A DNA stretch of 30,636 nt from a virus: IMG/VR virus record IMGVR_UViG_3300042890_005395, positions 1 to 30,636 of that record. One strand, given 5' to 3'. This document shows, one piece after another, positions 1-30,636 of the stretch; position 1 is the stretch's first letter, and each line of letters starts with the position of its first letter. A program made the position numbers and the translations under genes. The notes under the pieces were generated by a model that saw only the letters and a program-made list of their open reading frames with translations, was not told the origin of the DNA and searched no databases.

Positions 1-1
1 A

Positions 2-388
2 CTTACACGCGGGGGTGAATTTTCTAACGATTTAGTTGATGATTTTATAGGATATAATGATATAACAAGACAAATTGATGTTATTTTTTTAGAAAAAACT
101 GAAAACGGGTATCTACCAATTAGATCTTTCGAAGTTGAAAATTCTACAAGTGTTGTTACTGGTTTAACAAGAATCAAATCATTGGGTGTAAATGGTTGTA
201 TTATATCAACTCAAAAATCTTACAAAAATATTTTTGATAAACAATTGGAACACACCTTTACAGAATTACAAGGGAAAGTTAAGTACATAGAAGGGTCAAG
301 AATATTCAAAATGTCAGAAGACTTTGAAGAATATGAAAAATCATTCAGTGAAGAAGAAATCAGAGAACATATTAATACAAAACTATAA
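2..388 (+). CDS. C-terminal part of a possible PD-(D/E)XK nuclease-like protein (5' truncated)
   Basis: The reading frame is open from the left edge, so only the last 128 residues are seen and the start is outside the window. Near the fragment's beginning there is RQIDVIFLEK, then about a dozen residues later SFEVENSTSV followed by GLTRIKSL. An Asp in a hydrophobic strand followed by Glu-x-Glu on the next strand is the layout of a PD-(D/E)XK nuclease core, and the FEVE-ST string resembles restriction-endonuclease-like proteins. This is pattern recognition, not an alignment. The C-terminus is acidic and helical. The stop is 3 nt before the next gene, so it belongs to the operon that contains the sigma factor. 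It could be a recombination nuclease, a decoy, or an inactive relative. Confidence 0.6.
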   Translation, partial: LTRGGEFSNDLVDDFIGYNDITRQIDVIFLEKTENGYLPIRSFEVENSTSVVTGLTRIKSLGVNGCIISTQKSYKNIFDKQLEHTFTELQGKVKYIEGSRIFKMSEDFEEYEKSFSEEEIREHINTKL

Positions 389-391
389 AAA

Positions 392-922
392 ATGAAATAC
401 ATTTTATTTACGTATCGTTGTGACGATAAAAAAAATGAAACGGAATTTATTCGTCGCATCGCAGAAGAAATAAGTCCTGTTGTTAAATCAGATGAAATAA
501 AATATATTTTTGGTGATACAAGTTCAGTTTTTCATTTTGAAACTGAAATGTGTTTACCTGAACTAAATATTTATATTGATTTAGTAAGTAAGGATTTTGA
601 AAACTTTACGTACTTTTTATTACCAAAAGGTAGAAACTTTGCCAGTAACATGGAAGAAGAAAATCTAAACCATTTAATGGAATTATATCCAAATAAAAAG
701 AAACGAAAAAGTAATAAAAACGTATTTCAGTTACCAAAAATTGAATTTAATGATGAAGAATTTATAAAAAATTATTTATCATCTATTGAAATAAAAGAAA
801 AAAAAGAAGATATTTGTAATCTTACAGTTGATGAAATTTTAGATAAAATTCTTGATCAAGGAATGGATTCTTTAACAATTGCGGAAAAAAATAAACTTGA
901 CGAACAATCTAAAAGCATATAA
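392..922 (+). CDS. Unknown protein with a DUF6576-like C-terminal helix pair
   Basis: This 176-residue protein has no signal peptide or membrane segment. I do not recognise the first 110 residues, which alternate predicted strands and helices and end in a basic patch (KKKRKSNK). The last 30 residues (ILDKILDQGMDSLT, then AEKNKLDEQS) resemble the short DUF6576 helix pair found at the C-terminus of Bacteroidota rhomboid and other proteins (DKI-x3-G-x2-SLT-x2-E-x4-L). If so, it is a host-lineage module on a phage protein. It starts 3 nt after the upstream gene and stops 2 nt before the sigma factor, so the three are probably co-transcribed. A role in transcription control is only suggested by position. 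Confidence 0.8.
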   Translation: MKYILFTYRCDDKKNETEFIRRIAEEISPVVKSDEIKYIFGDTSSVFHFETEMCLPELNIYIDLVSKDFENFTYFLLPKGRNFASNMEEENLNHLMELYPNKKKRKSNKNVFQLPKIEFNDEEFIKNYLSSIEIKEKKEDICNLTVDEILDKILDQGMDSLTIAEKNKLDEQSKSI

Positions 923-924
923 AT

Positions 925-1725
925 ATGAAAGACAAAAATGTTGGGGCACCAATAAATCAAGAAGAAATTCAACACTATCTTAAAGACATAAGAAAAATCA
1001 AGGTAATGACTCCTGATCGGGAAAAAGAACTTGCTAAGATTATGAAATCAGAAGGTATTAGTTTAAGACAACGTAAAGAAATTGAAGAAGAATTACTTAG
1101 GGGTAATTTAAGATTTGTTATAACTGTGGCAAAACAGTATCAAAATCAAGGTATGGACCTTTCAGATTTAATTGCTGAAGGAAACTTTGGATTAATGAAG
1201 GCGATCAAAAATTTTGATTGGAACAAAGACTTAAGATTTATTTCCTACGCAGTTTGGTGGGTAAAACAATCAATAATTCAGTCTCTAAATGACAACGCAA
1301 GAACAATAAGACTACCGGTTAATGTTGTACAAGATTTACAACGAGCAAAAAAAGAAGTGGAACAAACAGGGAAAAAATTAGACGATAAATTTTCTACACT
1401 ACCATCTATTATTGATTTAGACATGACAATTAATGAAGATGGGGATACATTAATTGATATGATATCAAATCCTGATGCTGAACAACCAGATTCAGTATTT
1501 AACACAAAAGATATTTTAAAAGATAAACTAATGTCTCTTTTAAATGTTTTAGACGACCGTGAAAAAACAATCATTGGTGATTACTTTGGTCTTACCGGCA
1601 CTCCAAGAACTTTAGAAGATATTGGATCAGATTTCGGACTTACAAAAGAAAGGGTCAGACAGATTAAAGAAAAGGCATTACGTAGACTTAGAAACGATAG
1701 TTCAGAATTATTTGATTATTTATAA
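925..1725 (+). CDS. RNA polymerase sigma factor, RpoD-like (sigma-70 family)
   Basis: This 266-residue protein has the layout of a primary-type sigma factor without region 1.1. Region 1.2 is seen at residues 18-40 (YLKDIRKIKVMTP). Region 2 spans about 59-133, with LRGNLRFVITVAKQYQNQG and the DNA-melting segment RFISYAVWWVKQSI at 104-117. A shortened region 3 follows. Region 4.2 is a helix-turn-helix at 229-256 (TLEDIGSDFGLTKERVRQIK). It closely resembles flavobacterial RpoD but is shorter and diverged between 135 and 215. It would bind host core RNA polymerase and redirect it to phage promoters, a task done in T4 by the unrelated gp55. The ATATTTAT octamer found before many genes here is a candidate target, but that link is inference. 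Confidence 0.96.
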   Translation: MKDKNVGAPINQEEIQHYLKDIRKIKVMTPDREKELAKIMKSEGISLRQRKEIEEELLRGNLRFVITVAKQYQNQGMDLSDLIAEGNFGLMKAIKNFDWNKDLRFISYAVWWVKQSIIQSLNDNARTIRLPVNVVQDLQRAKKEVEQTGKKLDDKFSTLPSIIDLDMTINEDGDTLIDMISNPDAEQPDSVFNTKDILKDKLMSLLNVLDDREKTIIGDYFGLTGTPRTLEDIGSDFGLTKERVRQIKEKALRRLRNDSSELFDYL

Positions 1726-1738
1726 AAATAAAATTAGT

Positions 1739-2143
1739 ATGGGAAGTGTAATAGATTATATTGAATGTCCAAATTGTAAAGAAGAAGCTTTTAGTGACTT
1801 CTATTACAAGACAGGTGAAGAATATGTAGGATGTAATAATTGTGGGTATCATAGATCTGCTTTTTATAAAAGAGATGAAAATGGTAAGTTTGTAACTAAA
1901 GATGGTACTGATGATTATAAATTTGAAAATCTTGTGATGGAATTTTCGGAACTTAAAAATCCATATGGTTCATACCGATTGAAAGTTTACCATTCGATTG
2001 CGACACAATGTGGATCATTTGAAACTGAAGAACAATACAATCAGTTCAAAGAAAACATTAAAGAAGATGTTGAAATTGAATTTTGTTCCGTTTCAAGATT
2101 TGTTGATGGTGAAATAAAAAAAGAAGTTTTGATTGAAAATTAA
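1739..2143 (+). CDS. Small zinc-ribbon protein, unknown function
   Basis: A 134-residue protein starting with MGSVIDYIECPNC. I chose the ATG at 1739 because the longer frame runs back into the sigma-factor gene in another frame, whereas this start lies 13 nt after the sigma stop. The N-terminus holds two CxxC pairs (C10/C13 and C32/C35, CPNC and CNNC), a typical zinc ribbon. The rest is a mixed acidic domain with no recognised family. It ends the sigma-factor operon and a strong terminator follows. A zinc ribbon next to a sigma factor could mean a transcription accessory factor, but nothing in the sequence proves that. Confidence 0.85.
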   Translation: MGSVIDYIECPNCKEEAFSDFYYKTGEEYVGCNNCGYHRSAFYKRDENGKFVTKDGTDDYKFENLVMEFSELKNPYGSYRLKVYHSIATQCGSFETEEQYNQFKENIKEDVEIEFCSVSRFVDGEIKKEVLIEN

Positions 2144-2181
2144 AATAGTAATTAATAAACAAACAACCCTATCATATATAG

Positions 2182-2210
2182 ACCCCCACCTTAAATGGGG
2201 GTTTTTCTTT
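2182..2210 (+). terminator. Rho-independent terminator after the sigma-factor operon
   Basis: The stem ACCCCC / GGGGGT (2182-2187 with 2197-2202) has a 9-nt loop and is followed by a T-rich tract. It closes the operon that begins before the window. Its stem and part of its loop (TTAAATGGGGG) recur in the terminator at 25138-25163. Confidence 0.88.
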
Positions 2211-2217
2211 ATCTTTT

Positions 2218-2225
2218 ATATTTAT
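2218..2225 (+). promoter_or_regulatory. ATATTTAT octamer, putative phage promoter
   Basis: ATATTTAT followed by TAAG lies just behind the terminator and 18 nt before the ATG at 2244. It is one of about ten such octamers in gaps before start codons. It would start transcription of the membrane/amidase/spanin operon. Confidence 0.5.
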
Positions 2226-2243
2226 TAAGTATAGTTTAAAGAT

Positions 2244-3350
2244 ATGAATAAAAAATTTTTACCTTGGTTTTTGTTATTTTGTGCAATAGGATTATCAGGA
2301 ACCGCAGCGTATTACAGTGTTATAGGTTTATCTATAATATTTTCGGCAGTTGCCATTCCTGTGATCATTATGGGATCTTTTTTGGAAATATCCAAGATAG
2401 CAATCGCGACGTACTTACATGATAAATGGAAAGAAACTTACGGTATTCTAAAGATATATTTAACAATAGCATTAGTTACTCTTTCAATACTCACATCTGT
2501 AGGAATTTATGGATTATTATCTACAGGATTTCAAAAAAATATCGCAGGACTTGAAATCAATAATAAAAAAATTGAAAACATCGAAGTTAAGAAAAACAGG
2601 TTTGATGAAATAAAGAAAGAATATCAAAAGGAAAAAGATGTGTTGGATAAAGACATAACAAATTTAAGAAATGCACTTTCCACAAATACAACAACTCAGA
2701 CCATTGATAGAACAACGGGTCAAGTAGTTACAAGAGCTAATGGTGGTAATAGAAAGGCTTTCGAAACACAATTAAAAGTTGCTCAAACAAACAGAGATAC
2801 ACTATCAATCAAAATAGAAGCACTAAATGATAGTATAACCAAGTTAGATTTAGAAGTTTTAGATCTCACTTCACAAGAAATTCAATCAGGAGAATTAGGG
2901 GCAATTAAGTATTTAAGTGAAATAACTGGATGGGACGTTAAAAAAACCGCTAATTTTTTTATTCTTACATTAATTTTTGTTTTTGACCCATTAGCTATTG
3001 CATTAGTTATTTCTACTAATCAAGCTTTTAAAAACTATAGAAAAAAAGAAAGTAATGAAATTCACAAAGTTTCTGAACCAAAACCCGAAGTTGTTGAAAA
3101 AATTGTAGAAGTCATCAAAGAAGTGGAAGTACCTGTTCAAGTAATTAAAGAAGTGGAAGTACCCGTCCAAGTAATTAAAGAAGTTGAAAAAATTGTAGAA
3201 GTACCTGTGGAAGTTATAAAAGAAGTGGAAAAAATTGTAGAAGTACCTGTAGAAGTTATAAAAGAAGTTGAAAAAATTGTAGAAGTACCGATTGAAACAA
3301 CGACAGTAGGTGAAAATAATAAAAAAAGATTGGTTTATAAAAAAGAATAA
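2244..3350 (+). CDS. Membrane-anchored coiled-coil protein with a Val-Glu-Pro repeat tail
   Basis: A 368-residue inner-membrane protein. Hydrophobic segments are visible at about 5-25, 27-50, 68-92 and 236-258, the last with the string FVFDPLAIALVIS. Between the third and fourth lies a long coiled coil (about 95-225) with a Thr-rich turn near its middle. The cytoplasmic or periplasmic tail from about 280 consists of repeats of EVEVPVQVIK (two) and EVEKIVEVPVEVIK (two, plus a partial third). The topology resembles DUF4407-type coiled-coil membrane proteins, but I cannot assign a family. It begins the operon that leads into the amidase, sharing one base with the amidase start. A role in lysis timing, superinfection exclusion or membrane remodelling is possible; none is shown. 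Confidence 0.85.
   Translation: MNKKFLPWFLLFCAIGLSGTAAYYSVIGLSIIFSAVAIPVIIMGSFLEISKIAIATYLHDKWKETYGILKIYLTIALVTLSILTSVGIYGLLSTGFQKNIAGLEINNKKIENIEVKKNRFDEIKKEYQKEKDVLDKDITNLRNALSTNTTTQTIDRTTGQVVTRANGGNRKAFETQLKVAQTNRDTLSIKIEALNDSITKLDLEVLDLTSQEIQSGELGAIKYLSEITGWDVKKTANFFILTLIFVFDPLAIALVISTNQAFKNYRKKESNEIHKVSEPKPEVVEKIVEVIKEVEVPVQVIKEVEVPVQVIKEVEKIVEVPVEVIKEVEKIVEVPVEVIKEVEKIVEVPIETTTVGENNKKRLVYKKE
3121..3299 (+). repeat. In-frame tandem repeats of 30 and 42 nt
   Basis: Two 30-nt units (3121-3150 and 3151-3180) are followed by two 42-nt units (3181-3222 and 3223-3264) and a partial third from 3265. Units differ by only a few bases, so the array is young or kept similar by recombination. All lengths are multiples of three, so copy-number change would keep the frame. 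Confidence 0.93.
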
Positions 3351-3943
3351 TGGATATTATAGAATACGGTAATTTCAATACTGAGTTTGTTTCAAACCAA
3401 AAAAAACAAATAATTTTATTACATTCAGGAAGAAATTCTGAAAATTATATAACATCCTTGAAATACAGACATAATGGATCATATAGTAAAATACCTAACT
3501 ATTTTGTTGATCGTGAAGGTAAAGTTGTAAAACTACTTGAGGACAATCAATACTCAAAATTTTTTTATAAAAATGAAATTAACAAGAAGGCAATATTTGT
3601 TTGTTTAGAAAATTTAGGGTGGTTAGAAAAACAACCATTAAAAAATGGATACATAAACTGGATTGGCAATATTTATAATAGTGTTGTTGTACAAAAAAAA
3701 TGGAGGGACTACTACTATTGGCAACCATATACTGAAGAACAATTAAAATCGACTTCAGAACTATGTTTGAAATTATGTAATAATAACTCAATAAAAATCC
3801 AAGTTTTAGGTCACAACACTAAGATAAATGGGATAGAAAATTTTGAAGGAATAGTGACAAGAAGTAATTTTCTAACAGAAATAACCGATCTGAGTCCGGC
3901 TTTCGACTTTGAATTATTTGAAAAACAAATTAAAAATGAATAG
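3350..3943 (+). CDS. N-acetylmuramoyl-L-alanine amidase (Amidase_2/PGRP fold), probable endolysin
   Basis: This 197-residue protein has the layout of a type-2 amidase, which cuts between MurNAc and the stem peptide. The first zinc-ligand strand is IILLHSGRNS (H25), followed by the HNGSYSKIPNYFVDREGKV segment that matches the usual substrate-facing strand. The second histidine is in VLGHNTK (H155), and the third-ligand region reads ITDLSPAFDFELF (D180), close to the common DPG-x-x-F-D-W ending. No signal peptide or wall-binding domain is seen, so export would need a holin or a signal-arrest route not obvious here. It overlaps its upstream neighbour by one base and sits just before two spanin-like genes, which supports a lysis role. 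Confidence 0.88.
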   Translation: MDIIEYGNFNTEFVSNQKKQIILLHSGRNSENYITSLKYRHNGSYSKIPNYFVDREGKVVKLLEDNQYSKFFYKNEINKKAIFVCLENLGWLEKQPLKNGYINWIGNIYNSVVVQKKWRDYYYWQPYTEEQLKSTSELCLKLCNNNSIKIQVLGHNTKINGIENFEGIVTRSNFLTEITDLSPAFDFELFEKQIKNE

Positions 3944-4517
3944 ACACGAAGAAATTAAAAAACTACTTTCAGCATCTAGAACTTTATTAAATAAAGAATC
4001 ACTAAGTGAAAGTACAGAAATACTTGATAAGTATTATGGTTTAATCAAAGAAGATTCAGAAGAAAAAGAATATGAAACGGCTGAGTTAGAAACAGACCTT
4101 GAAAGTGATACGCCTGAAGATAGGAAGTTTGAAAAGAAAAAAACTTATAGAATTTCAGGTGGTTTAATGACAATCAACGCTAAAGATAAAATGGGGTTAC
4201 AACTTACTACAGATGACAAAACCGCATATCAAGAATCGATGGATGAGTTTGTTAGTGAAGTTTCTGAATTAGTAGATTTTAACACTTTGAACCTATATCA
4301 AAACAATGTTGAATGGTCCGGTAAAATACAAGATTTAGATATAGAATTCTTTTTTTCAATTGGAGAAACAAATGGTGTTTATATAAATGGGGACATGATA
4401 AACATAAATGATGAATTTGTTGAGTTCATTGGAAAACTTAGAAGTTACTATGAAAAATTTAAAGCTAAATGGTCAAAGGTTATTGCCAATAGAAAAAAAA
4501 CACCAAGTGAAAAATGA
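3936..4517 (+). CDS. Conserved-looking phage protein of unknown function
   Basis: A 193-residue soluble acidic protein. I chose the ATG at 3936, overlapping the amidase end by 8 nt, over one 27 nt upstream because it gives the usual short overlap and a natural N-terminus (MNRHEEIKKLL). Residues 1-65 are helical and charged. Residues 66-160 alternate strands (KKTYRISGGLMTINAKDKMG and later DLDIEFFFSIGETNGVYING), and the C-terminus is a basic helix. The middle part resembles unnamed proteins I associate with marine T4-like phages, but I cannot attach a function. It lies between the amidase and spanin-like genes and overlaps the next gene by 4 nt. Confidence 0.85.
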   Translation: MNRHEEIKKLLSASRTLLNKESLSESTEILDKYYGLIKEDSEEKEYETAELETDLESDTPEDRKFEKKKTYRISGGLMTINAKDKMGLQLTTDDKTAYQESMDEFVSEVSELVDFNTLNLYQNNVEWSGKIQDLDIEFFFSIGETNGVYINGDMININDEFVEFIGKLRSYYEKFKAKWSKVIANRKKTPSEK

Positions 4518-4867
4518 AAAAGTTTCTGATAAAAAATTATAAAGATGTCTTATTAGTTGTTTTAACTCTGTTATTAACAATCATACTTGTGAAGTTATTC
4601 AGACCGGTAGAAGATAGGTCAGAATTACTCAAGTATAAATTAGAACAACTCGATCAGAACATTAATAAGATGAAGGAATTACAATTAAAGTTGAACGATT
4701 CTATAGTTTCTTATAAAAAAGACATTGAAAAAATAGATCAAAATATATCAAAAATTAAGTTCGAAAAAAATGTAATAAATAATTATTATGAACAGAAAAA
4801 AGAAAAAATAGAAGGTATGGGAAAAAAAGAAATTGACAGCACCTTTAAACAAAGATACAAATATTAA
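4514..4867 (+). CDS. Inner-membrane anchored coiled-coil protein, i-spanin-like
   Basis: A 117-residue protein with one N-terminal membrane segment (about 10-29, VLLVVLTLLLTIILVKLF) and then a continuous coiled coil (about 35-105) with a basic tail. The N-in, C-out topology, the size and the position two genes after an amidase match inner-membrane spanins (Rz-like), which help fuse inner and outer membranes at the last step of lysis in Gram-negative hosts. Families of this kind share topology, not sequence, so this is an inference. Its start overlaps the upstream stop as ATGA, and the next gene, also spanin-like, starts 2 nt after its stop. Confidence 0.75.
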   Translation: MKKFLIKNYKDVLLVVLTLLLTIILVKLFRPVEDRSELLKYKLEQLDQNINKMKELQLKLNDSIVSYKKDIEKIDQNISKIKFEKNVINNYYEQKKEKIEGMGKKEIDSTFKQRYKY

Positions 4868-4869
4868 GT

Positions 4870-5286
4870 ATGAAAAAATTTTTATTTACATTATTTATTT
4901 TTATTTCCTGTCTAAGTTACGGGCAAAAAAATTTACAAAAAGAAGATACGACAACAATATGTTTTCCTGTAAATGTAGGAAAACAAATACTTTTAGACTT
5001 GAACGAATTGGATAGATTGAAAAAACAATCATTAATGGATCAAAAAGAAATTAATCAGTTAGAATCGAAAGTAGAAAAAAAAGATACTATAATTGGGCTG
5101 TTAGAGCTAAAAGATAAAAACAATGAAATAATAATTAAAAATACTGAAGAAAAAGTAAAATTATTGGACGAAGAAAATAAAGAACTTAGAAAGGACATAA
5201 GAAAAATTAAAACAAAAAATACAGTTATAGAAATTGTTTCAGGATCAATAGTTGCGGCATTAACTTACGTATTAGTTTTTAAATAA
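4870..5286 (+). CDS. Exported coiled-coil protein with C-terminal membrane anchor, possible unimolecular spanin
   Basis: A 138-residue protein with an N-terminal signal (MKKFLFTLFIFISCLSYGQ), a region with a single later Cys (TTICFPVNVGKQILLDL), a coiled coil (about 45-118) and a C-terminal hydrophobic helix (IVSGSIVAALTYVLVF). The signal could be read two ways. Signal peptidase I would cut at SYG-Q, common in Bacteroidota. A weak lipobox ending at C14 would give an outer-membrane lipoprotein. In the second case the protein would be tied to both membranes like the unimolecular spanin of phage T1. In the first it would be a periplasmic coil on an inner-membrane anchor. Its place right after the i-spanin-like gene supports a lysis role. 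Confidence 0.75.
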   Translation: MKKFLFTLFIFISCLSYGQKNLQKEDTTTICFPVNVGKQILLDLNELDRLKKQSLMDQKEINQLESKVEKKDTIIGLLELKDKNNEIIIKNTEEKVKLLDEENKELRKDIRKIKTKNTVIEIVSGSIVAALTYVLVFK

Positions 5287-5289
5287 AAA

Positions 5290-6018
5290 ATGGAAGATTG
5301 GAAATCAGAAATACAAAAAAGTTTCTCTGATGTAATCGCTAAGGCTAGAGGTTACGAAGGTGGTGATCAAGTAGATCCTTCTTTAGCTATGCAATCCAAA
5401 AACGAACTATTATCAAACATACAAACAGAAGAAGAAAATGATAATGGTAAAAAAACTCATTATTTAGATTTCTTAAAAAATAAAAGTGAAATTGGTGAAA
5501 TTTACAAACTTATTAAAAACAAAAAATTATCCAATAACAAAATTAAACAAGAAATAAAAAATTACTTGAAAAACCCTGAAGACATAAAAACCTTCTTAGA
5601 AACTATTTTGGATAATAAAAAAACCAAAAAAGAAACTAAGGAAGCCACAGGAACAGGATCTGCTGGTGGATATGAGGCACCTCTTTTTTCTGGCGAAGAA
5701 CCTAAAAAAGTAGAAGCCACTGAAGCAACTGATTCTTCATCATCAGGGTCATACGTTACTACCGCGGCATGGGCTAAATCTTTAAGTAAAAAAGATTGGA
5801 GAGGAAGATCAAAAACACAAATACCTGGAGGAAAATTCGTCCAAGTTAAAAAAAAATGTAAACGTTTCCCATATTGTAATCAGGGTGATATCAAGGCTCT
5901 TAATATTTTTGAAAATAAAACATTGAACGGTGTAATAAAACGAATCAGTGATCGATATCAAATTCATGAAGATATTATAAAAGATATTATCCTGAGTGAA
6001 ATGAATAAACTCCACTGA
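5290..6018 (+). CDS. Probable virion-associated protein, unknown function
   Basis: A 242-residue protein in three parts. Residues 1-115 are charged and helical. Residues 116-165 form a low-complexity linker (ATGTGSAGGYEAPLFSGEEP, then EATDSSSSGSYVTTAAWAKS). The remainder is basic and contains KKKCKRFPYCNQGDIKAL and a helical end. Ser/Gly/Thr linkers of this type with YEAPLF-like strings are something I associate with structural proteins of marine tailed phages, but the exact role is unknown. The Cys pair (KCKRFPYC) could bind metal. It starts 3 nt after the spanin-like gene, and the next gene has its own putative promoter, so it ends this operon. Confidence 0.82.
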   Translation: MEDWKSEIQKSFSDVIAKARGYEGGDQVDPSLAMQSKNELLSNIQTEEENDNGKKTHYLDFLKNKSEIGEIYKLIKNKKLSNNKIKQEIKNYLKNPEDIKTFLETILDNKKTKKETKEATGTGSAGGYEAPLFSGEEPKKVEATEATDSSSSGSYVTTAAWAKSLSKKDWRGRSKTQIPGGKFVQVKKKCKRFPYCNQGDIKALNIFENKTLNGVIKRISDRYQIHEDIIKDIILSEMNKLH

Positions 6019-6022
6019 TCAT

Positions 6023-6030
6023 ATATTTAT
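6023..6030 (+). promoter_or_regulatory. ATATTTAT octamer, putative phage promoter
   Basis: ATATTTAT followed by AATA lies 15 nt before the ATG at 6046 and 4 nt after the upstream stop codon. It is the same octamer as at 2218, 12641, 20049 and 26098. Confidence 0.5.
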
Positions 6031-6045
6031 AATAAAAACAAAAAA

Positions 6046-7476
6046 ATGAAAAACTATTCTAGATTTCTAAATGAAAAATATAATACGACAAAATTTAATA
6101 GACCTGGAAAGTCTTTTGATTATGTTGAAGAAGAAGAAACATCCGAAGGAAATGCTTTCACAAAAATGTTGAAAAACACAAAAAAAGGGGATAAATTTTC
6201 TTTGAATGGTAAAGAATATACTGATAGATCATCATTAGATGAAGAACCAATTTATGAAATTGAAGTCAACGATGGTGAAATGTGTGAATGTGGTGGTCAA
6301 ATGATGGAAGGTGAATGTACAGAATGTGGATACATGAAAGAATCTGAAATGAATGAAAAACTTCATGGAAATCAATTCAAATTGGACAAAAACAAAAACG
6401 GTAAAATTGATAAGTCAGACTTTGATTTATTAAGGAAAAGTAAAAAAAATATGAACGAAATTTCTGATGAGTTTGATTATGAAATGCAAGAACCATGTCC
6501 TCATTGTAATGGTACGGGATATAACGAGTTTGATGATGTTGAATGCGAATGGTGTGATGGGACTGGTGAATATGATGAATATGGGGATTTAAAAATTTCT
6601 GACGACATGCCAGATTATAAAACCAATTGGAAAATGCCTGAAGACGATTTTAATACAGATAGTAGTGATATTGTTTATGAAATAGAAATTGACGAAGACA
6701 TGTATGATAACGCCGAAAAAACAACAGATTTTTGGAATCCTGGAAAAAAAGAATTGAGAACTAAAATGTATGAATACGAAATTTTTAATGAAAGATTAGG
6801 TAGATCAATTCGACTTACAGAAGAACAAGTCGTTAATTTAATTGAAAATTTGGCGGAAGAAAAAATGAAACCCGCCAAAAAAACTAGAGGATACACTGAA
6901 TATGAAAGATCATTCAAAAAATCTGGAGACGAAAATCAAGACTATTATAAAGAGGTTGGGCAAAAAATGAAAAAATATGCTAAAGATGGGTCAATGGAAG
7001 ATTTCACTATGGACGCAAAACATTTTCCTATGGGTAATGGTGAATTGAAAAAGATGGATAAAATGGCATATGTTCCATCAGACAGTGTGGCGGAATATGT
7101 AGAAAACTTTACAGCGGCGGCACTTGAAAACATTGATTATGATGAATTTGCTCCTAATGAAGAATGGGTAAAAGACAACATTGTCGGTTCTTCAAGAACA
7201 GGTAACAATCCTGAATGGGGCAATGCGGTCGAAACACCAACAAACAAAAAAAGAAACGAAATTAGAGAAAAAAATATGTTGGCTCAAATAAAAAGGAAGG
7301 CATATAATAAATCCGCACAACCTGTGGTTAAAGATAGACCAGGAAATGATGATGCATCCGATTTACTAAATAAAGTTGAAAAAGGTGAAAAGGCCGTATC
7401 AAAAAAGTCAAAAAAAGTTAATGAAAATATTGAAAGAATTGCTGGTTTGATTACCTACAATTCCAAAACACAATAA
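6046..7476 (+). CDS. Large acidic protein with zinc-ribbon, EF-hand-like and DnaJ-type zinc motifs
   Basis: A 476-residue protein, very acidic in its first half. Around residues 79-95 there is a zinc ribbon (CECGGQMMEGECTECGY). It is followed at about 116-128 by a near-perfect calcium-loop pattern, DKNKNGKIDKSDF. At about 150-175 come two CxxCxGTG units (CPHCNGTG and CEWCDGTG) like half of a DnaJ zinc domain. The second half is basic-acidic mixed and ends ERIAGLITYNSKTQ. The opening MKNYSRFLNEK resembles N-termini of virion or prohead-core proteins of T4-like phages, so it may be packaged or cleaved during head maturation; this is inference. The gene has its own putative promoter and ends near a hairpin. 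Confidence 0.85.
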   Translation: MKNYSRFLNEKYNTTKFNRPGKSFDYVEEEETSEGNAFTKMLKNTKKGDKFSLNGKEYTDRSSLDEEPIYEIEVNDGEMCECGGQMMEGECTECGYMKESEMNEKLHGNQFKLDKNKNGKIDKSDFDLLRKSKKNMNEISDEFDYEMQEPCPHCNGTGYNEFDDVECEWCDGTGEYDEYGDLKISDDMPDYKTNWKMPEDDFNTDSSDIVYEIEIDEDMYDNAEKTTDFWNPGKKELRTKMYEYEIFNERLGRSIRLTEEQVVNLIENLAEEKMKPAKKTRGYTEYERSFKKSGDENQDYYKEVGQKMKKYAKDGSMEDFTMDAKHFPMGNGELKKMDKMAYVPSDSVAEYVENFTAAALENIDYDEFAPNEEWVKDNIVGSSRTGNNPEWGNAVETPTNKKRNEIREKNMLAQIKRKAYNKSAQPVVKDRPGNDDASDLLNKVEKGEKAVSKKSKKVNENIERIAGLITYNSKTQ

Positions 7477-7502
7477 TTTACATAATTTTATATTACCGTA
7501 TA

Positions 7503-7537
7503 ATTATCCATAGATGACCTCTATGGATAATTTTTTT
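7503..7537 (+). terminator. Terminator-shaped hairpin that encloses the next gene's start codon
   Basis: A perfect 11-bp stem (ATTATCCATAG, 7503-7513, with CTATGGATAAT, 7521-7531) encloses a 7-nt loop and is followed by seven Ts. It has the shape of a rho-independent terminator for the 476-residue gene, though the stem is A+T-rich. The loop begins with the ATG at 7514 and the 3' stem arm holds the in-frame ATG at 7523, so it may also control the following gene. Confidence 0.65.
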
Positions 7538-7987
7538 AATTACATATCAAAACCAATCAATAAAGAAGACATTGATTTATGGTTCAGAATAAATAATATT
7601 TTACCTGAAAAATTAGAATTATATTACGATTTTTCGTATTCCCTTTACGATTTAATAAGAAAAACTTTTTTGGGTGAGGAAGACAATAGCGAAACCAAAA
7701 TTCAAATGTCTGAAGAAGACATCGTGAACCACTTCAAGTGGTGTTGGAATAAAACAATCGAAAGTTTTGAAAAAGAAGGAATTATTTTTACAAATGAAGG
7801 AGATCATTTGAAATACTTCAAGTCATTTTTTATTGAAATATTTTATAAACAAGAAGATAAAAAAATCAAAGAGTCTATTGGTGAATTTTTTGATGATATT
7901 TTTAACATAGAAAAAACATTTACCCAATCTGATTTAGATATTATGTTGAACATATATAAATCTTTAGATAACAATTTAAGTATTTAA
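7514..7987 (+). CDS. Unknown acidic helical protein
   Basis: A 157-residue protein (or 154 from the ATG at 7523, MDNFFNYISKPINKED). It is rich in aromatic and acidic residues, with no membrane segment and no family I can name. Visible strings are DIDLWFRINNILPEKLELYYDFSYSLYDLI near the N-terminus and DIVNHFKWCWNKTIESFEKEGI in the middle, suggesting an all-helical fold. The start codon lies in the loop of a strong hairpin followed by a T tract, so either the transcript starts very close to the gene or read-through and structure control its expression. A 61-nt gap with repeated half-sites follows its stop. Confidence 0.82.
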   Translation: MTSMDNFFNYISKPINKEDIDLWFRINNILPEKLELYYDFSYSLYDLIRKTFLGEEDNSETKIQMSEEDIVNHFKWCWNKTIESFEKEGIIFTNEGDHLKYFKSFFIEIFYKQEDKKIKESIGEFFDDIFNIEKTFTQSDLDIMLNIYKSLDNNLSI

Positions 7988-8033
7988 ATGTTTACATAAA
8001 CATCATAATTAATATGTTTAACATTAAATAAAC
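7988..8033 (+). promoter_or_regulatory. Repeated ATGTTTA half-sites, possible operator upstream of the Hc1 gene
   Basis: The gap before the histone-like gene holds ATGTTTA (7988-7994), its inverted copy TAAACAT (7997-8003), a second ATGTTTA 26 nt downstream (8014-8020) and a partial inverted copy TAAAC (8029-8033). Two inverted pairs at this spacing look like a protein-binding site. An ATATTTA string near 8038-8044, just before the ATG, may be a weak version of the phage octamer. Confidence 0.4.
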
Positions 8034-8048
8034 CTATAATATTTAAAA

Positions 8049-8219
8049 ATGGAAACACTTGAACAAATTAAAGTTTTGACAGAACAATTGAGCGTGGATA
8101 CAACCAAATTCTTTGCTGGTAACAAAAGTGCTGGTACAAGAGCTAGAAAATCAGCACAAGAACTGAAATCTTTATTACAACAATTAAGAGGTGAAATTTT
8201 AGAAAGTAAAAGGGCTTAA
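8049..8219 (+). CDS. Histone H1-like Hc1 family protein
   Basis: A 56-residue basic helical protein, starting METLEQIKVL. Its core, FFAGNKSAGTRARKSAQELK, is the signature of the small Hc1-type proteins that are widespread in Bacteroidota, which bind DNA and compact the nucleoid. The length matches the family. As a phage protein it might coat phage DNA, help silence or condense the host nucleoid, or be packaged. It stands alone behind a gap with repeated half-sites and is followed 1 nt later by a small membrane protein gene. The DNA-binding role is family knowledge; the phage role is inference. Confidence 0.9.
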   Translation: METLEQIKVLTEQLSVDTTKFFAGNKSAGTRARKSAQELKSLLQQLRGEILESKRA

Positions 8220-8220
8220 T

Positions 8221-8415
8221 ATGACTAATATCGATACGTTATATTTGTTTGTATTTATATTTTCGATTATATCAATAACTAGAATTTTTCTAAAATTTAT
8301 TATTTCCCTATTACAGACAGATCCTAAACCTATTTTGTTTAGTAATAGGGAAATCTTTCTTTATGGTTTATTTTTAACTTATATAATAACATTTCTAATA
8401 CAAAACAACAAATGA
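8221..8415 (+). CDS. Small membrane protein with two hydrophobic segments
   Basis: A 64-residue protein with two predicted membrane helices (about 8-32, LYLFVFIFSIISITRIFLKF, and 44-60) joined by a short loop containing TDPKPILFSNRE. It begins 1 nt after the Hc1 stop, and its own stop overlaps the next start (ATGA). Size and topology would fit a holin, an antiholin or another small phage membrane protein, but it is not next to the amidase and no family is recognised. A strong nested inverted repeat lies within its coding sequence at 8302-8354. Confidence 0.7.
   Translation: MTNIDTLYLFVFIFSIISITRIFLKFIISLLQTDPKPILFSNREIFLYGLFLTYIITFLIQNNK
8302..8354. repeat. 13-bp perfect inverted repeat with an inner stem, inside a gene
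   Basis: ATTTCCCTATTAC (8302-8314) pairs perfectly with GTAATAGGGAAAT (8342-8354). Between them CTAAAC (8324-8329) can pair with GTTTAG (8337-8342, sharing one G with the outer arm). No T tract follows, so a terminator is unlikely. The structure may act in the mRNA or as a protein-binding site. Confidence 0.75.
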
Positions 8416-8834
8416 GTTTATTTAAAGAATTTAACATTCTATTTCCGTATTTACAATCGGTAAGAAAAATGAAAAACTATCTATCTTTTGATATAGAATT
8501 TCCAAATACTTGGAAATTACCAAAAAAGTTTGTAGATGAAAAAAGTGTTGTTGAAAACGACCCAACCAACGTCGGTGTAAGATTTTTTTCTTTTGTAACT
8601 CAGTTCAATGAACAATCTGTAGAAAATCAAATATCTAATATAAAAAACATTATTGCTTACAATAAAGAAAGAGAAGAAAAAGATCGACTATTTCAACAGA
8701 AGATAGATGAACTAAAACACATATTTGAAAAACAAAAGTTAAATGATCTACAAGGACTAAAATTTGAAATTAATAATCCTAAAATAGAATTAGAAGATGA
8801 CGAAGAAGAAAACCAAGTTGGAAGCGGAAATTGA
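8412..8834 (+). CDS. Unknown protein with C-terminal coiled coil
   Basis: A 140-residue protein starting MSLFKEFNILFPYLQSVRKM. The N-terminal half includes YLSFDIEFPNTWKLPKKFV and VGVRFFSFVTQFNE, which look like strands of a small domain. The second half is a coiled coil (about 75-115) ending in an acidic tail (ELEDDEEENQ). No known family is recognised. It overlaps the upstream stop by 4 nt and the next gene by 38 nt, forming a chain of three overlapping small genes with similar coiled-coil character. Confidence 0.82.
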   Translation: MSLFKEFNILFPYLQSVRKMKNYLSFDIEFPNTWKLPKKFVDEKSVVENDPTNVGVRFFSFVTQFNEQSVENQISNIKNIIAYNKEREEKDRLFQQKIDELKHIFEKQKLNDLQGLKFEINNPKIELEDDEEENQVGSGN

Positions 8835-8997
8835 TTGGTTGAAAAGTGAAATAGAAAAAGACAAAAATGATCTTGATATTGAAAAACACAATTTAATTGC
8901 TGAAATTAAAAAACTAAAAAAAGAAGATATATTACCAAAAAAACCTGAAAAACTAAGTGTATGGGAGAAGATGAAAAAAATATTAATGATATCTTAG
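8797..8997 (+). CDS. Small coiled-coil protein
   Basis: A 66-residue protein starting MTKKKTKLEAEIDWLKSEIE, nearly all coiled coil, with a C-terminal basic helix (VWEKMKKILMIS). It overlaps the preceding gene by 38 nt and the next by 37 nt in different frames. The heptad pattern and the short W-x-K-M-K-K-I-L end argue for a real gene, not a shadow frame. Function unknown. The overlapping order suggests translational coupling and perhaps hetero-oligomers with its neighbours. Confidence 0.7.
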   Translation: MTKKKTKLEAEIDWLKSEIEKDKNDLDIEKHNLIAEIKKLKKEDILPKKPEKLSVWEKMKKILMIS

Positions 8998-9287
8998 AAA
9001 AATTGTTAGTTGTTACTGAAGCGGCTAATGAAATTTTCCCAGAAGGAAAACCGATCTTGGTTTATGAATTGAATGATCAAGATTTCAAAAAAGTACAAAG
9101 TAATTTTAGAAAAATTGATATAAATAAATTAAGATTTAAAATAGATATTTCAGGTACAGAAATAGTTTTTGTTAATACAAAAGTTTACGAAGAAACAAAA
9201 GACGAAGAAGTAAAGAATGAAAAAAAACCAAGTTTTTTCAAAAGATTATTCTTTCGTAAAAGTAGTGAATCTTCTGTAAAGAAATGA
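8961..9287 (+). CDS. Unknown small protein with a basic C-terminal tail
   Basis: A 108-residue protein starting MGEDEKNINDILEKLLVV. The first 80 residues look like a small alpha/beta domain (LVYELNDQDFKKVQSNFRKI, then a strand pair DISGTEIVFVNTKVYEE), followed by an acidic stretch and a basic tail (KKPSFFKRLFFRKSSES). The start lies within the preceding coiled-coil gene. Its 3' end overlaps by 42 nt the end of a minus-strand gene converging on it, which is unusual without a terminator between them. No family is recognised. Confidence 0.75.
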   Translation: MGEDEKNINDILEKLLVVTEAANEIFPEGKPILVYELNDQDFKKVQSNFRKIDINKLRFKIDISGTEIVFVNTKVYEETKDEEVKNEKKPSFFKRLFFRKSSESSVKK

Positions 9288-9884
9288 TTTGTTAATTCCT
9301 TTTGATTCTAAAATATTATATAAATATTTTTTTTGTTCTTTAGAAGAATCTTTGACTAAAATACAATCCAACCTGTTATTACTTATCAAGTAAGATTCCA
9401 ATACATCCATAAACCTTGAACACTCGTCGATAGACTTCAATGAAATCAAATTGACATCATTATCATTTTGTATCGCGACTTTATTGTTCAATTTTGAAAC
9501 TAACTTTATGTTTGATTTAGGTAAATATTTTTTTACAAAAGAATCAAAATTAATTTTAGATTTTTCCTGAACGTCATAAACTTCTTCATGAATATTATAT
9601 TTCGAAATTTTACTTAATCTATAGTTAGTATCGTCGAGATCAACTTTTACCTGCCTTCCGAGTTCATCTTTTACAAAGTATAAATCAAAATTTGTACTAC
9701 CCGATTCCAAAAAACCAATTTCGTAATCACACAATTTTCCATTTTCAAAACGTTTAGGAAAATTCACTGAATTGCTAGTTTGTAGTAAAAAATCAAAGTA
9801 TTTTAATGCTCTTTCTTTATTCAAAAATTTATTTAGAATCTTTTTTCTTTTTTTATTTTTGAATAGTACTATTAGATATTTCAT
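9246..9884 (-). CDS. Unknown protein, minus strand
   Basis: A 212-residue protein starting MKYLIVLFKNKKRKK. I chose the ATG at 9884 rather than the one at 10016, because the longer form would run under the start of the divergent dnaJ gene and its extra residues look random. The sequence is rich in Lys and Asn, with a recognisable middle (CDYEIGFLESGSTNFDLYFV, then DELGRQVKVDL) that I associate with unnamed proteins of marine tailed phages. No catalytic motif is visible. It is divergent from dnaJ across a 44-nt A+T-rich gap and its 3' end overlaps the plus-strand gene ending at 9287. Confidence 0.82.
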   Translation of the reverse strand: MKYLIVLFKNKKRKKILNKFLNKERALKYFDFLLQTSNSVNFPKRFENGKLCDYEIGFLESGSTNFDLYFVKDELGRQVKVDLDDTNYRLSKISKYNIHEEVYDVQEKSKINFDSFVKKYLPKSNIKLVSKLNNKVAIQNDNDVNLISLKSIDECSRFMDVLESYLISNNRLDCILVKDSSKEQKKYLYNILESKGINKSFLYRRFTTFTKE

Positions 9885-9928
9885 TTTTTTTATCCTATAA
9901 TTTAAAATATACAAGAAAAAAACAATAA

Positions 9929-10852
9929 ATGAACGCTGAAAATCATTACTCTGTTTTAGGGGTTGAAGAAACCGCAACTCAAGAAGAAATAAAAAAAGCT
10001 TATAGAAAATTGGCAAAAGAAAATCATCCCGATAAAGGTGGGGATGAAGAATTATTTAAAAAAATTTCCGTGGCATATGATGTAGTTGGTGATGAACAAA
10101 AAAGAAAAGAATACGACATACAAAGAAAAAATCCGTTTGCCGGGTCCAACTTCAGGGATTTTAGTAGTATGTTTAATATGTTTAATCAGAATTTTAGACA
10201 ACAACAGAAACCTTCAAGAATTATTACACTTTCTGTAGATGTTATAAAAAGTTTCATGAATGAAAAAGTTAACTTGAATTATCAAAGAAAAGAAAAGTGT
10301 GATCCATGTAATGGTACTGGTGGGGACAAACGATCATGTGCCACTTGTAAAGGTGAAGGTGTTTTATGGGCACAAGTTGGTAGTGGGATGTTTGTTCAGA
10401 TGGTACAAAAGATTTGTACTTCATGTAATGGTTTTGGTCATACATTGATTAATGCATGTCATGTTTGTAAAGGTGATGGTAATAAAGATGAGGTAAAAAG
10501 TGTTGAACTTAGAATACCACATGGGATTGATGATGGTCAAATGATGCGTTTACAAAACATGGGAGATTTCGAAAATGGTATTTACGGTGATCTTTTAGTT
10601 AAAATAACATTAACAAATGAAAGTGGTTTTGAAAAGTTTGGTGAACACCTATTATATAATAAATATTTCACATTGGACGATCTCAATCAGGAAAATTTTG
10701 TTATCCCACATCCACAAGGTGAAATAATGGTTAATTTTCCAAAACAAATGGATACATCAAAACCATTAAGACTTAAAGGAAAAGGATTTAAAGGTAGAAA
10801 CGTTATTGGGGATCTACTTGTCAAACAATTTTTAAAATATGAAAGAAGTTAG
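9929..10852 (+). CDS. dnaJ: DnaJ (Hsp40) co-chaperone, type I
   Basis: A 307-residue DnaJ. The J domain covers about 4-67 with the invariant HPD at 33-35 (ENHPDKGG), needed to stimulate DnaK ATPase. A short Phe-rich linker ([15 protein letters not shown]) replaces the long Gly/Phe region. A complete zinc domain follows with four CxxCxGxG units (C124/C127, C137/C140, C163/C166, C177/C180), then the client-binding beta domains. It is shorter than the usual ~370 residues, mainly in the linker and C-terminal dimer region. A phage J protein with intact HPD would recruit the host DnaK, perhaps for virion assembly or replication-complex remodelling. Its stop overlaps that of a small minus-strand gene. 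Confidence 0.97.
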
Positions 10853-11007
10853 AAAGAACTAATAATGTCCTGTACTAATCTTACTGCCCCATATATAGAA
10901 AGACCTAATAAAACTATACCAAAAGTGACCAAAAATAATTGTAATTTTTCTTGTCCTTTATTACATTTTCTACATCCTGTAACTTGTGTTGCTTCTTTTT
11001 TTTCCAT
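10849..11007 (-). CDS. Small membrane protein with a CxxC motif
   Basis: A 52-residue minus-strand protein starting [20 protein letters not shown]. It has a CRKC pair (C12/C15) in the cytoplasmic-looking N-terminus and one membrane helix (about 22-42, [20 protein letters not shown]), ending DIISSF. The stop codon shares bases with the dnaJ stop (tail-to-tail). The next minus-strand gene ends 7 nt upstream of its start, so the two are probably co-transcribed. Composition and codon use match its neighbours. Function unknown. Confidence 0.72.
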
Positions 11008-11014
11008 ATAATAA

Positions 11015-11521
11015 TTATAATATTACAGTCCTTAAATGAAAATACTTTTCTAACATAACTTTTCTTGATTGAAGAACATCTTTACCGTATAGTTTTAGAT
11101 AAGTACCATTATCAGAAAATGTACTTGACACAATTAAAAATGTATTATCATCACTTCTTGCAAGTATGAATTCAATATAGTCAAATACGTGTTCATCTTT
11201 ATTATCTTCTCTTTTAAATACAAATTTTATTTTTTTTTCTGTTGGATCTTTAGAAAATTCATATAAAATTTTTTTATATTTATCACGAATTATATCAGAA
11301 AGCATAGTATTAGGTACTCCAACTCTTGTATGAATCTTACTACCTGAATAAATTGCATTTAAAATTATATCTTTTATTTCCCCATAACTTAAATTACTTT
11401 TTCTATCTGAAGTTTGATGAGTTGTTGCAATAAATTTTGGACCTTCAGGCGCAGTAAAAAGTTTATGGTGTTTACCACGATTTTCTATTATTATACTTTT
11501 AAGTACACTTAATACTTTCAT
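11015..11521 (-). CDS. Unknown basic protein, minus strand
   Basis: A 168-residue protein starting MKVLSVLKSIIIENRGKHHK. The ATG at 11521 is preferred over one 18 nt upstream, because a CTATTTAT octamer (11534 to 11527) ends 5 nt before it and the extra residues of the longer form would lie on the promoter. It contains GPKFIATTHQTSDRKSNLSYGEI, then a helical part and a strand-rich C-terminus (YIEFILARSDDNTFLIVSST). No family is recognised. It leads a two-gene minus-strand unit with the 52-residue membrane protein. Confidence 0.8.
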   Translation of the reverse strand: MKVLSVLKSIIIENRGKHHKLFTAPEGPKFIATTHQTSDRKSNLSYGEIKDIILNAIYSGSKIHTRVGVPNTMLSDIIRDKYKKILYEFSKDPTEKKIKFVFKREDNKDEHVFDYIEFILARSDDNTFLIVSSTFSDNGTYLKLYGKDVLQSRKVMLEKYFHLRTVIL

Positions 11522-11526
11522 TAGTA

Positions 11527-11534
11527 ATAAATAG
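11527..11534 (-). promoter_or_regulatory. CTATTTAT octamer, putative phage promoter (minus strand)
   Basis: On the minus strand CTATTTAT is followed by TACTA and then ATG at 11521. The 5-nt gap equals that at 19776-19783 and 26098-26105, which would put the transcription start near the ATG. Confidence 0.5.
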
Positions 11535-11540
11535 CACAAA

Positions 11541-11569
11541 AAATAAAAAAGGGGACAAAGTCCCCCTTT
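11541..11569 (-). terminator. Minus-strand terminator of a very short transcription unit
   Basis: AAAGGGGAC (11548-11556) pairs with GTCCCC plus TTT (11560-11569, one C bulged) around a 3-nt loop. Read on the minus strand it is followed by TTTTTTATTTTTT. It lies about 120 nt downstream of the start predicted from the host-type promoter at 11696-11726. Confidence 0.78.
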
Positions 11570-11593
11570 ATGTTTTTCCTGTTAGGAAGGTAA

Positions 11594-11665
11594 TTAACCT
11601 GTCTCTAATAACCGTAAGATGACATCACGACTTGCGTTTTTTAAATGGTGTACCAAATCATCCAT
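11594..11665 (-). CDS. Possible 23-residue peptide (or the unit is a small RNA)
   Basis: A minus-strand frame ATG to TAA encodes MDDLVHHLKNASRDVILRLL plus three residues. It is the only frame I noticed in a short unit that has a perfect host-type promoter upstream and a terminator downstream. The peptide is amphipathic and helical in appearance. The 12-bp palindrome GTGGTTAACCAC (11674-11685) lies in its leader and would form a hairpin or operator. The total transcript would be about 140-150 nt. It may be a regulatory peptide or only an RNA; size alone cannot decide. Confidence 0.4.
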   Translation of the reverse strand: MDDLVHHLKNASRDVILRLLETG

Positions 11666-11695
11666 TTTGTTTAGTGGTTAACCACATCAACAATA

Positions 11696-11726
11696 CAAAG
11701 ATAGTGGTTTTTTATTAATATCCAAA
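11696..11726 (-). promoter_or_regulatory. Host-type (Bacteroidota sigma-A) promoter, minus strand
   Basis: Read on the minus strand, TTTG (11726-11723) is followed by 19 nt and then TATCTTTG (11703-11696). This is the Bacteroidota -33/-7 consensus at correct spacing. The start would be near 11690, just before the palindrome at 11674-11685. It drives only the short unit ending at 11541. Confidence 0.8.
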
Positions 11727-11783
11727 TAAATTATAAAAAAGTTTGATGTTGATTAATATGATTAAGTTTATTATTTTTTATAC

Positions 11784-12623
11784 ATGTTAAGTTATATCGG
11801 AGGTAAAAGTAAAATCGGGAAATGGATTGTTCCTTATTACGATAAAAATATGGAGGTTTATTTAGAAACTTTCGGAGGAATGTTTTGGTGTTTCTATAAT
11901 ATGGATCTAAAACAATTCCCCAGACTTAAAAAAGTTGTATACAATGACTTCAACCCACTAAACTATAATCTATTTAAATGTGTTCAAAATCCAACTGAAT
12001 TATTAAGGGCAATAAACAATATTGATTGTCAAAAACAAGGAGTAGATAATACCCCTGAAATATATAAACAACAGTTTATAAGCTTTCAGGCTGAATTATT
12101 TAATGAAGGTTTCAGCTTAGAACCTGGCAATTATGAAGTCGCGGCTAAGTATGTTTACATTTTAACACAGGTTTTCAGTGGATCAAAACCTGAAACATCA
12201 AACTTTATTGACCTTAAAGGAAAATATAAATCGAAATATCTTACGTTTAGAGATAAGTTGTCTAAACCTGATTGGGTGGATCACTTTTTAAAAATTACAG
12301 ATGTTGAAAATATGGATTTTGCGGACGTGATACAAAAATACGATTCACCATCTACGTACATTTATTTGGACCCACCATATTGGAAAACAGAAAACTATTA
12401 TTCCAATCATGATTTCGATAGACAAGACCATGAAAGATTGGCAAACGTATTACACAAAGTCCAGAGTAAGTTTTCTCTATCATACTATGATTTCGAACTA
12501 CTTCACAATTGGTTTCCTGAAGATCAATATACTTGGGTCAGAAAAGAATTTGCAAAAGCCGCCGCAGCAAAGAAAGGTGAAAAACAAAACATGGGTGAAG
12601 AATTACTTATTATGAATTATTAA
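11784..12623 (+). CDS. DNA adenine N6-methyltransferase, Dam-like (D12 class)
   Basis: A 279-residue Dam-type enzyme. Motifs run in alpha-class order: the SAM-binding start SYIGGKSKIGKWI (3-15), then ETFGGMFW (28-35), YNDFNPLNY (53-61), and the catalytic DPPYW with D196-P-P-Y199. The target-recognition region lies between. No restriction enzyme is adjacent, so it is an orphan methylase, most likely protecting phage DNA from host nucleases or marking replicated DNA. The recognition site cannot be read from the sequence. The gene stands alone in a plus-strand run, with an A+T-rich leader and no clear consensus promoter. The C-terminus has an alanine-rich patch (KAAAAKKGEK). Confidence 0.94.
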   Translation: MLSYIGGKSKIGKWIVPYYDKNMEVYLETFGGMFWCFYNMDLKQFPRLKKVVYNDFNPLNYNLFKCVQNPTELLRAINNIDCQKQGVDNTPEIYKQQFISFQAELFNEGFSLEPGNYEVAAKYVYILTQVFSGSKPETSNFIDLKGKYKSKYLTFRDKLSKPDWVDHFLKITDVENMDFADVIQKYDSPSTYIYLDPPYWKTENYYSNHDFDRQDHERLANVLHKVQSKFSLSYYDFELLHNWFPEDQYTWVRKEFAKAAAAKKGEKQNMGEELLIMNY

Positions 12624-12640
12624 TTTTTTGACTTGTTGAA

Positions 12641-12648
12641 ATATTTAT
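12641..12648 (+). promoter_or_regulatory. ATATTTAT octamer, putative phage promoter
   Basis: ATATTTAT followed by TAATA lies 13 nt before the ATG at 12662, in the 38-nt gap after the Dam-like gene. Confidence 0.5.
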
Positions 12649-12661
12649 TAATAAAAAAATT

Positions 12662-14599
12662 ATGGAATTAGTAAAGTTATTATCCAATATAGTAAAAGAA
12701 AACACCAAAGTTAAAAATAGTTTATTATTAGAATATCCAGAATCAACAATTAAAAGGTTAGTCCTTAAGTTTAGTGGAAGTACAGAAGACACGGTAGATC
12801 AAATTAGACAAACCATTTCTGATTTTGAAAGATTCAAAAATACCTTGGTAGGAGCTGAAAGGGACATCTTCACATATGATTATCAAAAATTAAAGGATCT
12901 TGTAAAGTCTAAAAGTGAAAGTCAAAAATCTAAAAGAACTTTTGATGATGTTTTTAAAACATTCATGGAAAAAAATGCTGGTGCAGACAAAAGACTTACT
13001 AAATTGAATATTAAAAAGTTTTTTGAAATGAAAGCTTTAGATCCAAAAAGATTCAGAAAAGACATTTTGGACATGACATCTATGGAATTGTCATCTTTGG
13101 TTAGACGTGAATTTGAAAATTTCATGAAAGAAAAATTAACAGAAAAGTTAATAAAAGAAAATCCTCAAGAAAATATTGAACAAATAGTCAATAGGGTTGA
13201 TAGATATGTTGCAAACTACACATTAGTCCCTATAAATACAAAACCTGCAGGTATGATGAATTTTGTTGAATTCGAACATGTTGTGGATGTTTTACCAATG
13301 GAAGACGAATATAAAATTCCTGAAATTGATGTTTCTGATGTTGATGTTGTTTTTGAAGACGACAGCATTCTGATATTCAATCCTGATCAAAAACACAAGT
13401 GTATCAATATACGAAAAAAGTTTGCCCCTGATAGAAGATGGTGTACATCTTGGGAAGGGTCATCGAATTATTTTTATAATTATAGGCTTAGACAAAATCT
13501 TACATTATACTATGTTATAAATAAAAATTTAAATGAAAGCGATGTAAATTTTGCGGTTGTTATACTGGTTGATTATGATTGGAGAAAAAATGTACAATTT
13601 AGATTAGCCGATGGTACAAACTCAGGAAAATACGCCGGAGCAACCGTTTTACCTTGGAGTGAAATAACTAAAAAAATACCAAATTTAATCGGTAAAGAAA
13701 AATATTTTGTACCGCATCCATACTCTTCTGAACAACAAAGTATGATGATGAGCTTCGAAAGAAAAAATTTGACATCTACCGACGCAATAAAAGAACTTGG
13801 TTCTGAAGAAAACGTTGAATTATGGTTAGAATTAAGGACTCCTGATTTAACTCAGATCGCTACTGGCCCAATAATTTGGAAAAATTTTACACCTTATTTG
13901 AGACATAAATACATTGGTATGGACGGTAAATTGAATGCTGAAATGTTGAAATTTACTGATAAGGAAAGTAAAGATTACTATCTTACTAAAAAACGTAAAT
14001 CACTTTTGTTAACTGACATTGACAAATTGACAGAGGCGGATGTTTCTTTGATTATGAGTGATGAAATGTCACCATATCATGAAGCACTTATTAATTCATA
14101 TGCAAAACAATTGGCAAAGAAAAATATTGATCTTAGTTATCTACCGATATCATTCCCTAATGATTCCGCAGCTAAATTTGCCACCATGTTTGGTTTAGAC
14201 ACATTGTTTTCTATTTTACCTGAAGATACAAGATTCCTTAATTTGGAAAACAAATCAGACAAACAGGAACCATTTGACGTACCCGCAAACATATCAAGAT
14301 TCAAAAATTTGAAAACATTTGTTGCTGACAATATTATCAAAAGTTTACCTGAATCAATTGGTGAATGTAAAATGTTGTCTTTCCTAAATGTCACAGGAAA
14401 TAAAGAATTAAAAACTTTACCAAAGTCACTAGCAACTTTGTATTGTCTCAACTTTATTTCAGTTATGGATTCTGGCATTGATATTGATAACCTACCAAAG
14501 GAGCTATTCAAACACATGATACCTACTGAAGATTTTTTCATAGTCAATTTCCCTGAAGAGCTCAAAGTTAAAAGAGGTTGTAAATCTAACGAAGACTAA
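12662..14599 (+). CDS. Large protein with a WC-signature domain and C-terminal leucine-rich repeats
   Basis: A 645-residue soluble protein. Residues 1-200 are charged helices. At about 228-355 there is a domain with EDDSILIFNPDQ, then RRWCTSW (W260-C261), FYNYRL, LYYVINK and NFAVVILVDY. The same signature occurs in the truncated gene at 29966. From about 535 the sequence turns into leucine-rich repeats (FKNLKTFVADNIIKSLPESI, then FLNVTGNKELKTLPKSL and a third unit), which usually form a protein-binding curved sheet. I know unnamed phage proteins with similar WC strings but no function. A modular binder is the safest reading. It has its own putative promoter, and a small gene follows 4 nt later. 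Confidence 0.88.
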   Translation: MELVKLLSNIVKENTKVKNSLLLEYPESTIKRLVLKFSGSTEDTVDQIRQTISDFERFKNTLVGAERDIFTYDYQKLKDLVKSKSESQKSKRTFDDVFKTFMEKNAGADKRLTKLNIKKFFEMKALDPKRFRKDILDMTSMELSSLVRREFENFMKEKLTEKLIKENPQENIEQIVNRVDRYVANYTLVPINTKPAGMMNFVEFEHVVDVLPMEDEYKIPEIDVSDVDVVFEDDSILIFNPDQKHKCINIRKKFAPDRRWCTSWEGSSNYFYNYRLRQNLTLYYVINKNLNESDVNFAVVILVDYDWRKNVQFRLADGTNSGKYAGATVLPWSEITKKIPNLIGKEKYFVPHPYSSEQQSMMMSFERKNLTSTDAIKELGSEENVELWLELRTPDLTQIATGPIIWKNFTPYLRHKYIGMDGKLNAEMLKFTDKESKDYYLTKKRKSLLLTDIDKLTEADVSLIMSDEMSPYHEALINSYAKQLAKKNIDLSYLPISFPNDSAAKFATMFGLDTLFSILPEDTRFLNLENKSDKQEPFDVPANISRFKNLKTFVADNIIKSLPESIGECKMLSFLNVTGNKELKTLPKSLATLYCLNFISVMDSGIDIDNLPKELFKHMIPTEDFFIVNFPEELKVKRGCKSNED

Positions 14600-14603
14600 T
14601 TAT

Positions 14604-14900
14604 ATGACTAATGTTGATATTGAAGTTTACATAAGTAATCTAATCAATTTTTTTGAAAAGAATCCTAATGATTTAATGGTTCTGATAGGTAATTTACAAA
14701 AAGAAGATTTTTATAAAAAACTTAAAGAAAAATCAATACAAAATTTTGATAACGGTATTGATTATATACTATCAAAAGACCAAATAGTTGAAATTGTAAT
14801 CGAACTCAAGTTACCTGAACTTGTAGAAACTTCTAATCCAAAAGAAGTAATTGAAGGGTACATCCAAAAAACAAAGTTTGGTAATATAATTTTGAATTAA
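14604..14900 (+). CDS. Unknown small acidic helical protein
   Basis: A 98-residue protein starting MTNVDIEVYISNLINFFEKN. It appears all-helical with strings NPNDLMVLIGNLQKEDFY and LSKDQIVEIVIELKLPELVE, and no catalytic or metal motif. It follows the large LRR protein by 4 nt and shares its operon. A host-type promoter for the next gene begins right after its stop. No family is recognised. Confidence 0.8.
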   Translation: MTNVDIEVYISNLINFFEKNPNDLMVLIGNLQKEDFYKKLKEKSIQNFDNGIDYILSKDQIVEIVIELKLPELVETSNPKEVIEGYIQKTKFGNIILN

Positions 14901-14902
14901 AA

Positions 14903-14933
14903 TTTGTTTTTATTGAAAAAACGTTTATCTTTG
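14903..14933 (+). promoter_or_regulatory. Host-type (Bacteroidota sigma-A) promoter for the DUF932 gene
   Basis: TTTG (14903-14906), 19 nt, then TATCTTTG (14926-14933). Both boxes match the Bacteroidota consensus. The leader to the ATG at 14956 is A-rich. This predicts expression by unmodified host polymerase, that is, early in infection. Confidence 0.85.
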
Positions 14934-14955
14934 TTCAATAATTAAAAACAAATAT

Positions 14956-15711
14956 ATGATCTACACTCCTGAACTTATTAAATCCCAAGCACCTTCAGTA
15001 TTCGCAACTTCAGCATCTCCAAAGATGACTAACAAGTACACTTTTGTACCAACTGATCAAGTTTTAGAATTTTTTGATCGCGAAGGTTGGCAAATAGCAT
15101 CTGTTAAACAAACAGGTAAGGGAATACATTCATTACACGAAATCAGATTCCGTAACAGCGAACTTCCCAAAGTTGGTGATACATTAGTTGAAGCAATTGT
15201 CAAAAATTCACACAACGGTACTTCTGCTTTTTCTTTGAGTGCTGGACTATTCAGATTAGTTTGTTCAAACGGATTGACGGTACCAACAGCAGTGGCGGAT
15301 AGATTTACTATGAGACACAATCATTTTCAACTTGACGATGTTAAAGAACTGGCAGATCAATTTTCTAAAAAATTACCATTGATTGAACAATCGGTAGGAA
15401 GAATGATGGAACGTGAAATGTCAACTGATGAAAAAATTAGTTTTGTTCGTGAATCTGCTAAAATCAGATTTAACGCTGAAAAAACATTGAACGATATGGA
15501 AATTATGGGTCTTCTAACACCTAATCGGAAAGAAGATGAAGGAGATGACCTTTGGAAAGTTTTTAACACAGTACAAGAAAAATTTATTCGTGGTGGTGTT
15601 CAGGTATCAAACCAAAGGGGTAGGGTTTCTAAGATGAGAAAAATTGATAGTATTATCGCACAAAATAGTATCAATACGAAACTTTGGGAGTTGGCCGAAG
15701 AAATGATCTAA
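14956..15711 (+). CDS. DUF932 family phage/plasmid-like protein
   Basis: A 251-residue protein of the DUF932 family (phage/plasmid-like proteins often found next to replication or anti-restriction genes). Recognisable parts are KYTFVPTDQVLEFFDREGW near the N-terminus, a basic loop (SLHEIRFRNSELP), FSLSAGLFRLVCSNGL in the middle with the conserved Cys-Ser-Asn-Gly, and a helical C-terminus. The biochemical activity of DUF932 is not known to me. It stands as a one-gene unit between a perfect host-type promoter and a very strong terminator, which implies early, independent and probably abundant expression. A role against host defence or in takeover is plausible from that timing but not shown. Confidence 0.9.
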   Translation: MIYTPELIKSQAPSVFATSASPKMTNKYTFVPTDQVLEFFDREGWQIASVKQTGKGIHSLHEIRFRNSELPKVGDTLVEAIVKNSHNGTSAFSLSAGLFRLVCSNGLTVPTAVADRFTMRHNHFQLDDVKELADQFSKKLPLIEQSVGRMMEREMSTDEKISFVRESAKIRFNAEKTLNDMEIMGLLTPNRKEDEGDDLWKVFNTVQEKFIRGGVQVSNQRGRVSKMRKIDSIIAQNSINTKLWELAEEMI

Positions 15712-15750
15712 AAATAAAGTGGTGACTTTTTCACCACTTTATTTATTTTT
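15712..15750 (+). terminator. Strong terminator after the DUF932 gene
   Basis: A perfect 14-bp stem AAATAAAGTGGTGA / TCACCACTTTATTT (15712-15725 with 15731-15744), loop CTTTT, followed by a T-rich tract. The 3' arm also contains TTATTTAT (15739-15746), a near match to the phage octamer 9 nt before the next ATG. Confidence 0.92.
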
Positions 15751-15755
15751 ATATT

Positions 15756-16097
15756 ATGACAAATACTAAAGAACTTTTTGATAAAGAAACTGAGTTTCTA
15801 AAATCTATTTATGATAGGGAAGGAAAAATATTATCAAAAAACAGAATCCAAGGTCAATTAAATGTCACACCCGAAATTCTTTTAGAAAAAAACTATAAAC
15901 CAGAATATCTTAATATGTACACTTATGAAAATGGTGTTTCTTTTATAGATGCAATTTTTCGTAACAAGTCTGACATTTTCATATATTTATCTAAAAAGAT
16001 AGCTGTAGACTCGGGATATCAAATAATGATTTATTTTGAACCAGAAAAACTAGAAGAAACTAAATTCTTTGTAAAAAACTTAATAAAATTAAAATAA
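15756..16097 (+). CDS. Unknown small protein
   Basis: A 113-residue protein starting MTNTKELFDKETEFLKSIYD. It is mixed helix and strand with a basic middle (SKNRIQGQLNVTPEI) and an aromatic stretch (YKPEYLNMYTYENGVSFIDA), ending in a Lys-rich helix. No family is recognised. It follows the DUF932 terminator and precedes thioredoxin by 7 nt, so it probably leads the small redox operon. Confidence 0.78.
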   Translation: MTNTKELFDKETEFLKSIYDREGKILSKNRIQGQLNVTPEILLEKNYKPEYLNMYTYENGVSFIDAIFRNKSDIFIYLSKKIAVDSGYQIMIYFEPEKLEETKFFVKNLIKLK

Positions 16098-16104
16098 TAA
16101 AAAA

Positions 16105-16419
16105 ATGGAAATTACCGCAACTGAACTTAAAGAAAAAATAGAATCAGGTAAAAAAATTATTGTTGAATTTTGGGCTGAATGGTGTGGTCCCTGTAAAATG
16201 ATGAAACCTAGATTTGAAAAAGTATCAAATGAAAATGAAACTGACGTGGAAATGTACACCATGAATGTTGATCAAAATAAAGACATAAGTGTTTCACTTG
16301 GCATTAGAAGTATCCCCACAGTTAAAATTATTAATGGTGGTAAAGTTGTTGAAACAAAAGTTGGGGTTTTAGAAGAAGGGGACATTAAAAATTTAGTTAA
16401 AGAATTATTATTGAATTGA
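16105..16419 (+). CDS. Thioredoxin
   Basis: A 104-residue thioredoxin of normal length. The active site is WCGPCK with C27 and C30, in the expected IIVEFWAEWCGPC strand-helix context, and the cis-proline is P71 (IRSIPTVKII). It is cytoplasmic (no signal) and would reduce protein disulfides with host thioredoxin reductase. In phages it can also serve ribonucleotide reductase or act as a polymerase processivity partner; neither partner is in the window. It is part of a compact thioredoxin-lipoprotein-glutaredoxin group. Confidence 0.96.
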   Translation: MEITATELKEKIESGKKIIVEFWAEWCGPCKMMKPRFEKVSNENETDVEMYTMNVDQNKDISVSLGIRSIPTVKIINGGKVVETKVGVLEEGDIKNLVKELLLN

Positions 16420-16420
16420 T

Positions 16421-16573
16421 ATGATTAAAGTAGTCTTAACATTTTTTATTTTACTATTTTTGTTTTCATGTAAAACCAGTAAAAGTAGTTGCGATGCTTA
16501 TGGAAGCAATGATGATCATAAAAGAATTTACAAATATGAAAATTCATCTAAAATAATACAAAACAGTAAGTAA
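16421..16573 (+). CDS. Small predicted lipoprotein between two redox genes
   Basis: A 50-residue protein. Its N-terminus, MIKVVLTFFILLFLFSCKTS, is a hydrophobic signal ending in a lipobox-like FLFSC. The mature part would be about 34 residues with a second Cys (SSCDAYGSNDD) and a charged tail ending QNSK. It starts 1 nt after the thioredoxin stop and its stop overlaps the glutaredoxin ATG (TAATG), so the three genes are translationally linked. It could be an outer- or inner-membrane surface lipoprotein, for example for superinfection immunity. The Bacteroidota export signal S-D-D-E is not obvious after the Cys. Confidence 0.75.
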   Translation: MIKVVLTFFILLFLFSCKTSKSSCDAYGSNDDHKRIYKYENSSKIIQNSK

Positions 16574-16860
16574 TGGATAAGTTGGTTGTAGTTTACAGTA
16601 TGGTTGGTTGTCCTTTTTGTACAGAGTTAAAAGAAATGTTAGACAAGGAAGATCTAAATTACGTTGATAGAGATATTGACAAATATAAAGATGAATATGA
16701 TATTTTTGTTGAAATTACTGAAAACGAATATGTACCGGCATTTATGACCATTTTAGATCCTGATTCAGAAAGACCAAAAACAAAACTATATGCTCCTGAC
16801 AGAGATTTTGATGACTTAGAAGAAGGTCTTAAAATAATCAAAAACTTTTATGAAGAATAA
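16573..16860 (+). CDS. Glutaredoxin-like protein
   Basis: A 95-residue glutaredoxin-fold protein with a C13-P-F-C16 active site (MVGCPFCTELKEML) and the cis-proline segment EYVPAFM (V54-P55). The typical glutaredoxin GG near the C-terminus is replaced by an acidic stretch (YAPDRDFDDLEEG), so the glutathione contact may differ. A role as electron donor for ribonucleotide reductase is common for phage glutaredoxins, but no reductase is present here. Last gene of the redox group; a bidirectional terminator follows directly. Confidence 0.9.
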   Translation: MDKLVVVYSMVGCPFCTELKEMLDKEDLNYVDRDIDKYKDEYDIFVEITENEYVPAFMTILDPDSERPKTKLYAPDRDFDDLEEGLKIIKNFYEE

Positions 16861-16892
16861 AAAAAACCACCTATAAACGGTGGTTTTTTTTT
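16861..16892. terminator. Bidirectional terminator between convergent genes
   Basis: AAAAAACCACC (16861-16871) pairs perfectly with GGTGGTTTTTT (16879-16889) around a 7-nt loop. T tracts occur on both strands, fitting the glutaredoxin operon on the plus strand and the minus-strand gene that ends at 16891. Confidence 0.92.
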
Positions 16893-17586
16893 AAATTAAT
16901 ATTACGTGTTCTAACATATCTTGAATCAAGTATGGTTTTTCTTTGTTTTGAGTTAACAGATCCTCAAACAAATTATAATTATTAATTCTTTCGTTAAATT
17001 TATCTAAATCAAAATCGAATACATCTAAAATCAAAGATTTGATTTTTTCTTTGGGTATATTTGAATTTGAAATTATGTCAATATCAAAGTCTTCATCACT
17101 ATTAAGTTTTTTGGTAAAATAAAATTCCAAATTATTTACACCTAACAAATTATACATGTGGTTAAACATATAGTTTGAATAATAAACTATAGACCGACCA
17201 CAATTCAAACTATGTCCATAAGGAAATTCAGACACTGTAAATAGATTTGTCACAGGTTCAGACTTACTTGTGAAAACATTTTTATCTAAAGAAATCCAAA
17301 CATCTTCCAAAACATCAAAATCTGATCCATACGAAAGTAAATCAATAATATTCATATGGTCTACGTTTGCATCTTCTAATTCGGACGAATATTCTTTGAA
17401 GAATTCTTCTTTTATTTTTTGTAAATCCAAGATATCTTTGCTTGAACTTTTACCCGAAACAACAACAAAATTTATGCAATCACATACTTGAATTATACTT
17501 TTTTCTGACTTGTTAATTTTTGATAAAATGTAGTCAGAAAATAAATTTACAATAAATCTTTTTGTTTTTTTATTTATTAATCTCAT
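16891..17586 (-). CDS. Unknown minus-strand protein; faint S-adenosylmethionine synthetase N-domain resemblance
   Basis: A 231-residue protein with a basic start (MRLINKKTKRFIVNLFSDY). Residues about 32-60 read VCDCINFVVVSGKSSSKDIL, followed by DLQKIKEEF. This resembles the first domain of S-adenosylmethionine synthetase (a valine strand, then G-x-x-[ST]-[ST], then D-[IL]-x-x-I), but the catalytic signatures of that enzyme are not visible, so it is at best a distant or partial relative. A later segment has CGRSIVYYSNYMFNHMYNLL, and the C-terminus is acidic. It is the last gene of a minus-strand run and ends at a bidirectional terminator. Function should be treated as unknown. Confidence 0.8.
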   Translation of the reverse strand: MRLINKKTKRFIVNLFSDYILSKINKSEKSIIQVCDCINFVVVSGKSSSKDILDLQKIKEEFFKEYSSELEDANVDHMNIIDLLSYGSDFDVLEDVWISLDKNVFTSKSEPVTNLFTVSEFPYGHSLNCGRSIVYYSNYMFNHMYNLLGVNNLEFYFTKKLNSDEDFDIDIISNSNIPKEKIKSLILDVFDFDLDKFNERINNYNLFEDLLTQNKEKPYLIQDMLEHVILI

Positions 17587-17627
17587 AATATATTTTTTTA
17601 CAATTGATATGAGATTTATTTGATATT

Positions 17628-17635
17628 ATAAATAG
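17628..17635 (-). promoter_or_regulatory. CTATTTAT octamer, minus strand
   Basis: On the minus strand CTATTTAT (17635 to 17628) is followed by AATATC. It lies in the gap between the upstream gene's stop and the ATG at 17586, but 41 nt from the ATG, farther than the other sites, so it is a weaker candidate. Confidence 0.35.
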
Positions 17636-18631
17636 TTAATAGACGTAATCTAAAAATGCATCATTAAGGTATTGTTTAACTCTATAAGAATCGGAATATT
17701 CTGAAGTTCTAAAACTTAAAAAATCACCACAATATTCAAAGTATCTAGTTAACATATCTAAATAAGATCTTTCGTCATATATATTATACTCATAATCACT
17801 CATACAATTAAAATAATCATATAGATCTGACTTTAAATTTTTAATTTTACACAATAAGTATTGTTTTTTATTTTCGTCTTGATCCCACTTAAATTCTGTA
17901 TCAATTAAACTTCTTAGTTCATTTTTAATATCTTCATATACCTCATCGTTCCAAGCTTCGTTATATGCCATATTATGTAAACTTCTTAGATTACTTCGTA
18001 ATTCGTCTAAATAACCAGAATTAATTAGTTCATTGAAAACTTTACGATCCGATAAAACATAGTTTATATTGTTATAATTGATAGTAACATAACCTTCTTC
18101 ATTTGAGTTTTCAGAGAAAAAATTTCCACCAAACTCATCAGAATCCATATTTTGATTCTTTAAATCTCTAAGTATTATTTCCTTTAACTCATTTAAATTT
18201 TTTTCATTTAGTTCTTCTACAACATCATCATAATAATTATAAATTGTATCAGAAAACATCTCGAACCAATCTTCATCTAAAATTCCATTTGCAATTTCTC
18301 TATTTGAAATATTTCTATAATCACTATCATCAAACAAAACGGATAACTCAACTAATTTGTTTAATTTAAGGTAATAGTCACCCCCAATTTTTTTAACATC
18401 CCCAAGAAGAGGTAAAAAATACTCAACACCATATTCTTTTAGAAGACTAATACAAAGTTGGTTAAGAAAACTATTATCATCTGACTCCCGATAAACGGAG
18501 TATAAATCAACTTTATTCAATTTACCAATACCTTTTATGTATGAAATGAATCTTTCTACCGACTTAAATATAGGCTCAATCCTTTCCCACTTACCGGTAT
18601 TGAAAGTATCTATTAATTCATTAGTTGTCAT
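17636..18631 (-). CDS. Unknown acidic protein, paralogue of its upstream neighbour
   Basis: A 331-residue acidic, Tyr/Asn/Asp-rich protein starting MTTNELIDTFNTGKWERIEP. It shares with the neighbour at 18628 a similar N-terminus (FKSVERFISYI against FKSTRNFLSFL), a middle segment (VFNELINSGYLDELRSNLRS against AFNELCNKDLDELGSNLTS, both followed by helices rich in A, N and E) and the same ending (SFRTSEYSDSYRV against DFRVPEYPDWNRT, then L-x-x-x-F-x-D-Y-V). The two are therefore diverged tandem duplicates. The start overlaps the upstream stop by 4 nt. No enzyme motif is visible. Very acidic proteins of this sort in phages are sometimes DNA mimics, but the Lys content here makes that doubtful. 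Confidence 0.85.
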   Translation of the reverse strand: MTTNELIDTFNTGKWERIEPIFKSVERFISYIKGIGKLNKVDLYSVYRESDDNSFLNQLCISLLKEYGVEYFLPLLGDVKKIGGDYYLKLNKLVELSVLFDDSDYRNISNREIANGILDEDWFEMFSDTIYNYYDDVVEELNEKNLNELKEIILRDLKNQNMDSDEFGGNFFSENSNEEGYVTINYNNINYVLSDRKVFNELINSGYLDELRSNLRSLHNMAYNEAWNDEVYEDIKNELRSLIDTEFKWDQDENKKQYLLCKIKNLKSDLYDYFNCMSDYEYNIYDERSYLDMLTRYFEYCGDFLSFRTSEYSDSYRVKQYLNDAFLDYVY

Positions 18632-19770
18632 ACGTAATCATAAAACAGTTCATTTATATTTTTTCTTGTTCTATTCCAGTCAGGATATTCAGGGACTCTA
18701 AAATCAATACATTCAATATCATCATTATTAATCATAGCAACCATCAATTCAGTTAAACCACCATAATATTCTAAAAAAGAATCACTATACGCACTTCCTT
18801 TATAATTTTCTAAAAATGTTTCAACTAAATTTCTAAAGTTTCTAATTTTAATATAACTGTCATATCTAGTCACTTTACTACCATCGCTCTTTGTAACTTC
18901 TCTTGGTACCTCATCGATTCTTCCTTCAAAGTACTCATCTAAACCACCATAAACTAAGTCATATATTTCATCTTCATATGCACTATTTTCTGCTTGCCAA
19001 TATAAACTTGTTAAATTAGATCCTAATTCATCTAAATCTTTATTACATAATTCATTAAATGCTGCTTCATCGTTAATTAATCCATTCAAATCTTCAGCTC
19101 TTATTCTAAAATAACCTTCAGTTCCTTGTTCTTCAGAAAGTTCAGAGAAAAAATCAGAATCATAATCTTCTAAAGACAATTCTTTATCCCCAATTTCTTT
19201 GAAAATAAAATCTATAAGTGTTGTAATATTTGCATCATCAAGTTCATCAACAACTTGGTGTGGTTTTACGCTGTCATCAAAATACCAATCATGTCCTAAA
19301 CCATCTTCACTTAAAATGAGTTTTGCAACATATCTTGCACTTTCACCTCTTTGTGAACCACAAAAAAGTATTTCCAATTCTTCTCTATCTCTTAAATGAA
19401 GATAAAATCCATCTTGTCTAATATTTACGTCACTTAATAGATTTTTTGTAATAAATTCCATGGCGTCTTCATAGTTAGTATCAATGTAATATAATAATAA
19501 TTGATTTTTTGTTGATTCGTCAATTTCATCGTATAAACGCGAAAAGTCATCAAAGTCAATTAAGTTATTTTCAATTAGAAAGTCAAATAAGGTTGAATCA
19601 TGATCGAATTCATTACCAGATATAGTAGTTGGGTCTATGTAATCTACTTTATTATTTTTAATTAAAAATGATAAAAAATTACGTGTAGATTTGAAAACTT
19701 TCATCAGTTTAACATAATCTGTTTCATCCCCACTACGATACCATTCTATAAAAGTGTTAAGATCTGCCAT
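18628..19770 (-). CDS. Unknown acidic protein, first of two tandem paralogues
   Basis: A 380-residue acidic protein starting MADLNTFIEWYRSGDETDYV. It is about 50 residues longer than its paralogue downstream, mainly through insertions near residues 75-110 and 270-290. Visible strings are FYLHLRDREELEILFCGSQR, YDSDFFSELSEEQGTEGYFR and the shared C-terminal FRVPEYPDWNRT with NELFYDYV. There is no signal peptide, membrane helix or known catalytic motif. A GTATTTAT octamer lies 5 nt before its ATG and a terminator lies just upstream of that, so it begins a new minus-strand operon of three genes. Confidence 0.85.
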   Translation of the reverse strand: MADLNTFIEWYRSGDETDYVKLMKVFKSTRNFLSFLIKNNKVDYIDPTTISGNEFDHDSTLFDFLIENNLIDFDDFSRLYDEIDESTKNQLLLYYIDTNYEDAMEFITKNLLSDVNIRQDGFYLHLRDREELEILFCGSQRGESARYVAKLILSEDGLGHDWYFDDSVKPHQVVDELDDANITTLIDFIFKEIGDKELSLEDYDSDFFSELSEEQGTEGYFRIRAEDLNGLINDEAAFNELCNKDLDELGSNLTSLYWQAENSAYEDEIYDLVYGGLDEYFEGRIDEVPREVTKSDGSKVTRYDSYIKIRNFRNLVETFLENYKGSAYSDSFLEYYGGLTELMVAMINNDDIECIDFRVPEYPDWNRTRKNINELFYDYV

Positions 19771-19775
19771 ATATC

Positions 19776-19783
19776 ATAAATAC
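19776..19783 (-). promoter_or_regulatory. GTATTTAT octamer, putative phage promoter (minus strand)
   Basis: On the minus strand GTATTTAT is followed by GATAT and the ATG at 19770. It sits directly after the T tract of the upstream terminator, an arrangement also seen at 2182-2225. Confidence 0.5.
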
Positions 19784-19808
19784 AAAAAAGGTGGAAAAAT
19801 TCCACCTT
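19784..19808 (-). terminator. Minus-strand terminator after the 48-residue gene
   Basis: AAGGTGGAA (19788-19796) pairs perfectly with TTCCACCTT (19800-19808) around a 3-nt loop. On the minus strand the stem is followed by a T run. The 12-bp palindrome CTTTGGCCAAAG (19814-19825) lies between it and the stop codon. Confidence 0.85.
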
Positions 19809-19833
19809 AATTTCTTTGGCCAAAGGAATTAAA

Positions 19834-19980
19834 TTACTTTTTATTATAGTATTTTTCAACTATCTTCTTCACCGATTCTTGAACGTTCTGATTTTTTTGG
19901 GCTTGAGCCTGTGGTCTAGCCGCTTGATTTGGTGTTGAAGCCTGTTGGTTCCCTTGTTTGTTTTTACAACCGCATCCCAT
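19834..19980 (-). CDS. Small protein with Cys-rich start, MGCGCK type
   Basis: A 48-residue protein. It opens with MGCGCKNKQGNQQ, continues through a Gln/Ala/Pro-rich linker (QAARPQAQAQKNQNVQE) and ends in a basic helix (SVKKIVEKYYNKK). The CGC at the N-terminus could bind metal or be lipid-modified, and Gly2 would be exposed after Met removal; the function is unknown. The gene is bounded by a GATATTTATAAATA element 31 nt upstream and a terminator downstream, so it forms a single-gene unit. It is too short for length to be evidence, but the bounded unit and clean composition support it. Confidence 0.72.
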   Translation of the reverse strand: MGCGCKNKQGNQQASTPNQAARPQAQAQKNQNVQESVKKIVEKYYNKK

Positions 19981-20011
19981 GGTCAATTGTTTTTATAAGG
20001 TTTATTTATTT

Positions 20012-20019
20012 ATAAATAT
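20012..20019 (-). promoter_or_regulatory. ATATTTAT octamer, putative phage promoter (minus strand)
   Basis: On the minus strand ATATTTAT (20019 to 20012) is followed by AAATA and lies 31 nt before the ATG at 19980. It shares the divergent 82-nt gap with the plus-strand octamer at 20049. Confidence 0.42.
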
Positions 20020-20048
20020 CAACACTAAGACTATTTTGTAAATCACAA

Positions 20049-20056
20049 ATATTTAT
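20049..20056 (+). promoter_or_regulatory. ATATTTAT octamer, putative phage promoter
   Basis: ATATTTAT followed by GATTGT ends 6 nt before the ATG at 20063, so the transcript may be leaderless or nearly so. Confidence 0.5.
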
Positions 20057-20062
20057 GATTGT

Positions 20063-21592
20063 ATGAAAAAGAAATTAATTCTAACCGAAACACAATTTAA
20101 AACTGTTTTACAAAGGATTGTAGAAGATGATGTTGTTGAAAAAATATATTTAACACCTGAAGAATATATGCAGTATTTGAAACAAGTAGGGTTTATGGCA
20201 CACGCTATTCCATATTTACCAAAATTTACAGGAAAAAAAATTGTGGTAAAAGGGAACTTGAACCTTTCAGATCTCAGTGGTAAAAATAAAATTTACAAGT
20301 TAGGGAATATAGAAGTAACAGGTAATTTAGATGCTTCTAAAACAGGAATTAAAAATTTCGATGATGTTGTTGTTGGTGGAAGAATATCATTTTGGGATAC
20401 ACCTTATGAAAAGGAACTTATAAGAAAAAAACAACTTGCAAAAAGAAACGAACAGGATGGTAAAAGGGATAGAAATGAATGGAGTTTAGATGGTACTGAT
20501 GAAGAAGGTGAAAAGGCTAACGCAGCGTTTGAATATGCCGTTAATGAAGGGTATTTAGAAGGTATAACTGATGATGAACAAGATAGAATATCTGAAATAA
20601 ATAGAGAAATTGAAGAATTAGAAGAAGAACAAGAAAATTTGGATGCTGGTGATGAAAATTATAGTGAAAAGTTTGATGAAATTACTGATAAACAAATGGA
20701 ACTTGAAGATGAAAAAAATGAAATATTATCTGATAGAGTTGATGTTTACGATTTATATAATATCGGAAGACATTATGATCTAACAAATTTTGAATCTTTA
20801 TCCACAGGCCATCAATATGCGGTTGGTACTGAAGATGAATGTGACGAGTCATTAAAAATGTACTATGAAGAAATGGTCGATAGTATGGAACATTATTTTG
20901 ATAATAATTTTATTTCAAGATATGTTGATGGGGATGAAGTGGCAGAGTACTTCGAAGATTCTGTAAGTGAATGGGTTAGGGATGAACCAGATAGTTATGG
21001 GGTCGAAAAACAATTAAGTAAAGATCAAGAAAAAGAAATTTGGGTTTTAGAAATGGAAAAATGGGTATATGAAAACGAAGGTGTTAGATTTCCGATAAAA
21101 TACCCAACAATGGAAGAAAATGGTAAAGTATTTGATTTTTGGGATGAAAATGAAGAACATGAGTTTCAATATAGAAATGAAAGTTCAGACCCATCCAAAA
21201 GTCATTGGGTGTTATATAAAGATGGGCAAGTTGTCCCACCTCACCAAATATATGATGATGAAGAAACCCAAGAACAAAAAGATGATCGTGAAAGTAGAAT
21301 ATCCGATATTGATTATGAAATAGAAGAAATAAAAGATAATCCTGATGGTGAACCATCAGAAGAAGATATAGAATATGCGATAGAAAGTTATATTGATGAC
21401 AACATTAAAAACGATCCTGTAAGTTTTTTACAACAGATGGGATATGACGACTATTCGAATTTTGTAAATAAACAGGAAATGTTAGATGATCTTGTAAGTG
21501 ATGGTGAATATGGTTCGTTAAATGGTTACGACGGTAGTTATGATTCTGTTAGAATTAACGGTACATACTATATAGTAATGAGAATTGATTAA
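20063..21592 (+). CDS. Large acidic coiled-coil protein, unknown function
   Basis: A 509-residue, very acidic protein starting MKKKLILTETQFKTVLQRIV, an opening I associate with proteins of marine T4-like phages. Residues about 65-115 resemble short solenoid strands (KGNLNLSDLSGKNKIYKLGN, then EVTGNLDASKTG). Two coiled coils follow (about 175-225 and 405-430), and the C-terminus reads YGSLNGYDGSYDSVRINGTY with YIVMRID. No catalytic motif is seen. It sits behind its own octamer and starts the long plus-strand run to 25135. Its high Asp/Glu content could suggest a DNA-mimic or scaffold role, but this is speculation. Confidence 0.85.
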   Translation: MKKKLILTETQFKTVLQRIVEDDVVEKIYLTPEEYMQYLKQVGFMAHAIPYLPKFTGKKIVVKGNLNLSDLSGKNKIYKLGNIEVTGNLDASKTGIKNFDDVVVGGRISFWDTPYEKELIRKKQLAKRNEQDGKRDRNEWSLDGTDEEGEKANAAFEYAVNEGYLEGITDDEQDRISEINREIEELEEEQENLDAGDENYSEKFDEITDKQMELEDEKNEILSDRVDVYDLYNIGRHYDLTNFESLSTGHQYAVGTEDECDESLKMYYEEMVDSMEHYFDNNFISRYVDGDEVAEYFEDSVSEWVRDEPDSYGVEKQLSKDQEKEIWVLEMEKWVYENEGVRFPIKYPTMEENGKVFDFWDENEEHEFQYRNESSDPSKSHWVLYKDGQVVPPHQIYDDEETQEQKDDRESRISDIDYEIEEIKDNPDGEPSEEDIEYAIESYIDDNIKNDPVSFLQQMGYDDYSNFVNKQEMLDDLVSDGEYGSLNGYDGSYDSVRINGTYYIVMRID

Positions 21593-21619
21593 TCTTTACT
21601 GCCAAGTAATTTATTGTTA

Positions 21620-21627
21620 TAATTTTG
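21620..21627 (+). promoter_or_regulatory. Possible host-type -7 box, leaderless spacing
   Basis: TAATTTTG fits TAnnTTTG and ends exactly 4 nt before the ATG at 21632, the same gap as at 28967 and 29363. The -33 box is weak (TTTA about 21 nt upstream), so this call is less certain than the others. Confidence 0.4.
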
Positions 21628-21631
21628 TCAG

Positions 21632-22402
21632 ATGGGAAGAAAAAAGAAAATAGAATTTTTGATGGACACTGATTGGATGTTCGAAAAACCAATTGACAGA
21701 GAACATAAAGAATACAAGTTATTGTCATATTTTCAAAAAATGGGGGAAAAGTTGGATAAAATGGAACTTTATCCAGGTTTCATTGAACTTTCTTTGCACC
21801 TAGCAAACGTACAAACCTTAATCAAAGACAAAAAAATAATGTATACCAACAAAAAGTTAGATTCTGTTGACGACGAACTTTTGGTTAAAGATCTAAAATT
21901 GAAAGATATTCCTGAATTAAACAATGAAGAAATAGATGAATTTGTACAGATACTCAGTTATAGTGCACCAAGGATGTTAGAATATTTTAACATCGCTAAA
22001 TCAGTTTGGACAATAGTTTATGAAAACGTAGATATGAAACCTAATAAAAGGGCTAAAGAAGTTATTTCTGATGTTGGTTATTTTCATTTCACTGATACTA
22101 AAACAAATAAAATATACGTTTGGGAATACAATATTAAACCAGCAGCAAAAAAATCCCCTGAAAGTAAAACTTCTGTGAATTTAATTTACTGTGATGAAAA
22201 AAATTTGACAATCACTAAAATAATTAATAATTTTTCTGTGTGGAATTCTGAAAATAAAAAATTACCCGTATTCGAAATGATTAGCCGTGGGGATTTTCCA
22301 ATTTTCGAAACACTATTACCAATTTTTAAAAGAAAACTAATTTCATACATTAATCAAAAGAAATTTTTAGAAAGCACAAAAAAAACACAAGAAGTAATTT
22401 AA
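21632..22402 (+). CDS. Conserved-looking phage protein of unknown function
   Basis: A 256-residue protein starting MGRKKKIEFLMDTDWMFEKP. Recognisable segments are FIELSLHLANVQTLIKDKKI, an acidic helical middle, SVWTIVYENVDMKPN, a strand-rich part with FHFTDTKTNKIYVWEY, and a helical C-terminus (FPIFETLLPIFKRKLISYIN). I associate this layout with unnamed proteins of marine tailed phages, but I cannot name a family. It begins behind a possible host-type box and is followed 1 nt later by the DUF1653 gene. Confidence 0.85.
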   Translation: MGRKKKIEFLMDTDWMFEKPIDREHKEYKLLSYFQKMGEKLDKMELYPGFIELSLHLANVQTLIKDKKIMYTNKKLDSVDDELLVKDLKLKDIPELNNEEIDEFVQILSYSAPRMLEYFNIAKSVWTIVYENVDMKPNKRAKEVISDVGYFHFTDTKTNKIYVWEYNIKPAAKKSPESKTSVNLIYCDEKNLTITKIINNFSVWNSENKKLPVFEMISRGDFPIFETLLPIFKRKLISYINQKKFLESTKKTQEVI

Positions 22403-22403
22403 A

Positions 22404-22646
22404 ATGAAACAAAAAAACTATCCGAAACCTCAAGAAAAATTTCAACATTATAAAGGTGGTCAGTACGAAGTTATTTGTATGTGTAATCATACAGAAACTA
22501 AAGAACCTCTTGTGATTTACAAATCTCTTTCTTTTGGTTCACAATACGCAAGACCATTTTCTCAGTGGTATGAGGAAGTTGATATCGAAACATACGGGGG
22601 AAAGGAATACCCAATTTCAAGATTTATAAAAATAGAAGAATTTTAA
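22404..22646 (+). CDS. DUF1653 family protein
   Basis: An 80-residue protein matching the small DUF1653 fold: EKFQHYKGGQYEVICMCNHT, TKEPLVIYKSL, YARPFSQWYEEV and a closing RFIKI. The family pattern is a [YF]-x-H-[YF]-K-G-G-x-Y start, H-x-E-[TS] and R-P near the middle. Its biochemical role is unknown. It follows its upstream neighbour by 1 nt and overlaps the DUF3310 gene by one base (TAATG), so the genes are co-translated. Confidence 0.88.
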   Translation: MKQKNYPKPQEKFQHYKGGQYEVICMCNHTETKEPLVIYKSLSFGSQYARPFSQWYEEVDIETYGGKEYPISRFIKIEEF

Positions 22647-22930
22647 TGGATAATATTAAATCATGTGTTTGTGGTGGCATCGAAGATTGTAAGTGCCCCA
22701 CTATTAAAGTAGAACAAGTAAATCACCCAACACACTATGGTGGGGTTAATAATCCTTATGAGGCGATAAAAGTTATTGATGCTTGGGATCTAAGTTTTTC
22801 GTTAGGTAATACAATAAAGTATATTTCAAGAGCAGGTAAGAAAAACAAACAAAAAGAATTAGAAGATTTAGAAAAGGCCGCTTGGTATCTTAACCACCAT
22901 ATTCAAAAATTAAAAGTTGAAAATTTATGA
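22646..22930 (+). CDS. DUF3310 family protein
   Basis: A 94-residue protein with a Cys-rich start (CVCGGIEDCKC, perhaps metal-binding) followed by the DUF3310 domain: VNHPTHYGG, YEAIKVIDAWDLSFSLGNTI, KYISRAGKKNKQ and the closing DLEKAAWYLNHHI. DUF3310 is widespread in phages and is often described as nucleotide-kinase associated, but its function is not established. The N-terminal Cys cluster is an addition to the usual domain. It overlaps the start of the dehydratase gene by 4 nt. Confidence 0.93.
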   Translation: MDNIKSCVCGGIEDCKCPTIKVEQVNHPTHYGGVNNPYEAIKVIDAWDLSFSLGNTIKYISRAGKKNKQKELEDLEKAAWYLNHHIQKLKVENL

Positions 22931-23853
22931 AAATAGTAGTAACAGGTGGGGCTGGTTTTATAGGTTCCGCATTTATAAATCACCTACTTGATAATTTTGA
23001 ATGTGATGTTCTTTGTGTTGATAAATTGACTTACGCTGGTAAAAAAGAAAATATCAAACACAATATTCCATTTCTACAAAAAGACATTTGTGATGTAACC
23101 GAAGACGACCTTGGTGATTTTGATTACATAGTTCATTTTGCTGCGGAATCTCACGTTGACAACTCAATTAAAAATGGTTTACCTTTTGTTAGAACTAATG
23201 TGGAGGGAACCTTCAACTTATTAGAGATATCAAGGAAAAACAAAAACTTAAAGAAGTTCATTCACATATCAACTGATGAGGTTTACGGAGATATGGATGA
23301 ACATATTGCAATAAATCATACGGCAACGGAAGATGATAAGATTAAACCTAGTTCATATTATTCATCAACTAAGGCGGCTTCTGATATGTTAGTATTTTCG
23401 GCAAATAGAACATATGGTCTACCTTACTTAATTACAAGAACTTGTAATAATTTTGGAGAACATCAATTTGAGGAAAAATTCCTCCCAACGATTACACGAT
23501 CAATTAATAAAGGTAAAGCGATACCGGTTTATGGTGATGGAAAACAAATTAGAGAGTGGATGTATGTTTATGACAACGTTAAAGTCATATGTGATCTTAT
23601 GTTTGACGATGAGGTCATAAACCAAGTTTTTAACATTGGAACCCGATTCAGGGTAACTAATTTAGATATAATAAATCAAATTGGTGTGATATTAAATAAA
23701 AAAGTTAAAATAAAACACGTCGAAGATAGATTGGGGCATGATAAAAAATATGGTCTGAATTCATCAAAAATGGAAAATTATTACAGACAAAAACACGGAC
23801 AATTTCCTAATTTTTTAAATTTATTTGATTATCTAAAAAAAGTGTATGGATAA
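22927..23853 (+). CDS. dTDP-glucose 4,6-dehydratase-like extended SDR
   Basis: A 308-residue extended short-chain dehydrogenase. The NAD-binding Rossmann motif is TGGAGFIGS (G7, G10, G13). The catalytic strand reads HISTDEVYGD with T116-D117-E118, and the Tyr/Lys pair is Y145-S-S-T-K149 (YYSSTKAASD). TDEVYG plus YSSTKAASD is the RmlB signature, so dehydration of dTDP-glucose to the 4-keto-6-deoxy sugar is the best guess. It is shorter than RmlB (about 350). Phage enzymes of this kind may alter surface sugars of the host or modify phage components. No sugar transferase or other rml gene is adjacent. Confidence 0.92.
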   Translation: MKIVVTGGAGFIGSAFINHLLDNFECDVLCVDKLTYAGKKENIKHNIPFLQKDICDVTEDDLGDFDYIVHFAAESHVDNSIKNGLPFVRTNVEGTFNLLEISRKNKNLKKFIHISTDEVYGDMDEHIAINHTATEDDKIKPSSYYSSTKAASDMLVFSANRTYGLPYLITRTCNNFGEHQFEEKFLPTITRSINKGKAIPVYGDGKQIREWMYVYDNVKVICDLMFDDEVINQVFNIGTRFRVTNLDIINQIGVILNKKVKIKHVEDRLGHDKKYGLNSSKMENYYRQKHGQFPNFLNLFDYLKKVYG

Positions 23854-24175
23854 AAAACTTACAAAACCAAGGAAAGGCCTAAATAAAAAAATAAATATTT
23901 TGGACGCAATAACAACTCCTAATGAACTTATCAGAGAAACCCTAATAAATTTTATGTGGGGATTCCTTGGTAATTCTATTGTTGTTTTTGTTGCAAAAGA
24001 ACTAGATTTTTTGGTTTTGATAAATTATATTGTCTATTACATTCTAATTTCTTATATTGTAAATAGAAAAAAGTATGAAACAATGTTAGGTAAATTTATT
24101 GTGTTGCCAGGTTCCGCAGCGGCGGGTGCTTACACGGGATATAAAGTGGCACAAATGTTAACGCAAATGCTTTAA
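23846..24175 (+). CDS. Small membrane protein
   Basis: A 109-residue protein with a basic N-terminus (MDKKLTKPRKGLNKKINILD) and hydrophobic segments at about 36-72 (FMWGFLGNSIVVFVAKELDF, then LINYIVYYILISYIV) and a small-residue-rich third at about 85-100 (LPGSAAAGAYTGYKVAQM). It resembles the small multi-helix proteins common in T4-like phages and has no recognised family. It overlaps the dehydratase end by 8 nt, so the two are coupled. Confidence 0.8.
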   Translation: MDKKLTKPRKGLNKKINILDAITTPNELIRETLINFMWGFLGNSIVVFVAKELDFLVLINYIVYYILISYIVNRKKYETMLGKFIVLPGSAAAGAYTGYKVAQMLTQML

Positions 24176-24222
24176 AAAAGTTGAAATCAGAAATTATTTA
24201 TCGAGTAATTTTTTTTATAATC

Positions 24223-24285
24223 ATGATTGGTACTATAACTTTGACATGGACTTTAATATACAAGTTAATAAAAATAATTTTTTAA
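24223..24285 (+). CDS. Possible 20-residue membrane peptide
   Basis: A frame of 20 residues (MIGTITLTWTLIYKLIKIIF) fills the gap after the membrane gene and ends 1 nt before the methyltransferase ATG. A TTG at 24181 in the same frame would extend it to 34 residues. A TTATTTAT string lies at 24193-24200. The hydrophobic helix and tight spacing suggest a real small gene, but the size makes this uncertain; the gap may simply be a leader. Confidence 0.35.
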   Translation: MIGTITLTWTLIYKLIKIIF

Positions 24286-24286
24286 A

Positions 24287-25135
24287 ATGATAGAAACAGG
24301 AAAAATAATAAATGGGGATTGTGTGGAAGTAATGAAGACACTACCTGAAGGATGTATTGATTTGGTGGTAACATCTCCCCCATATGGTGTTGGAATTGAC
24401 TATGACGTACATAATGATGACATGGAATTTAATGATTATGTTGAATTTGCAAAGTCATGGTTAACAGAAACATATAGAGTATTGAAAGATGATGGAAGAA
24501 TTGCTCTTAATATACCATATGAGATCAATCGTCAAAAAAAAGGTGGTCGTATATTTTTTGTTTCAGAAATATGGCAAATTATGAAAGAAATTGGTTATGG
24601 TTTCTTTGGTATTGTTGATTTAGAAGAACAATCACCACACAGAAGTAAAACCACAGCTTGGGGTTCATGGATGAGCCCATCGTCACCATACATTTATAAC
24701 CCTAAAGAATGTGTAATATTGGCTTACAAGAAAAAACACATCAAGAAAGTTAAAGGTGAACCTGAATGGACCGGTGAATTAACAGAAATTGAAAATGAAG
24801 ATGGGACAAAAAGAAACAAAATGGTTTATGAAGATAAAGACAAAAAAGAATTTATGGAACTTGTCTTCGGTCAGTGGAATTATTTTGCTGACACTAAATC
24901 TCTCACTAAAGCAACCTTCTCTATGGACATCCCGACCAAGGCAATCAAAATATTGTCATATAAGAACGATATAATATTAGATCCCTTTGCTGGAAGTGGA
25001 ACAACTTTGGTTGCCGCTCAAGTGTTAGGAAGAAATTGGTTAGGTATAGAATTAAGTCCAAACTATTCAGAAATTGCAAAAACAAGGGTAGAATATTTCA
25101 AAACCTTGGAACAAATAAAAGAAATAGAGTTTTAA
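24287..25135 (+). CDS. Site-specific DNA methyltransferase (N4-cytosine or N6-adenine, beta class)
   Basis: A 282-residue enzyme with the two amino-methyltransferase signatures. The catalytic motif IV is T29-S-P-P-Y33 (VVTSPPYGVGIDY) and the SAM-binding motif I is DPFAGSGTT starting at D232. Motif IV before motif I gives the beta-class order; TSPPY in place of DPPY is common in this class and occurs in both N4-cytosine and N6-adenine enzymes. The middle region (residues 130-205) would hold target recognition. No restriction endonuclease is adjacent, so this is the second orphan methylase in the window, besides the Dam-like one. A terminator follows. Confidence 0.94.
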   Translation: MIETGKIINGDCVEVMKTLPEGCIDLVVTSPPYGVGIDYDVHNDDMEFNDYVEFAKSWLTETYRVLKDDGRIALNIPYEINRQKKGGRIFFVSEIWQIMKEIGYGFFGIVDLEEQSPHRSKTTAWGSWMSPSSPYIYNPKECVILAYKKKHIKKVKGEPEWTGELTEIENEDGTKRNKMVYEDKDKKEFMELVFGQWNYFADTKSLTKATFSMDIPTKAIKILSYKNDIILDPFAGSGTTLVAAQVLGRNWLGIELSPNYSEIAKTRVEYFKTLEQIKEIEF

Positions 25136-25137
25136 GT

Positions 25138-25163
25138 AAACCCCCTTAAATGGGGGTTTTTTT
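25138..25163. terminator. Terminator between convergent genes
   Basis: AAACCCCC (25138-25145) pairs with GGGGGTTT (25152-25159) around a TTAAAT loop, with a T run on the plus strand. The TTAAATGGGGG portion is identical to that of the terminator at 2182-2210. It separates the methyltransferase from the minus-strand transglycosylase gene. Confidence 0.9.
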
Positions 25164-25701
25164 ATTGTAATGAAATCCATTTAGATTTATAATCTAAATT
25201 GGTGGCACAATATCTACCATAGTCATTTACAACTGGCCTACCTGTATTGTACCAACCACAAACAATTGACCAATTACCATACTTTTTGTGCAAGTAATTA
25301 AGAAGTTTCATACTTGTCATGACATTTAATTCTAAATCAGACATTATTTTATTTTTACTGTAGTTTGAATTGTTGATCCAATTACAAGTTTTTGGTAAAA
25401 CTTGCATCGGACCAACAGCTCCAACAGAAGAAACCTGATTCGGATTGTAATTCCAATGAAACGGTCCCATATATCTTGTTTCTTTAAACGCAACATTGTA
25501 GGCGATGTATTTTGGAACTGAATATTCATCAGAATATTTTTCTATTAAATCAAAAAGAACCATAGAACTAAATTGTTTAGTTTTGAAATTACTTTTGTTG
25601 TCTAATGGTTTGTAATCGTTGGAAAAACTATCGAATGAAAATGAAAAATATATCAAAAATGAACAAAAAAGTCCGTAATAAAAAACTGTTTTTATCTTCA
25701 T
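25162..25701 (-). CDS. Lytic transglycosylase (SLT fold), membrane-anchored or exported
   Basis: A 179-residue protein with an N-terminal hydrophobic segment (about 6-24, VFYYGLFCSFLIYFSFSF) acting as signal or anchor. The SLT domain covers about 52-175. The catalytic Glu is E74 in VAFKETRYMGP, followed by the conserved SSVGAVGPMQVLPKT (G94-x-x-G-P-M-Q100) and the later WYNTGRP (Y151-N-T-G). It would cut the MurNAc-GlcNAc bond with 1,6-anhydro product. In a phage this is either a peptidoglycan-penetrating enzyme or a second lysis factor. It is separated by 1 nt from the upstream membrane gene and shares its promoter. Cys residues in the domain could form a disulfide. Confidence 0.9.
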   Translation of the reverse strand: MKIKTVFYYGLFCSFLIYFSFSFDSFSNDYKPLDNKSNFKTKQFSSMVLFDLIEKYSDEYSVPKYIAYNVAFKETRYMGPFHWNYNPNQVSSVGAVGPMQVLPKTCNWINNSNYSKNKIMSDLELNVMTSMKLLNYLHKKYGNWSIVCGWYNTGRPVVNDYGRYCATNLDYKSKWISLQ

Positions 25702-25702
25702 A

Positions 25703-26020
25703 CTATTTTTCCGATTTGACTATAACATTTCTGGCGTACATATTAAAAATTGCAACACCAATTGAATCTTCATAAACAGTGTAATTACCATTATTCTTAT
25801 CAATTATGATTAAGTGGTTATTTTCATCAATTGCCAAATTAACCTGTGACTTGTCCAAAGAAATCATTTCTATGGTTGGTGATTTGGGACCATAAATTCT
25901 GTGGTAAAGATAACCAACAGAAAACCCACTAACAATGGAAAGTGAAAGTACAGTTATGACTGTGACTTTTTTGATCATTGGTTTTGAATTCTCGATTAAA
26001 GCTTTGATTTTTTCTTTCAT
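25703..26020 (-). CDS. Single-pass membrane protein, unknown function
   Basis: A 105-residue protein with a basic N-terminus (MKEKIKALIENSKPMIKKVT), one membrane helix (about 21-40, VITVLSLSIVSGFSVGYLYH) and an extracytoplasmic strand-rich domain (IYGPKSPTIEMISLDKSQVN, then LAIDENNHLIIIDKNNGNYT). It precedes the lytic transglycosylase by 1 nt, and a perfect host-type promoter lies 27 nt upstream, so the pair is probably expressed early and together. A role in regulating or positioning the transglycosylase is a reasonable guess from this pairing. No family is recognised. Confidence 0.82.
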   Translation of the reverse strand: MKEKIKALIENSKPMIKKVTVITVLSLSIVSGFSVGYLYHRIYGPKSPTIEMISLDKSQVNLAIDENNHLIIIDKNNGNYTVYEDSIGVAIFNMYARNVIVKSEK

Positions 26021-26046
26021 AATATATTTTTTTTATTGGTTTGATA

Positions 26047-26078
26047 CAAATATAATAATTTTATCAACAATTTACAAA
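26047..26078 (-). promoter_or_regulatory. Host-type (Bacteroidota sigma-A) promoter, minus strand
   Basis: On the minus strand TTTG (26078-26075), 20 nt, then TATATTTG (26054-26047). Both boxes and spacing match the consensus. It drives the membrane protein/transglycosylase pair and is divergent from the octamer promoter at 26098. Confidence 0.85.
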
Positions 26079-26097
26079 ATTTAATCTTCAACAATCG

Positions 26098-26105
26098 ATA
26101 TTTAT
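26098..26105 (+). promoter_or_regulatory. ATATTTAT octamer, putative phage promoter
   Basis: ATATTTAT followed by GTTAT and the ATG at 26111, a gap of 5 nt. It faces away from the host-type promoter at 26047-26078, so one short gap holds one promoter of each class. Confidence 0.5.
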
Positions 26106-26110
26106 GTTAT

Positions 26111-27493
26111 ATGAAAAAAGGAATATTAGTAGAATCAGGAATTAGGGACATTAAAAAGCTTGCTGATAGATACAAAAAGGCTAAAATTTATTTTCATCAA
26201 GATTTGGATGGTGTAACTACTGCAATTGCTATGAAAGAATATTTGGAAGATAATGGTATTGACGTTGTTGACGCCGAAATAATACAATATGGTGATAAAG
26301 AATTTGCAATAAAAAAACTTGACGCTGAAGGTGATACGATGCCGGTTTTGGTTGATTTTGCCCACGGAAAACCAATGTTTGTAATTCACACAGATCACCA
26401 TGATACACAAGCTGGTGTAGAAAAAGGAACATCTACATCATTCAAAAGTTCAAGGTCTAACGTTGAAACAATATCTCAAAGTTTATCACCTAAAGAAATT
26501 TTTACACAAGAAGACATAACGTTAATATCAACTGTTGATTCTGCAAATTTTGCTCAATACAATATATCAGTTGACGATGTAATGAAGTATATTTTCAAAT
26601 TAGATAAGAATTCTGATGTTAAAAGAAATAAAATGTTGTTAGGATTAGTTGCTAATAAATTACTTTTAGCGTTCAAAAATAAACCCGGATTTCTTGAAGA
26701 ATTAGTATTAGACTGTAAACCATCGTTACTGAATATTTTATTAAAGATCAAATCAATTATGAAACGAGAAGGTTTTGATGATGAAGAAAAACTCACACAA
26801 AATCAACAGGCCTACATCCAAAATATGAATGTTAGCCCCAACGTTAATGTTAGCGGTAACATATTAGTTCAATACGGAGGTGGATACATGACACCACAAG
26901 GTTCATATGATAGATATACACCATTTAAAAACAATCCAGACGCTGATTTTTTAGTAATTGCATGGCCGTTGGGATTAGTTCAAGCATCATGTAACCCATA
27001 CAAAAAAGAACGAGCACTTAAGGGTGTTGATTTGGGTGAAATCAAAAATGAAGTATTGGATGAAATGAATCCAGAATTACAAAGTATTATTGTACCATTA
27101 TCAGTTTTGAAAAGAATATCTGAAACAAAAGCAACCTTCAAGTCTGTTGGTTTTACATTTAAGGATTTTATGGCAATTTATGGTAACAGTCCATCTTTGA
27201 AAGTTTTGGGTAGAAAAGAAAGTTTATTCCCAATATTGGATAACATAATGAATAGACCTTACAGAAAACTAAGTGAAAAACAAATTGCTTTATTAGATAA
27301 AGTTGTACTAAATGGTAGAGATATCATAAATGCAAATTCTGGGGGACATAAATGTATTACCAATATTTCAGGTATTAGTTTTCTTTACAGAAAAAAAGAT
27401 GGTGGAGAACAAAAAAGTTATGTAGATTTAACAAAGCAGATACAAAGTAAGTTTTACGAAATTTTACAGGCAAAAATCAGTTCTGAAAAATAA
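26111..27493 (+). CDS. DHH/DHHA1 family phosphoesterase
   Basis: A 460-residue protein with the DHH signature set. Motif I is HQDLDG with D31 and D33. A metal-binding Asp follows in VLVDFAHG (D82). The DHH triad is TDHHDT with D95-H96-H97, and a further Asp lies in ISTVDSANF. A GGH typical of DHHA1 occurs at 411-413 (ANSGGHKCIT). Such enzymes use Mn2+ to cut phosphodiester bonds in single-stranded DNA (RecJ), short oligonucleotides (NrnA) or cyclic dinucleotides. The protein is longer than NrnA, with a 200-residue middle insert of unknown role. Degrading host nucleotides or signalling cyclic dinucleotides (anti-CBASS) would both be plausible; the sequence cannot choose. Confidence 0.9.
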   Translation: MKKGILVESGIRDIKKLADRYKKAKIYFHQDLDGVTTAIAMKEYLEDNGIDVVDAEIIQYGDKEFAIKKLDAEGDTMPVLVDFAHGKPMFVIHTDHHDTQAGVEKGTSTSFKSSRSNVETISQSLSPKEIFTQEDITLISTVDSANFAQYNISVDDVMKYIFKLDKNSDVKRNKMLLGLVANKLLLAFKNKPGFLEELVLDCKPSLLNILLKIKSIMKREGFDDEEKLTQNQQAYIQNMNVSPNVNVSGNILVQYGGGYMTPQGSYDRYTPFKNNPDADFLVIAWPLGLVQASCNPYKKERALKGVDLGEIKNEVLDEMNPELQSIIVPLSVLKRISETKATFKSVGFTFKDFMAIYGNSPSLKVLGRKESLFPILDNIMNRPYRKLSEKQIALLDKVVLNGRDIINANSGGHKCITNISGISFLYRKKDGGEQKSYVDLTKQIQSKFYEILQAKISSEK

Positions 27494-27824
27494 TTTCGTC
27501 ACCTTCATTTATGTTATATTTTTTACATTCACCACCTGGTAATTCTAAAACAATATCGCCATTTCCATTATATGTCTGACACTTACCTTGATTACATGGT
27601 TTACAATTGTGATGAATTTTAGTTATAACATCTTCATTTATAAAAATAATATCAAGTGGTATAATACAATTTTTCATCCAAAAGGAGTGATCCCTACCGT
27701 CTAACATGAATAACATACCATCAAAGTCTTCATCAAATTTTTTATTCATCATACCATTTGAAATATCTTTATTTGTCAATGCCGACTTGACCCTATAACT
27801 ATTATTATTTATTACTATGTTCAT
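27477..27824 (-). CDS. DUF192 family protein
   Basis: A 115-residue protein fitting DUF192: NGMMNKKFDEDFDGMLFMLD, DHSFWMKNCIIPLDIIFINE, then ILELPGG-like VLELPGGECKKYNINEGDEI. The family normally has the same GMM, WMKNT, PLD and GD strings and a small beta fold; its function is unsettled. Cellular members are often exported, but here there is no signal peptide. A Cys pair (CKPCNQGKC) is inserted before the LEL strand. Its 3' end overlaps the DHH gene's end by 17 nt. Its start codon sits at the edge of a palindromic octamer site shared with the Nudix gene. Confidence 0.92.
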   Translation of the reverse strand: MNIVINNNSYRVKSALTNKDISNGMMNKKFDEDFDGMLFMLDGRDHSFWMKNCIIPLDIIFINEDVITKIHHNCKPCNQGKCQTYNGNGDIVLELPGGECKKYNINEGDEIIFQN

Positions 27825-27836
27825 ATTTATAAATAT
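27823..27836. promoter_or_regulatory. Perfectly palindromic octamer site between divergent genes
   Basis: ATATTTATAAATAT is a perfect 14-bp palindrome carrying ATATTTAT on both strands. Plus: the octamer ends 12 nt before the Nudix ATG at 27843. Minus: it ends 4 nt before the DUF192 ATG at 27824, which overlaps the palindrome edge. One site may therefore fire in both directions. Confidence 0.55.
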
Positions 27837-27842
27837 TGTATT

Positions 27843-28265
27843 ATGAAAGAATTCAAAAGGTATTCGGGTATTGTTATAAAAAAAGGTAATGAAGTTTTAC
27901 TATGTAAAAGAAGCCCAAAAAATTCCTTACCTAATGAATGGTCCATTCCATCAGGAGGTATGGAAGGAAAAGAAACGCCAAAAGAAACCGCAATCAGGGA
28001 ATTCAAGGAAGAAACAAATATTCAAATAAAAGGGGAATTAAAGTTAGTCGACATACTTAACCTGTATGAGGATGAAGATACAAAAAAAGGTTTAATGTAT
28101 ATTTTTCTTCATGAAACAAATAGATATGTGTTTCCTGAACTTGAATCAGCAAAAGATGGTCATGAACACACAGAATGTGGGTACTTCAACTTAAAAAACA
28201 ATCCTATAAGTAAAAAAAATCAAGAATTTGGTAAAATAATTACAAATATTTTGAAAAAATATTGA
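27843..28265 (+). CDS. Nudix hydrolase
   Basis: A 140-residue Nudix protein. The Nudix box is intact, G38-x5-E44-x7-R52-E53-F-K-E56-E57-T (GGMEGKETPKETAIREFKEE), in a MutT-like context (KRYSGIVIKKGNEVLLCKRS). It would hydrolyse a nucleoside diphosphate linked to another moiety, for example an oxidised or alarmone nucleotide, ADP-ribose or an NAD cap; T4 NudE is a known phage example. The substrate cannot be read from the box. It starts from the bidirectional octamer site and is followed by a 160-nt gap that holds a candidate small RNA. Confidence 0.94.
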   Translation: MKEFKRYSGIVIKKGNEVLLCKRSPKNSLPNEWSIPSGGMEGKETPKETAIREFKEETNIQIKGELKLVDILNLYEDEDTKKGLMYIFLHETNRYVFPELESAKDGHEHTECGYFNLKNNPISKKNQEFGKIITNILKKY

Positions 28266-28283
28266 TTTTTACCAATTTATCAC

Positions 28284-28291
28284 ATATTTAT
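28284..28291 (+). promoter_or_regulatory. ATATTTAT octamer without a downstream gene
   Basis: ATATTTAT followed by TTAACA stands 19 nt after the Nudix stop. The only unit it could drive before the terminator at 28348-28386 is a short untranslated RNA. Confidence 0.4.
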
Positions 28292-28297
28292 TTAACA

Positions 28298-28386
28298 CAA
28301 AAAAACATTACACCCCTTTCACTTACTGTAATGGTTTATCAAAACCCAACCCACAAATTAAGTAAAATTTCTTTGTGGGTTTTTTT
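28298..28386 (+). ncRNA. Candidate small RNA between an octamer site and a terminator
   Basis: The 160-nt gap between the Nudix gene and the next gene contains an octamer, an inverted pair CATTAC / GTAATG (about 28308-28335) and then a terminator. If the octamer is a promoter, the product is an RNA of roughly 90 nt with a 5' stem and a terminator stem. The one ATG frame in it (28332 on) runs through the terminator and the next promoter, so it is not a likely gene. It may otherwise be only a long 3' end of the Nudix mRNA. Confidence 0.35.
28348..28386 (+). terminator. Rho-independent terminator
   Basis: AACCCACAAA (28348-28357) pairs perfectly with TTTGTGGGTT (28372-28381) around a 14-nt A+T-rich loop, followed by a T run. 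Confidence 0.87.
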
Positions 28387-28403
28387 ATATACAAAATTTC
28401 CCT

Positions 28404-28411
28404 TATATTTG
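28404..28411 (+). promoter_or_regulatory. Host-type -7 box (TATATTTG), weak -33
   Basis: TATATTTG lies 14 nt before the ATG at 28426. About 20 nt upstream there is only TTTT from the terminator tail in place of TTTG, so the promoter is incomplete by consensus. Confidence 0.5.
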
Positions 28412-28425
28412 TATAAATAAAAAAA

Positions 28426-28617
28426 ATGAAATCAATTCCGTTGTATATTGTAATAAACAGTCACTTGAGTGACTCACTTATTGAAATTTCCTTCAACCCT
28501 GAACTAGCAAGAAATAGGATTCAATTTGTAAAAGTTTTAACAAACATGTTTACCGATCTGACAGAAAGAATAAGTGAAGAAGAATTGAATAAAATTTGGG
28601 ATGAAAAAATAAATTAA
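28426..28617 (+). CDS. Unknown small protein
   Basis: A 63-residue protein, MKSIPLYIVINSHLSDSLIE then FNPELARNRIQFVKVLTNMF, ending in an acidic helix. It looks helical with one N-terminal strand. No family is recognised. It follows a host-type -7 box and is separated by 1 nt from the next gene, so the two form a short, probably early, unit in a run of small genes. Confidence 0.72.
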   Translation: MKSIPLYIVINSHLSDSLIEISFNPELARNRIQFVKVLTNMFTDLTERISEEELNKIWDEKIN

Positions 28618-28618
28618 A

Positions 28619-28948
28619 ATGGGAACTTACATTTACACTTACAAGAAAAAATTAGATAAAAAGGCAATTCTTAACGGACAAGAAGTTAAGGTTGGTGAAG
28701 CTACTTTTTTATGTAAACAAGATTGGTCAGGAAATTACACACCACAAGAAAAACGTGAAATGACAAGAGCCACATGTTTACTTGAAAACGATCAACCAGA
28801 ATACATTACATTTGGTGAAGAAGTTTATAAAAATAATAAACGTGGTATTTGGACTGATGGTAGTGGTTTTTGGTCAGGTATTGATCATAAAAAAGATTTT
28901 GTTGGAACATTAAAAAAATCGGGTAAAAAATTTGTTATTGAAAAATAA
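28619..28948 (+). CDS. Unknown small basic protein
   Basis: A 109-residue basic protein starting MGTYIYTYKKKLDKKAILNG. It appears strand-rich, with KVGEATFLCKQDWSGNYTPQ, then TRATCLLENDQPEYITFGEE and GIWTDGSGFWSGIDHKKDF. The repeated short strands suggest a small beta domain. Two Cys residues are present but no metal motif. It is the second gene of a short unit. The next gene's promoter -33 box lies inside its final codons. No family is recognised. Confidence 0.78.
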   Translation: MGTYIYTYKKKLDKKAILNGQEVKVGEATFLCKQDWSGNYTPQEKREMTRATCLLENDQPEYITFGEEVYKNNKRGIWTDGSGFWSGIDHKKDFVGTLKKSGKKFVIEK

Positions 28949-28962
28949 TTCATGTATATTTG
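28931..28962 (+). promoter_or_regulatory. Host-type (Bacteroidota sigma-A) promoter, leaderless spacing
   Basis: TTTG (28931-28934), 20 nt, then TATATTTG (28955-28962), ending 4 nt before the ATG at 28967. The -33 box is inside the previous coding sequence. The start of transcription would fall at or very near the ATG. Confidence 0.83.
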
Positions 28963-28966
28963 TATT

Positions 28967-29242
28967 ATGAATAAAGTAGGTTTCAATATTAAAGTTATGA
29001 ATGAAAAGTTTGGTGATTTAATCAACGAAACTTTTATGGACCAAGTACAGTTTAAACTTTTTTTAAAAATGGTACACGGTTGTGTAGAATTAGGCGAAGA
29101 CCTAACATTCTTCAACGGAGATACTTTCTTTGTAAACATACCAAACAAAATCCTCAAAGAATCTGTTATTGTAACTAACGTTAAAGAAATTACAATGACT
29201 GAACAAGTTAAAAGTAAAATAGAGGCTCTTGTAACAAAATAG
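28967..29242 (+). CDS. Unknown small protein from a leaderless-type start
   Basis: A 91-residue protein starting MNKVGFNIKVMNEKFGDLIN. I prefer the ATG at 28967 over one at 28952, because the TATATTTG box occupies 28955-28962 and an ATG inside the promoter would not be transcribed. Visible strings are VQFKLFLKMVHGCVELGEDL, then FFNGDTFFVNIPNKIL and an amphipathic C-terminal helix with KSKIEALVTK. No family is recognised. It is followed by a gap with successive hairpins. Confidence 0.75.
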   Translation: MNKVGFNIKVMNEKFGDLINETFMDQVQFKLFLKMVHGCVELGEDLTFFNGDTFFVNIPNKILKESVIVTNVKEITMTEQVKSKIEALVTK

Positions 29243-29245
29243 TTT

Positions 29246-29330
29246 CTTTGTTTCCTATAAAACAAAGTGGTGGAGTCAGTCCAATTTGGACGGCCTGAAA
29301 AAAAGGGATCTTTTACGATCTCTTTTTTTG
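29246..29330 (+). terminator. Three successive hairpins ending in a terminator
   Basis: The 120-nt gap holds three stems in a row. CTTTGTTT / AAACAAAG (29246-29253 with 29260-29267) is perfect. GTCC / GGAC with flanking TCA / TGA (about 29276-29299) comes second. Last is a 13-bp stem A7-GGGATC / GATCTC-T7 (29298-29310 with 29317-29329, one G-U pair) of terminator type, working in both directions. The first two may be a structured mRNA 3' end or part of a small RNA. Confidence 0.75.
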
Positions 29331-29358
29331 TTTTATATTAAAATTTTTATTATCTTTG
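29327..29358 (+). promoter_or_regulatory. Host-type (Bacteroidota sigma-A) promoter, leaderless spacing
   Basis: TTTG (29327-29330), 20 nt, then TATCTTTG (29351-29358), ending 4 nt before the ATG at 29363. The -33 box uses the T run of the preceding terminator. Confidence 0.83.
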
Positions 29359-29362
29359 TTTT

Positions 29363-29575
29363 ATGAAATTAACTAAAAAAGAACAATTATTTTTAGACCA
29401 ATTAGAAAAAAATGGTGTAGTTTGGAATTTTGACCCTATATACTTAGAAACCAAAGACAAAAAAGGTTTTGACAAGGTAATTGGTTATAAATCTTCTTTT
29501 ATTGCCTACGACTTAATTGAAAAAGGTTTGATTAAAAAAAATCCCGAAAATCCATCAAGTTGGATCAAAGCTTAA
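29363..29575 (+). CDS. Unknown small protein from a leaderless-type start
   Basis: A 70-residue protein starting MKLTKKEQLFLDQLEKNGVV, continuing WNFDPIYLETKDKKGFDKVI and ending SWIKA. It looks like a small winged-helix-like or helical domain, but the sequence is too short to judge and no family is recognised. A perfect host-type promoter ends 4 nt before its ATG. It is followed 4 nt later by the P-loop kinase gene in the same early unit. Confidence 0.75.
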   Translation: MKLTKKEQLFLDQLEKNGVVWNFDPIYLETKDKKGFDKVIGYKSSFIAYDLIEKGLIKKNPENPSSWIKA

Positions 29576-29579
29576 TACT

Positions 29580-29969
29580 ATGGAAAAAATATTATATATT
29601 GTAAGAGGGGTGCCGGGTTCAGGTAAAACAACTTTAGCAAAAGAATTAACTGCAAACGTGTTTGAGGCGGATCATTATTTTTATGATAATGATGGTAATT
29701 ATAATTTCATTCCTTCAGAAATAAAAGAAGCACATAAAGAATGTCAACAGTTTGTTGGATATGCGATGGAATCAGGAATTAAAAAAATTGCAGTATCTAA
29801 CACATTCACTCAAGAGTGGGAAATGGAACCCTACTTTGAGTTAGCAAAAAAACATGGGTTCAAAGTTTTTACTATCATAGTTGAAAATAGACATGGTGGT
29901 GTTAATCAACATGGAGTTCCCGAAGATAAAATAGAACAAATGAAAAAACGTTTTGAAATAAAATTATGA
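29580..29969 (+). CDS. P-loop ATPase/kinase, AAA_33 type (polynucleotide kinase-like)
   Basis: A 129-residue P-loop protein with Walker A GVPGSGKTT (10-18) right at the N-terminus. The sequence then has ANVFEADHYF, where the Asp is in the position used by AAA_33 kinases, and SNTFTQEWEMEPYFELAKKH, typical of the family that includes the kinase half of T4 Pnkp. It is short: only one kinase domain and no phosphatase domain. The substrate may be a nucleic-acid 5' end, a nucleoside or a small molecule. The ending VENRHGGVNQHGVPEDKIEQ with MKKRFE is also usual for the family. It overlaps the next gene by 4 nt. Confidence 0.9.
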   Translation: MEKILYIVRGVPGSGKTTLAKELTANVFEADHYFYDNDGNYNFIPSEIKEAHKECQQFVGYAMESGIKKIAVSNTFTQEWEMEPYFELAKKHGFKVFTIIVENRHGGVNQHGVPEDKIEQMKKRFEIKL

Positions 29970-30636
29970 ATAGATTAGAAAGACTTAAGCAACAACATCA
30001 AGATCTTGATGTTTCTTTGATTGATATTATTTCTTTTTTAGACCCAACGGATTCATATAAATATTTAGAATTTTTAATCAAAAATTTCAAAAATGAAAAT
30101 GATTACTACAGCCCAAACAAAGAAGAATTTATGGGGTATATGGGTGTATTTTTATTTGGGTCTGGTGAAATTGAAACTTTGAATGAATTTGAAAGACATT
30201 CCAAGGCCAACCGAATTAAAAACAAAGATATTAGTTCATATAATGATTTCTTAGAATTACATGAAGTTGTCAAGAAAGCTGAAGAAATTGAAAAAAGAAA
30301 ACGTATTGAAAAAGAAATTATAAAAATACATGAAGATGACATTTGGTTAGTTTTGACACCATTAAGTTTTGAATCTGCTAAAATTTATGGGTCTAATACG
30401 AAATGGTGTGTCACTCAAGAAAAGTATTGGGTAGATTATTTATCAACACACAGACTGATATATCTTATAAATAAAGAAAATGGGTGGAAGATGGCTTTTT
30501 CAAGAAATTTCAGATTAAATAATGGAAGAAGAAGTTTTGGGAATGAAGTACAAGCTTGGGATCAACAAGATAAAGAACAAGATCCCATGTCCATAGAAAA
30601 TATACCTGATGAAATCTTTTTGAAAATAAAAAAAGA
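29966..30636 (+). CDS. WC-signature domain protein (3' truncated by the window)
   Basis: The first 223 residues of a gene that runs off the right edge. It starts MNRLERLKQQHQDLDVSLID at an ATGA overlap with the kinase gene. After a helical N-terminal part (to about 128), a domain begins: HEDDIWLVLTPLSFESAKIY, GSNTKWCVTQ with W147-C148, then LIYLINKENGWKMAFSRN. The same order of EDD-x-[IW]-L, P, [TR]-[KR]-W-C, [LI]-Y-[VL]-INK and a hydrophobic strand is found at about 228-355 of the 645-residue LRR protein at 12662, so the two share a domain. I know unnamed phage proteins with this string but not its function. Confidence 0.85.
   Translation, partial: MNRLERLKQQHQDLDVSLIDIISFLDPTDSYKYLEFLIKNFKNENDYYSPNKEEFMGYMGVFLFGSGEIETLNEFERHSKANRIKNKDISSYNDFLELHEVVKKAEEIEKRKRIEKEIIKIHEDDIWLVLTPLSFESAKIYGSNTKWCVTQEKYWVDYLSTHRLIYLINKENGWKMAFSRNFRLNNGRRSFGNEVQAWDQQDKEQDPMSIENIPDEIFLKIKK

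Follow-up and report, generated by a model that had tools for sequence, protein, structure and literature searches.

An octamer recurs a short distance upstream of genes on both strands of the viral DNA analysed here (IMG/VR record IMGVR_UViG_3300042890_005395, 30,636 nt; hereafter the window), which raises the question of whether it marks a promoter class of the phage and, if so, which sigma factor would read it. The first-pass annotation had proposed such a class, with a variable first base and with the RpoD-like sigma factor encoded in the window as its reader. The coordinates of the octamers it claimed on both strands and their gaps to ATG were all reproduced (table 1), and position 1 of the window consensus, [A/G/C]TATTTAT (VTATTTAT), is indeed the most variable, though T is depleted there. 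Three weaker cases that it listed fall outside the class: the box at 15756 (TTATTTAT, 9-nt gap) does not fit because T is depleted as the first base and gaps of 8–11 nt form a nearly empty zone, the box before 17586 lies 41 nt upstream, and the next ATG start after 28284 (28426) is 134 nt away. The octamer at 27829–27836 was left out of the window's count of eight sites, since the gene caller's start there is 27752.

Table 1. Octamers, host-type boxes and candidate sigma factors in the window; the last row gives coordinates in the enclosing contig G001.
Feature	Position	Strand	Remarks
RpoD-like sigma factor	925–1725	+	candidate reader; matches in regions 1.2, 2 and 4, shortened segment in region 3
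Octamer ATATTTAT	2218–2225	+	far class, ATG 2244 after 18 nt
Octamer ATATTTAT	6023–6030	+	far class, ATG 6046 after 15 nt; AATAAAAACAAAAAA next
Octamer CTATTTAT	11527–11534	-	near class, ATG 11521 after 5 nt
Octamer ATATTTAT	12641–12648	+	far class, ATG 12662 after 13 nt
Host-type -7 box TATCTTTG	14926–14933	+	ATG 14956 after 22 nt
Octamer GTATTTAT	19776–19783	-	near class, ATG 19770 after 5 nt
Octamer ATATTTAT	20012–20019	-	doubtful member: possible ATG 19980 after 31 nt, outside both peaks
Octamer ATATTTAT	20049–20056	+	near class, ATG 20063 after 6 nt
Host-type -7 box TAATTTTG	21620–21627	+	ATG 21632 after 4 nt
Octamer ATATTTAT	26098–26105	+	near class, ATG 26111 after 5 nt
Octamer ATATTTAT	27823–27830	+	far class, ATG 27843 after 12 nt; overlaps opposite-strand octamer
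Octamer ATATTTAT	27829–27836	-	near class, ATG 27824 after 4 nt; divergent partner of 27823–27830
Host-type -7 box TATATTTG	28955–28962	+	ATG 28967 after 4 nt; overlaps ORF-list start 28952
Host-type -7 box TATCTTTG	29351–29358	+	ATG 29363 after 4 nt
Second sigma-like protein	G001:270535–271284	-	outside the window; candidate reader

The occurrence of the octamer before genes is real and far beyond chance. TATTTAT is found 42 times in the window against 26.1 expected (a count reached by none of 100 shuffles), and ATATTTAT 18 times against 8.2 expected (reached by one shuffle of 100). With gaps of 4–7 or 12–18 nt, ranges picked after inspecting the 290,887-base contig G001 that includes the window, eight sites precede the 44 called genes and one lies antisense, while 1000 dinucleotide shuffles of the same upstream regions gave a mean of 0.26 and a maximum of 3; in the whole of G001, 69 sites precede 319 genes versus 1.6 expected, with 5 antisense. 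An unbiased ranking of 8-mers before starts placed ATATTTAT first in each of the four phage contigs of our main set (about 875 genes, starts from our own calls). Enrichment over shuffled controls, the check that the first-pass annotation had named, is found in the window and in G001 alike. A test independent of gene calls gave, for the same contigs, 81 matches versus 11 backward controls at gaps of 4–7 nt, and 12 versus 12 at 8–11 nt, and the box is strict, with 112 exact copies at gaps of 4–7 and 13–16 nt versus a background of 5.3. Copies of ATATTTAT do lie inside genes as well, as had been remarked before, which would suit mere chance in A+T-rich DNA; the shuffle, antisense, backward and permuted-gap controls contradict that explanation, and we give it practically no credence. 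Of the 134 exact copies in G001, 78 have no same-strand called start in the 20 nt that follow them. At a gap of 14 nt the dereplicated sets show a spike of antisense copies (7 for 621 genes and 11 for 1244), perhaps reflecting divergent pairs.

The gap between octamer and ATG is two-peaked, an observation absent from the first-pass annotation. Over the four contigs, gaps of 0–3, 4–7, 8–11, 12–18 and 19–52 nt are represented by 0, 62, 4, 61 and 28 sites, respectively, i.e. there is a near peak at 4–7 nt and a far peak at 12–18 nt, with 0–3 and 8–11 nt almost empty; 4 of 127 sites in the 8–11 zone corresponds to P of about 5e-9 under a uniform distribution over 0–18 nt. Both peaks recur in dereplicated sets obtained with a greedy rule (599 genes; a single-linkage rule over-merged, reducing 1804 genes to 90 clusters). 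Octamer genes beyond both peaks include that of the major capsid (major head) protein in G001, with the octamer 41 nt upstream, and its neighbour, at 19 nt. Positions +5 to +8 past the octamer are A at a frequency of.885, compared with.782 (sd.019) under permutation of the gaps (reached in none of 2000 permutations), the position of this A-run being fixed relative to the octamer and not to ATG. Column frequencies upstream of the 62 near and 61 far sites reveal A/T-only patches about 13–16 and 6–9 bases away and no recognisable -35/-33 box; the base preceding the octamer is free, and octamer positions 7–8 are A and T. The two-peaked gap suggests that both leaderless and mini-leader mRNAs are made.

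The genes served include, among the matches listed for G001, terminase, a T4-type prohead protease, a gp25-like baseplate wedge and lysis genes, together with the non-virion superoxide dismutase, NUDIX, rhamnosyl transferase and a regulator family (53 of 54 exact-octamer genes were scanned, and 25 of the 33 matched families are listed); within the window, no virion gene was identified behind an octamer. The closeness of the octamer to ATG might be taken to indicate a translation signal in the mRNA instead of a promoter, a reading that we reject as highly improbable because none of the 288 operon-internal starts in the four contigs (at most 5 nt from the preceding same-strand gene) carries an octamer. 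The gap is, moreover, two-peaked instead of fixed, the sites of the divergent pair at 27823–27836 overlap, and the octamer may come after a terminator-like repeat. Such repeats, behind which the first-pass annotation had already placed some octamers, precede 11 of 62 near-class and 3 of 61 far-class genes versus 24 of 752 other genes of the four contigs. Among 25 dereplicated orthologues of the gene at 2244, 21 keep VTATTTAT at 14–19 nt and four lack it. Placement, orientation, conservation and the lack of octamers at operon-internal starts together lend good support to the earlier proposal of a phage promoter class.

We infer from these sequence patterns a promoter function, and with it start sites, leaderless translation, timing and a reader: the octamer is probably the -10-type element of a phage-sigma-dependent and probably mostly late promoter class of T4-type jumbo phages of Bacteroidota. 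Host RNA polymerase equipped with a phage sigma factor would bind the octamer with no need for a recognisable -35 element, and the RNA would begin on an A about 5–7 nt past the box. In the near class, with ATG 4–7 nt away, the mRNA would be leaderless or nearly so, and in the far class, with ATG 12–18 nt away, it would have a 7–13-nt leader starting with A's; the avoidance of leaders of about 3–6 nt would presumably reflect poor translation. As the octamer lies very close to the start codon, many messages would probably start at the start codon itself, leaderless mRNA being predicted here from the octamer–ATG gap only.

These phages also carry promoters of the host type (TAHHTTTG). In the four contigs their gap to ATG peaks at 4 nt (17 boxes), and 29 boxes at 4–8 nt against 9 antisense make a clear near peak; in the joint dereplicated set the near peak is not clear (11 at 4–7 nt, antisense 15). 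The host primary sigma factor might conceivably read the octamer as a variant -7 element: ATATTTAT is one base from ATATTTGT, a form of TAHHTTTG+T, the A/T patches lie about one and two turns upstream as in the Flavobacterium johnsoniae promoters described in the available text of PMC6847099, and octamer–ATG pairs at 4–7 nt exceed the backward control 1.8–3.6 fold in 8 of 10 Bacteroidota genomes. However, the same ratio is 6.6–10 in the phages, the density in G001 is about 8–40 times that of the hosts, and the octamer lacks the T at -12 and the G at -5 that hardly vary among host promoters. Strict host-type promoters likewise precede none of the 123 octamer genes versus 41 of the 752 others in the four contigs. 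With a loose pattern this mutual exclusion fails, five genes having both against about seven expected, the loose octamer also admitting ATATTTGT, which is probably mostly host-type. On balance, we consider reading by the host sigma factor unlikely. For proteins of host-type operons, 43 of 44 were scanned and 25 of 50 families are listed.

If a phage sigma factor reads the octamer, two candidates are at hand (table 1): the window's RpoD-like protein remains one, as first proposed, and its rival is the second sigma-like protein, whose gene lies in G001 beyond the window. We tentatively favour the latter by a little, and treat reading by the RpoD-like protein with host core polymerase as a serious, if somewhat less probable, alternative; the odds are kept narrow because the gp55-family match of the second protein is weak. 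By VIA-align, its AlphaFold2 model superposes on Escherichia coli sigmaE region 2 with Z 9.4 over 91 residues at 2.2 A and on T4 gp55 with Z 9.3 over 102 residues at 3.1 A, and all 50 structure matches listed are sigma-factor or polymerase-sigma entries, so a region-2 fold like that of sigmaE and gp55 is predicted. The sequence evidence is weak. In favour, Sigma70_r2 hits 15 of the 36 relatives, 0.011 being the best E; on the other side, phrog_234 is hit at E 2.8e-4 while 7 of 14 control genomes also match at E up to 1, a search against PHROG gave no match at 0.01, hhalign against gp55 gave 6%, gp55 appears among PDB chains at E 0.21, ranked under an unrelated chain at 0.18, and the best Foldseek E is 0.067. 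Upstream of the neighbours of this gp55-like gene in G001, almost no promoter of either class is conserved. For the RpoD-like protein, in turn, 8 of the 9 contigs of at least 170 kb show a region-4 match that exceeds the cut-off. This protein is 79–100% identical in the 80 loci retained and has a region 3 segment shorter than in host primary sigmas; a host-type TAHHTTTG promoter, and not an octamer, serves its operon, and the gene ahead of it there is provided with a host-type box in 26 of the 27 dereplicated relatives, which would fit an early regulator. Yet region 2 of the RpoD-like protein retains the host-like FISYAVWW..QS stretch, and the host sigma factor recognises TAHHTTTG; its region 4 is retained although octamer promoters have no -35/-33 box. 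Its AlphaFold2 model is poor (pLDDT 51.8) and was set aside. One contig, G023 (187 kb, possibly a fragment), has the gp55-like protein and near-gap octamers (30 vs 3) and no RpoD-like region-4 match over the cut-off, and such a match is also lacking in 8 of 14 contigs reached via the second protein (seven of 126–158 kb; all may be fragments). Conversely, G003 (223 kb, also possibly a fragment) has the RpoD-like protein and the octamer and no gp55-like protein among its called genes, so presence and absence across contigs does not separate the two. A phage-encoded RNA polymerase (PF00562) was found in none of eight contigs.

The phage belongs with the bS21-encoding Bacteroidetes phages, whose genomes reach 331 kb according to the available text of Chen 2022 (PMC9723584). 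G001 encodes bS21 (PF01165, over the cut-off, E 6.9e-7) at 256837–256986 on the minus strand, amid plus-strand genes for terminase (252234), portal (254249), protease (257574) and the major head protein (260464), the same reverse-strand arrangement within a terminase–portal–protease–capsid cluster as there described; that cluster is reported, in the same available text, as transcribed in separate units and not as one operon, and the main text contains no occurrence of promoter, sigma or leaderless. It is a speculative and rather improbable extension that host-type boxes, like octamer promoters, also give leaderless mRNAs, and that ribosomes with phage bS21 prefer leaderless and A-leader 5' ends late in infection, i.e. 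a split translation strategy. If true, such ends would be the missing mark by which bS21 ribosomes could separate phage from host mRNA, and would answer in concrete terms what has been asked about these phages: which mRNA feature phage bS21 could select. More generally, predicted promoters of a lake phage lineage of Bacteroidota can be mapped from the octamer precisely and in a testable way, with start sites predicted to a few bases, and two candidate phage sigma factors have come to light, the specificities of which could be separated in vitro. Leaderless late mRNAs are predicted in a phylum for which we know of no Shine-Dalgarno sites. The octamer might also serve as an orthogonal promoter for Bacteroidota genetics; in these large lake viruses it suggests a gene switch under phage control as well as an unusual mode of initiating protein synthesis.

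The late promoters of phage T4 have an octamer at the -10 position, with the consensus TATAAATA, and are read by gp55 with gp33 and gp45. The first-pass annotation was right that the two boxes are alike and not identical, but understated the likeness: TATTTAT and TATAAAT agree at five of seven positions on the same strand, the two central bases differing. This alignment explains the invariant T and A, and the idea that the octamer is the T4 box in reverse complement was therefore dropped. Both are A/T octamers at the -10 place (a presumed one here) and stand before genes for the head and tail of T4-type virions, along with non-virion genes in G001; the T4 box is similarly strict, its exact form occurring 17 times within 60 nt of a called start and each single-mismatch form 0–4 times. 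The absence of a -35 element is likewise common to both, T4 late promoters having no -35 conservation according to the available text of PMC7892883. In contrast, 12 of the 17 T4 copies lie 23–29 nt before ATG and none at 4–7, TATAAATA in the sense orientation gives no octamer-like peak before starts of the four contigs, the RpoD-like sigma factor is additionally encoded here, and PF02916 detects the gp45 clamp in T4 and in none of seven phage contigs, a search that distant clamps could escape. The octamer may thus work like a T4 late promoter, and is not classed as one, its box being VTATTTAT. Bacteroidota sigmaA promoters, as described in the available text of PMC6847099 (Baez 2019), share the upstream A/T patches and a start, predicted for the octamer, a few nt downstream (4–5 nt beyond the -7 element in F. 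johnsoniae, where leaders exceed 10 nt in 87% of the transcripts assigned a probable promoter), but differ in their near-invariant T-12 and G-5, neither of which is kept by the itself nearly invariant octamer. Finally, according to the available text of Zheng 2011 (PMC3160421), leaderless genes of bacterial and archaeal genomes, with Bacteroidetes among the clades with many 'atypical' genes, have a TA-like signal about 10–12 bp upstream of the start; a -10-type box near ATG, which would leave the leader missing or very short, is common to them and, as proposed here, to these phages, which differ in using one phage-typical box and in having a second, A-leader class.

The octamer VTATTTAT (V being A, G or C) stands shortly before start codons more often than its base composition predicts. 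Eight copies lie 4–7 or 12–18 nt before the 44 called genes of the window, with one in antisense; when those upstream regions were dinucleotide-shuffled 1000 times, the count averaged 0.26 and never exceeded 3. Because these gap ranges were fixed after inspection of G001, the phage contig that contains the window, this placement test is not independent of their choice. A ninth site (27829, minus strand) was missed in the count because the gene caller picked a later start for the gene at 27824. The octamer positions and gaps quoted in the first-pass annotation were re-located and are correct, while its three "weaker cases" (15756, 17586 and 28284) fall outside the class. The window, an IMG/VR virus record of 30,636 bases, is over its full length 99.993% identical to 98,922–129,557 of G001, itself an IMG/VR contig (G001 position = window position + 98,921), and 69 sites precede the 319 genes of this contig, with 5 in antisense, 1.6 expected and a maximum of 7 in 300 shuffles.

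Unbiased motif discovery in the 30 nt before starts, which is independent of the gap ranges, returned ATATTTAT as the top over-represented 8-mer in all four phage contigs considered (G001, G003, G004 and G005). It occurs there before 58, 39, 19 and 20 genes, respectively, against 5.3, 4.0, 2.5 and 2.4 expected and 6, 6, 2 and 3 in antisense. The next non-overlapping 8-mer in G001 is TATCTTTG, a host -7 element. Little variation is tolerated in the octamer: at gaps of 4–7 and 13–16 nt there are 112 exact copies, versus a background of 5.3, and its first position also accepts G (19 versus 2.0) or C (10 versus 2.7) and avoids T (4 versus 10). A ATATTTGT variant, found nine times at these gaps versus 0.7, probably represents the host-type box TATATTTG followed by T.

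The distance to the ATG has two peaks. Across about 875 genes of the four contigs, exact octamers number 0, 62, 4, 61 and 28 at gaps of 0–3, 4–7, 8–11, 12–18 and 19–52 nt, and the octamer ranks first among all A/T-only 8-mers both for the 4–7 nt gap and for the excess of 4–7 over 8–11. A check free of gene calls on the same contigs gave 81 matches versus 11 for a backward pattern at 4–7 nt and 12 versus 12 at 8–11 nt. In loci dereplicated by sequence, which overlap in part with the four contigs, the counts at 4–7, 8–11 and 12–19 nt are 12, 1 and 33 near the RpoD-like sigma gene (599 genes), 28, 3 and 31 near a second sigma-like gene (621 genes; antisense 3, 3 and 9), and 41, 4 and 68 in the joint set (1244 genes; antisense 5, 5 and 17). 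Eleven of these last 17 antisense copies lie at exactly 14 nt, perhaps reflecting divergent gene pairs.

Both peaks are consistent with one start-site geometry. In the far class (12–18 nt), bases 5–8 past the octamer are each A in 82–97% of the 61 sites, and this A-run is tied to the octamer rather than to the ATG (.885 versus.782, sd.019, under permuted gaps; 0 of 2000). In the near class (4–7 nt), the A of the ATG occupies the same places. RNA would thus likely start on an A about 5–7 nt past the box, and the octamers likely sit where transcripts come out leaderless or with a mini-leader. Transcription in Flavobacterium johnsoniae begins 4–5 nt past the -7 element (PMC6847099, section 14). 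The second promoter class of these phages, the host-type box TAHHTTTG (the Bacteroidota sigmaA -7 element), also peaks close to the ATG in the four contigs (17 at exactly 4 nt, 12 at 5–8, none at 9–13 and 24 at 14–25; antisense 9 at 4–8 and 9 at 9–13), so leaderless placement may be a phage habit common to both classes; the near peak is small in the joint dereplicated set (11 at 4–7 nt versus 15 antisense) and alone unconvincing. An ORF start called at window position 28952 overlaps a TATATTTG box; ATG 28967 is probably the true start, predicting a leaderless message.

Several features argue for a promoter rather than a translation signal. The octamer is absent before all 288 genes that begin no more than 5 nt from their same-strand predecessor, and a repeat resembling a terminator is found ahead of 11 of 62 near-class, 3 of 61 far-class and 24 of 752 other genes. 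No -35 box was found upstream of the near and far sites, the sole upstream feature being A/T-only patches 13–16 and about 6–9 bases before the octamer. That the host primary sigma is the reader of this class is improbable in our view: octamers 4–7 nt before ATG are about 8–40 times rarer per base in ten Bacteroidota genomes than in G001, and the excess over a backward control, 6.6–10 fold in the four phages, is larger than the 1.8–3.6 fold found in eight of the ten genomes (the other two equal the control). The excess in those eight makes host reading slightly less improbable, and the host polymerase may make mild use of the octamer. We conclude that the octamer very likely defines a real phage promoter class, one that probably works like T4 late promoters but with a different box.

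Most relatives retain the box of each class. Among 25 dereplicated upstream regions of orthologues of window gene 2244, 21 have kept VTATTTAT, 14–19 nt from the start, amid diverged flanks. Gene 392, directly before the sigma gene, is preceded by TAHHTTTG in 26 of 27 relatives (25 of them at 16–25 nt from the ATG, the other at 48 nt) and by VTATTTAT in none of the 27; the one relative lacking TAHHTTTG there is the window's own type, in which the next gene upstream (G001 98434) has a TATCTTTG box before it.

A late-type timing of the octamer class is plausible. In G001 the octamer precedes head genes (table), and a scan of 53 of its 54 exact-octamer genes gave, among the 25 of 33 PHROG families listed, gp25-like and another baseplate wedge, minor head protein, head-tail adaptor, portal, head protease and endolysin/M23, together with superoxide dismutase, NUDIX, rhamnosyl transferase, a starvation-type regulator and several unknowns. 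None of the window's own octamer genes was recognised as a virion gene. Units behind host-type boxes (43 of 44 proteins; 25 of 50 families listed) match DNA methyltransferase, RNA ligase, nucleotide kinase, epimerase and one minor tail protein, and G001 has 20 strict host-type promoters, whose genes lie between 87.9 and 244.3 kb. No octamer occurs within 70 nt upstream of seven phage bS21 genes (G001 256837–256986 and loci L301–L307); five of the seven, judged by eye, have TAHHTTTG and after it a conserved stretch (TGATATATATCA or TAATATATATCAA) with the look of an operator close to the start site.

Features of the phage contig G001 (290,887 bases)
Feature	Location	Strand	Octamer gap (nt)	Remark
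Terminase	252234		13	T4-type head cluster
Portal	254249			T4-type head cluster
bS21	256837–256986	minus		inside head cluster, opposite strand to it
Prohead protease	257574		14	T4-type head cluster
Gene preceding capsid gene			19	
Capsid gene			41	
Major head protein (capsid gene of the row above)	260464			T4-type head cluster
Second sigma-like protein	270535–271284	minus		249 aa, outside the window

Among other genes of the window, two DNA methyltransferase-like genes (11784–12623 and 24287–25135) and closely spaced small thioredoxin-like and glutaredoxin-like genes (16105–16860) were assigned by eye from their translations; an N6_N4_Mtase match to one member of the host-type set fits the 24287–25135 gene. 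DNA matching found no close relative of window 1–25000 in the annotated phage collection, the only near match being LR756502.1:573328–573480, from an uncultured phage of 642 kb, which aligns at 76.9% with about 150 bases of the 11784 gene.

Two phage proteins are candidate readers. The window's RpoD-like sigma matches regions 1.2, 2 and 4, whereas its region 3 gives no match and is shortened relative to Bacteroidota primary sigmas; of its 585 cellular relatives, the 80 kept belong mostly to Bacteroidota and allied phyla (38–44% identity). The second protein (36 aligned relatives, 76% mean column identity) likely carries a sigma-like region 2, to judge from its AlphaFold2 model (mean pLDDT 75.6, pTM 0.47). 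When this model was compared by VIA-align with Foldseek's top chains (best Foldseek E 0.067), the 50 listed were all sigma-factor or polymerase-sigma entries, with sigmaE region 2 (4lup; Z 9.4, 2.2 Å, 91 residues) and T4 gp55 (7d7c; Z 9.3, 3.1 Å, 102 residues) near the top, middling Z values being possibly non-specific for helical domains. Sigma70_r2 matches 15 of the 36 relatives (best E 0.011). The protein has no PHROG match at 0.01; phrog_234 was reached at E 2.8e-4 in a search whose controls matched too (7 of 14 genomes, E up to 1). Against gp55, hhalign gave 6%, and a PDB search ranked gp55 (E 0.21) below an unrelated chain (0.18). A strict octamer lacking a -35 box counts for this second protein as the reader; conservation and an early-type promoter count for the RpoD-like sigma. 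Among 14 contigs reached via the second protein, a region-4 match passes the cut-off in six of the seven of at least 170 kb and in none of the seven below that length. One relative, G003, encodes an additional short ECF-like sigma (17573–18151, minus; regions 2 and 4 match) placed 5 nt behind an octamer, an arrangement suggesting a sigma cascade.

We found no paper combining ATATTTAT with phage and promoter, and the titles and abstracts of the open-access papers listed on leaderless phage transcripts, gp55 late promoters, Bacteroidetes and jumbo phages gave no description of this promoter class. Leaderless mRNA in phages has precedent, since the AR9 paper (PMC5312081) remarks that phage transcripts are often leaderless; T4 late promoters are described in PMC7892883. 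According to Chen 2022 (PMC9723584), the cluster holding bS21 and core structural genes was not transcribed as a single operon, possible units being the protease with its downstream gene and the capsid with its upstream gene; separate octamers before G001 257574 and 258639 would fit these units. The bS21 and head-cluster arrangement of G001 matches that of the bS21-encoding phages of freshwater Bacteroidetes in the same account, and the A/T patches upstream of the octamer resemble those at -28 and -18 in F. johnsoniae promoters, as given in PMC6847099.
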